From NCBI RefSeq assembly GCF_000195295.1, contig NC_015388.1, forward strand, positions 1,674,001 to 1,738,000: a stretch of DNA of 64,000 nt, in the 5' to 3' direction. Position 1 is the first letter of the stretch; each line of letters starts with the position of its first letter. The position numbers and the translations under genes are program-made. Origin of the DNA: Desulfobacca acetoxidans DSM 11109 (GTDB taxonomy: Bacteria; Desulfobacterota; Desulfobaccia; Desulfobaccales; Desulfobaccaceae). The notes beneath the pieces are model-generated. The model saw only the letters and a program-made list of their open reading frames with translations. It ran no database searches and was not told where the DNA came from. Shown here piece by piece: positions 1 to 64,000 of this stretch.

Positions 1-185
1 GCTCCCCGGACCATCTGGTCAGCATGTCGCGGATTGACCCCCAGCCGAACAGCTACGTCCAGACTTTCATCAAATTTGGTATAGGTGGTTCCCAGAGCCT
101 CGGTTACTGCCTCTGAAAAATTATATTTGCGGGTTCTATCCACCTTTTCCCGCATGGCTGTATATTTCTTGCCTCTTTTCGCCAT
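1..185 (-). CDS. rplA: 50S ribosomal protein L1, N-terminal part
   Basis: The reverse strand reads MAKRGKKYTAMREKVDRT and continues open to the window edge, so only the first 61 residues are present. The sequence fits the start of L1, which builds the L1 stalk of the large ribosomal subunit and binds 23S rRNA. It lies 31 bp downstream of rplK, the usual rplK-rplA order, so the two are very probably co-transcribed. In many bacteria L1 also represses its own operon by binding the mRNA leader; I did not look for that site in detail here. Identity is secure from sequence and position; the rest of the gene lies outside the window. Confidence 0.93.
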   Translation of the reverse strand, partial: MAKRGKKYTAMREKVDRTRKYNFSEAVTEALGTTYTKFDESLDVAVRLGVNPRHADQMVRG

Positions 186-216
186 GTCGCGCCACCTTTC
201 TCTCAGGGTGAGATGC

Positions 217-639
217 TTAAACGATCTCTATCCCCATACTGCGCGCCGTTCCCATAATGGTCTGTTTGGCCGCTTCGACATCTACGGTATTTAAATCAGG
301 CAACTTGAGCCGGGCAATCTCTTCTACCTGGTCCATGGTTACCTGCCCGATATTTCCCCGTCCGGCTTCTTTGGCGCCTTTGGCCAACTGGGCTGCTTTT
401 TTAAGCAGAACCGAGGCCGGCGGTGTTTTGGTAACGAAGTTGAAGGACCGATCAGCAAAAACGGTTATCAGAACTGGAATAACCATGCCTTCCTGACCTT
501 GGGTGCGGGCGTTATAACTTTTTACAAACTCCATGATGTTGACGCCATGCTGCCCTAAAGCGGGTCCAACTGGGGGTGAGGGATTTGCCTGTCCGGCGGG
601 CAACTGCAGTTTTATCTGCGCAATTACCTTTTTTGCCAT
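217..639 (-). CDS. rplK: 50S ribosomal protein L11
   Basis: This 140-residue protein has the usual L11 length and carries the family landmarks [20 protein letters not shown] near residues 12-31 and a C-terminal RNA-binding domain ending in [12 protein letters not shown]11 binds the GTPase-associated region of 23S rRNA and is needed for the RelA stringent response. The start ATG is preceded by an AAGGAGTT ribosome binding site. It sits between nusG and rplA, the standard arrangement. Confidence 0.98.
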
Positions 640-747
640 GATCCTGAACTCCTTAACACAATGTTTTCAGTCCCTCCGTAGCTGGATCCGTTCGGGCCGA
701 TATCCAACCACTGCCTAGCCATTGCCTCAATATCTCCCAATAGTTTG

Positions 748-780
748 CCCTCTCCTCAAGGGGAGAGGGTCGGGTGAGGA
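748..780. repeat. Hairpin repeat between nusG and rplK
   Basis: CCCTCTCC (748-755) and GGAGAGGG (762-769) form an 8-bp stem with a short loop, followed by TCGGGTGAGGA. This form of hairpin (CCCTCTCC..GGAGAGGG..GTGAGG) occurs between genes in many bacteria. There is no T-run, so it is not a classic terminator; it may modulate nusG-rplK transcript stability. Confidence 0.6.
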
Positions 781-809
781 ATAAGCAGACCTTTCGGCAA
801 CAGCTACAG

Positions 810-1340
810 CTAAGTTTTTTCCACTTGGGAGAATTCAAGCTCTACCGGAGTGGGACGTCCGAATACACTGATCATCACGCGCACCCGGCCCTTTTCCCCT
901 TTAACCTCATCTACCACGCCATTAAAGTTGGTAAAAGGCCCATCGATTACCCGGACCTTGTCGCCTAACTCAAACTTAATCTTTGGTTTAGGCTTGAGTG
1001 CTCCCTCTTTAATCTGGTTGATGACCTTTTCCGCTTCAGCATCGGGAATGACCGCCGGTTCCATCCGGCCTCCGATAAAGCCGGTTACTTTAGGTGTATC
1101 TTGCACCAGGTGCCAGGTGTCGTCATTCAGTTCCATTCTGACCAGCACATACCCCGGATAAAACTTGCGGTGCGAAATGCGCCGCTGTCCTTTGATCATC
1201 TCCTCTACCTGTTCGGTCGGGACCAGAACCTGGGTGATGAGGTCTTGCATACCGCGACTGCGGGCGCGCTCTTCCAAGGCATCTTTAACTTTCTTTTCAA
1301 ATCCGGAATACGTATGCACGACGTACCATTTTTGAGCCAA
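810..1340 (-). CDS. nusG: Transcription termination/antitermination factor NusG
   Basis: NusG binds RNA polymerase through its N-terminal NGN domain and Rho or S10 through its C-terminal KOW domain. The N-terminal WYVVHTYSGFEKKV is typical of NGN, and the KOW segment GDKVRVIDGPFTNFNGVV is clear. I chose the TTG at 1338-1340 because it gives the family-typical LAQKWYVV start and has AAAGGGGGCG just upstream. A GTG at 1361 that overlaps the secE stop (GTGA) would add seven residues and cannot be excluded. Product length is 176 residues, normal for the family. Neighbours secE and rplK are as expected. Confidence 0.97.
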   Translation of the reverse strand: MAQKWYVVHTYSGFEKKVKDALEERARSRGMQDLITQVLVPTEQVEEMIKGQRRISHRKFYPGYVLVRMELNDDTWHLVQDTPKVTGFIGGRMEPAVIPDAEAEKVINQIKEGALKPKPKIKFELGDKVRVIDGPFTNFNGVVDEVKGEKGRVRVMISVFGRPTPVELEFSQVEKT

Positions 1341-1357
1341 AAGACGCCCCCTTTGTA

Positions 1358-1690
1358 TCACCCGATAATGTACTTAACCAGTCGGGAAAGGCCCAAGTCT
1401 ACGATTCCTAAATAGAAAGAGACCAGAAAGACTAAAACAATGACGACCGCCGTTGCTCCCAGGGTTTCCTTCTGTCCGGGCCAGGTAACCTTTTTCAGCT
1501 CTACCCAGGCCTCCTGGATGAACTGTTTGGTGCGAACCCAATAGTCTCCAATCGCCGGCCAAGTAAAGGTCTTACTCTTTTTGGGTTTGATTTTGACCAA
1601 TTGACCTTTGCCAGGTTTTTTGGTCAACTCTTTGGCGATCACATCTTGGCCTTTTTCTCCGGCTTTTTCTTTAATTTTTATCTTTTTCAT
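1358..1690 (-). CDS. secE: Preprotein translocase subunit SecE
   Basis: A 110-residue protein with a lysine-rich N-terminal extension, the conserved amphipathic segment EAWVELKKVTWPGQKET, and one C-terminal membrane helix (about residues 80-102). SecE clamps the SecY channel of the general secretion machinery in the inner membrane. The single-helix form is usual outside gamma-proteobacteria. I chose the ATG at 1690 over the TTG two codons upstream. It lies directly before nusG, the near-universal bacterial order. Confidence 0.95.
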   Translation of the reverse strand: MKKIKIKEKAGEKGQDVIAKELTKKPGKGQLVKIKPKKSKTFTWPAIGDYWVRTKQFIQEAWVELKKVTWPGQKETLGATAVVIVLVFLVSFYLGIVDLGLSRLVKYIIG

Positions 1691-1960
1691 CGGCAATCGC
1701 CTGGTTATCTCTCCGGCTGGAAGTACGTTCCTGCTATCTAGCTTCTTGTAATGAAATATAATTATTACTCAAAACGCCGCCTCACCCCATTCTTACCCCC
1801 CGATAGGCTCATAGATGCTCCGTTGCCGCAAAAATAGGCTGACACTGGGTTTCCCAATAGGTGCCACCGGAAAGAGTCATCAAATTGACCGCTGACTGGG
1901 GAGGGGACGAGTTTGACTCACCTTTAAAGAGAACTATTTTGACGAGCAACCATACAAAAT

Positions 1961-2037
1961 TGGCAGGCCAGGAGGGATTCGAACCCCCATCACCCGGATT
2001 TGGAGTCCGGTGCTCTAGCCGTTGGAGCTACTGGCCT
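1961..2037 (-). tRNA. tRNA-Trp (anticodon CCA)
   Basis: The reverse strand folds as a tRNA: acceptor AGGCCAG pairs with CTGGCCT, the T-loop is GGTTCGAATCC, and the anticodon loop is CTCCAAA. The CCA end is encoded. It lies between secE and rpmG, a place where many bacteria carry trpT. Confidence 0.96.
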
Positions 2038-2048
2038 GCATATCGGCT

Positions 2049-2198
2049 TTACTTAGTTTCCCGATGGGATGTATGCGCCCGACAAGAAGGACAGAATTTC
2101 TTCAATTCCAGTCTATCTGGTTTGCGACGTTTGTTCTTGGTGGTCGTATAATTCCGGCGTTTACACTCGGTACAGGCTAATATTATAATATCGCGCAT
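2049..2198 (-). CDS. rpmG: 50S ribosomal protein L33
   Basis: A 49-residue ORF beginning [19 protein letters not shown] and ending in AHTSHRETK. The two pairs CTEC and CPSC form the zinc ribbon of the cysteine-containing L33 type. It sits between tuf and tRNA-Trp/secE, a standard location. L33 is a small large-subunit protein near the E site. A second, cysteine-free paralogue may exist elsewhere in the genome but is not in this window. Confidence 0.95.
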
Positions 2199-2242
2199 AA
2201 TTTATCAAAATGTCAATTTTGGGTTATTAGTTTCTGTGTACT

Positions 2243-2255
2243 GAGGCGAAGCCTC
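2243..2255. repeat. Small hairpin after tuf
   Basis: GAGGC-GAA-GCCTC lies a few bases beyond the tuf stop codon. The stem is only 5 bp and no T-run follows on either strand, so it is more likely an mRNA processing or stability hairpin in the tuf-rpmG transcript than a terminator. Confidence 0.4.
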
Positions 2256-2262
2256 CTACAGG

Positions 2263-3456
2263 TTATTCAACGATTTCGGTAACGACGCCGGCGCCGACGG
2301 TGCGGCCGCCTTCCCGGATGGCGAAACGCAGTTCTTTTTCGAGTGCCACCGGAGTGATGAGGTGTACTTCGATGGCGACGTTGTCCCCCGGCATCACCAT
2401 CTCCACTCCTTCCGGCAGGGTAACGACACCGGTGACGTCGGTAGTGCGCAGGTAGAATTGGGGCCGGTAGCCGCTGAAGAAGGGGGTGTGACGCCCGCCT
2501 TCCTCTTTATTGAGGACGTAGACCTCGGCCTTGAACTTGGTGTGGGGGGTGATCGAACCCGGCTTGGCTACTACCTGGCCGCGCTCCACCTCATCTTTCT
2601 TGGTGCCGCGCAGCAGGATGCCGATATTATCGCCCGCCTGTCCCTGGTCCAGGATCTTGCGGAACATCTCCACCCCGGTGCAAACGGTCTTGAAGGTGGG
2701 GCCGAACCCGACGATCTCGACTTCCTCCTGGACCTTGATGATGCCCCGCTCCACCCGGCCGGTGACGACGGTACCCCGTCCCGAGATAGAGAAGACGTCT
2801 TCGATGGGCATCAGGAAGGGTTTGTCGACATCCCGGACCGGCTCGGGGATATAGCCATCTACCGCCTTCATCAGCTCGAAGATGCAGGCCGCCGCCTCGG
2901 ATTTGGGGTCGTCCGATTCCAGCGCCTTCAGGGCCGAACCCTTGACGATCGGGATATCATCCCCCGGAAAATCGTATTTGGAGAGCAACTCTCGCAGTTC
3001 CAGTTCCACCAGTTCGATGAGCTCGGGGTCGTCCACCATGTCCACTTTGTTCAGGAAGACGACGATGTAGGGTACGCCCACCTGCCGGGCCAGCAGGATG
3101 TGCTCCCGGGTCTGGGGCATGGGACCGTCGTCGGCTCCCACCACCAGGATGGCGCCGTCCATCTGGGCCGCTCCGGTGATCATGTTCTTGATATAGTCGG
3201 CGTGCCCCGGACAATCCACATGGGCATAATGGCGATTGTCCGTCTCGTATTCGACGTGGGCCGTGGCAATGGTGATCCCCCGCTCTTTTTCTTCCGGCGC
3301 CTTGTCGATCTGGTCAAAAGGCACGTATTCCGCCATCCCTTTCAACGACAGATGTTTGGTAATCGCCGCCGTCAGCGTTGTCTTGCCATGGTCAATATGC
3401 CCGATCGTACCGATGTTGACGTGGGGCTTCTTCCGCTCAAACTTCTTCTTGGCCAT
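2263..3456 (-). CDS. tuf: Elongation factor Tu
   Basis: EF-Tu delivers aminoacyl-tRNA to the ribosome as a GTPase. The 397-residue product has the P-loop [10 protein letters not shown] near residue 19, DCPGH near 81, NKVDM near 136, and intact domains 2 and 3. Ile replaces the usual Val in GHVDHGKTT, a mild variant. It is encoded between the four-tRNA cluster and rpmG. Its codon choice is noticeably more GC-rich and uniform than the surrounding genes, as expected for a highly expressed gene. Confidence 0.99.
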
Positions 3457-3532
3457 GATGTCGTCTCCCTCAAGAGATGATGCGGTCCAACAGTTTCCGC
3501 AGGGGATGTATTACAACTTCGCTAATCGGTTA

Positions 3533-3609
3533 TGGAGCCCACGACCGGGATCGAACCGGTGAACCTCTTCCTTACCAAGGAAGTGCTCTACCTACTGAGC
3601 TACGTGGGC
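3533..3609 (-). tRNA. tRNA-Thr (anticodon GGT)
   Basis: Acceptor GCCCACG pairs with CGTGGGC, anticodon loop TTGGTAA, T-arm GGTTCGATCC, encoded CCA. It is the last tRNA before tuf. Confidence 0.96.
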
Positions 3610-3616
3610 ATATTTC

Positions 3617-3693
3617 TGGAGCGGGAAACGGGGCTCGAACCCGCAACCCTCAGCTTGGAAGGCTGATGCTCTAGCCAATTGAGCTATTCCCGC
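3617..3693 (-). tRNA. tRNA-Gly (anticodon TCC)
   Basis: Acceptor GCGGGAA pairs with TTCCCGC, anticodon loop CTTCCAA, T-arm GGTTCGAGCC, encoded CCA. Confidence 0.96.
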
Positions 3694-3709
3694 CTTCTTT
3701 AGCCCTACA

Positions 3710-3794
3710 TGGTGGAGAGGGGAGGATTCGAACCTCCGAAGGCTTCGCCGGCAGATTTACAGTCTGCTCCCTTTGGCCGCTCGGGAACCTCTCC
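3710..3794 (-). tRNA. tRNA-Tyr (anticodon GTA)
   Basis: An 85-nt class II tRNA with a long variable arm (GCCGGCGAAGCCTTC), anticodon loop CTGTAAA, acceptor GGAGAGG pairing with CCTCTCC, and encoded CCA. Confidence 0.96.
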
Positions 3795-3839
3795 ACAAAA
3801 ACTTTGCCACATTCCGGGTGCGGCAAATTATCCTAATCA

Positions 3840-3914
3840 TGGAGCTGGCGATGGGATTCGAACCCGCAACCTGCTGATTACAAATCAGCTGCTCTACCAT
3901 TGAGCTACGCCAGC
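3840..3914 (-). tRNA. tRNA-Thr (anticodon TGT)
   Basis: Acceptor GCTGGCG pairs with CGCCAGC, anticodon loop TTTGTAA, T-arm GGTTCGAATCC, encoded CCA. It is the first gene of the tRNA-tuf transcript. Confidence 0.96.
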
Positions 3915-3972
3915 CTGAGGCTTGCTTGTTTGCGGTGCCAGCTAGACAAAACAACATATACTAGACTATATA

Positions 3973-4001
3973 ATGTTAGTTAAGATTTATGGTTCTGTCA
4001 A
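3973..4001 (-). promoter_or_regulatory. Sigma-70-type promoter for the tRNA-tuf cluster
   Basis: On the reverse strand a perfect -35 box TTGACA (3996-4001) is followed after exactly 17 nt by TAACAT (3973-3978). This is about 60 bp upstream of the first tRNA, with an AT-rich region between. It is the best promoter-like sequence I see in the window. Confidence 0.7.
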
Positions 4002-4158
4002 GAATTTTTTAGAAAGTATGATTGCCGGCTGAAAATATCACCTGGGGGGAAAAAGTCAAACCAATACCTCCAAATACATGAGGCGTTTAATGATCAGAGA
4101 GAATGCGCTCAGTATGGGGGATAGGCTTATGTGAAAAAAGTGGGCAGTGGCCAGGGGG

Positions 4159-4235
4159 TGGTGAGCAGAAGAAGCATTATTGTGAGCAGCTGCCACGGTT
4201 CTGTTTTCATATTTCGTTGTGATTACCAGAACATG
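4159..4235 (-). repeat. Dispersed ~80-bp repeat, copy A
   Basis: The segment GTGAGCAGAAGAAGCATTAT through ACGGTTCTGTTTTCAT to CCAGAACATG matches the reverse complement of 59661-59738 over about 78 bp, with roughly ten differences and small gaps. No ORF is shared, so it is a non-coding element. It lies close to CAGGCT-type repeats, as does the copy at 59.7 kb. Confidence 0.8.
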
Positions 4236-4335
4236 AAAAATTATCTATCTGAAGTATTAATAAGAAATGAGGGTATCCGCCCGGATCGCGAAACTCCCCG
4301 TCAATGGCTTCGCTCCCCGGAGATGGGGCGGCTGA

Positions 4336-4378
4336 CATACAAATCGGCATGTTCTGAGGAACACAACGAAGCATGAAA
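4336..4378 (+). repeat. Dispersed ~80-bp repeat, partial copy B
   Basis: ACATACAAATCGGCATGTTC and the following bases match 59649-59690 in the same orientation. It is also the inverted complement of the end of copy A: CATGTTCTGAGG..GAAGCATGAA against TTCATATTTCG..CAGAACATG. Copies A and B therefore form an inverted pair about 100 bp apart. Confidence 0.7.
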
Positions 4379-4386
4379 GAATGATC

Positions 4387-4411
4387 GGTGGCATAGGCCT
4401 CCTGGCCTGTG
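4387..4411 (-). repeat. CAGGCT-type palindromic repeat
   Basis: GGTGGCATAGGCCTCC followed by TGGCCTGTG is the reverse orientation of the family consensus CACAGGCTnGAAnGCCTGTGCCACC. Confidence 0.65.
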
Positions 4412-4420
4412 TATGGGTAT

Positions 4421-4444
4421 GTAGGCTGGAAAGCCTGCACCACC
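4421..4444 (+). repeat. CAGGCT-type palindromic repeat
   Basis: GTAGGCTGGAAAGCCTGC followed by ACCACC matches the consensus in forward orientation, ten bases after the inverted neighbouring copy. Confidence 0.7.
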
Positions 4445-4716
4445 TGCTTTCAGAGAGGGGGCGAATTGACGTGCATCAAGAAAAATATTGGAAATAATGT
4501 TCTGATTGCGAAAAAATATTTAAGTTTATGAATAATTATTTCGATAAAGTGGAAAAGCCGAATTAACAAAGGAATAGCCTCTATTAAAATATATCTAGTT
4601 AGCGTGAAATTGAATAAAGGTCTTAAAAACAAGAAGAATTTTAAACCGGTAAGGGTGTTGGGAAGCTAAGCGTTGGTTGTGAGGGAATTCGTCCGGTTTT
4701 AGGGAAGTGAGGCGTT

Positions 4717-5016
4717 ATGTCTGATAAGCTACTAGAGGGCGATTTATTATTAAACATCGATCAGGTATCTCGATTGACGGGAGTGAGAAAATCAACTCTG
4801 CGGTATTGGGAAAAATCCTTTGAGGAGTTTCTCAAGCCGGTCCGGACAGAATCGAATCGTCGAGAGTACCGCCTCACAGATGTGGATATGATTCAGACCA
4901 TCAAGCGGTTGATCGAAGAAGAGCATTTAACGAATACCGGCGTCCGGCTGAAGCTAAAGCAGTTTTTAGCGGAGATGAAAAAGAATAACGTCAGGAGACG
5001 TCCTCAGCAGTATTGA
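4717..5016 (+). CDS. MerR-type transcriptional regulator, DNA-binding domain only
   Basis: A 99-residue protein whose first 75 residues form a MerR winged helix-turn-helix: INIDQVSRLTGVRKSTLRYW-like start (residues 13-31), then NRREYRLTDVDMIQTIKRL. It ends shortly after the dimer-helix region begins and has no effector-binding domain, so it is probably constitutive or partner-dependent. The start has AGTGAGGCG just upstream. Its 3' end overlaps the convergent lutA-like gene by 13 bp. The target is unknown. Single-domain MerR proteins of this type are common in deltaproteobacteria, so I make no functional claim beyond DNA binding. Confidence 0.85.
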   Translation: MSDKLLEGDLLLNIDQVSRLTGVRKSTLRYWEKSFEEFLKPVRTESNRREYRLTDVDMIQTIKRLIEEEHLTNTGVRLKLKQFLAEMKKNNVRRRPQQY

Positions 5017-5726
5017 AGCGTTTGGAGAAGCAATTCACTCAGATGGTACAGGGGCCAGGTGAGACCTCGGGCTTGTAGCAGACCCTGTAAATGGAGGAGG
5101 CAGCCGACGTCGGGAGAGACCAGGGCTTCAGCGCCGGTTGATCTCGCCGCGGTTAGATAGTTGAGGCCGATTGCCTGAGATAATTCAGGGCGTTTGACTG
5201 AGAAGAGGCCTCCAAAGCCGCAGCAGGCATAGGAAGAGGGCATTTCGAGTAATTCTAATTGGGAAACGGTGGAAAGTATATGCCGCATTTTCGGCAGGCT
5301 GCCAAGTTGCCTGGCGGCGCAGGATTGATGCAGTAAAACCTTACCGGGGAAGTTCAGGGAATATGGTAGAGGAAGAATAGAAAACAGCCATTCGCTGAAT
5401 TCCAGTACCAAAGGCTGGAGTTGTTGAAGATGATCGGCGTCGTGGGGTGTTTCGATGAGAGAGGGGTAATGACAGCGAACGGTAAGGACGCAGGAGGCAC
5501 TGGGGCAGATGATGGCCTCGGTGCGGTTAAACACCGTAAAAAAATGGCGCATCAGACGGCGGGCGGAGGTCCAATCGCCAGCGTTATAGGCAAATTGCCC
5601 ACAGCAGGTTTGGGTAGCAGGGTAGGTCCAGGCGATGCCCAGGTAATCCAGGAGTTGGCAGAGGGCCCGGGCTACCTGTGGAGTGTATTGATCGACATAA
5701 CAGGGGATAAAGAGTTGAACCGCCAT
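5004..5726 (-). CDS. Cysteine-rich CCG-domain oxidoreductase subunit, LutA/GlpC-like
   Basis: A 240-residue protein with two copies of the cysteine-rich CCG module: CCGQFAYNAG near residue 41 and CCGFGGLFSV near 167, plus HQSCAARQLG near 134. Such domains coordinate a noncubane or 4Fe-4S cluster in heterodisulfide reductase subunit B and in LutA/YkgE, which helps oxidise lactate. Full-length LutA is about this size. No lutB or lutC is adjacent, which is unusual. It lies 40 bp downstream of cdaR on the same strand and may be its last operon member. Specific substrate unknown. Confidence 0.8.
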   Translation of the reverse strand: MAVQLFIPCYVDQYTPQVARALCQLLDYLGIAWTYPATQTCCGQFAYNAGDWTSARRLMRHFFTVFNRTEAIICPSASCVLTVRCHYPSLIETPHDADHLQQLQPLVLEFSEWLFSILPLPYSLNFPGKVLLHQSCAARQLGSLPKMRHILSTVSQLELLEMPSSYACCGFGGLFSVKRPELSQAIGLNYLTAARSTGAEALVSPDVGCLLHLQGLLQARGLTWPLYHLSELLLQTLQYC

Positions 5727-5766
5727 AAGTGATAGCCAGTAGTTGTAATGTTTCTGGAGCGGGGTT

Positions 5767-6696
5767 TCAAGGAGATTTGGCTCGCCTCAGATTGACTTTG
5801 ATTTTCCCCGGTGCGACCTTCAAGACCTCAAGTCCATCGGATACTTCAACCGCTACCCGTACTTCGTACCTCCCAGGCTTCAAATTCTTTAAAGAGACTT
5901 TAGCGCTTATGTCCTCCGGGCGGAGATGTTCCAGGTTGGTGGAAGGTCCGCGCACCGTGACAGCAACCTTGGAAGGGGAGAGGTGCGCCGTCCCACTATC
6001 CTGTACAGGTAGGACGTTGATATTGACAAAGGTCTTGGTTTGGAGTTTAGGCCGGATAGTAATTTTCACCACCAGGGGTTCGTTTTCCAGATACGTTATG
6101 GAGAGGTTTTTAAAATCCAGTTCAACGTCTTTGACTATGGAGGAACTTAAGTTATTGATATCGATTGGGATGGTGTTGATAAACTTAAGTTGATTGAGGT
6201 CGCGTTTCGGTCCCCTGATGAGTACTTGTTTTGGTGTCAGGATGACTTCACCCACTTCAAAGCCGGGTGCCGGTGAGCCCTTAATGACCGGCTGCACGTC
6301 CAATTGGCGGGTCAAAGCCTGGTCCAAGGTGATTGACAGGGCGTTGGGCCGGATGCGGGTGACAACCACGCCGCGCGGGAAATTCAGACTGCTGGGGGGC
6401 AGGGGGATAGTATGGCTACCGGTTTTGGCACCGGAAAGGTCAATTTTTTTGTGCAGTTTTTCGTTCGTTAATTCTCGGATAACGCTGCGCGGACCTTGCA
6501 CCCGCACTTCCAGGAGGGTGGGGATTTCATTGGTAACGATAAGATTCCTGGGGATATTGGTAAGTTCCAGGGCCAGTTGTAACGTGGTCTCGGTGCGTTC
6601 CTCCGATCCGACGGCGAACCAGGCGATTAGTGCCAGGAGTAGGGCCAGGAATTTAAGGCCTTTATTTTTTTTCAAAGAGGCGAGATATTTTTTCAT
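5767..6696 (-). CDS. cdaR: YbbR-domain protein, CdaA regulator
   Basis: One N-terminal membrane helix (GLKFLALLLALIAWFAVGSE) is followed by about three YbbR-like beta repeats exposed outside the membrane, for example VTNEIPTLLEVRVQGPRSVI and KAGSHTIPL-type segments. In Firmicutes CdaR binds and tunes the diadenylate cyclase CdaA, encoded just upstream here with overlapping reading frames. I chose the ATG at 6696, giving a 35-bp overlap with cdaA; an ATG at 6738 would add 14 residues and a 77-bp overlap. The final residues are basic. Function by family and context is well supported; regulation of this CdaA is inferred. Confidence 0.88.
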   Translation of the reverse strand: MKKYLASLKKNKGLKFLALLLALIAWFAVGSEERTETTLQLALELTNIPRNLIVTNEIPTLLEVRVQGPRSVIRELTNEKLHKKIDLSGAKTGSHTIPLPPSSLNFPRGVVVTRIRPNALSITLDQALTRQLDVQPVIKGSPAPGFEVGEVILTPKQVLIRGPKRDLNQLKFINTIPIDINNLSSSIVKDVELDFKNLSITYLENEPLVVKITIRPKLQTKTFVNINVLPVQDSGTAHLSPSKVAVTVRGPSTNLEHLRPEDISAKVSLKNLKPGRYEVRVAVEVSDGLEVLKVAPGKIKVNLRRAKSP

Positions 6697-7465
6697 ACCA
6701 GCCTGTATTTGTTGATTCGTTCTTGGTAAAGATTTCATTGAGATTGTGGAGCAGTTGGGTGCGGCTGAGATTCATGGTTAGCCGGCCTTCCTGGGCCAGA
6801 GATACCTGTCCCCTTTCTTCCGAGATGATGATGGCGATAGCATCCGAATGTTCAGTGACACCGAGACCGGCGCGATGCCTGGTGCCCAAGGCTTTGTCAA
6901 GATCAGGTCTGTTACTGAGGGGCAAAACACAACCGGCGGCCAGAATCTGATCTCCGGAGATGATGACGGCGCCGTCATGGGTCGGGCTGTTGGGCCAGAA
7001 CAGGGTGAGTAAAAGCTCGCAGCTGACTGTGGCATCCAACCGGATGCCCCCTTCTATGATATCGCGAAGTTTACCCTGGCGTTTCAAGACGAAGAGACCG
7101 CCGATCTTTTGTTTGGCGAGGCTATCAGTAGCGTTGGCAATTTCCTCTAAAATTTTGGGTTCGGAATAACCGGCGGGAAAAATAGCCCGGCGCCCGACTC
7201 GGCTCAACATGCGGCGGATGTCGGACTGAAATAAGATGATCGCAATCAACAGGAGGCTTTTGACAAAGCTTTCCAAGATCCACTCGAGGGTGAAAAAATC
7301 CAAACGCCGGGCGCCCCAATAAGCAAGGAGCAGGATGAGGATGCCGGCAAGGATCTGAATGCCCTGGGTACCGCGCAGGAGGAGTAAAAGCTGGTAAATG
7401 AGGATGGCAGTCAGGATGATATCAATAACATCTTGCCAGCGGATGTTTAATATATCGGTGATCAT
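6662..7465 (-). CDS. cdaA: Membrane diadenylate cyclase CdaA
   Basis: CdaA condenses two ATP into the second messenger c-di-AMP. The 267-residue protein has three N-terminal membrane helices (about residues 10-75) and a DisA_N cyclase domain. The domain holds the catalytic THDGAVII near residue 172 and LGTRHRAGLG near 205, so the DGA and RHR signatures are intact. The folP-cdaA-cdaR order is a conserved context. No c-di-AMP phosphodiesterase is in this window. Gram-negative c-di-AMP synthesis is best known from deltaproteobacteria and a few other groups, which fits the rest of the window. Confidence 0.95.
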   Translation of the reverse strand: MITDILNIRWQDVIDIILTAILIYQLLLLLRGTQGIQILAGILILLLAYWGARRLDFFTLEWILESFVKSLLLIAIILFQSDIRRMLSRVGRRAIFPAGYSEPKILEEIANATDSLAKQKIGGLFVLKRQGKLRDIIEGGIRLDATVSCELLLTLFWPNSPTHDGAVIISGDQILAAGCVLPLSNRPDLDKALGTRHRAGLGVTEHSDAIAIIISEERGQVSLAQEGRLTMNLSRTQLLHNLNEIFTKNESTNTGWYEKISRLFEKK

Positions 7466-7488
7466 AGGACGTTGGCGGCGCGGGGCAG

Positions 7489-8343
7489 CTAGCGAGGATA
7501 GCTGTGCAGGATAGCTTCAGCGACGGCGATCGCTTGCTTGGCATAAGCTGCGTTGTGGGTACGGATGATATTGGCCCCTCTGACGAGGCCCAGGATGATG
7601 GCGCCCAACCCGCCGATATCGCGTTCGGTTACCGGGACATGTAATATCCTGCCGATAAAGGCCTTACGCGAGACTCCCAGCAACAGGGGGCAATCCAGAT
7701 TGCGGAATTCATCCAGCCGCTGGAGCAGTTCGAGATTGTGGGCCAGGGTTTTACCGAAGCCGATGCCGACGTCTAAGATGATATTGGCCGGATCAATCCC
7801 CTGGGCGCAGGCAAAATCCCGACGTTGAGCCAGAAAGGTTTTAATATCACCTACCAGGTCATTATAGTGGGGGTCAACCTGCATATCTTGCGGGGTTCCC
7901 TGCATATGCATGAGCACGACCGGAACGCCGGACTGTGCGGCTAATGGTGCCATGTCGGGATCAAATCGCAAGGCACTGATATCGTTGATGAGGTTGGCGC
8001 CGGCCTCCAAGGCGGCTTGGGCCACGGCAGCTTTATAGGTATCAATAGAAATGAGTGTATCCAATTCCCGGCGAATGGTTCGGATTACCGGGATAACCCG
8101 GTCAAGTTCCTCTTGCAGGGAGAGAGGGGGGGCGAAGGGACGGGTTGATTCACCGCCGATATCGATAATATCAGCTCCGTCAGCGGCTAGTTGCAGGGCT
8201 TGTTGGATGGCAGCGTCGTGGCTGAAGAAAAAGCCGCCATCAGAGAAGGAGTCGGGCGTAACGTTGAGGACCCCCATGAGCAGTGATCGGTGTGCGAGGT
8301 CAAAGGTTTGCTTACCGATGACCAATTGGTGAAGCGGCGCCAT
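7489..8343 (-). CDS. folP: Dihydropteroate synthase
   Basis: FolP joins p-aminobenzoate to dihydropterin pyrophosphate in folate synthesis and is the sulfonamide target. The TIM-barrel landmarks are all present: LNVTPDSFSDGG near residue 24, GGESTRPFA near 64, NDISALRFD near 116, DVGIGFGKT near 191 and GVSRKAFIG near 221. I chose the ATG at 8343 because AAGGATACTCCTT precedes it; an upstream start would add 26 residues unlike the family. The product of 284 residues is normal. It lies between ftsH and cdaA on the same strand. Confidence 0.96.
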   Translation of the reverse strand: MAPLHQLVIGKQTFDLAHRSLLMGVLNVTPDSFSDGGFFFSHDAAIQQALQLAADGADIIDIGGESTRPFAPPLSLQEELDRVIPVIRTIRRELDTLISIDTYKAAVAQAALEAGANLINDISALRFDPDMAPLAAQSGVPVVLMHMQGTPQDMQVDPHYNDLVGDIKTFLAQRRDFACAQGIDPANIILDVGIGFGKTLAHNLELLQRLDEFRNLDCPLLLGVSRKAFIGRILHVPVTERDIGGLGAIILGLVRGANIIRTHNAAYAKQAIAVAEAILHSYPR

Positions 8344-8515
8344 AAGGAGTATCCTTGTTTTGGGCAGATCCGAGTCAATCTGCAGATTTCGATAGGCAGA
8401 AATATCTTCAGAGCTTCTCATCCCAACCTAGACCGGGGGCAGGAGGGGATGAGAGGAGTGATTGGTAAAGTGCAAGCAAGATGGTTCGCAGCAACTTGAC
8501 CGGCTCTACCAAGAA

Positions 8516-10390
8516 CTAGCTGTTGACCGCCGAGGGCAGGTCTGAATCGGCGGTATCGTTTGGCGGCGGCAGGTCAGAATTCGCATGTTGGGAAACGATG
8601 GCGTCGACCTCATCGCTGCTCAGAGTCTCTTTTTCGAGTAAAGCTTTGGCCAGGGCATGCAGACCGGGTTCATTCTGACGAATGAGCACTCTGACCCTTT
8701 GGTAGGACTGTTCAACGAACCCCTTGATTTCGGCGTCAATTAATCGGGCGGTTTCCTCGCTAAAATCGCGATGTTGGGCAATTTCCCGCCCCAAGAAGAT
8801 ATGTTCTTCCCGTTTTCCGAAGGCCAGAGGTCCCAAACTATTGCTCATGCCCCAATTGCAGACCATTTTGCGGGCCAGATCGGTGGCTCGTTCGATGTCA
8901 TTTCCAGCACCGGTGGTGAGATGCTGTAAGACCAGTTCCTCGGCAACGCGTCCGCCCATGAGGACCGCCAGGGTGTTCAGCAGATATTCTTTGGTATAAG
9001 TATGTTTTTCATCCAAAGGCAGTTGTTGGGTGACACCGAGGGCACGCCCGCGAGGGATGATGGTGACTTTGTGAATGGGATCGGTTCCCGGAATGAGTTT
9101 GGCTGCCAAGGTGTGGCCAGCCTCGTGGTAAGCAGTGTTTTTGCGCTCTTCATCGGAAATGATCATACTCTTGCGCTCGGAGCCCATGAGGATCTTATCC
9201 TTGGCCTGTTCAAAGTCTTCCATCGACACGCGGTCTTTATTATCTCGGGCAGCGAAGATAGCTGCTTCGTTAACCAGATTTTCGAGATCGGCGCCGGAGA
9301 AGCCCGGAGTTCCGCGGGCCAGGACGAAGAGGTTGACGATGTCCGCCAGAGGAATCTTCCGGGTATGAACCTTTAAAATACTTTCCCGGCCTTTAAGATC
9401 TGGTATGGGTACTACTACCTGGCGGTCAAAACGGCCCGGGCGCAGCAGGGCGGGGTCGAGCACATCGGGGCGGTTGGTGGCGGCTATGAGGATGACCCCT
9501 TCATTGGATTCGAAGCCATCCATTTCCACCAACAACTGATTCAGGGTCTGTTCCCGTTCATCATGGCCACCGCCCAAACCGGCGCCGCGATGACGGCCGA
9601 CGGCATCAATTTCATCGATGAAGATGATGCAGGGGGCGTTTTTTTTCCCTTGCAGAAAGAGGTCGCGGACGCGCGCAGCACCGACCCCGACGAACATTTC
9701 CACAAAGTCAGAGCCACTGATACTGAAAAAGGGGACCCCGGCTTCTCCGGCGATAGCGCGGGCTAGAAGGGTCTTGCCGGTGCCGGGTGGTCCGACCAGG
9801 AGGACGCCCTTGGGGATGCGGCCGCCCAGGCGGGTGAACCTCTTGGGGTCTTTAAGAAAATCAATGATTTCGGAGACTTCTTCCTTGACCTCATCGATGC
9901 CGGCAACGTCGCTAAAAGTCACCTTCTTGGAGCTTTCATTAAGCAGGCGGGCGCGGCTTTTGCCGAACGACATGGCTTTACCACCGCCGGTCTGCATCTG
10001 GCGCATGAAAAAGATCCAGATGCCGACCAGAACGATCATTGGCAGCCAGGAGATGAGCAGCGTAGTGTACCACGGAGAGTCATCGGCTGGCTTGGCAGAA
10101 AGTTCAATGCCTTTTTCCCGCAGGAATTTAACGAGATCGGGATCTTTGGGGGCGTAGGTGTGAAAGGCCTTACCGTCTAGATGTTCACCGGTAATTTCCT
10201 CACCCTGAATGACGACGCGGGCTATTTTGCCCTCGTTAACCAGGTCGAGGAACTTGCTATAGCTGAGCTGCGATTTTTCTCGGGCAAGTTGGGACTTATT
10301 AAAGAAGTTAAAGAGCATGGTCACGACTAAGCCGATCAGCAACCAGAGAGCAATGTTTTTATAAAAGGGGCTGAGGCGATTATTATTCAT
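8516..10390 (-). CDS. ftsH: ATP-dependent zinc metalloprotease FtsH
   Basis: FtsH is the membrane-anchored AAA+ protease that removes misfolded membrane proteins and regulators such as LpxC. The 624-residue product from the ATG at 10390 (AAGG upstream) has two N-terminal membrane helices around residues 11-27 and 106-126, Walker A GPPGTGKT near 205, the second region of homology [18 protein letters not shown], and zinc-binding HEAGH near 427. The C-terminus has an extra acidic, proline-rich tail. A longer reading frame upstream (to 10540) is not family-like. ftsH-folP-cdaA-cdaR is a recurrent gene order. Confidence 0.97.
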
Positions 10391-10694
10391 TCTTTGCCTT
10401 GTGCAGAAAAGTCTTCTTTTTGATTGTATTTTTATCATATTGTAAGTCGGTTTGCAATAAAAGCAAGGTGAATGTAGAAAAACCCAGATAACCAGGAGCA
10501 GGAGAGGGGGAAGAGGAAGCAGGGAAGAGCGATCAACCAAAATGAGGTTGGGGGTCTGGAAGCAGTTCGGGTTCGGGGATACTGGCTGCGGTATTGGGAG
10601 GTCGGTTAAATGCCGCGTCGTTGAATCTTACCAGCGGATATGCTACTTTGCATTTAGAGAAGGTAGGAACTACAGATAAACAGAATATGCGGTT
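10391..10694. other. Divergent intergenic region
   Basis: This interval separates ftsH from the dihydroorotate dehydrogenase-like gene. It contains the ftsH promoter candidate listed separately. Reading frames extending across it have no recognisable protein features. Confidence 0.6.
10429..10457 (-). promoter_or_regulatory. Candidate ftsH promoter
   Basis: On the reverse strand TTGCAA (10452-10457) is followed after 17 nt by TAAAAA (10429-10434), each 4 of 6 against consensus, about 40 bp upstream of the ftsH start. Confidence 0.4.
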
Positions 10695-11618
10695 ATGGTT
10701 ATGGCAAACAGAAAGCAGAGAATCTCTCCGGTGATTATCTCCACGGCGTTCGGGCCAGGGGGCAGCGGCATTTTTCCTTACTCCTGGTTGCCAACCTATC
10801 GGCGCCTGCTTCGAGTAGTGCGGCAAACCGGGACTACAATTATAAGCAAATCTGCCACTCGGCGGCAGCGGCGGGGGAATTTTATTCCTGCCAATCCCCT
10901 TACCTGGGGATATATCAGGCGGATACCGGAACTGGGAATGCTCAATGCCTACGGTCTCACCAACCAGGGAGTGGAGGTGTGTGCTGCCGAGATCAGACAG
11001 TCTCTAATCGACGGATATAATGTCATTCCCAATTTTTATCCGGAATTTTCTAGAGGTGAGGAGACGGCAATCCGGGAGACCCTGGAAGCCATTGAGATTT
11101 ACCGGAAGACTTTAGGGGTTGATTTTGGGGGATTGGAACTGAACTTTTCCTGTCCCAATGTGCAAGAGGCTGTTGCCGAGAATATAACCCAGGCGATTGC
11201 CTGCGTGCGGGCAGTGCGGCGGTATGCTGAACTTTTTCTTATAGCCAAGATTAGCGTTATGCATCCATTTGAATTTGCACAGGAATTAGAAAACTTAGGA
11301 GTAGGGGCGATTCATGGGGTAAATACGATTCCCTATGCCATGATCTTTCCAGCAGGGCGTTTCCCACCCTCACCATTGGCGGCGGCAGGGGGGGGCGGGG
11401 TTTCAGGCGGACCCGCTTTCCCCGCAGCTCTGGTCTATAACCGGGAATTGCGGAAGAAGGTGAAACTTTTTCTCATTATGGGGTGTGGGGTGAGTTGTTT
11501 GGCTGACGTCAAACGCTACTTTGACCTGGGGGCGGATGCGGTGAGTATCTGTACGATGGCCTTGCGGCGACCGGGGGAGGTGGCGCGGCTGGTGGAGACA
11601 ATGAATAAAAAAGATTGA
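10695..11618 (+). CDS. Dihydroorotate dehydrogenase-like FMN protein
   Basis: A 307-residue TIM-barrel protein with class 1 dihydroorotate dehydrogenase marks: GNFIPANPLTWGY near residue 61, MLNAYGLTNQGVEV near 82, LELNFSCPNV near 147 (Cys is the class 1 catalytic base), VNTIPYAMIFP near 208, and GCGVSCLADVKRYF near 264. PyrD oxidises dihydroorotate in pyrimidine synthesis. The N-terminus is divergent and the glycine-rich loop AAAGGGGVSGGPAF is longer than usual. No pyrK electron-transfer partner is adjacent, so it may be a diverged paralogue. Start is ATG 10695 or 10701. Confidence 0.75.
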   Translation: MVMANRKQRISPVIISTAFGPGGSGIFPYSWLPTYRRLLRVVRQTGTTIISKSATRRQRRGNFIPANPLTWGYIRRIPELGMLNAYGLTNQGVEVCAAEIRQSLIDGYNVIPNFYPEFSRGEETAIRETLEAIEIYRKTLGVDFGGLELNFSCPNVQEAVAENITQAIACVRAVRRYAELFLIAKISVMHPFEFAQELENLGVGAIHGVNTIPYAMIFPAGRFPPSPLAAAGGGGVSGGPAFPAALVYNRELRKKVKLFLIMGCGVSCLADVKRYFDLGADAVSICTMALRRPGEVARLVETMNKKD

Positions 11619-11678
11619 ACTCCCCTCCCCTGTACCATACCGTTCTTGTCGCATTGTTTCGGTTTGCCGGGGAGTTCA
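11616..11678. terminator. Long stem-loop between convergent genes
   Basis: TGAACTCCCC (11616-11625) pairs perfectly with GGGGAGTTCA (11669-11678) around a loop of 43 nt. It lies between two converging genes and may act as a bidirectional terminator, although no T-run follows. Confidence 0.45.
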
Positions 11679-11691
11679 GGGAAGGGGGGGG

Positions 11692-11889
11692 TTAATTGGC
11701 CCAAGCATCGACCGGAAAAAGGCTGAGGATGGCTTCCCGGGGGACGCGCAGGGGACGTCGGTTTTTATCGACGCCGTCGAGGCGGCCGTCATGGATCATA
11801 CGATATATGGTACGCTTGGATATAAGGAGGAGCTCAGCCACTTCATCCGGACGGAAAAAACGTTTTTTTAATAATATTTCCGTGTTCAT
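11692..11889 (-). CDS. Excisionase-family helix-turn-helix protein
   Basis: A 65-residue protein consisting of one winged helix domain: FFRPDEVAELLLISKRTIYR (residues 11-30) then MIHDGRLDGV and RVPREAI. This is the small DNA-binding family that includes excisionases and MerR-like regulators (helix_turn_helix_17). It is convergent with the pyrD-like gene and lies just left of the prophage-like module, which carries two related small proteins. Its role (regulator of the element, directionality factor, or host protein) is unknown. Confidence 0.75.
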   Translation of the reverse strand: MNTEILLKKRFFRPDEVAELLLISKRTIYRMIHDGRLDGVDKNRRPLRVPREAILSLFPVDAWAN

Positions 11890-12434
11890 TATTTATTCTC
11901 CTGAGTTGGACTTTAGTGAAGTTCTCAAATGGCTGAAGAACTAATTAAACATCTTTTAATTTGGTGATTAGCAAGATAAAGGCCAATATACCCGGTTTGA
12001 ATCCTGGATTTCGCTCGCCGAGCTTTTGAGGCTACCATCCTGCACTAGAGGGGAAAAGAAAGTCTTGAGGGTCTAAAGAGTGTTCGAGGTGGAAGATAAA
12101 AGAGACATATTCCCCTAGAGATTTTAAGAGGTGAAAAAAGGGCAAATTCTAGGGGTTGGGAAAATCTCTAGAGATATTTAAGTTGTTGTAAAGGGTTCCT
12201 CAAGAATGTTTGAGCCTGCTCAGTCTGTCGATGTAACAGCGCCCGCGGCTTGCCAGTCACCATTCCGCTGCAGTTCAGCAATCACCTAATTATCTGAATT
12301 AACAATAGTATTAAAGAGTATGGGAGATTAGGGTCCTGAAACTGGAAGGATCTTAGCGGATTTTTATGTCCGGATGGAGGGTTTTGGAACAGGTTTTGAA
12401 AAACAGAGGACAACAAGATGAGGAGGGTTGAGCC
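11890..12434. other. Gene-free region left of the prophage-like module
   Basis: No gene is visible. The stretch 12040-12190 repeats CTAG-centred words: CTAGAGGGGAAAAG at 12043, CCCCTAGAGATTTTAAG near 12113, TCTAGGGG near 12149 and CTCTAGAGATATTTAAG near 12167. They could be operator sites for the neighbouring small helix-turn-helix proteins; that is speculation. No obvious attachment site or transposable-phage end can be assigned by eye. Confidence 0.5.
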
Positions 12435-12608
12435 ATGATGATGGAAAAACTTGTGCGTCCTAGAGAGGTTGCTTGCCAACTGGCGGTGTCGCGTTCCACG
12501 GTCTATCGCTGGTTTTGGGAAGGGAAGCTGAGAGGGGTGCGGTTGAAAACCGGCAGCCTCAGAATAATCGCCGCCTCGGTGGAGGCAATGGTGGGGGAGG
12601 TTTGGTGA
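12435..12608 (+). CDS. Excisionase-type helix-turn-helix protein, first paralogue
   Basis: A 57-residue protein, MMMEKLVRPREVACQLAVSR at the start, then STVYRWFWEGKLRGVRL. It is a single helix-turn-helix_17 domain. It shares most residues with the protein encoded 214 bp downstream, including RSTVYRWFWEGKL, and both are exactly 57 residues, so they arose by tandem duplication. No recombinase is nearby. It may regulate the module or act as a terminase small-subunit-like DNA recognition protein; the second idea rests only on its place upstream of the large terminase. Confidence 0.75.
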   Translation: MMMEKLVRPREVACQLAVSRSTVYRWFWEGKLRGVRLKTGSLRIIAASVEAMVGEVW

Positions 12609-12787
12609 AGCGGGGATTTGTGCCAGATGTCTTAGGTGTTCTGGTTAATTCAAATGAATTTGAGTACATGGAGAACAATAAAAACGATGTTCATGGAGAT
12701 GAGGTCGCAAGAAGTTTTGGAGCAGGAGGAATTTCCAAGCTTAAACTCAGCAAAGGAGAAAATGGTATGAGGCGGCGGCGGAACTAA
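12605..12787 (+). CDS. Possible short ORF between the HTH paralogues
   Basis: A GTG at 12605 overlaps the preceding stop (GTGA) and opens a 60-codon frame with no recognisable domain, ending in an arginine run. The region could equally be non-coding spacer left by the duplication of the flanking genes. Included only because of the overlap-type start. Confidence 0.2.
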   Translation: MKRGFVPDVLGVLVNSNEFEYMENNKNDVHGDEVARSFGAGGISKLKLSKGENGMRRRRN

Positions 12788-12821
12788 AGCAGGAAAGATA
12801 ACGAGGCGAGGTAATAGCGTG

Positions 12822-12995
12822 ATGATTAAAGAAAAGCTTGTCCGTCCCAGCGAAGTTGCCCGGCAATTGGCTGTTTCCCGCTCCACCGTTTATCGCTGGT
12901 TTTGGGAGGGAAAACTTAAGGGAGTAAAGATCAGCAAGCGCAGCTTACGCATTTTAGTCAGTTCGGTGGAAAAGATCTTTAATGAATGTTGGTAG
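12822..12995 (+). CDS. Excisionase-type helix-turn-helix protein, second paralogue
   Basis: A 57-residue protein beginning MIKEKLVRPSEVARQLAVSR, with the same RSTVYRWFWEGKL core and a basic C-terminal wing (SKRSLRILVSS). It is the tandem paralogue of the protein at 12435. Differences concentrate in the wing and C-terminus, which may change DNA specificity. Start is ATG 12822 with GTG immediately before it as an alternative. Confidence 0.75.
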   Translation: MIKEKLVRPSEVARQLAVSRSTVYRWFWEGKLKGVKISKRSLRILVSSVEKIFNECW

Positions 12996-13154
12996 ATAAA
13001 GGCCGGTTGGTGAACAATAATCAGATAATTTTATTAATTACATTAATTTAGATTAAAAGAAGCATCGATGGGAAGGTAGTTAGGGGAGGGTTGGCGCAGA
13101 AAGTCGAAGGCAAGGGCATGCAAGGCGGCAACTCCGGCGATGGAGGGTGAGTTG

Positions 13155-14684
13155 ATGACATTACAGCGAAAGATGACTAGGAAAGCTTTTCGACAAAGGG
13201 CTGATAGAGTTCTTATGGAGCTCAGTTTGAATGTGTTGCCTTTGGTGGATGAATGTGAAGGAAAGCAGGAGAGACGCCGACAGCGAGCGGCACAGGACCC
13301 CCTCTTTTTTTGCAGGACTTACCTACCTCATTATTTTATTCAACCCTCGGCCGCCTTTCACTTCGAATTAATCCAACTCCTGGAGGAAGGAAAAGAGGCG
13401 TTGTCCCGGAAAAGCTTCTGGAGCGAGGGGAATGGCGGGTTAGGGCGGGCGGTAGTTGTGGCCGTGCCCAGGGAGTTTGCCAAGACCACGCTCTGCGCTT
13501 TCGGGTATGTCCTGCATCAGATCTGTTTCCGGAGGCGCAATTTTATCATTATCGGGGGCAGCAGCAAAGAATCGGCCAGTGATTTGACAGCCTTCATTTA
13601 TCTGGAGCTCCTCTACAATGATCGCCTTCGCCAGGATTTCGGGGATTTGGTGCGGGAGAGCAGTCATGTTGATGATTTCTTGACCATGAATGAGGTGCGT
13701 ATCAAGTCTCGAGGGCGAGGGGAAAGGCTGCTTGGTTTGAAACACCGGCAGCGCCGACCAGATCTGATCATTCTGGATGACGTGGAGGACAATGTCAGCG
13801 TCAGAAATTCAGACGCCGTCCACCGGATTCTGGAGTGGGTGCGGTCGGTATTTTATTCGGGCTTGGATCCACAAGGTACTCTCCTGGTTATCGGTACCAT
13901 CCTCCATCACCAGAGCGCCCTGAATCTGATGTTAACTATGGACGGAAAGCCTTTCAGCCATTTTAGGCGATGCATCTATCGGGCTGTGCTTAACGACGGC
14001 AGATCACTGTGGGAGGCGAGACATCCGCTGACGAAATTACGGCGGCAGAAACAGTTGGTAGGGGCGGCGATCTTCAACCAGGAGAAGATGAATGAGCCGC
14101 TGCAAGAGACAGGGGTTTTCCGCCAGGTGTGGGTTCACTATTTTCACCCGGATACTTTGAAAGATAAAGAGCTGGAGGTGGTTGGGTTTTTTGATGCTTC
14201 GCTCGGGGGTGGGGCAGAGACGGATTATAAGGCGATGGTCACCGTAGGTTTGGATAGGAGAGAGAGAGTTTTTTACGTTATGGATGCCTGGATTCAAAAG
14301 GCGTGGTTGGAAAAGGCCTTGCAGGTGATTGGCCAACGATATGGAACGTATAGGCACCGGGTCATTGGCATAGCAGACAATTCGTTCCAGCGTCTGTTGC
14401 CGTTTGAGTTTAAACGTTGGGGCCCTGAGAACGATATGGTTTTACCGATAAGAAAGCTTGCCTCCGGTGGTTCCAAAGAGGCGCGGATATACAGCCTGGC
14501 GTCTCTTTTGGAAAGGGGGAAAATTCGCTTCATCCGGGGACACTCCGATCAAGAAGTCCTTATCGAACAGCTTCTCTATTTCCCGTCGAAGATGATCAAT
14601 GATGATGGGCCGGATGCCTTGGCAGGGGCGGTAAAACTGGCGCAAGACCTCGTTTGCGGTGACATTGAATGTCAATCAACCTGA
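13155..14684 (+). CDS. Phage terminase large subunit
   Basis: The large terminase packages DNA into phage heads using an ATPase and a nuclease. This 509-residue protein has a deviant Walker A VPREFAKTT near residue 104, Walker B LIILDDVED near 204, the coupling-type RGRGERLLGLKHRQRRPD just before it, a C-terminal RNase H-like nuclease with FFDASLGG near 348, and DDGPDALAGA near 486. Start ATG 13155 was chosen over 13140 because GGAGGGTGA precedes it. Position ahead of a DUF935 portal matches Mu gp28. No small terminase subunit is recognised, unless the upstream HTH proteins serve. Confidence 0.9.
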   Translation: MTLQRKMTRKAFRQRADRVLMELSLNVLPLVDECEGKQERRRQRAAQDPLFFCRTYLPHYFIQPSAAFHFELIQLLEEGKEALSRKSFWSEGNGGLGRAVVVAVPREFAKTTLCAFGYVLHQICFRRRNFIIIGGSSKESASDLTAFIYLELLYNDRLRQDFGDLVRESSHVDDFLTMNEVRIKSRGRGERLLGLKHRQRRPDLIILDDVEDNVSVRNSDAVHRILEWVRSVFYSGLDPQGTLLVIGTILHHQSALNLMLTMDGKPFSHFRRCIYRAVLNDGRSLWEARHPLTKLRRQKQLVGAAIFNQEKMNEPLQETGVFRQVWVHYFHPDTLKDKELEVVGFFDASLGGGAETDYKAMVTVGLDRRERVFYVMDAWIQKAWLEKALQVIGQRYGTYRHRVIGIADNSFQRLLPFEFKRWGPENDMVLPIRKLASGGSKEARIYSLASLLERGKIRFIRGHSDQEVLIEQLLYFPSKMINDDGPDALAGAVKLAQDLVCGDIECQST

Positions 14685-14775
14685 GAACCGCAGATTCGTT
14701 CAACGAGGGGTGAATTACCAGGAAAAACACGGTGGTCAAGGGCCAGCACATCCCGCCGCAGTTGGAAAATGATTG

Positions 14776-14848
14776 CTGCACGGGCTAGAAAACTTGTGCC
14801 ACCGGTAGGTGATTTTCACGGTTTGCGGGTGACCGATAGGTAATGAAC
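14776..14848 (+). repeat. CAGGCT-type repeat with extended tail, copy 1
   Basis: TGCACGGGCTAGAAAACTTG then TGCCACCGGTAGGTGATTTTC and GGTAATGAAC. The core belongs to the palindromic CAGGCT family. The tail (ACCGGTAnnTGATTTTC..GGTTTGC..GGTAATGAAC) is shared only with the copy at 32452, in the same orientation. Confidence 0.7.
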
Positions 14849-14879
14849 TTGAGCTCAGGATTGGCTGGGGGGTGAAAAA

Positions 14880-15131
14880 ATGAGGGATACAGAGGTGGCC
14901 TACTGTGCATCTGGAGTTTTAGCTGAAGTTGAGGAACTGCCTGATAAGGCGAGAAAATTGTGGATGCAAGCGTTTCATGAGGCCTTGGGGAAGTATTTCG
15001 GCGATGTGGAAAAGGCGGAGGCGATGGCCTGGAGAGCTTTTAAGGGTGAGAGAAAGAGGGAGAAGGTGTCGGTTGGAAAGATGGAAGGACTTATTAATGC
15101 CGGGACAGAGCCTATAAAGCGAAAGAATTGA
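14880..15131 (+). CDS. ChaB-like small phage protein
   Basis: An 83-residue protein whose middle, ELPDKARKLWMQAFHEALGK and AEAMAWRAFKGE, matches the ChaB family pattern (LP..A...W..AF..A...Y....A...AW.A). ChaB-like proteins are frequent in Mu-type phage head modules, with no settled function. It lies between terminase and portal, with GGGGGGTGA upstream of the ATG. Confidence 0.7.
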   Translation: MRDTEVAYCASGVLAEVEELPDKARKLWMQAFHEALGKYFGDVEKAEAMAWRAFKGERKREKVSVGKMEGLINAGTEPIKRKN

Positions 15132-15163
15132 TGCTTGGAGCAACAGGAAGAGAAGGGGAGAAG

Positions 15164-16393
15164 ATGGGGTTTTGGGATTGGTTTAAGGGAACGTCAGAGA
15201 AAGCGAAACCGGAATTGCGGCGGATTTCACTCACCTCGATCCAGGATAGGTATAGCAGCTATCCGAGTTCAGGACTTACTCCGGGTAAATTAGCCGCCAT
15301 TTTTCGGGAAGCAGACCAGGGTGATATTCGGCGTCAGATGGAACTCTATGAAGAAATGGAGGAAAAGGATGCACATCTGGCATCTATTCTTCAGACTCGC
15401 AAGGCGGCGGTACAGGGGATGAATTACCGGTTTATCCCATACTCGCCCGAGCCGGATGACGTGCAGATGTCTGAATTTGTCCAAACGGTTATAGAGTCGC
15501 TGGAGTTTGATCGGATCATGACTGATATTCTTGACGCTTTAGGCAAAGGATTCTCAGTCCATGAGATCATGTGGCAGGCAGTAGAAGGGAAGGTGGTGAT
15601 TGAGGATATCCGATGGATCAATCCCAAACGGATCAGTTTTGCCGAAGGCGAGGAACCGAGATTACTGGAGCCGTCCGGTTACAGCGGGATTAAGCCACCT
15701 CCATGGAAGCTGGTGGTGTACCGTTCCTGCCAACGGTCGGGTTCGGTGGTTCGGGCGGGCTTATTAAGAAGTATAGCCTGGGTCTACCTTTTTAAGAATT
15801 ATGCTCTCAAGGATTGGGCCATTTTCAATGAGGTCTTTGGTATGCCTCTGCGAGTGGGGCGATATGATCCGACTGCCTCGATTGAAGACCGGGAGTCTCT
15901 GCGCCGGGCGATAGCGGCTATGGGAACCGATGCGGCCGCCATTATATCTAAAAACACTGACATTGAATTTGTGGAAGCAGGGAGTAGAGCCACCGGTCAC
16001 GCAAATCCATTTATTGCCATGGCTGAGTTTTGCAACCGGGAGATGAGCAAGGCTATCTTAGGTCAGACTCTAACCACCGATGTCGCTCAGGCCACCGGTA
16101 CCTACGGTGCTGCCAAGGTTCACGATCAGGTTCGCAGAGACATCGTTCAATCGGATGCCGACAGCCTGGCTGCTACTTTAAGGATGCAGGTATTCAGGCC
16201 ATTAATAGGCTTTAACTTCGGTTGGGATCATAATCCGCCGTTTCTCCATTTCAGCTTTAAGGAGGAAGTCGATCTGAAGCAGATTTCTGAAACCTATAGG
16301 AATTTAAATGAAATGGGGATTCAGGTTCCCCAGGAACATATTGCTGAAGTCTTTGGACTGCCCAGGGTAAGGCGCGTTGGGGGGGCTGTATGA
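15164..16393 (+). CDS. DUF935 portal protein, Mu gp29-like
   Basis: Portal proteins form the dodecameric ring through which DNA enters the capsid. This 409-residue protein has DUF935 features: DAHLASILQTRKAAVQGMNY near residue 67, DWAIFNEVFGMPLRVGRYD near 218, and a GQTLTTD segment near 297. The ATG at 15164 has AAGGGGAG upstream; a TTG at 15128 is less likely. The 3' end overlaps the next ATG (ATGA). In Mu the next gene would be gp30 (MuF-type minor head protein); it is absent here. Confidence 0.88.
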   Translation: MGFWDWFKGTSEKAKPELRRISLTSIQDRYSSYPSSGLTPGKLAAIFREADQGDIRRQMELYEEMEEKDAHLASILQTRKAAVQGMNYRFIPYSPEPDDVQMSEFVQTVIESLEFDRIMTDILDALGKGFSVHEIMWQAVEGKVVIEDIRWINPKRISFAEGEEPRLLEPSGYSGIKPPPWKLVVYRSCQRSGSVVRAGLLRSIAWVYLFKNYALKDWAIFNEVFGMPLRVGRYDPTASIEDRESLRRAIAAMGTDAAAIISKNTDIEFVEAGSRATGHANPFIAMAEFCNREMSKAILGQTLTTDVAQATGTYGAAKVHDQVRRDIVQSDADSLAATLRMQVFRPLIGFNFGWDHNPPFLHFSFKEEVDLKQISETYRNLNEMGIQVPQEHIAEVFGLPRVRRVGGAV

Positions 16394-17493
16394 AGACTAC
16401 CATCTATTGCCAGATCGGGCCGACGGCCCCGGAGTGGATCAGGATTTTGCCGATGGGGGAAGTCATTTTAGGTGATGGTCGGGAGCCTTTCCGGGTATCG
16501 ACGGCATCTATCGAGCGAATTATGGAGGCCTGGAGGTGGCGCGGCAACGATATGGTGGTTGATTACGAACATCAGACCATCAGTGGCCGAGAGGCACCCG
16601 CAGCAGGTTGGGTGAAGGCGCTGACCTCGGTTTTTGATGGTCTATGGGCCCGGGTGGAATGGACCGACCGGGCCCGAGAGTATATCGAAAAGAAAGAGTA
16701 CCGTTATTTTTCCCCGGTGGTGCAACTGAACGAGTCCAGAGAAGTGGAGGATTTGTTGCATGTAGCTTTGACAAATTTCCCGGCTATAACCAATCTGGCG
16801 CCCCTGGTTCTATCGGTTGAACCGGCGGGGAAAAAGGGAATAACAAACAAGCGAGAGGAGAATACCGGAAATGTAGAGGAAAAAGGTAAAGAGACGGATG
16901 GGGCAGGCAACGGTTATGATACAGGTGCAGAAAGGAAGGAAATGATTGCCGAAAAATTGAAAGTGATTTTAGGACTCCGGGAAGACGCTTCGGAGGATCA
17001 GATTGTAGCTCTCGTGGATGACTATATAAAAATCTCGGGCGGGAAATCAACACCTTTGCCGCCGGAGATTGCCGCGGCGCTCGGTATGGCTGAAGGCGAC
17101 AGCTGTTCCAAAGCGCTTCAGCGCATCGAGTCGCTGCAGGCCGAGGTCAAAAATGCTGCCCGGATGAGAGAAGAGTTGAACGCTATGAAGCTACAGGAAG
17201 CTTTGTCCAGAGCCGAACGATTGATCCAGGAGGCATTAAGCAGCAGACGAACAACTCCGGCAGAATTGCAACAGGCAAACGGCAGTCTGCGTCGTTTGGC
17301 GCATGACGATCCTGACTTTTTTCAGGAGCTGATAATGTCGCGTCCGGAAAATTCGGCCATTCCAGGGCCTCTCGAGCCAGGGGGTAGGTATTGGACGACA
17401 CTGACTCAGGAAGACCGGGAGGTTTGTCAGAATCTAGGTATCAGGCCTGAGGATTTTCTGAAAAATAAAGAGAAATTCAAGGAGGAGAGATAA
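16390..17493 (+). CDS. Mu I-type prohead protease with scaffold region
   Basis: The N-terminal 150 residues match the Mu I protein family (DYEHQTISGREAPAAGWVKA near residue 58, EYRYFSPVVQL near 104, LTNFPAITNLAPL near 127). The C-terminal 200 residues are charged and largely helical with a coiled-coil stretch (LQRIESLQAEVKNAARMREE), as expected for a scaffold released by the protease. It matures the prohead before packaging. It overlaps the portal gene by 4 bp. Confidence 0.88.
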   Translation: MKTTIYCQIGPTAPEWIRILPMGEVILGDGREPFRVSTASIERIMEAWRWRGNDMVVDYEHQTISGREAPAAGWVKALTSVFDGLWARVEWTDRAREYIEKKEYRYFSPVVQLNESREVEDLLHVALTNFPAITNLAPLVLSVEPAGKKGITNKREENTGNVEEKGKETDGAGNGYDTGAERKEMIAEKLKVILGLREDASEDQIVALVDDYIKISGGKSTPLPPEIAAALGMAEGDSCSKALQRIESLQAEVKNAARMREELNAMKLQEALSRAERLIQEALSSRRTTPAELQQANGSLRRLAHDDPDFFQELIMSRPENSAIPGPLEPGGRYWTTLTQEDREVCQNLGIRPEDFLKNKEKFKEER

Positions 17494-17495
17494 CC

Positions 17496-17894
17496 ATGTC
17501 TGCCTGTACGGCTGATAGAGACACGATTTACCGAGAGGGATTGGAACTGGAATATCCGGTTAAGGCTGCAACCAAAATTTATGCCGGGTCGATGGTGGCG
17601 GTAGACAGCACCGGTTATGCAATTCCAGCGGCTAACGCCGCAGGCCACCAACTGGTTGGGGTGGCCCTGGAGCAGGTTGACAACAGCCTGGGGGCCAGTG
17701 GTGCCAGGCAGGTCAGAGTGAGAACGGCCGGGGTTTTTGACTTTACCGCTACCTCCATTAGCCAGGCAAATGTCGGGGCGGAGATGTATGTAGTGGATGA
17801 TCAGACCTTTGATGAGGTAAATCCGGGCCAGGGGATCAGGTGTGGGAAACTGGTGAAGTATGTTTCAGCAACAAGAGGTTGGATAAAAATCTAA
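17496..17894 (+). CDS. Capsid decoration-like protein
   Basis: A 132-residue beta-rich protein starting two bases after the protease stop, with AAGGAGGAGAG as ribosome binding site. Segments KIYAGSMVAVDSTGYAIPA and VRVRTAGVFDFTATS resemble DUF2190/decoration-type proteins that lie between protease and major capsid genes in many phages. The assignment relies on position and this pattern. Confidence 0.6.
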   Translation: MSACTADRDTIYREGLELEYPVKAATKIYAGSMVAVDSTGYAIPAANAAGHQLVGVALEQVDNSLGASGARQVRVRTAGVFDFTATSISQANVGAEMYVVDDQTFDEVNPGQGIRCGKLVKYVSATRGWIKI

Positions 17895-17913
17895 TAAGGG
17901 AGAGACAGGAAAC

Positions 17914-18804
17914 ATGATCATCAACCGAGCTAATCTGGCAAGCATGTATGTGGCTTTGAACACCGTCTTCAATAATGCCTTCGAGGGGGCTCCCAGCTAT
18001 CACGAGAAGATTGCCATGCTGGTGCCGAGCAACACTAGATACAACGACTACAAATTTATGATGCAGTTTCCGATGTTGCGGGAGTGGATCGGAGATCGCC
18101 AGATCCGGAATCTTGCCGCGGCTTCATTTCAGATTGCCAATAGAGATTATGAGGCCACGGTGGAAGTGGACAGCAATGATATCGAAGACGATCAACTGGG
18201 GGTCTACCATCCGATTGTGGCTGAGTTGGGCCGCGCCGCCCGGCAGCACCCGGATCTGCTCCTGGCAACGCTGATATCCGAAGGGTTTACCACGCCATGT
18301 TACGACGGCAAGACCTTCTTTGCAACTGATCATCCGGTGGCTTCCGGAACACAGAGCAATAACGGTGGCGGGTCCGGAACTGCCTGGTATCTGTTTGATG
18401 CTACCAGGGCAATTAAGCCTTTCATTTTTCAACGGCGGAGCCTGCCGCGATTAATCAGTCAGGACAGCCCCGATGATGAACATGCCTTTATGCGGAAGAA
18501 ATTTCGCTATGGCGTAGATTATCGCGGAGCGGTCGGGTATGGCCTCTGGCAATTGGCTTATGGCAGCAAGGACACATTGAACACTACCAACTATATCGCA
18601 GCCCGGGCGGCTATGATGCAACTTACCAATGATGAGGGGACGCCCTTGGGTGTGGCCCCGAATCTTCTGGTAGTGCCTCCTGCTTTGGAAGGTCAGGCAA
18701 AAGAACTTTTACACGCTGATTTTATGGGCGTAACCGGAGAGGGTACGAAGACCAACGTCTGGAGAGGAACCGCAGAGGTTCTCGTCGTTCCCTGGCTAAA
18801 GTAG
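17914..18804 (+). CDS. Mu T-type major capsid protein
   Basis: A 296-residue protein beginning MIINRANLASMYVALNTVFN, with FMMQFPMLREWIGDRQIRNL near residue 49, VDSNDIEDDQLGVY near 86 and a typical C-terminal VAPNLLVVPPALE. This fits the Mu gpT family, which builds the icosahedral head with the HK97 fold. GGGAGAGACAGG precedes the ATG. The length is close to that of Mu gpT. Confidence 0.9.
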   Translation: MIINRANLASMYVALNTVFNNAFEGAPSYHEKIAMLVPSNTRYNDYKFMMQFPMLREWIGDRQIRNLAAASFQIANRDYEATVEVDSNDIEDDQLGVYHPIVAELGRAARQHPDLLLATLISEGFTTPCYDGKTFFATDHPVASGTQSNNGGGSGTAWYLFDATRAIKPFIFQRRSLPRLISQDSPDDEHAFMRKKFRYGVDYRGAVGYGLWQLAYGSKDTLNTTNYIAARAAMMQLTNDEGTPLGVAPNLLVVPPALEGQAKELLHADFMGVTGEGTKTNVWRGTAEVLVVPWLK

Positions 18805-18878
18805 CGGGAAAATAGCAGTGAAAGGTAGTCGATGAAATACCAACTATTGTTTTTTAGTCGGTTAGATCGAGGTGTTGC

Positions 18879-19196
18879 ATGGCAAATAGTGAAAGATGGG
18901 GAGTCGGATGGCTCCAAATAGTATTAGACGGATCAGGCGATTGGATAAGCAGCAAGGCAATTAAATTTAAGAGTTTAAAGTTTATGCCGTCAGGGGCGGG
19001 AGATGTATTGGTGTTAAAAGAAGTAACCCCGGGCGTCAGTGAGGCGCTTTGGCCACAGATGAAATTGTCTTCAAGCTCTGGCGATCCGGTCGGTTGTTTA
19101 TTCAATGTCAACATTGCCCGAAAATTGAAGATTCCTTATAGTCTCTGTACTTTTGACGATCCAGACAAGGCCGTAATTACTTTAGAATTTGTGTAG
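18879..19196 (+). CDS. Unknown phage protein in the Mu gp35 position
   Basis: A 105-residue protein of no family I recognise, with a predicted beta-rich core (AIKFKSLKFMPSGAGDVLVL). It lies directly after the major capsid gene. In Mu this slot holds gp35. A plain structural role is likely but not shown. Confidence 0.55.
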   Translation: MANSERWGVGWLQIVLDGSGDWISSKAIKFKSLKFMPSGAGDVLVLKEVTPGVSEALWPQMKLSSSSGDPVGCLFNVNIARKLKIPYSLCTFDDPDKAVITLEFV

Positions 19197-19211
19197 ATAA
19201 TTAGTTTTGAC

Positions 19212-19265
19212 AGGTGATCGGGTAGAGATGGTTTGGACTAGTTTGTTGATCTCTTACCCGTCACC
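19212..19265. terminator. Strong stem-loop between capsid block and spike gene
   Basis: AGGTGATCGGGTAGAGAT (19212-19229) pairs almost completely with ATCTCTTACCCGTCACCT (19248-19265) around an 18-nt loop. No T-run follows, so termination is not certain. It separates the head genes from the large spike gene, which has a weak ribosome binding site. Confidence 0.55.
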
Positions 19266-19298
19266 TATAACTGCTGGATTATAAAATGGATAATAGAA

Positions 19299-22226
19299 AT
19301 GTATATTGAGAGCGAGATTAGTTGTATCAGGAAAAGCAGTGTAGCATATCTTAATTTTAAATCCACGACGGTGAATAAATCGGATGTTGATGTTCTGACG
19401 GTGACGCCGACTTTGAGCAGTGCTAAAGGAACCGATACTGTTGTTGATGTCTATTTCACCGGCGGCCACAGCGATCAGGAGAACTACGGCGTCGGGCAGC
19501 ATTTCACCCTGGTCTGCAGCGGCGCCACTATCACCAACACCGGCTACAACACCACTCGGGTGCGTCTGACCATCCCTGCCGGGAGCACTACCAAAGCCAT
19601 CACCATGACCATCGTCAACAACCCGGTGTTGGAACGAGATCGGGTAATCACTATCTCCGCCGCCGGGTTCGGGGCCTCCAAGACCGTCACCATCATTGAC
19701 GATAACGTCCCTGCCGAAGTCAATGTCAAAACCGACTACGGGGCGGTAGGCGACGGGATCACGGATGACACCACAGCTTTCCAAGCGGCTATCGATGCCA
19801 TTAAATCCGCCGGCGGGGTGATCTATATCCCGGACGGCACCTATATCATCGGCAACCTCCATATCGGCCCCCACAACATCAGTTTGGTCGGCCAGTCCAA
19901 GACCGGCACCATCCTGAAACGGAAAGCATACCTCGGCACGGTCGGGATCACCATGGACTACGGCGGCTATCGGTATGAGTCCGCCGTAGACAGCAAGCCT
20001 TTGACCTTCTACAACCTGACGATTGACGGCAACTGCGCCAACCAGGGGGATTTCCATGGGTATGAGCAGGAACATAAATGGACCCTGCTGGTCTTCGGCA
20101 ACGACAACAACTTCACCTATGCCGGTCGGCTGAACTTCCATATGGAGAACGCCGTCATCAAAGACACCATCACGGACGGCATCTCTATCATCAACAACAC
20201 CATTGCCAAACTCTACCAGATGGAGTTTGATGAGTGTTTCCGGGGTTCGACTTCGCTGCTGGGCGGCAACACCGACGTGGAGATGGTCAACATTGAGTGC
20301 AGCGGGACGCAGGAACGGTTCAGACCGGCAGGCGATCCCCTGGGACGGTATACCCCCTCTCTCTCAGCGATGCACATGGAACTCTCGGAGCGGGGGTATT
20401 GCGACGGCACGACCAAGACCGGGTATGCTCAGAACGTCACCCTGAAGAACGTCAACTATAACGCCGGGGGGTTCTGGATCACCTGCGCCGCCAATTCCGA
20501 GATCACCCTGAATGCTAATGACATCTATGTGAACGGCTGTTTTCATCTGCAGGGTCCCAATTCTCAACCCTCTACGGTCTGGGCTAGTCAAGCCTGGACC
20601 TTCGGCGCCATCATCCGGCCTACGACCTATAACGGCAGGAGGTATATCTGTATCACGGCCGGGACCTCCGGGGCTTCCGAACCGACGTGGAACACGGTCC
20701 TGGATTCGGTGACGACGGATGGGACGGTGCAGTGGCGGTGTCTGGACCTGAACATTCAGGACGTGACCATTGCGAACTCGTTGATCAAATCCTATGCCTT
20801 GGAGAACTATGTCGCCTATCTCAACAGTCTGGGGCAGGTGACGTTCAACAACTGTCAATTTGACCTGGCCTACACGAGCGAGGATTTAGGGGATTCAGTC
20901 CTCCCGGCTTATGCCTTCTATGCCGTCTTGGATCAAGGTTCGGGGACGGCCCGGAACGGATTGTTGACCTTTGACCAGGGTTGTTGGTTCACTATCTCTG
21001 CGGAAGACAACTATTCTCAGGACCGGGTTGCCCTGTGGGTTGGCGGGGAAGTCTTGGACGGCACGGCCAATGCTTACGATCATGAAGTAGTGCTGACCGG
21101 CAACTGTGAGATCGACGGGGCTGACTACTTTGATTATGGAATCTACTGCGGCCAGGACGGCCGGAGCTCCGTCAGGTTGACCCTGGAGGACCTGATAGTG
21201 GCAGTGCTGAGTACTGGGTATGCCCTGCTCTTATCGGGGCAGACAGGGCAGTATAACGACATCACGATCAACCATCTGCAAATCACCTCAGGTCGATACC
21301 TGATCTGGAACTATCCGAGAGCCGGAGATATCTTCGTTGACACCGGTTCTAGTCTGGCTAAGGCGCAGAACCGGATCACGGCCGGGACCAACCTCGCAGC
21401 GATTACCATGACCGGCACTTCACGGGCTTTATCCGGCAGTCTGCGTCCGGATTGGGATTATGTGCACGGCCTGGTAGGAGACATCTATACTGATGACGAC
21501 CTGGTGGAATGGCTCTGCACTGCCGCCGGATGGTATGACTCACAGTTGTCGGCGGAGCATCAGGGTGTGTGGTCGCCGGACGGGGTGGCGGTGTTGCAGA
21601 GTGATTCTTTTGAATCCTGGTCAAGCGGCAGCCCGGCGGGTTGGACCAAGGTAACCGGCACGAACAACGTGGTCGCTCAGGGTGAACCGGACACCGGGGT
21701 TAAACATGGCGACTATGCGGTGAAGGTGACTTACAAAGATGCCACCAACGCCTTCTTTTATAAGAACTGGGCGGCAACGAACATCTTGGAGTTCTTCTGT
21801 AAAATCTACCTGGCCGTGCCGTCGGTAACATCATCTTCGGGTGAGTCTTCGATCTTCATCGTAGGCACGAGTGCGGGATCGAGATGTTGTTATATCCTGA
21901 TGCGGATCAACTCCGGGAATGTGGAAGTGAAACTGACGACGCCGGGAAGCGGGGCAAGCTCCTGGCACGTATTGGGCGCCGTAGGGGACGCCCCGAGAGC
22001 GGTGCAATTCTATTTCAAATCAGATACCGTCTCAGGTGCATGGAAACTCTGGTTGAACGAGGCGGCGGAGGGGAGTCCGACGGAACAATCTATGTTCGGT
22101 TTTAATTCCGGCACGAACCAGTTTGGACGGAGTTGGTTAGGGAAATACAACGGTGATGCCGACGCCGGGAACGATTACAGTATCTATGTAGACTGTCTGG
22201 ATATCAGGAACGCATTTATTTCGTGA
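19299..22226 (+). CDS. Tailspike-like protein with pectate-lyase fold
   Basis: A 975-residue protein with three parts. Residues about 20-140 look like a Calx-beta domain ([11 protein letters not shown] at its end). From about 140, [20 protein letters not shown] and [15 protein letters not shown] begin a pectate-lyase-3 right-handed beta helix that runs to about 700, interrupted near 425-485 by a domain with [18 protein letters not shown]. The C-terminal 200 residues look like a lectin-type jelly roll ([15 protein letters not shown] onward). Such proteins bind or cleave surface polysaccharide. Codons are more GC-rich at third positions than those of neighbours, which suggests separate transfer. 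The site between capsid and gp36-like genes is unusual, and the 3' end is duplicated. Confidence 0.8.
22105..22220 (+). repeat. 116-bp tandem duplication, copy 1 (inside spike gene end)
   Basis: This segment, from ATTCCGGCACGAACCAG to ACGCATTTATT, encodes the last 38 or so residues of the spike. It is repeated at 22271-22386 with only four substitutions that I can count. Confidence 0.93.
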
Positions 22227-22264
22227 GCCGTGAGCCGTTGAACGTGAGCCGTGAGCCGTGAGCC
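22223..22264 (+). repeat. Heptamer array at the spike stop codon
   Basis: Six exact 7-nt units: GTGAGCC, GTGAGCC, GTTGAAC, GTGAGCC, GTGAGCC, GTGAGCC. The stop codon TGA of the spike gene is supplied by the first unit. The array separates the two copies of the 116-bp duplication. Confidence 0.95.
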
Positions 22265-22270
22265 GAATTC

Positions 22271-22386
22271 ATTCCGGCACGAACCAGTTTGGACGGAGTT
22301 GGTTAGGGAAATATAACGGTGATGCCGCCGCCGGGAACGATTACAACATCTATGTAGACTGTCTGGATATCAGGAACGCATTTATT
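22271..22386 (+). repeat. 116-bp tandem duplication, copy 2 (spike C-terminus remnant)
   Basis: Second copy of the spike 3' end. Its frame stays open and runs on in frame into the gp36-like gene, so it reads as a spike C-terminal remnant without the rest of the gene. I regard it as a leftover of recombination, not part of the gp36-like protein. Confidence 0.9.
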
Positions 22387-22424
22387 CAGTGGAAAGGAAG
22401 AAAAAGGGAAGAACTTTTCCCTGT

Positions 22425-22459
22425 CCTTATCCTTTATCCTTCTTCCCTTTACCCTGCAC
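22425..22459 (+). repeat. Degenerate heptamer run before the gp36-like gene
   Basis: Five 7-nt units with a C-rich start: CCTTATC, CTTTATC, CTTCTTC, CCTTTAC, CCTGCAC. The period is regular although the units vary. Confidence 0.6.
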
Positions 22460-22476
22460 ACTTAAAGGGGGATGAA

Positions 22477-22899
22477 ATGGCCTATTGCACACAGGAAGAT
22501 ATTGAGAAACTGATTCCGGAGCAGGAGTTGGCGGAGTTGACGACGGAGAGCGGCAGCACCCCGGATGCCGACGTGGTGACCGAGGCTATTGCAAAGGCTG
22601 ATGCCGGGATCGACAGTTATCTAGGAGTGAGATATTCAGTGCCATTTAGTTTAGCTCCGGCTGTGATTCGATTCCTATCGGTAGACCTGGCCATCTATCA
22701 CCTTTATACCCGCCGCAGCATTGCCCCCGGTATCAGACGAACGAGGTATGAAGATGCTCTAAAATTTTTACAGGAACTGGCAGATGGAACAGCGGTCATC
22801 CCCGGGGCAGTTGAACGAGAAGCTCCGGCAGATCCTTTTGAATTGACGGATAACGCACGTGGAAGGATTTTTTCCCGGCGGGCGCTGGAGAACTACTGA
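22477..22899 (+). CDS. DUF1320 protein, Mu gp36-like
   Basis: A 140-residue protein starting MAYCTQEDIEKLIPEQELAE, the typical DUF1320 opening, with DAGIDSYLGVRYSVPF near residue 45 and VDLAIYHLYTRR near 70. It is an alpha-helical head-completion or connector-type protein. The ATG at 22477 has AAAGGGGGATGA upstream and gives the family start; a longer frame (from 22258) would add the duplicated spike tail. It overlaps the next gene (TGATG). Confidence 0.88.
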   Translation: MAYCTQEDIEKLIPEQELAELTTESGSTPDADVVTEAIAKADAGIDSYLGVRYSVPFSLAPAVIRFLSVDLAIYHLYTRRSIAPGIRRTRYEDALKFLQELADGTAVIPGAVEREAPADPFELTDNARGRIFSRRALENY

Positions 22900-23690
22900 T
22901 GGTGGGCGTCTCAGAGATTGAAGCAAGCATTATTTCGGCCCTGGCCGAAATCCGGCCTGAGGTCCCGACGATCAGGAGTTATCAGGGAGAAATCTTGAAA
23001 GACGTCAGGTCGCAGGCTTTTAGGCTTCCTGCCTTCTTGATTAGATATGTGTGGGGTTATGCTACCCGATCCAGCGATAAAGTTTACGGACTGAATTATC
23101 ATTTTAGCGTCACCATAGTGAACTGCAACGCCAGGGGTGAAAGAAAGGCCCGCACCGAAACCGATGGCCTTTATCAACTGGGTGACGACATCCAAAAAGC
23201 GGTGCAGCACCAGACCTTTGGCCTGCCGATAACACCGTTTTATCTGATGAGTTCCAGCTTTATCAGCGCTGAACCGGAAGCGCTCATTTTGGTCAACACT
23301 TATAAGACTACGGCCTATGATCTGGCAACATTGGGAAAATTGAGCTGGGTCAGTGAGACTGGGGGTGAGACAGAGGTCTTTTTACCGTTTCATTATACCG
23401 AGGCAGGCAGCCATCAAATGATGGATTCGTCTGAATATGAGCGGGCTCTGGACGCAACGTTGAGAAAGTATTTTCGGCCTTTAAAGAGGCGTTTCGGGGT
23501 GGAGCTGCCATTTCTGAACGATAGCCAGAAGAATGAATTGCTTTCGGCAAAGCAGGCGCAGAGGCAATTTAAACTTTACCTTGAGGCCGGCGGGGAGAAG
23601 ACCTGTGACGTTGTCTGGAGCAACGATTTTGACTTCCACCAGGTTCGCCCCGGTGTCTGGTCGGGTCATATTATTCTGACGGAGATTTAA
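22899..23690 (+). CDS. Mu gp37-like protein with extra C-terminal domain
   Basis: The first 140 or so residues (IEASIISALAEIRPEV, then YHFSVTIVNCNARGERKART and a closing ALILVNTYKTTAYD) resemble Mu gp37/DUF1834, a tail-terminator-like protein. The remaining 120 residues are an extra domain (FLPFHYTEAGSHQMMDSSEY to SGHIILTEI) that I do not recognise. It contains one run of aromatic and basic residues and may be a separate tail protein fused in. Total 263 residues against about 150-190 for gp37 alone. Confidence 0.65.
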   Translation: MVGVSEIEASIISALAEIRPEVPTIRSYQGEILKDVRSQAFRLPAFLIRYVWGYATRSSDKVYGLNYHFSVTIVNCNARGERKARTETDGLYQLGDDIQKAVQHQTFGLPITPFYLMSSSFISAEPEALILVNTYKTTAYDLATLGKLSWVSETGGETEVFLPFHYTEAGSHQMMDSSEYERALDATLRKYFRPLKRRFGVELPFLNDSQKNELLSAKQAQRQFKLYLEAGGEKTCDVVWSNDFDFHQVRPGVWSGHIILTEI

Positions 23691-23691
23691 G

Positions 23692-25374
23692 ATGCGATCA
23701 GCTTCTCCCCAATATGAGCAAGAGGAAAAACGGACTCTTTTTGCCAGGCCTCGCCTGAAGGCGGTCTTTCGACCCTTTAAACTGGAGCCGGGACTGAAAG
23801 AGGGGGAGGGGGTTTTTAGCAATACCCTGTGCGGCGGCACCGCGGCAAATCTTTTTATGCAGTCCGGTTATCTAACTTCCGGCTGCTGGGAAGGGCCGAT
23901 AAAACAGGCGTATAACGGCCGGATGAACTTTTTCCGACCCGCCTGGACCGACAAGATCGGATACCTTCATAGTAATGTGCAGTATCGCACCGCGACAGAA
24001 TATTCCGATCTGGGGGAAGCGCCGTGGATGCAACTAGTCTGCGGCGAGGAGGCTGATCTTCAGAAGTATTTCCAATTTAAAATAACGTTTGCCGATCCGG
24101 TGCGGGCCTGGGCCTTGGATAACCCTGAACAGGCGGATGATTGGGCCGCCTACGGCATCGACGGCGGTTCTGACATCTGCCAATCTTATGCTGCCGATGG
24201 CAATTTTCCTGGAGGGATCGAGGACCTCAAATTGGAGGGCGGTCTTACCATTCATGACAACGAGATTATCAGAGGCGGTGTCATCAAGACTGGCATCGCC
24301 CTGGATTTTGCAGACATCGTAGCTGGCAGCCACGAACTTGTATTGGATAACAGAGACAAACAGTGGAATCCCCTGGCCCCCAATTTCTATTTCTCCCAGG
24401 CCCTTTGGTATGACAAGCAGGTCAGCTTTTTTTCCGGCTACGAGTTGCCCAGTGGACAGGTGGGATGGCAGGAACTTTATATGGGGCAGGTTCAAAAATT
24501 AACCGTTGCCCACAGCCATTACCATTATCATACTGCTGAGATAAGATCAAATGATCTGATCTGCAGCCTGTTAAAGAGGAAGATCGGGGCACCAGGAGGG
24601 GACGGCATCAGGAAGCCTTTTCTGCGGGGCTATTATGTCCTAAATGCGGACTGGCAATCGACGGAGCGGCCATTTGCCGGTGCAGCCGCCAAGACGGGTG
24701 CCGGATCTGCGGCCATAAGTACTATCGATAGCGATTATTACAATAACTCGGTCGATACCTTTTATCGGCTCAAAATAGAGACTGCCGGAGAGGTCGGAAC
24801 CGCTACCTTCTCCTGGTCTAAGGATGGCGGCTGTACCTGGGAAAAATCCGGATTGAGTACCGCGAATCAAGCAGCCCCCTTGCATCTGGAAAATAACCTG
24901 TATGTCTATTGGACCGCCGGGTCTGGCAATGACTTCGAAGAGGGCGATTACTGGGATTTTGTCGGCTATGTTAGAAGAAACCATTATCTGCTGCCCGGAG
25001 CGCCGTTTCAAGACATTACGGCGGTCTACGCCGATGGGGAAAGAATTGACCGATATACGGCTGATCTGGCAACCGGAAAACTTGTCATCCAGGGTCCCGG
25101 TCGGAGCCACCGCGCCCGCATAGTAAAGGACGATATCACCCATCCGGCTGATATCATAAAAGATATTATTACTGAAGTTGGCCTCGCAGACCGGTTGCGG
25201 CTGACAGACTATCAGGTCTGTAAAAGCGTTACGGCCGGATACAATATCGGCGTCTGTTTTGAAAATGTTAATGCCCTGTCGGCAATCCAAAAAATCTGCG
25301 CCAACTGTCTCTATGAATTGTGGATTGAAGCTGGTGAAATCAGGATGCAGGCTTATTTAGGAGAGTCGGGCTGA
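23692..25374 (+). CDS. Large phage structural protein, function unknown
   Basis: A 560-residue protein starting one base after the previous stop. It has no family I can name with confidence. The middle is beta-rich with several aromatic runs (HSHYHYHTAEIRSNDLICSL). The C-terminus, DIIKDIITEVGLADRLRL to ELWIEAGEIRMQAYLGESG, resembles the end of tail-hub or tail-tip proteins, where a short helical domain precedes a small beta unit. I infer a tail or baseplate part from position and this resemblance. Confidence 0.6.
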   Translation: MRSASPQYEQEEKRTLFARPRLKAVFRPFKLEPGLKEGEGVFSNTLCGGTAANLFMQSGYLTSGCWEGPIKQAYNGRMNFFRPAWTDKIGYLHSNVQYRTATEYSDLGEAPWMQLVCGEEADLQKYFQFKITFADPVRAWALDNPEQADDWAAYGIDGGSDICQSYAADGNFPGGIEDLKLEGGLTIHDNEIIRGGVIKTGIALDFADIVAGSHELVLDNRDKQWNPLAPNFYFSQALWYDKQVSFFSGYELPSGQVGWQELYMGQVQKLTVAHSHYHYHTAEIRSNDLICSLLKRKIGAPGGDGIRKPFLRGYYVLNADWQSTERPFAGAAAKTGAGSAAISTIDSDYYNNSVDTFYRLKIETAGEVGTATFSWSKDGGCTWEKSGLSTANQAAPLHLENNLYVYWTAGSGNDFEEGDYWDFVGYVRRNHYLLPGAPFQDITAVYADGERIDRYTADLATGKLVIQGPGRSHRARIVKDDITHPADIIKDIITEVGLADRLRLTDYQVCKSVTAGYNIGVCFENVNALSAIQKICANCLYELWIEAGEIRMQAYLGESG

Positions 25375-25375
25375 G

Positions 25376-25430
25376 ATGGAAAGGAATAGAAAAGGGGAAA
25401 GGCGAAGAAGGGTAGGGGGAGAAGAAGGGG
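25376..25430 (+). repeat. Purine-rich degenerate heptamer-like spacer
   Basis: GAAAGGAATAGAAAAGGGGA then AAGGCGAAGAAGGGTAGGGG. Read on the other strand it forms C-rich words with roughly 7-nt spacing, like the run at 22425. It also supplies the ribosome binding site of the next gene. Confidence 0.4.
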
Positions 25431-25724
25431 ATGCTGAATCAGTTCTTAAATAAGTGGATTGAATTGGATGGCCGAATGAAATCTTTGGTTTCAGAGATTG
25501 GGTTGGCCAACCATCAGTTTAATGTTCGCGTTAAGGATATCAATGAGTTGTTGAATAGATTAGCGGAAGATTTCACCCTGGCGTTTTCTTCTCTAGAAAA
25601 CCAAACCATGGATCTGGAGCGTGAACTGGGGGGGTTGAGAGATGCAGCCTCAGAGTCACTATTGGCCCAGGCCGATATTACCGGTGGACAATTAACGGAT
25701 ATTTTTAATCTAAGGATATTTTAG
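25431..25724 (+). CDS. Small helical phage protein
   Basis: A 97-residue protein made largely of heptad-like helices (INELLNRLAEDFTLAFSSLE, MDLERELGGLRDAAS). It may be a trimerisation or chaperone-type partner of the large protein that follows with a 1-bp overlap. No family recognised. Confidence 0.55.
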   Translation: MLNQFLNKWIELDGRMKSLVSEIGLANHQFNVRVKDINELLNRLAEDFTLAFSSLENQTMDLERELGGLRDAASESLLAQADITGGQLTDIFNLRIF

Positions 25725-28700
25725 TGGCAAACATTCAATGGGCCAGGGCCGGCCAATTCAATTGGACTTTCGATGCCATGGGCGGGACACCGCTTATGGA
25801 GGCCGTGCACGGTAATCGGTCAGGGATCTCCACTTTTGTTGGGGAAGATGGGGCGATTATCCTCAAAAATCCTCTGCTCGGCGGCGGCCAGGTTTTTTAT
25901 CTGCGGGGAGTTTGGAAAACCGACGCGGTTTTTCCCTGGAACGGTTTCTGGGCGGAACCGGAAAGCGGTGATCTGACCGATTATTTTGTCGGTGGTACCT
26001 GGCAAAATATGGGCAACCAGACTGTTATTATTCTGGGCCGACCACTTCCGGCCGGTACTGCGGTGCAGATTTATTATATCTATTTTACCGGTGAAAAAGC
26101 CGAAAAATACGCGGAATTGAATTCTTATCCATGCATACGTCCGGCCTGGCGCGGGTGTGCTGATTATACCTTTGACTTTGCTGTGGACCGGATTTTTGAT
26201 CTCATGGCTATTCTGTATTTTGCCGGTCTGGCAAGGAATATGGATAACCGTTCGGTGATTGAGTTTCTTTGGGAAAGTTATTTTGACAGGGCTGCAAGTG
26301 CGGTACCGCCGTTGGTCTTCGACCGATTTGAACGGACGCGCTATGACCGCGGCCAACACCTGCTCTATCGCGGTTCCAGTCAAGGAGAATCTGGTTTTAG
26401 CCATTTCGATATTGACCTGGAGCCTGAAACCCAGAACCGGGCGCTGCACGTGATTTTTTCGGAGTGTAACAGCGGCAATGCTTCGGCTTGGTTGGGGTAC
26501 GGTCTCAACTGGGATCTTGGCAATCCTCCCTTTAACGCTATAGACCGGCTATTTTTTTCGTACTATGGCAACCGTTGCCAAACCAGGGTAGCGAATTGCA
26601 ATTTCGTTTCTTCGGGGGGAACAGCCGAACTCTGCCTTCAGGAAGACTATAACGAGGGGCAGGCGTGCGTTATGCTGGTAATTATCACGAAAGGCGGTGA
26701 GTTAGGCGAGGCAGAATTCACTTTTGAGCTCTATCGGATGAATGGCGCCGACCCGGAGATGAAAGAGGAAGGACTGCTGACCTCTCATAATCGGATCAAT
26801 CTGCATTACGGTGTGCAAGTTTGGTGGGAATTAGGATCGACTTTCGTAGTCGGAGACTATTGGTGTGTTACCCTGGGCCGGGTTAGGAGCCATCCCCGGC
26901 GCTTGCAGATCATTTTAAACGATTCTGAACCCGGCGCTTGCGAGGCCTGGGGGCCGGAGCATACTTTTGTCCACGCCCTGCCAGACCGTTATGACCGACT
27001 GACCGATTTTGAAATCCCTTTAACCAGCTTCTGGCGTTTGGACAACGTTATCTATGACGGCGATAGGAGGCGCACCGGATGGAATCCTTGGTGTACTTTA
27101 GGGGCCAGCCAACCCCAGGGTATAATGTCGGTTCAGGATCATGAAGAGGAGCAGGAGATTGAAGGAGAGGTCTTCTACACTCAGGCTCAGCTTGCCTGGG
27201 ACCTGCCGGAAGATGCTTCTGCCCTGGGATTTTGGACCGGCATCAATACCGCTGAGGTTAATTCCGGTGGTCAGAGCACCTTAAATTTCCTCATCCAGCC
27301 GAACCTTGCCAACCTGGAGCAGATCTCACTCACGGTCAAAGTGAAAGACAGTCTGGATCACTATTTTATCTGCACGGGGGTGAATATCCCGGCAGGGGTT
27401 TGGAGCCGGGTTGACCTCAGCTTCAACAACTTTATTCCAGACATATCCGGTCATATATTGACCCACCCGATTAAAGTGGTGGATATCGGCCTCTGCGGAC
27501 CAGACATTCCTTTAGACGGAAGCCTGTATCTAACCGATGTCAAGTTCGGTTCCCATCGGGTATTTTCCGGCTCCCGATTGCGTCTGGTGGAATTTAAGCA
27601 TCATGAGCCTACGGTAAAGCTTCCAGCCTATGAATTGTGGTTGGATAATGTCGGCTTGAATCTGACGGCTTATGACCATTACCCACACTGCCCGCGGCTG
27701 GCGATCTCGGTTAATCCTTATGGCGTCAATCCCTGGCGGGGGCCGACCTTGATTCATTACGCTCATCCATTAGGGGCGTGGCTGGTTGACCGCCATGACG
27801 TGAGGCAGAACCACATCAGGCTCCATCGGGACGCCCAGGACGAGTTCAATAACCGCTGCGGCGGCGTTAAGGGTCCGATAGTGCCGGTGCATACCCGCAA
27901 CGATATCGAAAATATTGCTCTGTGCGGGGAAGAAAACTTTAATGAATTTTGCTGGTGGCCGAAGTATCGGGACTATGGCAAACGGCTTGCTTCCTGGCTA
28001 TTCAATGGTTCTCTGCAGGACGCCACCGGAAACTACGAACTTACCTGGTCTTCAGGTTCTCCGGTTTATACCACGGGAATCTGTCAACCTAATGATACTG
28101 CGCTGCATTTCGACGGCAGCGGCAGCTATGCCGGTTACTATCCCGGAACCGATTTTCGGTTAGGCGATGGCGACTTTTTTATCGAGGCAGTAGTCTCTTT
28201 TGATTCTCTGGTAAACTCGGTCATCTGCGGGATGTGGTATGAAGCAGCGAATCAAAGGTCCTGGATGGTTTATTACAACAATTATAACCGGAGCATTTCC
28301 TTTTATTATTCCACCAATGGCACAAATATCCTGGCAATTCATGGGACAAGCAATCTTATCACGGCGACCGGCGTATTTCATCATATCTCAGTCATAAGGT
28401 CTGGCGAAACCATATACCTCTATATTGACGGGAATCCTGCCGGCAGCGGTGATATCGGGACGGCCGGTTTATATGAGGCAACCGCCGATTTCAGAATTGG
28501 CAGGTCGTACGCTGGCGCTAATTTATACGGAGATATTGATTACTTACATATTTCAAAAGATATTGCCCCTGATGCCGCTGAGATTGCCGGGCGTTGGCAG
28601 ATCATCCAGGGATTGCAGAACGGGTCCGACTATCCGGAAGTGGGACATGGGCTCGGACAGTATTGGGCCTTTTATCGCTTGGCGGAATATTTCTGCGTCA

Positions 28701-29902
28701 GCAATGACGCCGGGGCCTGGGATATCCTGGATAACTGGCTGTCCTGGCTGGAAACCTTTGTAGTGGCCGACGGCTTGGGGTGGAAATTTCCGGTGTGGTT
28801 TTCGGAATATGGCTTTACCTATGGCGACTACGATCCGGGTGCTGCAGCCGCCATAGTCATCGGGTGTCTCTATATCTACATGCGGAAGGGGGATAGCCGG
28901 GCCCTCGGGTTAGCGCAGAACATATTAGCCGATCTCCGGCTCTATCGGGCTTCAGGGGATTATGGGGGATATCTCTACAAATCCGACTATCACTATGCCT
29001 GGATGAATGCTTTGGTGGCTCATGCGTTCGGCCTGGCGGTGGCGGGCCGGGCCGGGTCAGCCTACATCTATCCCTACACCCCGGATGATGAATCGCATTT
29101 TACGGCCATGATGAACAACTTCTGGGCCATGAGCGGCGACACCAAACCTAATATGCTGAATTCTGACGGTATTCCTTTTAGCTATGTTGAAGATCTGGAT
29201 GTGTGGGATTACGCCCCACATTATCTTTTTATGCGGCAGATGGGAAGCCTAGAAGCGGTGGTGCTCATGGCCGCAGTCGCTCTGGATTGGGGGCTCCAAA
29301 CTGGCAGCTGGCATTGGTTTGAGCAACTGATTGGTTTTATTATTCTCAATAACCGGAAGATAATCCCCGAGAATCAGATCCGTTTTATCCAATCCACCTA
29401 TGATCTGACTTTGCTGAAGAACCTGGGCAAGGTTTTTTTTGCTGATTATCGGCAGAACCAGAGCTCTTATAGGGAAATAGCCGATGAATCGACGATTGAC
29501 CTAATCGGATGCCAACCGGTAGAAATCCATTTAGAGTATGGACAGCCTGTCATAACTGAGGATCCCGGCATGGCTGAAGCCCTGGCCCGCTTGTTGATTG
29601 AGAGGTTCTCTTCGCCTAAGGAGCTCGTTGATCTCGAAACCTGGATGGAGGGGGCCCGCATTGAATTGAAAGACAACATTCTGATTAACTCGAAGTTTCA
29701 CGGGTATGATAACGAACCATTTGTCTGTTATCGGAAAAAGATTGACCTCGATAAAAAAAGAATCTCGCTCCAGCTTGTCAGAAATGTCAGGTATCTGCCG
29801 GCCTGGGGAGAAGATCTGGAGGGGGGTGAATATGGCTCGTATGCGATTGATACGGCAGTAGCCTCTGATCTTCATTGGAATTTCAGAACCTATGCATTTT
29901 AA
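25724..29902 (+). CDS. 1392-residue tail/adhesin-like protein with LamG-type domain
   Basis: Starts at GTG 25724, overlapping the previous gene by one base. Residues 1-160 look like an attachment domain (TFVGEDGAIILKNPLLGGGQ). About 755-950 is a LamG/concanavalin-like jelly roll: ASWLFNGSLQDATGNYE, then LHFDGSGSYAGYYPG, FHHISVIRSGETIYLYIDGN and YGDIDYLHISKDI. About 970-1210 is helical and Trp/Tyr-rich (AWDILDNWLSWLETF, YHYAWMNALVAHAFGLAVAG), reminiscent of an alpha/alpha-barrel glycosidase without an assignable active site. The last 180 residues resemble a phage tail-protein terminus. A host-surface glycan binding role is inferred. Confidence 0.65.
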   Translation: MANIQWARAGQFNWTFDAMGGTPLMEAVHGNRSGISTFVGEDGAIILKNPLLGGGQVFYLRGVWKTDAVFPWNGFWAEPESGDLTDYFVGGTWQNMGNQTVIILGRPLPAGTAVQIYYIYFTGEKAEKYAELNSYPCIRPAWRGCADYTFDFAVDRIFDLMAILYFAGLARNMDNRSVIEFLWESYFDRAASAVPPLVFDRFERTRYDRGQHLLYRGSSQGESGFSHFDIDLEPETQNRALHVIFSECNSGNASAWLGYGLNWDLGNPPFNAIDRLFFSYYGNRCQTRVANCNFVSSGGTAELCLQEDYNEGQACVMLVIITKGGELGEAEFTFELYRMNGADPEMKEEGLLTSHNRINLHYGVQVWWELGSTFVVGDYWCVTLGRVRSHPRRLQIILNDSEPGACEAWGPEHTFVHALPDRYDRLTDFEIPLTSFWRLDNVIYDGDRRRTGWNPWCTLGASQPQGIMSVQDHEEEQEIEGEVFYTQAQLAWDLPEDASALGFWTGINTAEVNSGGQSTLNFLIQPNLANLEQISLTVKVKDSLDHYFICTGVNIPAGVWSRVDLSFNNFIPDISGHILTHPIKVVDIGLCGPDIPLDGSLYLTDVKFGSHRVFSGSRLRLVEFKHHEPTVKLPAYELWLDNVGLNLTAYDHYPHCPRLAISVNPYGVNPWRGPTLIHYAHPLGAWLVDRHDVRQNHIRLHRDAQDEFNNRCGGVKGPIVPVHTRNDIENIALCGEENFNEFCWWPKYRDYGKRLASWLFNGSLQDATGNYELTWSSGSPVYTTGICQPNDTALHFDGSGSYAGYYPGTDFRLGDGDFFIEAVVSFDSLVNSVICGMWYEAANQRSWMVYYNNYNRSISFYYSTNGTNILAIHGTSNLITATGVFHHISVIRSGETIYLYIDGNPAGSGDIGTAGLYEATADFRIGRSYAGANLYGDIDYLHISKDIAPDAAEIAGRWQIIQGLQNGSDYPEVGHGLGQYWAFYRLAEYFCVSNDAGAWDILDNWLSWLETFVVADGLGWKFPVWFSEYGFTYGDYDPGAAAAIVIGCLYIYMRKGDSRALGLAQNILADLRLYRASGDYGGYLYKSDYHYAWMNALVAHAFGLAVAGRAGSAYIYPYTPDDESHFTAMMNNFWAMSGDTKPNMLNSDGIPFSYVEDLDVWDYAPHYLFMRQMGSLEAVVLMAAVALDWGLQTGSWHWFEQLIGFIILNNRKIIPENQIRFIQSTYDLTLLKNLGKVFFADYRQNQSSYREIADESTIDLIGCQPVEIHLEYGQPVITEDPGMAEALARLLIERFSSPKELVDLETWMEGARIELKDNILINSKFHGYDNEPFVCYRKKIDLDKKRISLQLVRNVRYLPAWGEDLEGGEYGSYAIDTAVASDLHWNFRTYAF

Positions 29903-29905
29903 GCT

Positions 29906-29968
29906 GAGAGCCGGGAGCCGAGAGCCGAGAGCCGGGAGTCGGCTCACGTTCAACGGCTCACGTTCAAA
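29906..29968 (+). repeat. Heptamer array after the 1392-residue gene
   Basis: Nine exact 7-nt units: GAGAGCC, GGGAGCC, GAGAGCC, GAGAGCC, GGGAGTC, GGCTCAC, GTTCAAC, GGCTCAC, GTTCAAA. The units GGCTCAC and GTTCAAC are reverse complements of GTGAGCC and GTTGAAC in the array at 22223. It starts four bases after the stop codon. Confidence 0.93.
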
Positions 29969-30017
29969 AGCGGTGTCCCACGTTGGCTATTTTCTCATTT
30001 TTTTAGGAGCGGCAACC

Positions 30018-31073
30018 ATGGGTTTAGCAGACCTACCACAGAGTAAATGGGGTGGCGGGACAGGCCGTCAGGTCATACTCAAAGCTGATTTTGACTCTAT
30101 CGAAAGGGCCATCATTGAGGCCTTCGAATTGAATTATCCACCGGATCTGGTTTGGATTGACGCGGTCCGGGTACAAGTGCCCTCAACCGCCGATTGCCGG
30201 GCCAGAATCATGATGTCGGGATTTCCATCGCCGCTTCATACGGGCCAGATGGTTGACGGTTCCCTGGCGGACGGCAGATATCGGGAGAATAGCAGTGAGG
30301 CCGTTATGGATTTCGGCGTCCCGGCCCGCTTTTGGGGTAATGAAAAAGCCAATCAGTGGTACTGCGTCTATGCTATTGCGGGGGCCTCTGATACGAGCTT
30401 CACGTTGAAGGCCATGCCGGTGATGCGTTATGCTTCGCAGGTGGCCCAGACTATCACCCTGCGCAACAATGGCGACAGTGCGGATATCGGATATGGCCTT
30501 ATCAGCAACGAACTGCAGAGTTGTAAGATCCTGGTGTTGTCAGGGGCCTCGAAGGGATTAGTACGCCCTATTATAGCGAATAACAGCGACAATGGTAGTG
30601 GCGGGACCCTGACATATTCGGGTTCGGTTCTGACGATGGCTCGGGGGGATTGGCTCATTGTCCTGCCCAACACGAATTTTCGCTATTTAGGTATGATATT
30701 CAATGACTCCTCCAGTAATCTGCTCCCGTTTATGAAAAATAAAAATTCGGTTGCCTGGGGTTCTCGCCGATTGATCGTTTCAGGCGCCATAAACGGTTAC
30801 CAGCTGCTGGATTTAAGTTATTATGTTCCGCCTTTAGCCAAAAGATTGCATGGTCTGGCGACCGCGACGAACGGTTACGATGTCAAGGCGGCTTTATCAT
30901 ACGACGGCGTTGAGCCGACGGTATTGGTGCATCTATCCCCACCGGCGACAGATTTTATCGGATCGCGTGGGGCCGGGCAGTTTGACTGCCAGCTTTTGGA
31001 TGGGAATAACCTGTATCTTTCAAATGAGAACACTGCTCAGCAACTATTCTGGGCGGTGGGTTGGGAGGAATAA
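30018..31073 (+). CDS. Phage-module protein, unknown (possible tail fibre part)
   Basis: A 351-residue protein from the ATG at 30018, which has TTAGGAGCGG upstream. The frame is open further left to 29892 but that part is the heptamer array, so I reject the longer start. The sequence is beta-rich with repeated Gly/Ser/Asn segments (GTLTYSGSVLTMARGDWLIV) and no recognised domain. Position suggests another virion or receptor-binding component. It ends TAATG with the next gene. Confidence 0.55.
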   Translation: MGLADLPQSKWGGGTGRQVILKADFDSIERAIIEAFELNYPPDLVWIDAVRVQVPSTADCRARIMMSGFPSPLHTGQMVDGSLADGRYRENSSEAVMDFGVPARFWGNEKANQWYCVYAIAGASDTSFTLKAMPVMRYASQVAQTITLRNNGDSADIGYGLISNELQSCKILVLSGASKGLVRPIIANNSDNGSGGTLTYSGSVLTMARGDWLIVLPNTNFRYLGMIFNDSSSNLLPFMKNKNSVAWGSRRLIVSGAINGYQLLDLSYYVPPLAKRLHGLATATNGYDVKAALSYDGVEPTVLVHLSPPATDFIGSRGAGQFDCQLLDGNNLYLSNENTAQQLFWAVGWEE

Positions 31074-31243
31074 TGAATCTTTCGGGAAAGAAAACTTATT
31101 TTGTCGCGGGTTTGATTGCAGCAGCGGTTTTTGCCCGGATAGCCGGGTTTATTGACGATCGAACCTACGAGGCCATTCTGGGGATTTTGGGGGCCTTGGG
31201 GTTGGGGGCGCTGCGGGCGGGAGTGACTAAGGTATTACAATAA
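31073..31243 (+). CDS. Small membrane protein, holin-like
   Basis: A 56-residue protein with two short hydrophobic stretches (YFVAGLIAAAVFARIAGFI and ILGILGALGLGALRAGV). Size and place near the end of the phage module suggest a holin or a phage membrane protein. No endolysin gene is recognised nearby, which weakens a lysis role. Confidence 0.5.
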   Translation: MNLSGKKTYFVAGLIAAAVFARIAGFIDDRTYEAILGILGALGLGALRAGVTKVLQ

Positions 31244-31508
31244 TAGATAAGTCTGTAAAAGTCATTCCCATTTTAGTGTAATTGTTATTCTTGCAAAATT
31301 GCCCTTAAGCTGTGGAAATAAACTAACAGTGGCTTTATGGCCTCAATCTGTTCAACTAGAAACTCGGAACTGTATTCTCCTGGTAATGCCAATATGAGGC
31401 GAATGGTTATCAGAGTCAGCCCGGCAACAAAATTTTGAGTTTTTGACTTTTTGCGAGGCTATCAATCGAAGAATAAGATTAGGAGAGAGAGGCAGGTGTA
31501 TTCTTTCT

Positions 31509-31772
31509 ATGGAATTAAGAGAATATATCAATTTTTTAATGGCGGTCATTGGTGTTTTAATGAGTCTGGTTGGTTTTTTATTTTGGCGGATATTGCATCG
31601 GATTGAGGATAAATTGGAAGAACTACATCGGCTGGCTCATAACTGTCGGGAGTCGCTGCCGATACGATTTTTAGGTCGCAAAGAATTCGACGGGTATCAA
31701 TCAGATATAGATAAATTATGGTATGCAGTGAACTACCACCAACATGATCAGGCAGGAAGGGTGACGCGATGA
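31509..31772 (+). CDS. Small membrane-anchored helical protein
   Basis: An 87-residue protein with one N-terminal membrane helix (INFLMAVIGVLMSLVGFLFW) then a charged helical tail (RIEDKLEELHRLAHNC). The layout resembles phage spanin or lysis-accessory proteins, without sequence proof. The start ATG 31509 was chosen because it places the membrane helix at the N-terminus; an upstream frame start at 31443 adds non-typical residues. Confidence 0.5.
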   Translation: MELREYINFLMAVIGVLMSLVGFLFWRILHRIEDKLEELHRLAHNCRESLPIRFLGRKEFDGYQSDIDKLWYAVNYHQHDQAGRVTR

Positions 31773-31866
31773 TAACAGATTATATGGATCATTACTGCAA
31801 TCGGATTCATATTGCCTGTATCAGCTTACAACCCCGTAACAGTTCAGCGTGTTGAGGAAAAGATGA

Positions 31867-31941
31867 CCCCCCCCCATCCTAACCCTCCCCGTAAACGGGA
31901 AGGGAATTTTCCCCTCCGTTTAGGGGGGGATAAGGGGGGGG
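31867..31941. repeat. G/C-rich palindromic element
   Basis: CCCCCCCCATCCTAACCCTC at the left matches GGGGGGATAAGGGGGGGG-type sequence at the right, with GTAAACGG facing CCGTTTA and a GGGAATTTTCCC centre. A long imperfect hairpin of a kind seen between genes in many bacteria. Confidence 0.8.
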
Positions 31942-32137
31942 CAAACAGAGTAACATACCTAAATCCTCAGAAGACTGAACTCTGGCACAACGCCGTAAGT
32001 AATACTTCAGCTACAGGAGAGAATAGATCAAGGAATGCTGGGCGGTGCCCATCCTACAGCACTACAGCACCGACAGGCCCATCCATAGGGGTGAATCTTC
32101 TATTTGCCCCAACAACTGAAGGGTTACGAAGGGAAAT

Positions 32138-32178
32138 CTTGGGGGGAATAGGGTCTGGCCCTATTTCCCCCCCCAAAG
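32138..32178. repeat. Perfect hairpin of poly-G/poly-C arms
   Basis: CTTGGGGGGAATAGGG (32138-32153) faces CCCTATTTCCCCCCCCAAAG (32159-32178) around a 5-nt loop. It may terminate rightward transcription from the phage module, though there is no T-run. Confidence 0.65.
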
Positions 32179-32451
32179 TTTGTACTCCTAGCGAGATAAT
32201 ATGATAATAGTATTGATAAGTTGTTTAATTCAGGGATTAATTCCTTCTTTAGCTGTGAGGGGCGTTTATAATTGCGCTCCCTGGGCTTTTTTGGGGAGGA
32301 AGCCATCTTGTATACTTATCTTGACTCCGCTGGCAATTTTGACATAATGAGAATAAATCATTCCCGGTTTCTGGTTACCGATTTTCTAAAAACGGAGCAG
32401 GAATACTCAAAAATAACTTCTGAGTTTCGAGTTAATTAAAATATAACCTTT

Positions 32452-32524
32452 GTACAGGCCGGAAGCCTGTACCACCGGTAAATGATTTTCTTGGTTTGCT
32501 GATAACTTATGGGTAATGAACCTA
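32452..32524 (+). repeat. CAGGCT-type repeat with extended tail, copy 2
   Basis: TGTACAGGCCGGAAGCCTG then TACCACCGGTAAATGATTTTC and GGTAATGAAC. Core and tail match the copy at 14776 in direct orientation over about 70 bp. Confidence 0.7.
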
Positions 32525-32547
32525 GGTTTGGGGACAAGGAGAGGAAT

Positions 32548-33033
32548 ATGGGCCTCATACGATTGTTATCAACCACCACACCCTTCGCCAATTTGGATGA
32601 ACAGCAACTGGCCGGTGTGCTAACCTGCTGTGAGCAGCAGGAATTTCCAAGGGGCTCGGTCATTTATCAACAGAACACCCCAGCCCGTCACATGTACATT
32701 ATCCTGGATGGTATGGTCAGTTTGGACGATGTGGTCGATGATGAGACAATTATTTCGTATGAGCGCCGCGGTCCCAAAGGGATAATCGGCATCGGTTCTA
32801 TGCTGGGTCTGAAACTTTATTCCCTCACAGCAGCCTGTATTGAACCTTCTTCAGTTATCGCAATCGACGTTCCGGAGTTGGAAAAAATTTTCGATCAGGA
32901 TTATCAGGTGGGGTTTAAGGTAATGTCAGAGGTAGCCTATATTTATTTTCAGCGGTATGAGAGGGCCAAGACGAGGCTCTATAATGTTTTCAAAGAAATT
33001 CCAGTCCGTTTGGTCTGTCGCGAACCGGTTTAA
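32548..33033 (+). CDS. Cyclic-nucleotide-binding domain protein without HTH
   Basis: A 161-residue protein (ATG 32548, AAGGAGAGGA upstream) with a Crp-type cNMP-binding beta roll: LLSTTTPFANLDEQQLAGV near residue 5, then FPRGSVIYQQNTPARHMYII. A helical tail follows (FKVMSEVAYIYFQRYERAKT). The glycine-rich phosphate-binding loop is only partly conserved (IGIGSMLG), so the ligand is uncertain. There is no DNA-binding domain, so it is a sensor or adaptor and not a Crp regulator. The two-component genes downstream are a plausible but unproven partner. Confidence 0.75.
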   Translation: MGLIRLLSTTTPFANLDEQQLAGVLTCCEQQEFPRGSVIYQQNTPARHMYIILDGMVSLDDVVDDETIISYERRGPKGIIGIGSMLGLKLYSLTAACIEPSSVIAIDVPELEKIFDQDYQVGFKVMSEVAYIYFQRYERAKTRLYNVFKEIPVRLVCREPV

Positions 33034-33550
33034 TGTCCATCTTGAAAGATTATCCTAAATCCGGATTTTGTTATAGGTGCGGTAGCTGGCTGTTCCTCCA
33101 AAAACATTGAAAAAATCCTCAGAAGAAACTGCCTGGCCATTTTGCTTTGATTGTAGTGGGAATTAATTTTCTGACCAGCGGCCGAAAATCAGATTCCGAC
33201 CATGAGATTATTTACTGCATCGTTCATGCCCGGCAGGAATCTTGCATAAGTTATCGTTCAATCCCCAATGAACAATAGACCCATACTGATAGAGTATATT
33301 TTTCTCTTACCATTAGTGTTTATAAATTTGAACAACTATGTTAACATAAATTAACAATCAAAAATATTCTCCCCGATTTTCTTAATTTAATGAGGAGATT
33401 TTTCGATAAGAGAGAAAGAGGTAATCTTGGCGTTGCTGAGGCCGTAGTTGCCTTTCGCCGGGGTTGTTGGGCCAAGGCTGTCTGCTTCCTGGGGTCTCTA
33501 TGTCAGTAACGATTGTTAAACATGGTAGGTAAAGGATAAGAGAAGATAAT
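33034..33550. other. Gene-free leader region
   Basis: No coding sequence seen. The segment 33300-33390 is very AT-rich with TTAACATAAATTAACAATC and probably carries the promoter of the histidine kinase gene. No repeat of the families in this window is present. Confidence 0.5.
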
Positions 33551-35647
33551 ATGCCTAAGTCGGCAAAAATCCTAGTAGTGGATGATGAGTCAGCGGTTCT
33601 CGAGATTATCCGAAAAATTCTGGTTGATCGGGGATATATTGTGGATGTGGCCTCCAATGGTTTAGAGGCATTAAAATTTTTAGAGAAAAGCCGTTATGAC
33701 CTGGTTTTAAGTGATGTAAAAATGCCAGAGATAGATGGCTTGGAGCTGCTCCAGCAGATCGGTCTGCTATACCCTGATCTCACCACGGTTATGTTATCTG
33801 CTTTTGCCACTATTCGGGATGCGGTGGCGGCTATCAAGTTAGGGGCCTTCGATTATATTGCCAAGCCCGTTTATCCGGAGGATCTTTTGTATTCCATTGA
33901 GCGGGCTCTTAAGTTTAACGAGCTGCGTCAGGCGACCCAAGAACTGGAATGGACATTAAAAGGGGCTGAAGCGTTGGGTTTGCAGGTCCTGGAGCTGGCC
34001 CCGGAGGCGGATGAGTTTCAAATTTTGGAAAGTATCCGTCAGGAGGCCAAGCAGATCGAGGACCTGAACCAGCTATCCGAGATTTTTTTACAGGGTGCCC
34101 AGAAAATTACGATGGCTTCCCGAGGATCAATCTTTCTTTTCGATCAGGAGGGGATTCATCTTAAATGTACCGCGAGAAGTGATAATCAGAATTATGACAT
34201 CGATCTGAAAAGCATTCGACCCGGAGAAGGCGTCATGGGTTACGTCCTGCAAACCGGACGGCCATTACTCGTAGCCGATGTGGCCCTGGAGCCTCGATTC
34301 TATCATCATCAGAAGCGCAAACGCTATGCCACCAACAGCTTTGTCGTCGCGCCGATTATTGGGGAAAAGAGTTGGGGCGTGATCAATCTGGCTGATCGTT
34401 GTGACCTGAAGGAATTTAGTCCCCGGGAACTCTTTTTAGTCTGGCTGTTGGCCCGGATATTTGCAGAAAACCTGCAACACCGCGAATATGAAGCAAAAAG
34501 CCGCAGTATCGATGCTCTCTTGAAGTCATCTCGCGCTGAGCTGATAGATGTCAGAGAATGTTTTGATCATCTCAGTACCCCAGTTTCTATGGGTTTGGCG
34601 GTAGTGGATCAGAATTTAAAGATCTGTTACCTTAATCCGACATTTGTCAGATTATGTGACCGGAGAAAATCCCGCGTTGGCTCAGAGATCTTTTCTTTTA
34701 TGAAGGGACTCTCATCTTCGGATCATAAGAGATTGCAACAGTGTTTCGAGAGGATTTTTCAAGGGGAGAAAGCCATAGATTGTGGTCGGATAGCCATGGC
34801 CCATGCGGAGCACGGGAATAGCATCTGTTTAGCGCAACTGATGCGGTTCGACTCGCCGGCTCTCGGTCAACAGATCATGATTGTTTTGGAGGATATTACT
34901 GAGATATCACAGATGCAGCAGCGATTGGCTCTTTATGAGCACCTGGCGATCATGGGAAAGTTATCCACCTGTGTGGTGCATGAACTGAATAATCCCTTAG
35001 ACGGGGTCAAGAGATATATCTCTTTGGCGCAGTTGAAGAAAGACAGCAGCGAGGACGTTGCGAGGTATTTATCAGAAGCCCAAAAAGGTTTGCAAAAGAT
35101 GTCGTTGGCAATCAGTTCGATCTTGAATGTGGCCAATCCGAACCGTATTTTGAAGACTCAAGACACCCTCCTCAGCCAACTGCGTGAAGCCGTCAAGATA
35201 TTGCTTTTGCAGACCAAAGAACAGCGGGTGGAGATTGTGTTGTCAACAGCGCCGATTTTTGAAGAGATATCTTTCGGCACAGACCTCTATACGGTTTTTG
35301 TAAATCTTATCAAGAACGCTATTCAGGCTATGTCGGAGGGTGGCAAGGTAGAAATCATCGGTCAAGAACGTAAAGATGATCTTGAGATACACTTTAAGGA
35401 TAACGGTCCGGGGATAGATCCCAAAAACTTGGAAAATATCTTCAAACCATTTTTTACGACAAAGAGCGAGGGGCAGGGTTTGGGCCTTGGGTTGGCCATT
35501 TGTCAAAAGATAGTTGCACGTTATCATGGCCATATATCCCTGCAAAGTGTTTTAGGTCAGGGTTCTGATTTTATTGTCAGGTTGCCGTTGCCTGATGAGT
35601 TCCATGCCAAAGCACCGAAAGATCGGTTTGCGAGGGTTACCCATTGA
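33551..35647 (+). CDS. Soluble hybrid histidine kinase (REC-GAF-PAS-HisKA-HATPase)
   Basis: A 698-residue kinase without membrane segments. Residues 5-120 are a receiver domain with phospho-acceptor D55 in LVLSDVKMPEIDG. About 165-310 is a GAF domain, about 335-455 a PAS domain. The H-box VVHELNNPLDGV has its His at about 477. The ATPase core has NLIKNAIQAM, DNGPGID and GQGLGLGLAI. Having the receiver at the N-terminus suggests it is itself the target of another kinase. It overlaps the regulator gene by 4 bp (TTGA), so the two form a pair. Confidence 0.92.
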   Translation: MPKSAKILVVDDESAVLEIIRKILVDRGYIVDVASNGLEALKFLEKSRYDLVLSDVKMPEIDGLELLQQIGLLYPDLTTVMLSAFATIRDAVAAIKLGAFDYIAKPVYPEDLLYSIERALKFNELRQATQELEWTLKGAEALGLQVLELAPEADEFQILESIRQEAKQIEDLNQLSEIFLQGAQKITMASRGSIFLFDQEGIHLKCTARSDNQNYDIDLKSIRPGEGVMGYVLQTGRPLLVADVALEPRFYHHQKRKRYATNSFVVAPIIGEKSWGVINLADRCDLKEFSPRELFLVWLLARIFAENLQHREYEAKSRSIDALLKSSRAELIDVRECFDHLSTPVSMGLAVVDQNLKICYLNPTFVRLCDRRKSRVGSEIFSFMKGLSSSDHKRLQQCFERIFQGEKAIDCGRIAMAHAEHGNSICLAQLMRFDSPALGQQIMIVLEDITEISQMQQRLALYEHLAIMGKLSTCVVHELNNPLDGVKRYISLAQLKKDSSEDVARYLSEAQKGLQKMSLAISSILNVANPNRILKTQDTLLSQLREAVKILLLQTKEQRVEIVLSTAPIFEEISFGTDLYTVFVNLIKNAIQAMSEGGKVEIIGQERKDDLEIHFKDNGPGIDPKNLENIFKPFFTTKSEGQGLGLGLAICQKIVARYHGHISLQSVLGQGSDFIVRLPLPDEFHAKAPKDRFARVTH

Positions 35648-37029
35648 GAAAAAAAGATATTTTAGTCGTCGATGATGATGAATTGGTATGCAATTCATTA
35701 CGAGAGATGCTTGGCATAGAGGGATATGAAGTCGATTCGACGTTAGATGGCATGGATGCCCTGCAAAAACTGCGTGAAACGAAGTATTCGCTTATCCTTT
35801 CTGATATACGTATGCCGAGCATAGATGGTATAGAACTGCTTAAGGAAGTCAGAGGTAATAGCGTCGATTCATTGTTAATTTTTATAACCGGTCATGGTCA
35901 CATCGACGGCGCGGTGGAGGCGATAAAATTAGGAGCGTATGATTACATTACAAAACCTATTGATGATCTCCGTCTTAAATTGACGATCAAGCGGGCGCTT
36001 GAGCAGAAACAATTGCTGGCATCGATCAGATCCTTAAAGAAAAAAATCCGGCCGTGGGAGTTGGATGAGCGTATTATCATTAAAGATAGGAAGATGACGG
36101 AACTCCTGGATATTATCCATATGGTTTCTGATACGATGGCAACCATTCTGATAACCGGTGAATCCGGCACCGGCAAATCCATTTTGGCCAAGTATATTCA
36201 TCGCCATTCCATGCGCAGTGACGGACCTTATGTGGAGTTGAGTTGCGGCACATTAGCTGAGACACTCTTGGAGAGCGAGCTTTTTGGTCATGTTAGGGGA
36301 GCGTTTACGAACGCTATGCGCGATAAAAAAGGAAAATTTGAGGAGGCTGGCGGTGGGACTATTTTTCTCGATGACATCAATTGCGCCTCTCTCAACTGTC
36401 AGATCAAACTCCTGCGGGTATTGCAGGAAAAGATTTTCGAGCGGGTCGGCGGCAATGAATCCATTCCTACCGATGTCCGGATTATTACTGCAACCAATAC
36501 CCCACTGACTGAGGAAGTTGAAAAAAAGAGATTTAGAGAGGACCTCTACCATCGGATAAACGTCGTATCGCTTTTTATTCCACCGCTCCGGGAGAGGCTT
36601 GGAGATATCGAACCGCTGATAGAATATTTTATCAAACGTTTTAATGAAGCCCACAATAAAAAGGTCAGAGGAATTTCCAAGAGCGCCCTGCAATTATGTT
36701 ACAATTTCCAATGGCCCGGCAATGTCCGACAGTTGGAAAACGTTATTGAACGTTCAGTTATTCTGGCGCAAGGGGATTTCATCATTCCGGAGGGGCTGCC
36801 CGAGGAGCTAAGGCAAGATCCGATGCGTAGTGTAGAGTCGGAAGACTTGACTCTTGCGGTTGCAGTTGCTGAGGCAGAGAAGAGAATCCTCTTCAGATGT
36901 TTAAAGCAGAATAACTGGAATCGACAGACAACGGCTCAGATGTTGGGGATTAGCCGGACTACCCTGTTCAATAAGATGCGTCAACATCAGATCGAAGACC
37001 CCCGTAAAAATAACGAGACCTACAATTAG
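35644..37029 (+). CDS. NtrC-type sigma-54 response regulator
   Basis: Starts at TTG 35644, overlapping the kinase stop. The 461-residue protein has a receiver domain with D54 in LILSDIRMPSIDG, an AAA+ domain with Walker A GESGTGKS near 172 and Walker B GTIFLDDIN, and a C-terminal Fis-type helix-turn-helix (QTTAQMLGISRTTLFNKM). The sigma-54 contact loop at 219-224 reads GAFTNA instead of GAFTGA. The Phe and Thr that touch sigma-54 are kept, so it may still activate, but Asn in that place is unusual. Target genes are unknown. Confidence 0.93.
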   Translation: MRKKDILVVDDDELVCNSLREMLGIEGYEVDSTLDGMDALQKLRETKYSLILSDIRMPSIDGIELLKEVRGNSVDSLLIFITGHGHIDGAVEAIKLGAYDYITKPIDDLRLKLTIKRALEQKQLLASIRSLKKKIRPWELDERIIIKDRKMTELLDIIHMVSDTMATILITGESGTGKSILAKYIHRHSMRSDGPYVELSCGTLAETLLESELFGHVRGAFTNAMRDKKGKFEEAGGGTIFLDDINCASLNCQIKLLRVLQEKIFERVGGNESIPTDVRIITATNTPLTEEVEKKRFREDLYHRINVVSLFIPPLRERLGDIEPLIEYFIKRFNEAHNKKVRGISKSALQLCYNFQWPGNVRQLENVIERSVILAQGDFIIPEGLPEELRQDPMRSVESEDLTLAVAVAEAEKRILFRCLKQNNWNRQTTAQMLGISRTTLFNKMRQHQIEDPRKNNETYN

Positions 37030-37368
37030 TTAGTGCCCATCCGGAAACTGCGGCGGTGGCCCTGGCAGCACAAAGGGGAAAACGGAAATATTGATTGTAG
37101 AGGCGGGGTTATCACGCCTCTAACCCGCTTTATTCATGGTATTTTGAAAAAGATAGCTAACTCATTTTAATGCCATAGATTAACAGGCTTACCTGAAATA
37201 CAGACTGTTTTTTTTGCACAGGCTGGAAAGCCTGTGCCACCGGGTATATGGGATTTTGATGAATTATCCGGGCTAAAAGGGATTACCCAAAAAATAAAGG
37301 ACTTTCCGGATGGAGACTGGTTAACCTACTGGTGGCCGCCAGCCCCGGCGGCTCGAGAGAATTATTCT
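37030..37368. other. Intergenic region upstream of bioA
   Basis: A frame is open through the right part (from 37234) and joins bioA, but it starts inside the CAGGCT-type repeat and has no bioA similarity, so I treat it as leader. No biotin operator is visible by eye. Confidence 0.5.
37216..37243 (+). repeat. CAGGCT-type palindromic repeat, best copy
   Basis: GCACAGGCTGGAAAGCCTG followed by TGCCACCGGG. The arms GCACAGGCT and AGCCTGTGC pair perfectly around GGAA. This is the cleanest copy of the family in the window. Confidence 0.85.
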
Positions 37369-38715
37369 ATGTACGACAATTACCATGAACTTGTGGCTTG
37401 GGATCATGCCCACCTTTGGCATCCCTTTACCCAGATGCAGGGTTTTCGGCAGGAAGAGCTTCTTATTATCCGGAGTGGTCAGGGGGTTTATCTGTATGAT
37501 ATCCACGGCAACCGTTATTTAGATGGTGTATCTTCGCTCTGGACAAATGTGCACGGCCACCGCCATCCGGAGTTGGATACTGCCATCAAGGAACAGCTCG
37601 GCAGGATTGCCCACACCACCATGCTGGGGTTAGCCAATGTTCCTGCCATTCAGGTGGCCCGGCGCCTGGTGGAGATAACTCCTCCAGGTTTGGATAAGGT
37701 TTTTTTCTCAGACAACGGCTCTACTGCGGTCGAAGCGGCCTTGAAAATCGCCTACCAATATTGGCAATTACGGGGTGAGCGCCAAAGGCGGCTTTTTATC
37801 AGGCTCAAAGAGGCTTACCATGGGGACACGTTAGGGGCCGTCTCTGTCGGGGGTATCCGTCTCTTCCATTGGATATTTAAAGACCTGCTACTTCTTCCGA
37901 CGGCCGAGGCCCCCAATCCCTATTGTTACCGCTGTCCGGAGCAGCAAAACTGTCAAGGTCAATGTTTACAGGCCCTGGAGGCCCTTGTTGACGCCCGCAG
38001 GCATGAGACGGTCGCCATTATTCTGGAGCCGGTGATGCAGGGGGCGGGTGGTATGATTCCTCAGCCCCCGGGATACCTGAAGAAGGTTCGTCAGATTGCT
38101 GATCACTATAAAGTGCTGCTTATCGCTGATGAAGTGGCCACCGGGTTCGGGCGTACCGGCAAGATGTTTGCCTGTGAACATGAAGGCGTCTCACCGGACC
38201 TGCTCTGCCTGGCCAAGGGCCTGACCGGCGGATATCTTCCCCTGGCGGCTACCTTGGCTACCGAAGATATCTATCAGGCATTTTTAGGGGAATTTGCCGA
38301 TTTTAAGGCCTTCTTTCACGGCCACACCTATACAGGCAATCCCTTGGCCGCGGCCGCCGCTTTAGCCAGCCTGCGATTGTTTGAGGAGCAGCGGGTCATC
38401 GATCATCTTCAGGACAAAATTGCCTATCTGACTACCAGGCTAGCAGAGTGGAGCCAACATCCGCACATCGGAGATATCCGCCAGCGCGGCTTTATGGTGG
38501 GCATTGAATTGGTGCTGGATAAAAACACCAAGGAGCCCTACCCGGCAAAGGAGCGTCGGGGGCATCAGGTAACCCTGGCTGCCAGAAAATTGGGGGCCAT
38601 CCTACGACCGCTGGCGGATGTGGTTGTCCTTATGCCGCCCCTGAGCATATCTCTGGATGAATTAAAAAGCCTCCTCGATATTACCATTCAGGCTATTGAT
38701 CAGGCCTGCCAATGA
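37369..38715 (+). CDS. bioA: Adenosylmethionine-8-amino-7-oxononanoate aminotransferase
   Basis: BioA converts KAPA to DAPA in biotin synthesis with S-adenosylmethionine as amino donor and PLP as cofactor. The 448-residue product has [11 protein letters not shown] near residue 15, the class III aminotransferase motif [15 protein letters not shown] near 251, and the PLP lysine in [14 protein letters not shown] near 286. The insertion [15 protein letters not shown] near residue 187 carries four Cys, which may bind metal and is unusual. ATG 37369 chosen because it gives the family start. No other bio gene is in the window. Confidence 0.92.
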
Positions 38716-38819
38716 GGGCTTGGCATGGCTAAAGGCTAATCTGACGCGGTTGCAATGATCCCTGCCACCGGTGGTGCGTCGATCTATCTAAAGATATCCC
38801 TCCCACTAGCAGACTCTTT

Positions 38820-39560
38820 TTAACCCCTACGATTTAAGTAATCCTCCACTCGCGCGAGATCCTCAGGTACGTCAACCTCAAGGGTCTCACCGGTCGTTTT
38901 TACTACTTTAATTGGATGTCCATGTTCCAGGGCGCGCAGTTGCTCCAGTTTTTCGGCAGTTTCCCAGATCCCCGGCGGGAGCTGGACAAAACGTTGGAGA
39001 AATTCGTGCCGATAGACGTAAATGCCGATATGCTTGTAATAAACGGCATCTTGCGTGTCATCGCGATAATGTGGAATAGGGGAGCGGGAAAAATATAAAG
39101 CAAAATTGCGATGATCGAAGACAACTTTTACGATATTGGGATTGACGGCCGCTGCCGGATCGGATAGCTGGCGTATAGGGGTAGCCATATCGGTTTCCGG
39201 TTCCTGTAGGAGGGGGGCGATTACCTGAGTAATCAAAGAGGGTGGGAAAACCGGCTGATCACCCTGGATATTGACTACCAAGGCCTCCTGAGACAGGCCG
39301 ATAATCTCGGCGGCCTCGGCCAGCCGGTCGCTGCCGGAAAGATGATTCTTCGAGGTTAAAATATACTTTCCTCCAAACGAATGAACGCACCGGCCAATGC
39401 GATCATCGTCCGTGGCCACATAAATCTCGGAGAGGTCCGGAACCTGCCCGGCCTGTTCATACACCCATTGAATCATCGGTTTCCCGGCGATGAGGGCCAG
39501 AGGTTTTCCGGGAAAGCGGCTAGAGTCGTAGCGAGCCGGAATTATCGCCACAATCTGCAT
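38820..39560 (-). CDS. kdsB: 3-deoxy-manno-octulosonate cytidylyltransferase
   Basis: KdsB activates KDO as CMP-KDO for the LPS core. The 246-residue product starts at ATG 39560 with a clear AAGGAGACC site, and carries IIPARYDSSRFPGKPL near residue 6, VNIQGDQPVFP near 95, and the terminal VDVPEDLARVEDYL. Length is typical. It is transcribed against bioA. This gene supports a Gram-negative outer membrane with LPS. Confidence 0.96.
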   Translation of the reverse strand: MQIVAIIPARYDSSRFPGKPLALIAGKPMIQWVYEQAGQVPDLSEIYVATDDDRIGRCVHSFGGKYILTSKNHLSGSDRLAEAAEIIGLSQEALVVNIQGDQPVFPPSLITQVIAPLLQEPETDMATPIRQLSDPAAAVNPNIVKVVFDHRNFALYFSRSPIPHYRDDTQDAVYYKHIGIYVYRHEFLQRFVQLPPGIWETAEKLEQLRALEHGHPIKVVKTTGETLEVDVPEDLARVEDYLNRRG

Positions 39561-39849
39561 ACTGGTCTCCTTCGGGTTTGAGGGAATCTTCAAGTACTCC
39601 TGATTCGTATCTTAACCCCTGGGGTTTGTCAAAAAATATCTTAAGGAGGGTTTTCTCCCGGTGTAATATGTTCAGATAACTTGACATCAACAATATTAAT
39701 CTTACCTTAATGAGTAATATTGTTGCCGGTTTCCGGTAAAAAGATCTAGTAGAATTAAATTATTATGGTCACAGTTGGTTTCGGGACAGACCGAAATTGG
39801 TACAGTTACATTCTGCTAGGGCGCAAACCGTGGGAGGATAAGCATTACC

Positions 39850-42426
39850 ATGCGATTTGACAAGTTCACCATTAAAGCCCAACAGGCTGTCCAGGGAGCT
39901 CATGAGTTAGCCCAGACCATGAGCCAGGCGCAGGTGGAGGCGGGGCATCTGTTAAGGACTTTGCTAGCCCAGGAAGATGGTCTGGTAAGACCTCTCATCA
40001 AAAAGATGGAGGTCGAACCTCAGAAGGTCATTCAGGGGGTTGAAGATATCATAACCAGGTATCCCCGGGTATCCGGGGCGGCGCAACTCTACCTTGCGCC
40101 AGAATTAAACCAGGTCTTGGACGATGCCTATAAACAGGCCACCCAGATGCGGGATGATTACGTTTCTACCGAGCACCTGTTTCTGGCCCTGACAAGAGCC
40201 AAGAACAGCGATGTGGGGCGCCTGCTTGCTTCTTTGGGTATTCATCCCGAGGCTGTCATGCAGGCCCTGGCCGCTCTGAGGGGTTCCCAAAGGGTTACTG
40301 ATCAATCACCGGAGGAGAAGTTTCAACCATTGGAGAAATATGGCCGGGATCTGACTGAGTTGGCCAGAGCCGGCAAGCTTGACCCGGTTATCGGTCGAGA
40401 TATGGAGATCCGCCGCATCATGCAGGTTCTCTCCCGCCGGACAAAAAATAATCCGGTGCTCATCGGCGAAGCGGGAGTGGGCAAGACTGCGATAGTAGAG
40501 GGATTGGCGCAACGGATCGTCAATGGCGACGTTCCCGAGACACTCAAGGACAAACAGATCGTTACCCTGGATATGGGAGCCCTTATCGCCGGCAGCAAGT
40601 ATCGGGGGGAGTTCGAAGATAGATTGAAGGCAGTAGTCAAAGAGGTTGTGGAATCGGATGGCAAGATCATTCTGTTTATCGATGAGATGCACACCCTTGT
40701 GGGGGCCGGTGCTGCCGAGGGTGCCGTGGATGCCTCGAACATGTTAAAGCCGCCCCTGGCTCGGGGGGAACTCCGCTGCATTGGCGCGACCACGTTGAAC
40801 GAGTACCGGAAATATATCGAAAAAGATGCAGCCCTGGAGAGGCGGTTCCAGCCCATTTTAGCTGTTGAACCCTCGGTAGAGGATACTATTTCTATCCTGC
40901 GGGGCCTGAAGGAGCGCTACGAGGTGCACCACGGAGTTCGCATCAAAGACAGCGCCATCATCGCCGCGGCGACGCTCTCAAAACGATATATCACCGACCG
41001 TTTCCTGCCGGACAAGGCCGTGGATTTAATCGATGAGGCGGCCAGCAAGCTGCGTATTGAGATCGACAGCCTGCCGGCGGAAATTGACGAAGTGGAGCGC
41101 CGCATCCGCCAGGAAGAGATTGAGCGTCAGGCTCTCAAAAAGGAAAATGATCCGGCCTCGCTTGAGCGTTTGGAGAAGATCGATCGGTCTCTGGCCGACC
41201 TGAAAGAACAGACGGCGGCCATGAAGGTGCGTTGGCAACAGGAGAAAGACGCCATCACCCATATCCGTGAGATCAAAGAACAGATTGAGCAGACCAAGAT
41301 CTCCGAAGCGCAGGCGGAGCGTCAAGGCGATCTAGCCAAAGCGGCCGAATTGCGCTACGGTGCCCTGTTGAATCTGCAGAAACAACTGGAAGCTGAAAAC
41401 CATAAACTGGCCGAACTGCAAAGAGATGGCGCCATGCTGAAGGAAGAGGTGGATGCCGAAGACGTCGCCGAAGTGGTGGCCAAATGGACGGGAATTCCTG
41501 TGACCCGGCTGCTGGAAGGCGAAAAAATGAAGCTGGTGCATATGGAAGAACGACTGGCAAACCGCGTGGTGGGCCAGAGCGAGGCGGTGCAAGCGGTCTC
41601 AAATGCCGTTCGCCGCGCCCGCTCCGGCATCCAGGATCCCAACCGGCCCATGGGTTCTTTCATCTTTATGGGACCCACGGGTGTTGGCAAGACCGAGTTG
41701 GCCCGCGCCCTGGCCGAATTTCTCTTTGATTCCGAACAGGCTATGATCCGATTGGATATGTCCGAATATATGGAGAAGCATACCGTTTCGCGCCTTATCG
41801 GGGCGCCCCCGGGCTATGTAGGCTATGAGGAGGGAGGCCAGTTGACCGAGGCAGTGCGACGCCGGCCTTACTCGGTCATCCTCTTCGATGAGATCGAAAA
41901 AGCGCATCCTGAAGTCTTCGACGCCCTGCTGCAGATCCTGGATGACGGCCGCATGACGGACGGGCATGGCCGGACGGTAGATTTTAAGAACACCATCCTG
42001 ATCATGACCTCGAATATCGGCAGCCAATACATCATGGAAGTGACAGATGAAGAAGAGATGCGCCGTAAGGTCATGGAGGCCTTGCGTTTCCATTTTAAAC
42101 CGGAATTCCTCAACCGGGTGGACGATATCATCATCTTCCACCGTCTGGATAAAGCGCATCTCAGGCAGATCGTTGACCTGCAGGTCCAGAAGCTGGTCCG
42201 GCGGTTGGAGGAGCACGGCATCCGCCTTGAACTCACCGATAGGGCCCGCGACTTCCTGGCCGAGGCCGGGTTTGATCCGGTTTATGGCGCTCGACCGTTG
42301 CGGCGGGCAATTCAGCGTCAGGTGCAGGATAGTTTGGCCAAACTTATGCTCAGCGGTGAGTTTATTGAGGGAGACACTGTACAAATCGATGCAGATGCCG
42401 CGGGTTTGACATTCGCCAGAACCTAG
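39850..42426 (+). CDS. clpB: Chaperone ClpB (disaggregase)
   Basis: ClpB rescues aggregated proteins with DnaK. The 858-residue product has the Clp_N repeat domain (1-145), the first AAA+ module with GEAGVGKTA near 206, the coiled-coil middle domain about 405-530, and the second AAA+ module with GPTGVGKTE near 606, ending in the D2-small domain. Start ATG 39850 has GGGAGGATAAG upstream. A TTGACA at 39681 may be part of a promoter, but no heat-shock element such as CIRCE is visible. Confidence 0.98.
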
Positions 42427-42482
42427 ATGCACTAAGCTATTGAGATGGACCTGATGTTACCCGCGCATCATGAAAATAATCT

Positions 42483-42511
42483 GCCGGTGGCACGGGCGTT
42501 CTAGCCTGTGC
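42483..42511 (-). repeat. CAGGCT-type palindromic repeat
   Basis: GCCGGTGGCACGGGCGTTCT then AGCCTGTGC, reverse orientation of the family. Confidence 0.7.
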
Positions 42512-42531
42512 AGCGATCATGTTCCGACTGC

Positions 42532-42560
42532 GGCGGGAGGCACTGCGCTTTTCCACCCTA
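42532..42560 (-). repeat. GGCGGGAGG repeat, copy near 42.5 kb
   Basis: GGCGGGAGGCACTGCGCTTT followed by TCCACCCTA matches the reverse complement of 62450-62476 with a few differences. Confidence 0.6.
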
Positions 42561-42574
42561 CCAATTTAGTTTCT

Positions 42575-42597
42575 AGGGTGGGTCTGAGACCCACCCT
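42575..42597. repeat. 23-bp near-perfect palindrome
   Basis: AGGGTGGGTCT and AGACCCACCCT face each other around one base. Located 148 bp beyond clpB; it may serve as a transcript end but has no T-run. Confidence 0.7.
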
Positions 42598-42976
42598 GCA
42601 AGAAAAAAATTTCCCACTCTACTATTTTTCCGTTATTCCAAGCCTATTGCCTACCCGAGGCTCGCGTATAGATTGTCGAATTGTCTTGGCTGATCGCATT
42701 CCTTCCGATTATACTTGCTAATTGAACATATCATGTTAGCTTAATAAGAAATTCGAGGTAGCTGTTTCAGGCTTCGAGATGAAATTGATGGGTGGTATAT
42801 TTCAAAAAATTTTTAATAGATACTGATATCGCCATCTCTTCTTAAAACCTGGACCGGAAACCCTCTTTATCATAGAGAAGTATATCTATCAGGACGCTGA
42901 GCCTGGGAGCCGAAGCGTTCTGATGGTTAAATCTGTTAATGGTCCGCCAGCTTGCCACTTAAAGTGAGACCCTGTT

Positions 42977-43747
42977 ATGAAAGATCTGCTTCGCACCCTG
43001 GGACGCGCCACCATTGATTTTATCCAGGAAGCGGGCCGGATGCAGTTGTTTCTCTTCCAGACGTTGGGACTTTTTTTCCTGCCGCCGTATAAACCGTTTA
43101 ATCTCGTTAAACAGGTTTACGTTATCGGTGTCAGGTCGAGTTCTATTATTCTGCTGACGGCGATGTTTACCGGCATGGTGTTGGGTCTCCAGGGTTATTA
43201 TACGCTAAGAAAATTCGGCGCCGAAAGCGCCCTGGGGTCTGCCGTGGCCCTCAGTCTGATCAGGGAATTGGGGCCGGTTTTGACTGCTCTGATGGTAACC
43301 GGCCGGGCCGGTTCGGCGATTACGGCGGAGATCGGCATTATGCGTATTACTGAACAATTGGACGCTTTGGATACCATGGCGATTAATCCGATGCAATACG
43401 TCGTTATGCCCAAAGTGATTGCCGGCCTGATTGCCGTGCCTTTGCTGACGGCATTTTTTGATTTTGTCGGCATCGTAGGAGGATATCTGGTCGGAGTGGT
43501 CATGTTGGGAGTCAGTTCAGGCAGTTACTTTTCCGGCATGATTCAGAGTGTGGAGACCTTGGATGTTAATGGCGGCTTTGTGAAGTCAATAGTTTTTGGT
43601 CTGACGGTAACCCTGGTGGCATGTTATAAGGGGTATTTTACATCCCACGGGGCCGAGGGGGTGAGCCAATCCACTACTGAGGCCGTAGTCCTGGCGGCAA
43701 TTTTAATCCTTGGCTGGGACTATGTCTTGACGTCTTTTTTCATGTAG
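42977..43747 (+). CDS. mlaE: Lipid ABC transporter permease MlaE
   Basis: MlaE is the inner-membrane permease of the MlaFEDB complex that moves phospholipids between inner and outer membranes. The 256-residue protein has five or six membrane helices, with family segments ELGPVLTALMVTGRAGSAIT near residue 97 and EQLDALDTMAINPMQYV near 122. It is followed by mlaF three bases later and mlaD. mlaB and mlaA are not present here. Confidence 0.95.
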   Translation: MKDLLRTLGRATIDFIQEAGRMQLFLFQTLGLFFLPPYKPFNLVKQVYVIGVRSSSIILLTAMFTGMVLGLQGYYTLRKFGAESALGSAVALSLIRELGPVLTALMVTGRAGSAITAEIGIMRITEQLDALDTMAINPMQYVVMPKVIAGLIAVPLLTAFFDFVGIVGGYLVGVVMLGVSSGSYFSGMIQSVETLDVNGGFVKSIVFGLTVTLVACYKGYFTSHGAEGVSQSTTEAVVLAAILILGWDYVLTSFFM

Positions 43748-43750
43748 CCT

Positions 43751-44494
43751 ATGATTCAGATTATTAATCTAGTCCGTGCCTTTAATGGTCAGGTGGTGCT
43801 CGATGGCATCAACCTGGAAGTGCCCAAAGGGAAGATCACGGTCATTATAGGCAAAAGCGGTACCGGCAAAAGTGTCCTGCTCAAACATATCGTCGGATTA
43901 TTAAAGCCCGATAGCGGTCAGATTCTTATTGACGGCGTCGATATTACCCAGGCACGGGGTCGAACCTTAAAGCGACTCAAACAACGCTTTGGGGTGCTTT
44001 TTCAAGGTGGGGCACTCTTCGATTCAATGACGGTTTTTGATAATGTTGCCTTTCCGCTGCGGGAGAAGACCACATTAGCCGAAGCCGAAATAATCCACCG
44101 AACCAGAGAGAGGTTGTCGCAAGTAGCCCTAACCGCGGCCATGGAAAACAAATATCCCGATGAGTTAAGCGGTGGCATGAAGAAGCGCGTAGCCTTGGCT
44201 CGGGCCTTGATCCAAGAGCCGGAACTTGTCCTCTTCGACGAACCGGTGACCGGACTAGATCCGCCGATGACTAACTCGGTCTTCCAATTGATCACCGCTA
44301 CCCAGCAAAAAAGCGATTACACCGCCTTAGTGGTCAGCCACGACATCCCGCAGATTTTTGCCATTGCCGATCTGGTAGCCATGATACATCGGGGCAAAAT
44401 CATTGCCTATGGCACTCCGGCAGAGATTCAACAGGACAGCAACCCTCTGGTGCAGAAGTTTATTCAAGGAAATCCTGAATATATCGAGGAATAA
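43751..44494 (+). CDS. mlaF: Lipid ABC transporter ATPase MlaF
   Basis: A 247-residue ABC ATPase with Walker A GKSGTGKSVL near residue 34, signature LSGGMKKRVALARAL near 139, and Walker B LVLFDEPVTGLDP near 161. LSGGMKKR is typical of the MlaF/Mkl group. It powers lipid transport with MlaE. Confidence 0.95.
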   Translation: MIQIINLVRAFNGQVVLDGINLEVPKGKITVIIGKSGTGKSVLLKHIVGLLKPDSGQILIDGVDITQARGRTLKRLKQRFGVLFQGGALFDSMTVFDNVAFPLREKTTLAEAEIIHRTRERLSQVALTAAMENKYPDELSGGMKKRVALARALIQEPELVLFDEPVTGLDPPMTNSVFQLITATQQKSDYTALVVSHDIPQIFAIADLVAMIHRGKIIAYGTPAEIQQDSNPLVQKFIQGNPEYIEE

Positions 44495-44503
44495 GATCGG
44501 ATC

Positions 44504-44944
44504 ATGAAGAAAGCCCGTATAGAACTCCTGGTGGGTGTATTTGTCATCATCGGCCTCGTCTGCCTGGCCTACCTGGCCATACACCTGGGTGAGATGGAAT
44601 TTTTGGGGGGAGGTTATAGACTCACGGCCGATTTTGACAATATTTCCGGTTTAAAGGTCGGGGCTTTAGTTGAGGTGGCGGGAGTAGACGTCGGCAAAGT
44701 GGAATCAATTGGTGTCAACCGGGAAAACATGGCCCATGTAGTTTTAAATATCAACAAAGGGGTGATTGTATATCAGGACGCCATTGCCTCCGTGCGGACC
44801 AAAGGGATCATTGGAGATAAGTACATAAAACTTTCTGTCGGGGGTGCTGATGAGCCGCTCCCGCCGAATGGCAGGATTCGGCATACCGAGTCAGTCCTGG
44901 AGTGGGAGGAACTCATCGGTAAATTCATTCAGGGTAAGGTCTAA
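44504..44944 (+). CDS. mlaD: Mce-domain lipid-binding protein MlaD
   Basis: A 146-residue protein with an N-terminal membrane anchor (LLVGVFVIIGLVCLAYLAI) and one Mce domain (YRLTADFDNISGLKVGALVE, then GIIGDKYIKLSVGG). MlaD forms a hexameric ring that carries lipids in the periplasm. The stop is followed by a 340-bp gap before tolC. Confidence 0.94.
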   Translation: MKKARIELLVGVFVIIGLVCLAYLAIHLGEMEFLGGGYRLTADFDNISGLKVGALVEVAGVDVGKVESIGVNRENMAHVVLNINKGVIVYQDAIASVRTKGIIGDKYIKLSVGGADEPLPPNGRIRHTESVLEWEELIGKFIQGKV

Positions 44945-45286
44945 AGTTTCAGGTTTCAAACCGCAGATTTGTTGATAGATAGTGTAGAACCACCGCCCCA
45001 TTTCGTTCTTTTGCAAGGGTTTTGCGGGGACCGGCGCTGCTTGTCTCTGGCCAGTTTCCTCTTTAAGTGAAACGTATAAAGCTGAGGAGAAATTTCGATA
45101 CCCTTTGCTTTGAAATGCTCCCGGCCTTTTCTCAGCTCTCACCGCGTAAGATACGAAACCTGAGTCTTTTTTAACCTTGAAACTTGAGACTCGACACCAG
45201 AAACAATAATATTGCCATTATCTGCAATTTATATGTAAAATAGTGCATAAAATCCAGGTCTGGTTCCGGAAGGGGAGGGAAGAACC
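44945..45286. other. Gap inside the mla operon, with heptamer repeats
   Basis: No gene is convincing here. Heptamer runs lie at both ends: GTTTCAG-GTTTCAA near 44946 and CTTGAAA-CTTGAGA-CTCGACA at 45176-45196. Their composition recalls the heptamer arrays of the phage-like module. The right end holds the leader of the tolC-like gene. Confidence 0.55.
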
Positions 45287-46684
45287 ATGGCAGAAAGATG
45301 GATTAGTGGACGCAGGATGGGGCAATGGTCTCTGGGTTTGCTGTTATCGTTGCTGGGATTGTGGCTTTTTGCCACCGCACCGACTGCGGCGGCGGCGGGC
45401 TATACCCTGGACCAATGCATTGAGAAAGCATTGAAGTACAGCCCGGAAGTCAGGGAGGCAAAGCAGGAAGTAGAGATGTCCAAGGCCAAGCACGATGAGG
45501 CGGCGGCGCATAAATTACCTACCATCGAAGGCTTGGGATTGGTAGGGCCAGCCCACCGGGCTAGAGGCGATCAGGTCTACTCTCCGGATACCTCGACACA
45601 TATTAATCAATGGACAATTTTTGGACGGATCTCTGCTGCAATAGTTCAGCCTATCTACACCTTCGGGAAGATTCAATTCCGTCAGGATGCCGCCAAGGCC
45701 GGGATCGAAGTCAGCCGAGCCGGGGTGCAGAGAAAAGAGGGTGAAACGATTTTGCAGGTCAAAGAGGCGTATTATGGCCTGCTTCTGGGCCGGGTGGGCA
45801 AGGAGACCGTTGATGAAGTCAAGGGCTTCCTGAACAACGCCCGTGATATCCTGCAGCGTCTCCTGGCGGTGCGGAGCAAGAGCGTCTCCGAGATTGATCA
45901 ATACAAACTGGAGGCCTATGCCGGGGAGTTGGAGAAATACCGCAACTTGACGGAGAAAGCCGAATCATTAGCATATGATGCCTTACGAACCAGAATGGGC
46001 CTCAAGTCGGAGGAACGCCTGGAAATCCAGGAGCAGTCTTTGCCGATGCCCGAAAAACCCCTGCAATCTTTAGGGCATTATGTCACCACGGCTCAAGAAT
46101 TGCGGCCTGAGTTCAAGCAATTGAAGGCGGGCTTAACCGCCAAGCAAAAGCTGGTAGATGCCGCCCGGGCCGACCAGTATCCTTCCTTCTTTGTCGGCGG
46201 TTTTGGTTCATTGGCCGGGGCGCCTGGCCGTACCCGGATCAAAAATCCTTTTATTTATGATGACTTTAATCATGTCTATGGCGGGGCCGCCGGGGGCATG
46301 AAATTTGATCTAGATTTCGGCATCAAGAAGGCGAAAATCAGAGAGGCCAAGGCCGACCTGCAAAAACTGCGGGAAACCAATGATTATGCCCAGGATAATA
46401 TCCCTCTACAGGTGCAAAAGGCTTACCTGGAGGCCAGGGAAGCCGAGAAGAATATCCAGGCCTTCCGGAAGGCTTACACTGAATCCCGGAAATGGATGGT
46501 GGCGGCGCTGTCTAACTACGATATGGGGTTAGCTCCCTCTAAAGAGGTTTTCGACGCCATCGAAAAGTATGCCCTGAATCGGGGGGAATTTCTTAAGGCT
46601 ATCTATGACTACAATATTTCTTTAGCTCAACTCAATCTGTATACCGGCAGTTACTTGCGAGAGAAAGTCTATTATAAGGAGTAA
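45287..46684 (+). CDS. TolC-family outer membrane protein
   Basis: A 465-residue outer membrane channel subunit. A signal sequence (LGLLLSLLGLWLFATAPTAA) is followed by the TolC/OEP repeat (YTLDQCIEKALKYSPEVREA near residue 38, and long helices such as LQVKEAYYGLLLG and AKADLQKLRETNDYAQDN). TolC proteins form trimers that span periplasm and outer membrane. Its place between mlaD and mlaC is unusual; it may provide the outer-membrane end of this lipid pathway in place of MlaA. GGGAGGGAAGAACC precedes the ATG. Confidence 0.88.
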   Translation: MAERWISGRRMGQWSLGLLLSLLGLWLFATAPTAAAAGYTLDQCIEKALKYSPEVREAKQEVEMSKAKHDEAAAHKLPTIEGLGLVGPAHRARGDQVYSPDTSTHINQWTIFGRISAAIVQPIYTFGKIQFRQDAAKAGIEVSRAGVQRKEGETILQVKEAYYGLLLGRVGKETVDEVKGFLNNARDILQRLLAVRSKSVSEIDQYKLEAYAGELEKYRNLTEKAESLAYDALRTRMGLKSEERLEIQEQSLPMPEKPLQSLGHYVTTAQELRPEFKQLKAGLTAKQKLVDAARADQYPSFFVGGFGSLAGAPGRTRIKNPFIYDDFNHVYGGAAGGMKFDLDFGIKKAKIREAKADLQKLRETNDYAQDNIPLQVQKAYLEAREAEKNIQAFRKAYTESRKWMVAALSNYDMGLAPSKEVFDAIEKYALNRGEFLKAIYDYNISLAQLNLYTGSYLREKVYYKE

Positions 46685-46687
46685 ACT

Positions 46688-47302
46688 ATGATACAGAGGT
46701 GCCGCTTCTGGTCAGGATGCTGCCTGATGATCACGGTGCTGGTATTTTCGTCTCCGGCCTGGGCTGGTCCGGCCACAGACCAATTGCGGACGACGGTAGA
46801 CGAAGTGATTCGCCTCCTGGGAGATCAGTCTTTGAAGTCCCAGAAACAACAGCGTCGTCAGAGGTTGCGCCAGGTCATCAATCAGCGTTTCAGCTATGAA
46901 GATATGGCGAGATATTCTCTGGGCCAGAACTGGAAGAACTTAAGTGCCGGGCAACGCTCCGAATTCGTCGACGTCTTCAGCGAACTGCTGGAGCGTTCCT
47001 ATGCCAGTAAGATCGAGGCCTACACGGATGAAAAGGTCGTGTATCAGGCGGAGCGGCACGATGGCGATGGCATTGAAGTGCGTACCCTGATCCAACGCCG
47101 CAATGATCAAATTCCGGTTTATTATCGCATGGTTGATAAAGATGGCAAATGGTGGGTTTACGACGTCGTGATCGAAGGAGTCAGTCTGGTCAGCAATTAC
47201 CGCAGCCAGTTCAGCCGTATCATCCGCGAGTCCTCGTTTCAGGATTTAATGCGCCGGATGCGGACCAAATTGCAGGAAGAAAAGAATCTCGAAAAATTGT
47301 AA
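46688..47302 (+). CDS. mlaC: Periplasmic lipid-binding protein MlaC
   Basis: A 204-residue Tgt2/MlaC family protein with signal peptide (MITVLVFSSPAWAG) and the family segments RQRLRQVINQRFSYEDMARY and WWVYDVVIEGVSLVSNYRSQ. It ferries phospholipid across the periplasm between MlaD and the outer membrane component. Starts three bases after tolC stops, so same transcript. Confidence 0.94.
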   Translation: MIQRCRFWSGCCLMITVLVFSSPAWAGPATDQLRTTVDEVIRLLGDQSLKSQKQQRRQRLRQVINQRFSYEDMARYSLGQNWKNLSAGQRSEFVDVFSELLERSYASKIEAYTDEKVVYQAERHDGDGIEVRTLIQRRNDQIPVYYRMVDKDGKWWVYDVVIEGVSLVSNYRSQFSRIIRESSFQDLMRRMRTKLQEEKNLEKL

Positions 47303-47352
47303 TCCAACCGCCGGTTGAGAGATTTCAATTTTGAGAAAGTTGAAACCGTATG

Positions 47353-47390
47353 GGGTGGGTAATGGAAAGCGTTGCCCACCCTTTAATTTT
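47353..47390. terminator. Terminator between mlaC and the thioesterase gene
   Basis: GGGTGGGTAA and TTGCCCACCC form a 10-position arm pair (nine pairs and one mismatch) around a 9-nt loop, followed by TTTAATTTT on the plus strand. It fits an intrinsic terminator for the mla operon, and by symmetry may also serve the minus strand genes. Confidence 0.75.
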
Positions 47391-47425
47391 CCTCATCCAG
47401 ACGGACCCGGTTTATTTAAATACCT

Positions 47426-47869
47426 TTATGCCGCGTCATCAGGTAGGAAGGGAAGCCGCTCCTTCTTGCGATAGGCCAGTGCCTGGCACGTAGCAATCAG
47501 ACGGTTTTCGCTATCGGTGACGGAAATAAGATAGGTGGCGGTGCGCCCCCCGCGATGGAGCTCCTGGGCTGCGGCCGTCAATACCTCGCCCACCTGCGGC
47601 GCCTGGTGAAAAGTCAGGGTCATATTTAGAGCCACGGCGACGGTGCCATAAGCGTTGCAGGCGGCTTGAAAGGCTTCGTCGATAAGGGCGAAGATCGCCG
47701 TTCCATGGATGCCCCCGAGGATATTGAGACACCAGGAACCTGTCTGCATCGTTACCTTAGACCGGCCTGGTGACACCTCAATTAGATCAAGCCCCATCTT
47801 GGGCGCCAGGGGTTGTTCACTCACCTGTCGGCGCAGGGCCTGCAAAACCTTTTCTTGTTTTACACTCAT
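47426..47869 (-). CDS. PaaI-type hotdog thioesterase
   Basis: A 147-residue hotdog-fold protein with NILGGIHGTAIFALIDEAFQ near residue 48, in the pattern of PaaI/YbgC-type acyl-CoA thioesterases (HG..F.L.D). ATG 47869 has GGTGAGAG upstream; an upstream frame to 48028 overlaps the acyltransferase gene and is rejected. Substrate unknown. It is the last gene of a minus-strand group with the LpxL-type acyltransferase. Confidence 0.82.
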   Translation of the reverse strand: MSVKQEKVLQALRRQVSEQPLAPKMGLDLIEVSPGRSKVTMQTGSWCLNILGGIHGTAIFALIDEAFQAACNAYGTVAVALNMTLTFHQAPQVGEVLTAAAQELHRGGRTATYLISVTDSENRLIATCQALAYRKKERLPFLPDDAA

Positions 47870-47891
47870 GGATTCTCTCACCTTTGCAGTA

Positions 47892-48725
47892 CTATAAATC
47901 GTTGTATAACTCCGGATACCGGTTTTTCCAGCGTCTGTGCAGCCAGAGCCATTGATCGGGGTAGCGCCTGACCCAGGATTCGATTGCGTAGGTCTGGACC
48001 TGAACCTGATGTTCGATATCAGCCTCATAATCAGAGGTGTTAATCATGGGCAGGGGTTGATGAATATGCATCAAATGGCGGCCGTCAGGCAGGCGCCTGG
48101 AGAACACCGGCAGGACCGGAGTGCCCAGGCGGCGGGAAAGTAAAGCGGCGATAGGCGTAGTGCGGACCCGGTGTCCGAAGAAATCAACCAGCATCCCACC
48201 CCTGGTTGAGGTATTCTGATCAATTGCCATACCGATGATGCAATTTCTCTTAAGCAGGGAAATGATCGCCTTAAAACCGCCTCGCTTGGGAATCATCAAG
48301 TTGCCCCCGCGCTCCCTCAAAAAACGGATAATACGATTCATCACGGGATGGTCATGCTCCCGGCCAACAATGGCGATAGGAAAATTTTTAAGCCCATACC
48401 CCAAAGCGGTATACTCCCAATTGCCGGCATGGGCGATGATGGCGATGATACCTTTTCCTTGCTTCAACGCCGCTTCGGCATGTTCCTGGCCGATAACGAC
48501 TACCCGCCGCCTGATATGCGATGCCGGAAATAAGAGCAGGGCGATGGCCTCAAAAAAAATCCGGATAAAATGATCAAAAACCGCCTGGGCCAGCCCCTCC
48601 CGCTGTTTGTCGGTTAATTCCCGGCCCAGGGCGAATTCAAGATTCCTCAGTGTAATCAGGCGATGACGCCGGTCCAAGCGATACCACAACCTGGCAAATT
48701 TCCTGGTAATATCCGTAGAAATCAA
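47892..48725 (-). CDS. LpxL/HtrB-type lipid A acyltransferase
   Basis: A 277-residue lysophospholipid acyltransferase-like protein. The catalytic HAGNWEYTALG lies near residue 98 (HX4E type), with GREHDHPVMNRIIRFLRERG near 120 and IDQNTSTRGGMLVDFFGH near 167, typical of the lauroyl acyltransferase group that adds secondary acyl chains to lipid A. The start is TTG 48725, with AGGAGAATCC upstream. Which acyl chain it moves cannot be told. Confidence 0.85.
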   Translation of the reverse strand: MISTDITRKFARLWYRLDRRHRLITLRNLEFALGRELTDKQREGLAQAVFDHFIRIFFEAIALLLFPASHIRRRVVVIGQEHAEAALKQGKGIIAIIAHAGNWEYTALGYGLKNFPIAIVGREHDHPVMNRIIRFLRERGGNLMIPKRGGFKAIISLLKRNCIIGMAIDQNTSTRGGMLVDFFGHRVRTTPIAALLSRRLGTPVLPVFSRRLPDGRHLMHIHQPLPMINTSDYEADIEHQVQVQTYAIESWVRRYPDQWLWLHRRWKNRYPELYNDL

Positions 48726-48768
48726 AAACCTTGGATTCTCCTAATCAAGTTAATAATTGTCCTTCTTT

Positions 48769-49890
48769 TTATTCCGCTAGAATGTGCTCATACACCTGTT
48801 CCATGGCCGCGGCCATCTGCTCAAGGGAAAAACGTTCCTGTACCAGTCTTAATCCGTTTAACCCAAATTCTTGCCTCTGGGCGGGGTTCCGGATGAGCTG
48901 TATGAGGGCTTGGGTCAATGCCTCGGGGTCTTTGGGAGGTGTCAGCAGACCATTAACCCCATCGGTCACGATCTCGGGAATGCCGCCGCAGGTCGTTCCG
49001 ATGACCGGCCGGGCCATAGCCATGGCTTGTAACAGTGATTGCGGCACGCCTTCATTGGCATATGAGGCCAGCACAACGATGTCCATGAGCGCCAACCAGG
49101 CCGGGACATCGTCCTGATAGCCGGTCAAGAGTACACGATCGTTGAGGTTTAGTGCGGCTACCTTTTCTTCAACCAGGTGCCGTATCGGCCCGTCACCGAC
49201 AAGAACAAGATAGACTTTTTCTTCCTGAGCCAGGATCTTGGCCACAGCTTCTAATAAAAAATTATGGCCCTTCCAGGTACGCAACACTGCCACCGACCCG
49301 ATAATACAGGCATCGGGGGGCCAGGCCGGAAGAAGCTCCGTCCGACCGGCGGTCGAGGGGTGGGGATAGAATCGGTCTAAAGGAACCCCGGTGGGGATGG
49401 AATATATCTTGTGCTCCGCAACGCCGACTCGCTTGGCAATCAGTTCTTTAATTGCCTGGCCGGTGGTAATAATGGCGTCAGGGCTTTGATACAGCCAACG
49501 GGTAGGCCATGAGCTCCTGATGGGGGTGCTTAAGTGCCGGGTGCGAACCAGCTTGACCCGGTCCCGCCGCCCCATGGCGGCCAGATGGCCCACCCAGCTA
49601 TCCAGAGAGCTGTGGGTGTTGAGAATCTCTACCCGTTGGCGGCGCAAGACCTGGCGCAGAGACAGACAGGCGGCTAGATTGCGGCAGCCGCCAAAGGTAA
49701 GGGGGAATAGCGCAAATCCTGCCTCCTTGCCCCGGTGGTAGAGTTCGCTCCGAAAGTCCGCCGCCAGCAGTATCGTATGGCCCCGTTGCCGCATGACCTC
49801 GGCTTCCGAAAAAATCCGCTTTTCCTGGCCGCCCCATCCTAAAGAAGATTCGGTATGTAAAACAGTGTAATGCACCTTAGTCGAGCCCAT
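48769..49890 (-). CDS. Family 4 glycosyltransferase
   Basis: A 373-residue GT-B protein from ATG 49890. The N-terminal domain has SSLGWGGQEKRI near residue 14. The C-terminal nucleotide-sugar domain has VLRTWKGHNFLLEAVAKI, and the GT4 EX7E region ASYANEGVPQSLLQAMAMARP. It lies upstream of the LpxL-type gene and probably acts on a surface glycan such as the LPS core. Donor and acceptor unknown. Confidence 0.88.
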   Translation of the reverse strand: MGSTKVHYTVLHTESSLGWGGQEKRIFSEAEVMRQRGHTILLAADFRSELYHRGKEAGFALFPLTFGGCRNLAACLSLRQVLRRQRVEILNTHSSLDSWVGHLAAMGRRDRVKLVRTRHLSTPIRSSWPTRWLYQSPDAIITTGQAIKELIAKRVGVAEHKIYSIPTGVPLDRFYPHPSTAGRTELLPAWPPDACIIGSVAVLRTWKGHNFLLEAVAKILAQEEKVYLVLVGDGPIRHLVEEKVAALNLNDRVLLTGYQDDVPAWLALMDIVVLASYANEGVPQSLLQAMAMARPVIGTTCGGIPEIVTDGVNGLLTPPKDPEALTQALIQLIRNPAQRQEFGLNGLRLVQERFSLEQMAAAMEQVYEHILAE

Positions 49891-49970
49891 GCTGATGCCG
49901 TTCTTTTTTCCTCCAAGCCATGTCAGCCGAGTTAACCGCCTTGTCCGATGGCTGAGTGCTGAGTAAACCC

Positions 49971-49999
49971 GCGGGATGGAGAAGCGAAGCACATCCCGC
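49971..49999. repeat. Hairpin repeat between divergent genes
   Basis: GCGGGATG and CATCCCGC flank GAGAAGCGAAGCA. The internal AAGCGAAGC is shared with the repeats at 42.5 and 62.4 kb. Confidence 0.6.
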
Positions 50000-50152
50000 A
50001 GTCCTGAGCTGATCGGACAAATGAGTATTTTTATATTCTCTTCTTATGTTAAGTCAACCTTTTTAAGATTGCCTTGGCAAACCCTAGCGGATATAGTACG
50101 ATTGGAATTTGTCGGTTCCGGACCGATACGAGTGTGCAATCGGAGGAATATC

Positions 50153-50548
50153 ATGCCAGTTAAAAAAGCAAGTATGTTTGCCCTGATACTTATCTGCTGC
50201 GGTTTCGCTACTGTCGCGTGGACCGCTGACAAAGCCCAGGAAGCCACCCTCAAGGCGGCCCAGGGGTATCTCCAATATGCTATGGGTCTGGCCACGGATG
50301 GTAAACACCAGGAGGCCCTGAAATCAATAGACCAGGCAATCTCTCTCAACCCGAATTATGCCGAGGCGTATAGCCTGAAAGGCTCCTGTTTGGAGAGATT
50401 GGGGAAAATGCGCGAGGCGGAGGAGGCCTATCGCAAGGCAGTCCGATTAGATCCGGGTTATAAAGAGGGATACTACTATCTGGGTCAGTTTCTGAAGAAC
50501 CAGGGCAAGGAGTCAGAGGCGGCTGGGTTTCTCGACAAGGCCCGGTAA
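50153..50548 (+). CDS. Exported TPR-repeat protein
   Basis: A 131-residue protein with signal peptide (MFALILICCGFATVAWTA) and two or three TPR units (GKHQEALKSIDQAISLNPNY, GKMREAEEAYRKAVRLDPGY, GYYYLGQFLKNQGKESEA). Such proteins mediate protein contacts in the periplasm or at the membrane. ATG 50153 follows GGAGGAATATC. It is divergent from the glycosyltransferase gene. Partner unknown. Confidence 0.85.
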   Translation: MPVKKASMFALILICCGFATVAWTADKAQEATLKAAQGYLQYAMGLATDGKHQEALKSIDQAISLNPNYAEAYSLKGSCLERLGKMREAEEAYRKAVRLDPGYKEGYYYLGQFLKNQGKESEAAGFLDKAR

Positions 50549-50574
50549 CTGGCAGAATCAGAGCCGGCAATTCT

Positions 50575-51414
50575 TTAAAGCAGGATTTCAGATGTCTGCG
50601 CCAGTGCAAAGACCTCCAGGGAGGATTTCTGGGCGGCAATAATTTCCCGGCAATGCTCCAAAAGATTGTCGATGCCGCTATCGGTACGATCTTGATTGTG
50701 GTGAAATAAACCGAATCTTTTTACCCGGGCCTGCATTGCCAGATCCAGGGCCTCCAGATAGGTTGAATGCCCCCACCGGCGGGTCTGTTGGTATTCCTCC
50801 GGCGTGTATTCAGCGTCATGGATCAAAAGATCAGCGTTAAAGGCAAATTCCGTATATTCCTGCGGATGTAACCCTCCTCGATGTTGATAACCTAATTCAT
50901 TGTCGGTTAAAAAGACAAATGTTTTGCCTGCCTCTACAAATTTGTATCCCAGCCCCCCGTTGGGATGGCTCAGGCTGATCGGAAAAACCTCTAGGGGACC
51001 GATGTGGTGGCTCCAAACGCACTCATCGTTATAATTGATCTCGGCCTCTAAGGCGCTGAAAGGAACGGGGAAAAAGGGTGTTCGCATAGCTGCGGCCAGT
51101 AGATTTTTAATATCGCCTTGGGTACGATTGCAACCTAGAATAGTGATTCTGGTTCTGGAGTCATAAATCGGTTTGAAAAAAGGGAAGCCCAGTATGTGGT
51201 CCCAATGGGAGTGTGTCATAAAGAGGGTGTAGTCAAACCGCTCTGCCGCCATGAGGTTCTTCCCCAGCCTTCTAATCCCCGAGCCGGCGTCAACAATAAT
51301 AATGTCGCCATCCTGGCTCCTTATTTCCAGACAGGTTGTGTCCCCGCCGTAACGGACATATTCCGGACCTGAGACCGGGATTGATCCGCGCGCCCCGTAA
51401 CAACGTATCAACAT
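50575..51414 (-). CDS. Metallo-beta-lactamase-fold hydrolase
   Basis: A 279-residue protein with metal motif THSHWDHILGFPFF near residue 66, an N-terminal YGARGSIPVSGPEYVRYGGD, and LLIHDAEYTPEEY near 195. It belongs to the group related to class II cyclic nucleotide phosphodiesterases and RNase Z/PhnP. The actual substrate is unknown. It is 20 bp downstream of the nucleotidyltransferase gene. Confidence 0.85.
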   Translation of the reverse strand: MLIRCYGARGSIPVSGPEYVRYGGDTTCLEIRSQDGDIIIVDAGSGIRRLGKNLMAAERFDYTLFMTHSHWDHILGFPFFKPIYDSRTRITILGCNRTQGDIKNLLAAAMRTPFFPVPFSALEAEINYNDECVWSHHIGPLEVFPISLSHPNGGLGYKFVEAGKTFVFLTDNELGYQHRGGLHPQEYTEFAFNADLLIHDAEYTPEEYQQTRRWGHSTYLEALDLAMQARVKRFGLFHHNQDRTDSGIDNLLEHCREIIAAQKSSLEVFALAQTSEILL

Positions 51415-51434
51415 AGATGACTCTTCCGGTTCAT

Positions 51435-52421
51435 TTATGAAGGTTCAGGACCGCCAGTCAGTGTTCTGGCCACGGCGGACTCTCGCACCCGCACCCCTCG
51501 GCCAACCAGGCAATCCACCAGGCGGACGCCTGGATCAACCACCGTATCGGCCCAAAGTACCGTATTCTTTAAGTACGCTTCTTCGCCCACCCGCACGCCA
51601 GCACCCAGACAGACGCCGCCGTCGCAGCAAACCCGAGGGCCGAGGACGGCACCCGCATCTAGAAAAGGATCGGTCAGGGGTGGCAGAAAGTTGGCTAAAA
51701 CCGGCAATTCCCCGGCCAACAGGCGGCGGTGAATTTCAAGATAGTCTTGGGGGGTGCCGATATCCTGCCAATAAAAACCCTCTTCCCGATGGGCTGCTAC
51801 AACCTCACCGGCGGCGATGGCCTGGCGATAGACGTCGATGATGTTCACAAACAATCCTGGAGCAATGTAGTTGAAAAGCCTGGGGGAGATCACCTGTACA
51901 CCGGTAAAGGCCAGGGGAGGTGCGGTTGACATGGGCAGCCTGGCGGGACCAAAAGCAGCAATGCGGTCGCCCTGTGACAGCCAGACGTTGTTGAATCGCG
52001 GATAATCATGGAGGACGAGGGTTGCCAGGGCTTCTGGATGATGTGCTTGATAAGTCGCGGCCAGATCAAGGTCAGTGACAATGTCGCCATTAATCACCAG
52101 GAATGGCGTCTCACCCAAAAATCCCGCAAGTTGTCGAATTCCCCCTGCGGTCCCCAAAATAACCGGTTCGTAACTGAGGTATATCTCCAGTTCGGTCGGG
52201 GTATTGGCCTCAAGGAAGGCCTTGATCTCATCCGCCCGATGGTGTGTGTTGATACCCACCCGGCGAAAACCGGCAGCGTGCAGTTGGGCCAAAATCAGAC
52301 CTAAGAGGGGGCGATTAATGATCGGGAAGAGCGGTTTGGGAACCTGATAACTCAAAGGCCGAAGTCGGGTGCCCAGACCGGCTGCCAGAATTACCGCGGT
52401 AGGAGAAAAGTCAACAGTCAT
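51435..52421 (-). CDS. Sugar-phosphate nucleotidyltransferase
   Basis: A 328-residue protein with the nucleotidyltransferase signature ILAAGLGTRLRPLSYQVPKP near residue 11, GTAGGIRQLAGF near 92, NGDIVTDLD near 110 and a left-handed beta-helix-like C-terminus (GAVLGPRVCCDGGVCLGAGV). It most resembles mannose-1-phosphate guanylyltransferase-like or MurNAc-1-phosphate uridylyltransferase-like enzymes. Exact sugar uncertain. Together with the downstream hydrolase it forms a small operon. Confidence 0.85.
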   Translation of the reverse strand: MTVDFSPTAVILAAGLGTRLRPLSYQVPKPLFPIINRPLLGLILAQLHAAGFRRVGINTHHRADEIKAFLEANTPTELEIYLSYEPVILGTAGGIRQLAGFLGETPFLVINGDIVTDLDLAATYQAHHPEALATLVLHDYPRFNNVWLSQGDRIAAFGPARLPMSTAPPLAFTGVQVISPRLFNYIAPGLFVNIIDVYRQAIAAGEVVAAHREEGFYWQDIGTPQDYLEIHRRLLAGELPVLANFLPPLTDPFLDAGAVLGPRVCCDGGVCLGAGVRVGEEAYLKNTVLWADTVVDPGVRLVDCLVGRGVRVRESAVARTLTGGPEPS

Positions 52422-52581
52422 GCCCTAATCTTCGAAGTTGCGTCTACGTCTCCTTCAATTGGTAAGTTTCACAGCCCATAAGCCACCCGCCAACTTCGAA
52501 AACCGCTATGGACTTCTCATGACGCAGATCTGGAGGTCTACGCTACCGATCTTCTGCTATAACAACCGTTGCATGGCCAAA

Positions 52582-52608
52582 CGGTATGACGTTCTAGCCT
52601 GTGCAGAA
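52582..52608 (-). repeat. Degenerate CAGGCT-type repeat
   Basis: CGGTATGACGTTCTAGCCTG then TGCAGAA: the reverse-orientation right half of the family consensus, with a decayed left half. Confidence 0.5.
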
Positions 52609-52626
52609 CTTATTATCTCAATGATC

Positions 52627-53109
52627 TTACTTCTTATAGCCTATCTTCCTCAAGAGGTCGTACCGCCAGGCCTTTCCCGCCTCCTGTTCGACCCCCTTGG
52701 GAGTGAAGCCATCAATTACTCCCATAATACCCCGTCCTAGCGACGTTTCCGCTATGATCACCTGAACAGGGTTGGCAGTGGCGCAATGGATAGTACAGAC
52801 CTCCTGGCACATCTTGACGGCGTTGAGCATATTAATTGGAAAGGCATTGCGGATCAGGATGTTAAAGGTGTGTCCGGCCGCCAGTCTTTGGGCATTTTCC
52901 GTTGCTGCCGCTATCAGCTCAGGTTCATTGCCCTCAAACCGGATCAGGCATTCTCCCGAGGCTTCGCAAAAGGCCAGACCGAACTGCACTCCTCCACCGG
53001 AGGTGATGAGAATCTCATAAAGGTCTTCCACCGTCTTAATAAAATGGGCATGTCCCAAGATTAGATTGGCGGCTTCAGGTATCTGCAAATCAACAAGTTT
53101 AAATTCCAT
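52627..53109 (-). CDS. Adenosine-specific kinase-like protein (DUF355)
   Basis: A 160-residue protein of the PF04008 family, with LILGHAHFIKTVEDLYEILI near residue 16, GVQFGLAFCEASGECLIR near 40, and ATANPVQVIIAETSLGRGIM near 111. The archaeal member is described as an adenosine-specific kinase, but the role in bacteria is unclear. ATG 53109 chosen because AGGGTGCC precedes it and the family begins here. Confidence 0.85.
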   Translation of the reverse strand: MEFKLVDLQIPEAANLILGHAHFIKTVEDLYEILITSGGGVQFGLAFCEASGECLIRFEGNEPELIAAATENAQRLAAGHTFNILIRNAFPINMLNAVKMCQEVCTIHCATANPVQVIIAETSLGRGIMGVIDGFTPKGVEQEAGKAWRYDLLRKIGYKK

Positions 53110-53168
53110 AGCGGCACCCTGGCAACATGGTTGACACCATTTCACCCTCAAAGGTTGATTCTTAATTG

Positions 53169-53195
53169 TAGGGGCAAATCTGGTATTCGCCCCTA
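53169..53195. repeat. Hairpin TAGGGGC..GCCCCTA
   Basis: Arms TAGGGGC and GCCCCTA, extended by AAT and ATT inside, around CTGGT. Found between genes; a similar GTAGGGGCGAA word is common between bacterial genes in general. Confidence 0.6.
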
Positions 53196-53346
53196 ATCTC
53201 CTCTCCCGACACTCGGGAATAGTGCTATTATAAGCTTGTTAAATAAATGATTACAAGCGATAATTAACAGATAGAAAGAAAACCGGCGACGGTCGCATAT
53301 CCTATCGTGCCGGTGCCAATCCAACCTCCGGGTAAGGTTGCATCGT

Positions 53347-54411
53347 ATGGCTTTTAAATCCTTTCCACCGCCTGGGAGCCCACCCGGGGTCCTGGAGCAT
53401 CGGGCCGGTCGGCAGACTTATCCCTCCCGTCTGTGCCTGATCTGGTATGACGGGGACAGACTGGAAGAAAATGCCAATGCTAATGCGGAAGATTTCCTGA
53501 AATATCAGGATCGCGCCGGAATCCGATGGCTCCATCTGGAAGGCCTGGAGGATCTAACCCTCCTGCAGGATTTGGGGGCTCAATTGGGATTGCATGTATT
53601 GGCCCTGGAGGATGTCGTGGAAGGCCGGGCGCCAGTCAAAGTAGAGGACTATTCAGATTACCTTTTCATTGTCAGCCGGTTGCCGACCGATCTGGAAGAG
53701 TTTCAGGACGAGCAGATAAGTATATTTTTGGGGGCCGATTTTCTTTTGAGCGTCCAGGAGAGCCACATCGATCATTTTGCGATTATTAGAGAGCGGCTTC
53801 GCCATGGACAAGGTCAGATCCGCCAACATGGGGCGGACTACCTGGCCTATACCCTCCTCGATTTCGCCGTTGACTCCTGGTTCCCTATCCTGGGAAACCT
53901 CGGCGAGCGGCTTGATCAGATTGAGGATCGATTATTGAATGAACCGCTCGGCCAGCCAACTACCGAACTCCAAGGTCTCAGACGGCAGTTGCTGCGGGGG
54001 CGACGTCTGATGTGGCCCTTACGGGAAAGCATAAATTATCTCCTGCATCATGAAGGTGTTCTGATTTCCGAACGCTCTCGGATTTATCTCCGAGACTGCT
54101 ATGATCATACTTTCCAAATCATCGATCTGCTGGAAAATTATCGCGATATGGCTTCCGGCCTCATCGAGGTCTATCTGTCGAGCCTGAACACCCGGCTCAA
54201 TGAGGTCATGAAGGTACTCACGGTCATTGCTACGATCTTCATCCCCTTAAACTTTCTGGCCAGCCTCTATGGCATGAACTTCAAAACGAACGTCTCCTCT
54301 TGGAACATGCCGGAATTAAGCTGGCCTTTCGGCTATCCCTTTGCCCTGGGGCTGATGTTGATCGTGGCCCTGGCCATGGTCATATATTTTAAACGCAAGA
54401 AATGGATCTGA
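53347..54411 (+). CDS. corA: CorA-family magnesium/cobalt transporter
   Basis: A 354-residue protein with a large soluble N-domain, a long stalk helix, and two C-terminal membrane helices. The channel signature YGMNF is present near residue 314. CorA forms a pentameric Mg2+ channel. ATG 53347 follows AAGG; a TTG at 53338 is an alternative. It touches the next gene (TGATG). No Mg2+ riboswitch is evident in the 185-bp leader. Confidence 0.92.
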   Translation: MAFKSFPPPGSPPGVLEHRAGRQTYPSRLCLIWYDGDRLEENANANAEDFLKYQDRAGIRWLHLEGLEDLTLLQDLGAQLGLHVLALEDVVEGRAPVKVEDYSDYLFIVSRLPTDLEEFQDEQISIFLGADFLLSVQESHIDHFAIIRERLRHGQGQIRQHGADYLAYTLLDFAVDSWFPILGNLGERLDQIEDRLLNEPLGQPTTELQGLRRQLLRGRRLMWPLRESINYLLHHEGVLISERSRIYLRDCYDHTFQIIDLLENYRDMASGLIEVYLSSLNTRLNEVMKVLTVIATIFIPLNFLASLYGMNFKTNVSSWNMPELSWPFGYPFALGLMLIVALAMVIYFKRKKWI

Positions 54412-55532
54412 TGAAGATGTTAGCATTTTGGAAATTAATAGCCCTTATATGTGCTGTATCTTGGTTTACCCCGGCGGCGGCAGAGGAGATTGCCATCGGC
54501 TGCTACATACCCATTACCGGATCGGCCGCGGCCATGGGCCAGGTTGTCTGGAAAGGCATCCAAACGGCCCGAAGACTGAAGCCTCAGGTGCTGGGTCAAA
54601 AAATCAGTCTTAAATTGGTGGATACTAAAAGCGACCGGATCGAGGCCGCCAACGCCGTCAGCCGCCTGATTGAGAAAGACAAGGTGGTGGCGATTATCGG
54701 AGAAGTCATCAGCGGCGACACCCTGGCCGGAACGCCCATCGCCGAGCGTTTGGCCGTTCCCAACCTCACGCCAACAGCCACCAATCCTCTGGTGACGCAG
54801 AACCGGCAATACGCCTTCCGGGTCTGTTTCGTAGATACGCAGCAGGGACGGGCAGCGGCCCGATTTGCCAGAGAATATCTCAAGGTTCAGAAAGTGGCGG
54901 TTATCATCGATCAGGGGCAGGACTATTGCGTCGGTCTGGCCGCCTTTTTCATGGAGGAATTCCAAAAACTGGGCGGACAGATCGTCGCCAAGACCTTTAT
55001 CCAAACCGGCGACCAGGATTTTTCGGCCCAGATTTCCGCTATCAAGCCTACAGCCCCGGATCTGGTCTATGCCCCCAATTATTACGCCGAAGATGCCCTG
55101 TTGGCCAGGCAGATGCGGGAACTTGGCTTTGCCGCGCCCATCCTCACAGGCGATGGCGCCCAGGTGAGCGATCTTATCGCTATCGGCGGGGCGGCAGTGG
55201 AGGGGTTGTACCTGACGGCCCATTTCCATCGGGAGGCGGTGAATACGCCTTTAGCCCAGGAATTCATTAAGGCCTATGAAGCCGAAACCAAGAGCGAAAT
55301 CGGTGCCTTTGCCGCCTTGGGAGGGGACTGTTATTTCCTGCTGCGGGACGCTTTAGAGCGGGCCCAGACCACCAAAGGCCCGAAGCTGCGGCAGGCGTTG
55401 GCCCAGACCAAGAATTTCCCCGGAGTCTCGGGCCTTATCACCATGGGGCCGGATAACAATCCTATCAAAGAGGTAAATATCTTAAAGGTGCAGGGTGGTA
55501 AGTTTGTCTATGTAACGAAGTTGGCGCCTTAA
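54411..55532 (+). CDS. Periplasmic binding protein of the branched-chain amino acid type
   Basis: A 373-residue LivJ/LivK-type binding protein with signal peptide ending in PAAAEE, then IAIGCYIPITGSAAAMGQ. VNLIEKDKVVAIIGEV-like lobes and PTATNPLVTQNRQYAFRVCF follow. It would bind a small polar solute for an ABC transporter, but no liv permease or ATPase genes are adjacent, so it is an orphan or a sensor. Start could also be ATG 54402 or 54417. Confidence 0.87.
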   Translation: MKMLAFWKLIALICAVSWFTPAAAEEIAIGCYIPITGSAAAMGQVVWKGIQTARRLKPQVLGQKISLKLVDTKSDRIEAANAVSRLIEKDKVVAIIGEVISGDTLAGTPIAERLAVPNLTPTATNPLVTQNRQYAFRVCFVDTQQGRAAARFAREYLKVQKVAVIIDQGQDYCVGLAAFFMEEFQKLGGQIVAKTFIQTGDQDFSAQISAIKPTAPDLVYAPNYYAEDALLARQMRELGFAAPILTGDGAQVSDLIAIGGAAVEGLYLTAHFHREAVNTPLAQEFIKAYEAETKSEIGAFAALGGDCYFLLRDALERAQTTKGPKLRQALAQTKNFPGVSGLITMGPDNNPIKEVNILKVQGGKFVYVTKLAP

Positions 55533-55653
55533 GGTGAGTAAGGAAAAGGCGGAAATGTCAGCCGTTGCCAGAAAGACATAAAAGATTAGCGCTACTATTT
55601 TAAAATCTTGGAGCATGCCATTGCTCACCGAGTAAAATAATTAAATCCAAACA

Positions 55654-58101
55654 ATGAGAAACTTATTTGACCCCATGGAAAGCCGCGTCGTACATGTCAA
55701 CATCGAAGATGAAATTCGCAAGTCGTATTTAGAATACGCCCTGTCGGTCATTATTGGCCGGGCCCTGCCGGATGTCCGGGACGGCCTGAAGCCGGTACAC
55801 CGCCGGATTCTCTTTGCCATGTCCGAGGCCGGCAACGATTATAATAAGCCTTATAAGAAATCGGCCCGTATTGTGGGCGATGTCATCGGTAAGTATCACC
55901 CCCACGGTGACACCGCCGTTTATGACGCCATCGTGCGCATGGCCCAGGACTTCTCCCTGCGCTATCCGCTGGTGGACGGCCAGGGCAACTTCGGCTCCAT
56001 CGACGGCGACGCCCCGGCGGCGATGCGCTACACCGAAGTGCGTATGACCCGGCTGGCCGGTGAGCTGCTCCTGGACCTGGACAAAGAGACGGTAGATTTT
56101 ATACCCAACTACGACGGCTCTATGCAAGAGCCCCTGGTGCTGCCAGCCCGGGCGCCCAACCTCTTGATCAACGGTTCTTCCGGCATCGCCGTGGGGATGG
56201 CCACCAACATCCCGCCGCACAATCTGGCGGAGGTCTGCAACGCCCTGCTGGCTTTTATTAAAAATCCCCAGATAAGTTTGGCCGAACTCATGGCCATTAT
56301 GCCGGGGCCGGACTTCCCCACGGCCGGGTTTATTTACGGGTCCGATGGCATTGCCGAAGCCTACCGGACCGGCAAAGGATTGATCCGCCTCCGGGCCCGC
56401 ACCTTCCTCGAACAGAGAGGCGGCCGGGAATACATTATCATCAACGAACTGCCTTATCAGGTCAATAAGGTAAAACTGATTGAACGCATTGTTGAATTGG
56501 TGAAGGATAAAAAGATTGAAGGCATCACCGACATCCGGGATGAATCCGACCGTGAAGGGATGCGGGTAGTGATCCAGCTCCGTAAGGATGAACTGGCTCA
56601 ACCCATTCTCAACCAACTTTTTGCCCACACCAATATGCAGGTCACCTACGGCATCAATTTAGTTGCCATCGTCAACAACCGCCCGGAACTGCTCTCCCTC
56701 AAAGACCTGCTGACCGAATTTCTAAAGCATCGCCGGGAGGTTATCGTCCGGCGCACCCTCTATGAACTGCGTAAAGCCGAGGAACGGGCTCATATTCTGG
56801 CCGGTTTGAAGATTGCCCTGGATCACTTGGATCAGATTATTGCCCTGATCCGCTCGGCCGCCAGCCCGTCTACCGCCCGGAGCCAGCTCGTGGAGCGGTT
56901 TACTCTGACCGAAGTCCAGGCCCAGGCGATCTTGGAGATGCGGCTGCAGCGGCTGACCGGATTGGAGCGTCAGAAGATTATTGACGAATACGAGCAACTC
57001 CTGAAAGATATCGCTCGGTTTAAAGAAATTCTGGCCAACGAGGCATTGGTTTATCAGTTGATTGAAGCAGATCTGATCGACCTGCGCGACCGCTACGGCG
57101 ACCCACGGCGGACCGAGATCATCCCCGAGACCGCCGAGCTAACCCTCGAGGACCTGATTCCTGATGAAGATATGGTTGTGACTGTCTCGCACCAGGGCTA
57201 CATCAAACGCAATCCCCTGAACCTGTACCGCAGCCAGCGCCGGGGGGGTAAAGGGCGGACCGGGATGAGCATCAAGGAAGATGATTTCGTCTCCCAGCTC
57301 TATATAGCCTCAACCCATAATTATTTCTTGGTATTTAGTAACCTGGGCAGAATTTATTGGCTGAAGGTGCACGAGATTCCCGTGGGCAGTCCGAGCGCCC
57401 GGGGCAAGGCCATAGTCAATCTGCTTAATTTCGGTTCACAGGAGAAGCTGACCACCATATTGCCAATACGCGAATTTGTCCCTGAACATTACCTGGTCAT
57501 GGCCACCAAACGGGGGATTATTAAGAAAACCGAACTGATGAACTTCAGCCGGCCCCGCTCCGGCGGACTCATCGCCTGTACCCTGGATGAAGGAGATGAA
57601 CTGGTCAGCGTAGCCCTGACCGACGGTAATAAGGAGGTTTTTCTGGGCACCAGCCTGGGTAAAATCATTCGATTTGCCGAGCAGGACGTCAGAGATATGG
57701 GACGGTCGGCCCGCGGCGTCAGAGGTATGACGGTGGCAGAGGATGACTGTATTGTGGGTATGGAGATTTTAAGTGCCGAAGGGGCCATTCTTACCGTTAC
57801 GGCCAACGGTTACGGCAAACGCACCCGGCACGAAGAATATCGCCTGCAAAAGCGAGGGGGCTCGGGTCTCCTGGCTCTGCGTATCACTGACCGCAACGGC
57901 CCGGTAGTTGGCATTATCCAGGTTACGGAAGACGATGAGATTATGCTTATTACCGATCGCGGCAAGATCATCCGGTTGCCGGTGACCGGTATTTCTCTGA
58001 TCGGCAGGGTTACCCAAGGCGTCAAATTGATCGATACTGAACCAGAGGAGCGGGTAGTGAGCATCGCCCGCCTGGCGGAGAAGGGCGATGAAGGAGAGTA
58101 A
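55654..58101 (+). CDS. gyrA: DNA gyrase subunit A
   Basis: GyrA is the breakage-reunion subunit of gyrase. The 815-residue product carries [19 protein letters not shown] near residue 33, the catalytic Tyr in [11 protein letters not shown] near 123, and a C-terminal beta-pinwheel with the GyrA box QRRGGKG near residue 528, which marks gyrase and not topoisomerase IV. gyrB is elsewhere. The 3' end overlaps gpsA by 14 bp. Confidence 0.97.
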
Positions 58102-59137
58102 CTCGCACCTGGCCTTGGACTCCACACCTGTTGCGGTCATTGGCGCCGGAAGCTGGGGGACTGCCCTGGCGCATCACTTGGGGCGGCATGGACGTGAGGT
58201 CCGCCTCTGGGTCTATGAACCGGAACTGCTGGCCATCCTCTGCCAGAAACGGGAAAATACCTTTTTTCTACCGGGAGTCAAGCTCTCCTCCCACCTGAGC
58301 TTTTTCGGCGAGGCCGCGGAAGCCGTGCGAGGGGCGCCGGTGGTAATCATGGCAGCGCCGTCTCATGTCTTCCGCCAGGTTTTAGGCTTATTGCAGTCGG
58401 CTGCCAGTCCCGAAGTTGTCTTTGTCAGCGCTACCAAAGGGATAGAAAATGAGACGCTACTTACCATGGAAGGCGTGGTGCGAGAGGTTTTGGGTCCCGA
58501 ACGTTCTTATGCCATTCTTTCCGGTCCTAGTTTTGCCAGAGAGGTGGTCCAGAATCAGCCTACCGTGGTAACGGTAGCCAGCCGCCAGCGGTCGGTGGCG
58601 AAATTAGTCCAGCGCCTCTTCTCCACTCCGACGTTTCGCGTCTATACTACCTTCGACGTTACTGGCGTTGAGTTGGGTGGAGCGTTGAAAAACATCATGG
58701 CCCTTGGGGCTGGTATACTGGAAGGTCTGGGTCTGGGGGCCAACCCGAGGGCAGCATTAATTACCCGTGGGCTGGCCGAAATAGCCCGGCTGGGGGTGCG
58801 ATTGGGCGCCAACCCCATGACTCTGTCAGGTTTATCAGGGTTAGGCGATCTGGTGTTAACCTGTACCAGCAGCCAATCCCGCAATTATCAGGTCGGCGTG
58901 CAGTTGGGCGCCGGTAAACGATTACCCGATATCCTAGCCGAAATGAAGATGGTGGCGGAGGGCGTCAAAAACGCCGCCGCGGCGTATTTTCTGGCCCAAA
59001 AACTCGGGGTGGAGATGCCCATCGTCGAACAGGTATATCGTATTCTGTATGAAAACCATTCACCCCGAGAGGCGGTTCGCATCCTCATGACCCGAGCCTT
59101 AAAGGATGAAATCGACGCCTTGGCGGAAAGTTGGTAA
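58088..59137 (+). CDS. gpsA: Glycerol-3-phosphate dehydrogenase [NAD(P)+]
   Basis: GpsA makes sn-glycerol-3-phosphate for phospholipids. The 349-residue product has the Rossmann motif [16 protein letters not shown] near residue 17, SGPSFAREV near 147, [20 protein letters not shown] near 198 and [13 protein letters not shown] near 248. The ATG lies inside gyrA, so translation may be coupled. Confidence 0.96.
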
Positions 59138-59175
59138 GCCGACCCGAATACATTACTGTTATCTGAACTGATTGA

Positions 59176-59571
59176 ATGATTATGCCAACCAATCATCGAC
59201 CGGTGTTTCGTTGTCAGCTTTGCGGAGAGTGTTGTGAAGGCCGCGGCGGTATCTTGCCTACAGCAATCGAGATCGAAATCATCGCCCGCTTTCTGAAGAT
59301 GTCGGTACGGCAGTTCAAAAAGACATATCTCGAAAGCACGCCGCTCGGTCTGACTGTAAAAAATAAAACTGCCGGCGGTTGTATCTTTAATGATCAAGGT
59401 TGCTGCCAGATTCATCCGGTGAAACCCAGAATCTGCCGCAACTGGCCGTTTTTGCCGGCGATTCTGCTGCATGAAAATGAGTTCGAAGCCGCCAAATCGG
59501 TCTGTCCCGGTTTTGATCCGGACTGCCGATATGAGGATTTTTTATGGTGGTGGCGGAAACATATTATTTAG
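59176..59571 (+). CDS. YkgJ-family cysteine cluster protein
   Basis: A 131-residue zinc or iron-chelate protein of the CxxCxxxCC family (UPF0153/YkgJ): FRCQLCGECCEGRGGI near residue 13, then CIFNDQGCCQIH near 71 and RICRNWPF. The function of the family is uncertain. It ends with an extra Cys pair (VCPGFDPDC). It lies 38 bp after gpsA and may belong to the same transcript. Confidence 0.85.
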   Translation: MIMPTNHRPVFRCQLCGECCEGRGGILPTAIEIEIIARFLKMSVRQFKKTYLESTPLGLTVKNKTAGGCIFNDQGCCQIHPVKPRICRNWPFLPAILLHENEFEAAKSVCPGFDPDCRYEDFLWWWRKHII

Positions 59572-59604
59572 CTGAAACGTGCAGCAGTCAACATTGAAGG
59601 GTGA

Positions 59605-59636
59605 TACCGGTAGCACGGGTATTTTAGCCTATGCAG
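59605..59636 (-). repeat. CAGGCT-type palindromic repeat, decayed
   Basis: ACCGGTAGCACGGGTATTTT then AGCCTATGCAGAA, reverse orientation. Confidence 0.6.
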
Positions 59637-59648
59637 AAATTATTTTAA

Positions 59649-59738
59649 TATACAAATTGGCATGTTCTGGTGATCATAACCAAGCATGAAAACAGAACCG
59701 TGGCGGCTGCTCCCAATAATGCTTTTTCTGCTCACCAC
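59649..59738 (+). repeat. Dispersed ~80-bp repeat, copy C
   Basis: Matches copy A (4159-4235) in inverted orientation and copy B (4336-4378) in direct orientation. Includes CATGTTCTGGTGATCATAAC, GAAAACAGAACCGTGGCGG and ATAATGCTTTTTCTGCTCAC. Confidence 0.8.
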
Positions 59739-59916
59739 GCACTGTTTTCATATACATTTTTTCTCATCGACCATGTTAAACATCAGCTGCGGCCATGGGC
59801 CGCCCTATCCCATTATCAATAATTTATTGGCAATTTACTCATAGAACGGGCCGCGCCCGCCGTCTTTAAGATTACTGTGTTCATACAACCACCGAGAAAG
59901 CGATAGAGCAAAACCG

Positions 59917-61833
59917 ATGACCAAGCCACAACCGCCATTATATATTACTACTCCGATCTATTATGTGAATGCCGAACCCCATATCGGCCATGCCTACACC
60001 ACAGTGTTGGCCGACACCCTGGCTCGCTTCCACCGGCTGATGGGGGCGGAAACGCGTTTCCAAACCGGGACGGATGAGCATGGGGAAAAAGTAGTGGAGG
60101 CGGCCCGGGCACGAGGAATTCCGGTTAAAGACTATGTGGATCAGATCAGCGGCAGGTTCCGGGGAACATGGGATCAGATGCAGATCAGCTATGATCATTT
60201 TATCCGAACCACTGATCCCCTGCATATCCAAGTAGTGCAATATGTGCTGAATAAGGTTAATTCCCAGGGAGATATCTATTTCAGCGAATATGCTGGGCAT
60301 TACTGCTACGGCTGTGAGCGCTTCGTGCTGGAGCGGGAGTTGGTGGATGGCAAATGTCCTGATCATCAGGTCAAACCGACCTACGTCAAGGAAGGCAATT
60401 ACTTTTTTCGCATGAGCCGCTATCAGGACTGGCTTATCGAGTATATCCAAACTCATACCGATTTTATCCGTCCGGAACGCTACCGCAATGAAGTTTTGTC
60501 GTTTTTGAAAGAACCGCTGGAAGACTTGTGCATTTCAAGGCCCCGGGCCCGGGTGCAATGGGGTATCCCGCTGCCGTTTGATGACAACTATGTCACGTAT
60601 GTCTGGTTCGATGCCCTGATCAATTACCTTACAGGCTTGGGGTATCCCGATCAGGCGCTTGTCAAAAAATTCTGGCCTGCCTGTCAGCATCTCATTGCCA
60701 AGGATATCCTCAAACCCCATGGCATCTATTGGCCTACCATCTTGAAGGCCACAGGTCTGGAGCCATATCACCATCTCAACGTACATGGATATTGGCAGAT
60801 CGGCCAGGGTAAGATGTCCAAAACCCTGGGGAACGTGGTAGAGCCGCAGAGGTTGGTGAAGCAATACGGATTGGATCAGGTGCGCTATTTCTTCCTGCGG
60901 GAGATGGTCTACGGTCTGGACGCCGTGTTCAGCGAAGACGCCCTAGTTGGCCGGATCAACGCGGATCTGGCCAATGATCTGGGCAACCTTTTCTCCCGCA
61001 GTCTGGCTATGGTCTTCAAGTATCGTCAGGGGGTGGTGCCGGAGGCGGGTCCTTATGAGTCTGCCGACGAGGAACTCAGATCTCTGGCCGAGATGGTGCG
61101 TGACGATTATTTAGGGTATCTTCCGGAGCTGGAGTTCCATAAAGCGCTCCAGCGATTATGGGAGCTTATCGGTGAAATCAACCGCTATATCGTGGTCATG
61201 GAACCCTGGAAGCTCTTCAAAATCCAGGAACAGCAGCGCCTTAATACCGTGCTCTACACCATTTTGGAGGGGTTGCGGTGGGTGACCGTGATGTTAAGGC
61301 CGCTACTGCCGGCCAGTGCTGACCGTATGCGGGAACAATTGGGTCTGAGTCCGGATACCTGGGACTCAGGATTGTTCGAGCTCCTCACCTGGGGGAGACT
61401 GCCGACAGGAGTTCAACTCATCAAGGGTGCCCCCCTGTTCCCCAGATTGGAAACGTTGGAAATCAAATCAGTCAGCGGGGGCGAGGCCGTTTTCCCAATT
61501 CAGCCGTTCAAACCCCAGGTGGAGCTGGCCGTCTTTCAACAGCTCGATCTGCGAGTGGGGCGGATCATCGCGGCGGCGAAAATTCCCAAATCTGATAAAT
61601 TGTTAAAATTAAGTGTGGATATTGGTGAGGTACGGCAGGTCGTAGCAGGTATTGCCCAGCATTACGAGCCGGCCGAGATCATCGGCAGACAGGTGATCAT
61701 CGTGGCCAACCTTAAACCCACCAAGCTCATGGGAATTGAATCTCAGGGCATGGTCCTGGCGGCCAAAAGCGAAGGACGTCTCCTTCTCCTCAGTCCGGAA
61801 AAAGATGTTATTCCAGGATCATCGGTCTCATAG
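59917..61833 (+). CDS. metG: Methionyl-tRNA synthetase
   Basis: Charges tRNA-Met. The 638-residue product has the class I HIGH motif EPHIGHAYTT near residue 20, a zinc knuckle-type CYGCERF..GKCPDHQ near 130-153, GKMSKTLGN (KMSKS site) near 300, and a C-terminal tRNA-binding domain from about 535 (LDLRVGRIIAAAKIP). Length and order of domains are normal. The stop codon lies inside the next gene. Confidence 0.97.
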   Translation: MTKPQPPLYITTPIYYVNAEPHIGHAYTTVLADTLARFHRLMGAETRFQTGTDEHGEKVVEAARARGIPVKDYVDQISGRFRGTWDQMQISYDHFIRTTDPLHIQVVQYVLNKVNSQGDIYFSEYAGHYCYGCERFVLERELVDGKCPDHQVKPTYVKEGNYFFRMSRYQDWLIEYIQTHTDFIRPERYRNEVLSFLKEPLEDLCISRPRARVQWGIPLPFDDNYVTYVWFDALINYLTGLGYPDQALVKKFWPACQHLIAKDILKPHGIYWPTILKATGLEPYHHLNVHGYWQIGQGKMSKTLGNVVEPQRLVKQYGLDQVRYFFLREMVYGLDAVFSEDALVGRINADLANDLGNLFSRSLAMVFKYRQGVVPEAGPYESADEELRSLAEMVRDDYLGYLPELEFHKALQRLWELIGEINRYIVVMEPWKLFKIQEQQRLNTVLYTILEGLRWVTVMLRPLLPASADRMREQLGLSPDTWDSGLFELLTWGRLPTGVQLIKGAPLFPRLETLEIKSVSGGEAVFPIQPFKPQVELAVFQQLDLRVGRIIAAAKIPKSDKLLKLSVDIGEVRQVVAGIAQHYEPAEIIGRQVIIVANLKPTKLMGIESQGMVLAAKSEGRLLLLSPEKDVIPGSSVS

Positions 61834-62371
61834 CATTTGTCTCTATTGTCTGGTAGGACTCCTGGTGCTGGTATTGGCTGACTGCGCCGGGGAGCGTCCC
61901 AAACCCGAGCCGGCGCCGGTAGGTGCCGCTCCCCCCTCAGCTAAGCGTCTCCGAGAGGCCATCAGTTATTACCTGGGCACCAACTATAAATATGGCGGCG
62001 CCAGCAAGGATGGGGTAGACTGCTCAGGCTTTGTCATGAAGGTATATGAGCGGGCAGGGATGAAGGTGCCCCGGACTTCAGAACTCCAATTCGAGAGCGG
62101 TGAACCGATTCCCAAGGATGCCCTGCAGTATGGCGATCTCGTCTTTTTCAATAAATACTGCCAGAGCAAATATTCCCATGTTAAAGCCAGCATCTTCTCG
62201 GGATGGTTCAGCCGCGAGGCGCAACCCTGCCACGTCGGCATCTATATCGGCAACGGGCGCTTCATTCATGCCTCCGCCAGCCAGGGCGGCGTGGCTATCA
62301 GTAACCTGAACCAGGATGCCTGGAAACGCTCCCTCATCGGTGTTCGCAGATATCTGCCGGATGACAGTTGA
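61805..62371 (+). CDS. NlpC/P60 cell-wall hydrolase, probable lipoprotein
   Basis: A 188-residue protein from ATG 61805, which overlaps the metG end by 29 bp in another frame. A hydrophobic N-terminus (LYCLVGLLVLVLADCAG) precedes a possible lipobox, though Asp before the Cys is atypical. The catalytic domain has YKYGGASKDGVDCSGFVMKV near residue 60 with the nucleophile Cys, and CHVGIYIGNGRFIHA near 142 with the His. It probably cleaves peptidoglycan stem peptides. Confidence 0.87.
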   Translation: MLFQDHRSHSICLYCLVGLLVLVLADCAGERPKPEPAPVGAAPPSAKRLREAISYYLGTNYKYGGASKDGVDCSGFVMKVYERAGMKVPRTSELQFESGEPIPKDALQYGDLVFFNKYCQSKYSHVKASIFSGWFSREAQPCHVGIYIGNGRFIHASASQGGVAISNLNQDAWKRSLIGVRRYLPDDS

Positions 62372-62449
62372 CCTCAGGGTATAATCGACTTGCTATCCAG
62401 GGAAATAGGTTTCAAGTTGATAAGACAATAACCTCTGCACAGTGGCGTA

Positions 62450-62476
62450 GGGTAGGAAAGCGAAGCGCCTCCCGCC
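62450..62476 (+). repeat. GGCGGGAGG repeat, copy near 62.4 kb
   Basis: GGGTAGGAAAGCGAAGCGCC then TCCCGCC; inverted match to 42532-42560. Preceded by CTCTGCACAG, which resembles the start of the CAGGCT family. Confidence 0.6.
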
Positions 62477-62536
62477 TTCTGGGATGCTAAAAAATAAGCA
62501 ACCTTGGGAGATTACCCGCCTAGATCAACTGCAGAG

Positions 62537-62938
62537 ATGATAACTATGGAAGTTTGCCAGGAACATATCGATTTTTGGCGTTGCCGTCGGGCCGCACAGA
62601 AGCTTTATAACCAGCGGTTGGAACAGTCGGCGCGCTCTGAGGTGAAGCAGATTGTCCGACTGCTTATCGCAGAATTCGGGGCAGAGAAAATTATCCTGTT
62701 CGGTTCCCTGGCCAAAGGTAGCTTCCGAGTCGGGTCGGATATAGATTTAGCGGTAGAAGGCCTTCCTGCCGACAGGTTATTTTCTGCCCTGGGTGCGGTC
62801 AATCGTTTAAGCCGCGCCTGGATTGATTTAAAACCCCTGGAAGATCTGGAGCCTCATTTTAAAAATCGGATATTAAATACCGGGGAGGTGCTATATGCGC
62901 GAGATCTCAAGCGATGCCTTACGGGAAATGGCGAATGA
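62537..62938 (+). CDS. MNT-type nucleotidyltransferase (antitoxin)
   Basis: A 133-residue protein with the minimal nucleotidyltransferase motif ILFGSLAKGSFRVGSDIDLA near residue 53 and a second acidic position in WIDLKPLED near 95. MNT proteins neutralise HEPN toxins, sometimes by AMPylation. It overlaps the HepT-like gene by 44 bp, as in many such pairs. Start could be ATG 62537 or 62546. Confidence 0.85.
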   Translation: MITMEVCQEHIDFWRCRRAAQKLYNQRLEQSARSEVKQIVRLLIAEFGAEKIILFGSLAKGSFRVGSDIDLAVEGLPADRLFSALGAVNRLSRAWIDLKPLEDLEPHFKNRILNTGEVLYARDLKRCLTGNGE

Positions 62939-63395
62939 TCTAGAGGTCGAATTAGACCGCTTGGAGCGTTTGAACAGAGAAATTGTCCGAGTACAGGGTG
63001 AAATCAAGAGTGACTCGGCACGGGCGGACCTTTTCTATGAAAATCTGGCTCTGAAGCTGCACAATTTTTACACCGGCTGCGAGCGGATCTTTCAGATTAT
63101 TGCCTCCGAATTGAACGGCGCTTTACCCTCCGGTTATGACTGGCATAAACGTCTCTTAAGCCGTATGAGTTTAGTCCGGGAGGGGCGTCCGGCCATCCTT
63201 TCGGTGGAAACTGCGCGCCAACTTGATGAATTTCTGGCCTTCCGACACGTGGTACGAAACAATTATGGGTTTGAGTTAAATCCACATCGCCTAGAAGAAC
63301 TTATCAATAAATATCCCGCTGTGTATCATGAATTCGAGGTTCAGGTGCGAAACTTCGTTAAGTGGCTCTTAACCCTGGCGAAGGAAATAGCATAA
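62895..63395 (+). CDS. HepT-like HEPN protein (toxin partner)
   Basis: A 166-residue all-helical protein of the HepT-like type. Family members normally have an RX4-6H RNase motif, often FRH..RHxY near the C-terminal third. Here that segment reads FRHVVRNNYGFEL near residue 116, with Asn where the catalytic His is expected. The toxin could be weakened or inactive, or use the preceding RH. The MNT gene immediately upstream supports the pairing. Confidence 0.8.
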   Translation: MREISSDALREMANDLEVELDRLERLNREIVRVQGEIKSDSARADLFYENLALKLHNFYTGCERIFQIIASELNGALPSGYDWHKRLLSRMSLVREGRPAILSVETARQLDEFLAFRHVVRNNYGFELNPHRLEELINKYPAVYHEFEVQVRNFVKWLLTLAKEIA

Positions 63396-63423
63396 CAACC
63401 CCGATGCCTTTTCGTGCATCTGC

Positions 63424-64000
63424 TCAATCTCCCCCGCCACCCAATACTGCATACAGCCGCACCTGATTAGCTAATTTTGCCAGGCGGATGGCGATGAGAC
63501 CCTGCTGTGCGGCATAAAGAGAGCGTTGCGCATCCAGCACGTTTAGATAGATGTCGATCCCCTTTTCATAGCGCGCATTGGAGAGCTGGTAGGTTCTGGC
63601 AGTGGCATCGACCAGAGATTGCTGGGCTGCCATCCGGTCTCCCAGCGTGCCTCGGCTGGCAAGCGCATCAGCGGTTTCCCGAAAAGCGATTTGGATCGAT
63701 CGTTCGTATTGCGCCTGGGCAATCTTCCTTGCTACCTGAGTGGCCTCCAATGCTGGCCGGGTGCGGGCATCGAAGATCGGCAGAACGATTCGAGGAGCGT
63801 AACTCCAGACAAAGGAACCGGTCTCAAACAGTCCCGATAGGTCGCCGCTGGCGGTACCAATCGCCGAGGTAAGTGAAATGCGGGGGAAGAAAGCGGCGCG
63901 GGCCGCGCCGATATTGGCATTGGCGGCCTTGAGGACATGCTCTGCCTGAAGAATATCGGGACGGCGCAGGAGCACCTCCGAAGACGTGCCGGGGGATACA
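63424..64000 (-). CDS. NodT/OprM-type outer membrane efflux protein, C-terminal part
   Basis: The frame is open to the window edge; 192 residues are present. [20 protein letters not shown] at the left matches the LPSELLxRRPDI motif of RND outer membrane factors, followed by the coiled-coil repeat ([34 protein letters not shown]). It closes an RND-type efflux pump in the outer membrane. The rest of the gene and pump genes lie outside the window. Confidence 0.92.

Follow-up and report, generated by a model that had tools for sequence, protein, structure and literature searches.

A probable, vertically inherited gene transfer agent locus of Mu-like origin in the Desulfobaccales and its reduction in Desulfobacca acetoxidans

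Gene transfer agents (GTAs) have been defined by particle proteins derived from caudoviricetes, a fully endogenized genome, and vertical inheritance or co-diversification with the host; further, they package mostly random host DNA, cannot fully package their own genome, and deliver DNA to other cells (PMC9662315). A TerS without the N-terminal DNA-binding domain is the GTA-type TerS (PMC6854486), though it is not defining in PMC9662315. In RcGTA (Rhodogtaviriformidae), BaGTA, Dd1, VSH-1 and VTA, caudovirus-derived head and tail genes are fixed in the chromosome, co-diversify with the host under purifying selection, and lack replication and integration genes (PMC9662315). The locus described here, which is known from its genes alone, resembles them in these respects, the likeness to Dd1, VSH-1 and VTA being drawn from their descriptions; no report of a GTA in Desulfobaccales was found in the literature searched. 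Mu-like siphoviruses of the RC1/RS1 type have a capsid homologous to that of the locus, and relatives in IMG/VR (L185, L188, L199 and others) have homologous tube, distal, hub and fibre proteins. These phages are mobile and often carry MuF (29 of 46 related phages), and their tape measures are at least 566 aa long (median 955, n = 40), whereas the loci have tape measures of about 250 aa (246–280), no MuF in any of them, and no mobility genes. RcGTA also has a short tape measure. Cryptic Mu-like prophages share with the locus a set of Mu-order head genes without a transposase, but the locus has one orthologous place, a host-congruent tree and selection across the order.

The particle proteins of the locus are caudoviricete-derived, as shown by Pfam and PHROG matches for portal, protease, capsid, terminase and connector and by a terminator fold. 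The locus differs from the GTAs in that its head genes belong to the Mu I/T family (Mu-like_gpT, Portal_Mu) and that the TerS of the relatives seems to keep an HTH-like region. The capsid family profile matched solved GpT capsids (4e-87) and the portal matched solved phage portals (phmmer, 3.7e-63 and 9.2e-56). At the sequence level the capsid matched only GpT-type solved capsids and the portal Mu-like portals, with no homology to the structural genes of RcGTA (Rhodogtaviriformidae), and the Pfam searches gave no match to HK97-type capsid families at E<1.

We analyzed a 64,000-nucleotide stretch (the window) of the 3.28-Mb genome of D. acetoxidans ASRB2 (G000); the features of the locus are listed in Table 1. 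The first-pass annotation had read terminase, ChaB, portal, protease, cement, capsid, gp36 and gp37 genes in this DNA, and Pfam and PHROG searches found all of them, open and in the order given. It was also right that the locus holds no transposase, integrase or MuF gene, and the absence of a tail tube and tape measure that it reported extends to the whole genome, in which the order's versions of these proteins have no relatives. Its refuting case, tail genes hidden beyond recognition, was not borne out; relatives carry these genes, and D. acetoxidans has lost them by deletion. Other points needed revision. The unit extends further to the left, where it begins with three HTH genes, one divergent and AlpA-like and two in tandem, and the 60-aa holin-like gene had been overlooked. 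The 213-aa ORF does belong to the gp36 family, but its first 73 codons are a duplicated piece of the C-terminus of the 975-aa spike (repeat 22102–22225/22268–22391, 94%), and thus its true start is 22477. The loci of the relatives hold no homologue of the spike at this position, and we read it as an insertion in the D. acetoxidans genome. An amidase gene follows the holin-like gene in G002 and G003, and there is none in the D. acetoxidans window. A 20-nt near-repeat at 12720 and 32632 was considered as an attachment site and rejected as chance, because 20-kb stretches elsewhere in these genomes contain similar pairs and a cNMP-binding gene encloses one of the two copies.

Table 1. Features of the D. 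acetoxidans locus and its host flank (window coordinates)
Feature	Position	Strand	Evidence
ybbR-cdaA-folP-ftsH host flank	5767..10540	-	NCBIfam FtsH, DHPS, CdaA
HTHa, divergent AlpA/HTH_17-type regulator	11692..11889	-	Pfam HTH_17 7.5e-11; 59% identical to orthologue, same position in relatives
HTHb copy 1, regulator	about 12393..12605	+	tblastn 6e-20 to relatives' HTHb
HTHb copy 2, regulator	about 12807..12992	+	tblastn 1e-18 to relatives' HTHb
TerL, large terminase	13140..14684	+	PHROG 38 2.4e-75; no Pfam match
ChaB-like small protein	14880..15131	+	Pfam ChaB 2.1e-7
Portal (Portal_Mu/DUF935)	15128..16393	+	Pfam 1.2e-109
Mu I-type protease/scaffold (Mu-like_Pro)	16390..17493	+	Pfam 1.1e-87
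Cement/decoration protein	17496..17894	+	Pfam Phage_cement_2 4.7e-6
Major capsid protein (Mu gpT)	17914..18804	+	Pfam 1.6e-121
105-aa small protein	18879..19196	+	69% identical in G002
975-aa pectate-lyase-fold tailspike	19299..22226	+	Pfam 4e-16; PHROG tail spike 4e-11
gp36 head-tail connector	22477..22899 (ORF called from 22258)	+	Pfam 3.1e-30; PHROG 195 3e-37
Terminator-distal fusion, 263 aa	22899..23690	+	Gp37 Pfam match 6e-8; comparison with relatives
560-aa tail hub-like protein	23692..25374	+	alignment, 37-44% identical across order
97-aa protein	25431..25724	+	no counterpart seen in relatives' loci
1392-aa fibre/spike with LamG domain	25724..29902	+	Pfam 3.1e-12; 45-50% across full length in relatives
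393-aa distal protein	29892..31073	+	54-63% in relatives and related phages
Holin-like, 60 aa	31061..31243	+	homologues in locus across order
109-aa membrane/coiled-coil protein, locus end	31443..31772	+	35-55% in relatives, same place

A decayed prophage, a domesticated (GTA-like) particle and a new short-tailed arrangement had been held inseparable from the sequence, and comparison with 28 relatives settles most of this question. All 29 Desulfobaccales genomes compared hold the locus, pieces of it (G001 and G005) or a deletion scar (G009 and G013), and 25 of them carry a single locus. The neighbours ftsH-folP-cdaA-ybbR are the same genes in both families. Of the 17 genomes whose contig reaches the flank, 13 have them next to the locus or its scar, the exceptions being G002, G010, G015 and G022. 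The locus is therefore endogenized, being chromosomal, single copy, without mobility genes and beside ftsH. Its tree follows RpoB at the genus, inter-genus and intra-genus levels (the G009 RpoB row, a wrong-frame ORF with a branch length of 10, was left out), and dS between G012 and G014 in TerL (0.67), MCP (0.70) and T431 (0.71) matches that of rpoB (0.65), which together with the scars shows vertical inheritance. The dN/dS values of the locus genes were mostly 0.05–0.25. The D. acetoxidans pairs were saturated and were therefore compared by NG86 and by codon-position differences in place of YN00. All remaining ORFs of this strain are open at 26–40% protein divergence from the sister species, and NG86 dN/dS of capsid and portal is well below 1 (dN 0.18–0.27; dS above 1.4 or saturated). 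Conserved flanks and low dN/dS in related genomes were the checks suggested by the first-pass annotation for domestication, which is strongly supported by the synteny, by trees congruent with the host's, by purifying selection and by the deletion scars. On this comparative evidence, the cluster is domesticated and not an ordinary prophage.

Related phages with the same hub/fibre module occur in these genomes (L174) and in IMG/VR (L185, L188), which would fit if a Desulfobaccales-specific phage lineage had repeatedly reinfected its hosts and integrated beside ftsH. We consider this extremely unlikely, given the lack of integrase and transposase, the one copy per genome, and a topology and dS that match the host; moreover, what G009 and G013 carry are scars of internal deletion and not of clean excision, and the near-identical G008 retains the locus. 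Very unlikely, too, is an ordinary decaying Mu-like prophage that D. acetoxidans acquired and that lost its genes one by one. An orthologous locus at the same chromosomal place in two families, congruent trees, intact ORFs and the low capsid and portal dN/dS all speak against it, even though the missing tail genes, TerS, MuF and transposase, the fast TerL, the duplicated spike fragment and an orphan second capsid gene elsewhere in the D. acetoxidans genome would fit. The order-wide vertical descent contradicts it, and all that is left of it is the idea that a locus already domesticated has recently begun to decay.

The relatives' head genes are TerS, TerL, portal, protease, cement, Mu T capsid, gp36 and the terminator gp37, and their tail genes a 431-aa probable tube, two chaperone-like genes, the tape measure, a 121-aa distal protein, hub and fibres. 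These appear to make up a full short-tailed siphovirus-type set, and no transposase, integrase or MuF was found in the relatives' loci. The identity of the 431-aa protein (T431) as the tail tube is probable and rests on its position and a weak PHROG match, because its AlphaFold model had a pLDDT of 47 and its profile no PDB match. The tube proteins of the locus form one clade (100%) separate from phage homologues, and a homologue outside the order (G187) sits in a phage-type locus with MuF. The position of the 560-aa protein suggests that it is the hub. Profiles of the hub protein, the 121-aa distal protein and TerL gave no usable solved relative. Weak matches to the 560-aa protein in G002 and G003 were rejected as locus; they reflect a repeat domain in a contractile-injection-type cluster.

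The genus Desulfobacca has lost the tube, chaperone and tape-measure genes by deletion. The 263-aa protein, first described as gp37-like, is so in its N-terminal part, and as a whole it fuses two proteins that relatives encode separately: the gp37 terminator (residues 1 to ~140) and the 121-aa distal protein (~145 to 263). The structure prediction suggested for this protein gave a model of pLDDT 81 with Foldseek matches to the Mu and lambda terminators. The fusion was found in D. acetoxidans and in a second Desulfobacca species (G002), that is, in one complete genome and at one contig edge. Because the tail-shaft genes are deleted and the flanking tail genes joined, a Desulfobacca particle, that of D. 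acetoxidans included, would, if still made, probably be tubeless with a stub tail. The new short-tailed arrangement that had been envisaged thus holds for this genus, by tail-gene deletion and fusion.

The packaging genes of D. acetoxidans have also changed. The expected TerS slot, directly after HTHb copy 2, is empty, and no relative of the order's TerS (about 156–161 aa, HTH-like in its N-terminal pattern and weakly matched by DNA-binding/TerS PHROGs) was found anywhere in the genome. TerL has changed at 38 of 245 order-invariant sites, versus 4 and 6 in the sister species, and has Ala at residue 412 (14373–14375), a position taken by Glu in every other locus TerL of the comparison. Unique changes at order-invariant sites numbered 1 in the capsid, 4 in the portal, 1 in the protease and 0 in the cement protein, with no excess; only TerL is accelerated, and capsid and portal are not. 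That a phage gene had replaced TerL was tested and rejected; the D. acetoxidans TerL lies within the genus clade (99%) on a long branch. These data suggest that the D. acetoxidans particle is possibly packaging-deficient, and TerS loss with a fast TerL could equally mean early decay. Decay had been proposed at the outset and is not supported for the locus as a whole, but D. acetoxidans itself does show TerS loss and TerL relaxation. We hold as a tentative possibility that a GTA-like domesticated locus of the order is non-functional and decaying in D. acetoxidans only, a reading that agrees with the preferred one for the order and competes with it for this strain alone. The Glu412-to-Ala change and a window without the amidase of G002 and G003 add to it, whereas the intact ORFs, fusion included, and the head proteins without excess change do not fit. 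It is unlikely that the D. acetoxidans GTA has become a spike-covered capsid particle with no tube and mostly no DNA, in which selection kept the shell, the portal, the terminator-distal fusion, the hub and the fibres, and the packaging motor and tail shaft were discarded. A particle domesticated to bear enzymes, act against bacteria or degrade matrix, and not to transfer DNA, would suit the great size of the fibre, LamG and pectate-lyase spike proteins and the D. acetoxidans shell, which is constrained when the motor is not. However, TerS and TerL are under purifying selection elsewhere in the order (TerL dN/dS 0.05–0.11 in most pairs), which argues for DNA packaging there, and we regard this role as unlikely.

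Taken together, we find it probable that the locus encodes a domesticated particle inherited throughout the order, likely a GTA, with a tail deletion and fusion in Desulfobacca and TerS loss and TerL relaxation in D. acetoxidans. A GTA is the best reading of the domesticated locus, with packaging and transfer predicted; that particles form, contain host DNA and deliver it is what we infer from the genes. Vertical descent of the locus reaches back to the common ancestor of Desulfobaccales or further, and the particle most likely arose from a Mu-like siphovirus, independently of other GTAs. In most of the order, a capsid would be built and filled with DNA by the TerS/TerL motor, a very short tail, a hub and large fibres would be added, and lysis genes would release the particle, with nothing to serve excision, integration or self-replication. 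At about 1.5 Å per residue, a 250-aa tape measure would give the tube-bearing relatives a tail some 35–40 nm long. In principle the entire locus, at ~20 kb, might fit into a Mu-type head, which we counted against the GTA reading. In the Desulfobacca ancestor, a deletion removed the shaft genes and fused the terminator to the distal protein, so that hub and fibres would sit directly under the connector. Later, D. acetoxidans lost TerS, and the constraint on its TerL relaxed, with capsid, portal and protease still constrained; its locus probably still yields a stub-tailed, spike-covered particle whose DNA packaging would be weakened or unspecific.

These results point to a probable GTA lineage, domesticated independently and derived from Mu-like siphoviruses, in an order whose sulfate reducers are of environmental importance; its locus comes with evidence of vertical descent that most GTA candidates lack. 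The in-frame terminator-distal fusion offers a concrete, testable route by which a siphovirus-type tail may lose its shaft. The natural series of reduction, from a full short tail to a tube-less fusion to TerS loss with a relaxed TerL, shows how a domesticated particle can shrink.

Every head gene named in the first-pass annotation was found in the phage-particle gene cluster of D. acetoxidans, in open reading frames and in Mu order, and all ORFs of this copy of the locus are still open. The unit starts to the left of the extent first given; besides the divergent HTH gene and the named genes it takes in a holin-like gene, two further HTH genes and, at its end, a gene of 109 aa. The initial 73 codons of the gp36 (connector) ORF are a duplicated stretch of the spike gene. 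A 20-nt direct repeat (19/20 matching, 19.9 kb apart) flanks the locus and is probably due to chance, because similar pairs occur in other stretches. A dihydroorotate-dehydrogenase-like gene occupies the place of the relatives' CheY-like receiver-domain gene, which lies between ftsH and HTHa, the divergent AlpA-like regulator gene, in most relatives (seen beside HTHa in loci L050, L038, L042 and L151) and is a possible candidate regulator. No amidase-type endolysin was found in the window; one lies 3' of the holin-like gene in each of the sister species G002 and G003.

Coordinates of the locus and of associated features
Feature	Sequence	Coordinates	Remark
Window	D. acetoxidans (G000), one contig of 3,282,536 bp	1,674,001-1,738,000
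Gene unit	Window	11692 to ~31772	Begins with the divergent HTH gene
True start of gp36	Window	22477
Direct repeat	Window	12720-12739 / 32632-32651
Dihydroorotate-dehydrogenase-like gene	Window	10695-11618
Amidase-type endolysin	G002, L030	928-1557
Amidase-type endolysin	G003, L031	7890-8461
Orphan second gpT capsid gene	G000 contig 1 (L148/L149)	2455435-2456325	297 aa

In relatives that bear a tube gene, the gene order starts with HTHa, HTHb (a second HTH regulator), TerS and TerL (small and large terminase) and the portal; a small gene of lipoprotein-like type comes next, then protease, cement, capsid, a variable stretch and gp36. The order continues with gp37 (tail terminator), T431, adjacent and often overlapping chaperone-like genes of 127 and 112 aa, a putative tape measure of 246-280 aa, a 121-aa gene, the g560 hub, the g1392 fibre and g393. 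The 431-aa T431 lies where phage relatives have their major tail protein and weakly matches a tail PHROG (2.5e-5), suggesting that it is the tail tube protein. Weak tape-measure PHROG matches (0.0026 and 0.028) and gene position likewise suggest the role of the 246-280-aa protein.

Neither T431 nor the tape measure was found in any of the four Desulfobacca genomes searched (G000-G003). The 263-aa protein of D. acetoxidans matches gp37 along residues 4-138 and the 121-aa protein along residues 146-263; in relatives the two are encoded separately, ~3.3 kb apart. G002 likewise carries the head-to-tail fusion, at a contig edge; direct evidence for absence and fusion comes from G000 and G002 only, because the G001 and G003 contigs break in this region. 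In the predicted structure of the fusion (pLDDT 81), the N-terminal part folds like a tail terminator, matching that of Mu (E=7e-6) and lambda gpU (9e-6). In the simplest geometry, terminator and distal ring would be directly joined, with no shaft between them.

Portal_Mu was found in 25 of the 29 genomes of the order Desulfobaccales and in none of 11 genomes sampled outside it. Of the four genomes without the portal, G005 has the locus broken into pieces and G001 keeps the distal half of it. The other two, G009 and G013, retain scars adjoining the ftsH block, made up of HTHa and the remaining C-terminal stump of the fibre of 1392 aa. In G013 this stump is fused with the beginning of HTHb, and in G009 the locus-end gene follows it; G008, whose RpoB is nearly identical to that of G013, carries the full locus across two contigs. 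Second Portal_Mu matches in G014, G021, G027 and G028 belong to separate, Mu-like prophage-type loci. Of 395 genomes sampled across the phylum, 12 belonging to the order had T431, as did a single further genome, G187; there it sits in a locus of phage type that has MuF and whose terminase is unrelated.

The genes ftsH-folP-cdaA-ybbR adjoin the locus or its scar in 13 of the 17 genomes whose contigs reach that far (the window, G003-G009, G012, G013, G017, G026 and G028; the exceptions are G002, G010, G015 and G022). The tree of five head genes agrees with that of RpoB between genera, in the (g5,(g10,(g4,g9))) group and within g6. Among pairs of species whose dS is not saturated, the locus value approximates that of rpoB, and locus dN/dS is mostly 0.05-0.25 (extremes 0.036-0.52). 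These conserved flanks and low ratios bear out the domestication raised as a possibility in the first-pass annotation. Locus T431 proteins form a single clade (100%) against 69 phage-labelled sequences, and the sole phage-labelled member of that clade, L196, is itself a locus contig. The putative tape measure, taken in phage relatives as the largest downstream ORF, has 566-2244 aa there (median 955, n = 40) and 246-280 aa in the locus. The phage-type loci L174 (G028:C3), L185 and L188 (IMG/VR) are living relatives of the domesticated locus; they have the hub/fibre module in common with it, but their tape measures are of ~1000 aa. We regard domestication within the order as good as shown.

The IMG/VR contig L196 (IMGVR_UViG_3300026945_000001), although filed as viral, is actually the domesticated locus of a bacterium, and the same may hold for L276. 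Elsewhere in D. acetoxidans lies an orphan second gpT capsid gene (70% identity to the locus copy); of the protease, just the C-terminal scaffold portion adjoins it, and the genes around are otherwise unrelated. G003 has a large-protein cluster like an extracellular contractile injection system, with hub, spike and baseplate-like genes (L129, G003:C35), two genes of which lie at a contig end adjoining ATP synthase genes in G002 (L130, G002:C27).

TerS was absent from the whole D. acetoxidans genome and present in G002 and G003. Of 245 TerL positions that do not vary across the remainder of the order, 38 were uniquely changed in G000, 4 in G002 and 6 in G003; the corresponding counts were 4/3/7 for portal, 1/2/3 for capsid, 1/0/1 for protease and 0/0/1 for cement. 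The D. acetoxidans TerL is 60 and 59% identical to those of its sisters, which share 77%; capsid identities for the same pairs are 74, 74 and 73%. It remains in the genus clade, on an end branch of 0.99 vs 0.19 and 0.30. The Glu of its GVEDN motif, which by analogy with TerL nucleases in general would be a nuclease metal ligand, is changed to Ala412; the other locus TerLs compared all have this Glu, as do the most frequent forms of the motif in phages. Three states fit D. acetoxidans: a particle without a tube whose packaging is unspecific, a spike-bearing particle that is mostly empty, or early decay.

GTAs (gene transfer agents) as a kind are already known; the literature searched, where many subscription papers fall outside, yielded no report of one from Desulfobaccales or with a Mu-type head. 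A prophage survey lists D. acetoxidans with more than one predicted prophage (PMC8146710), and therefore the locus may already have been flagged automatically. Three of the six features that define GTAs were found in the locus, and its membership is provisional. Because the TerS/TerL motor is constrained outside D. acetoxidans, we consider, with fair confidence, that a GTA is the most likely use of the domesticated locus.
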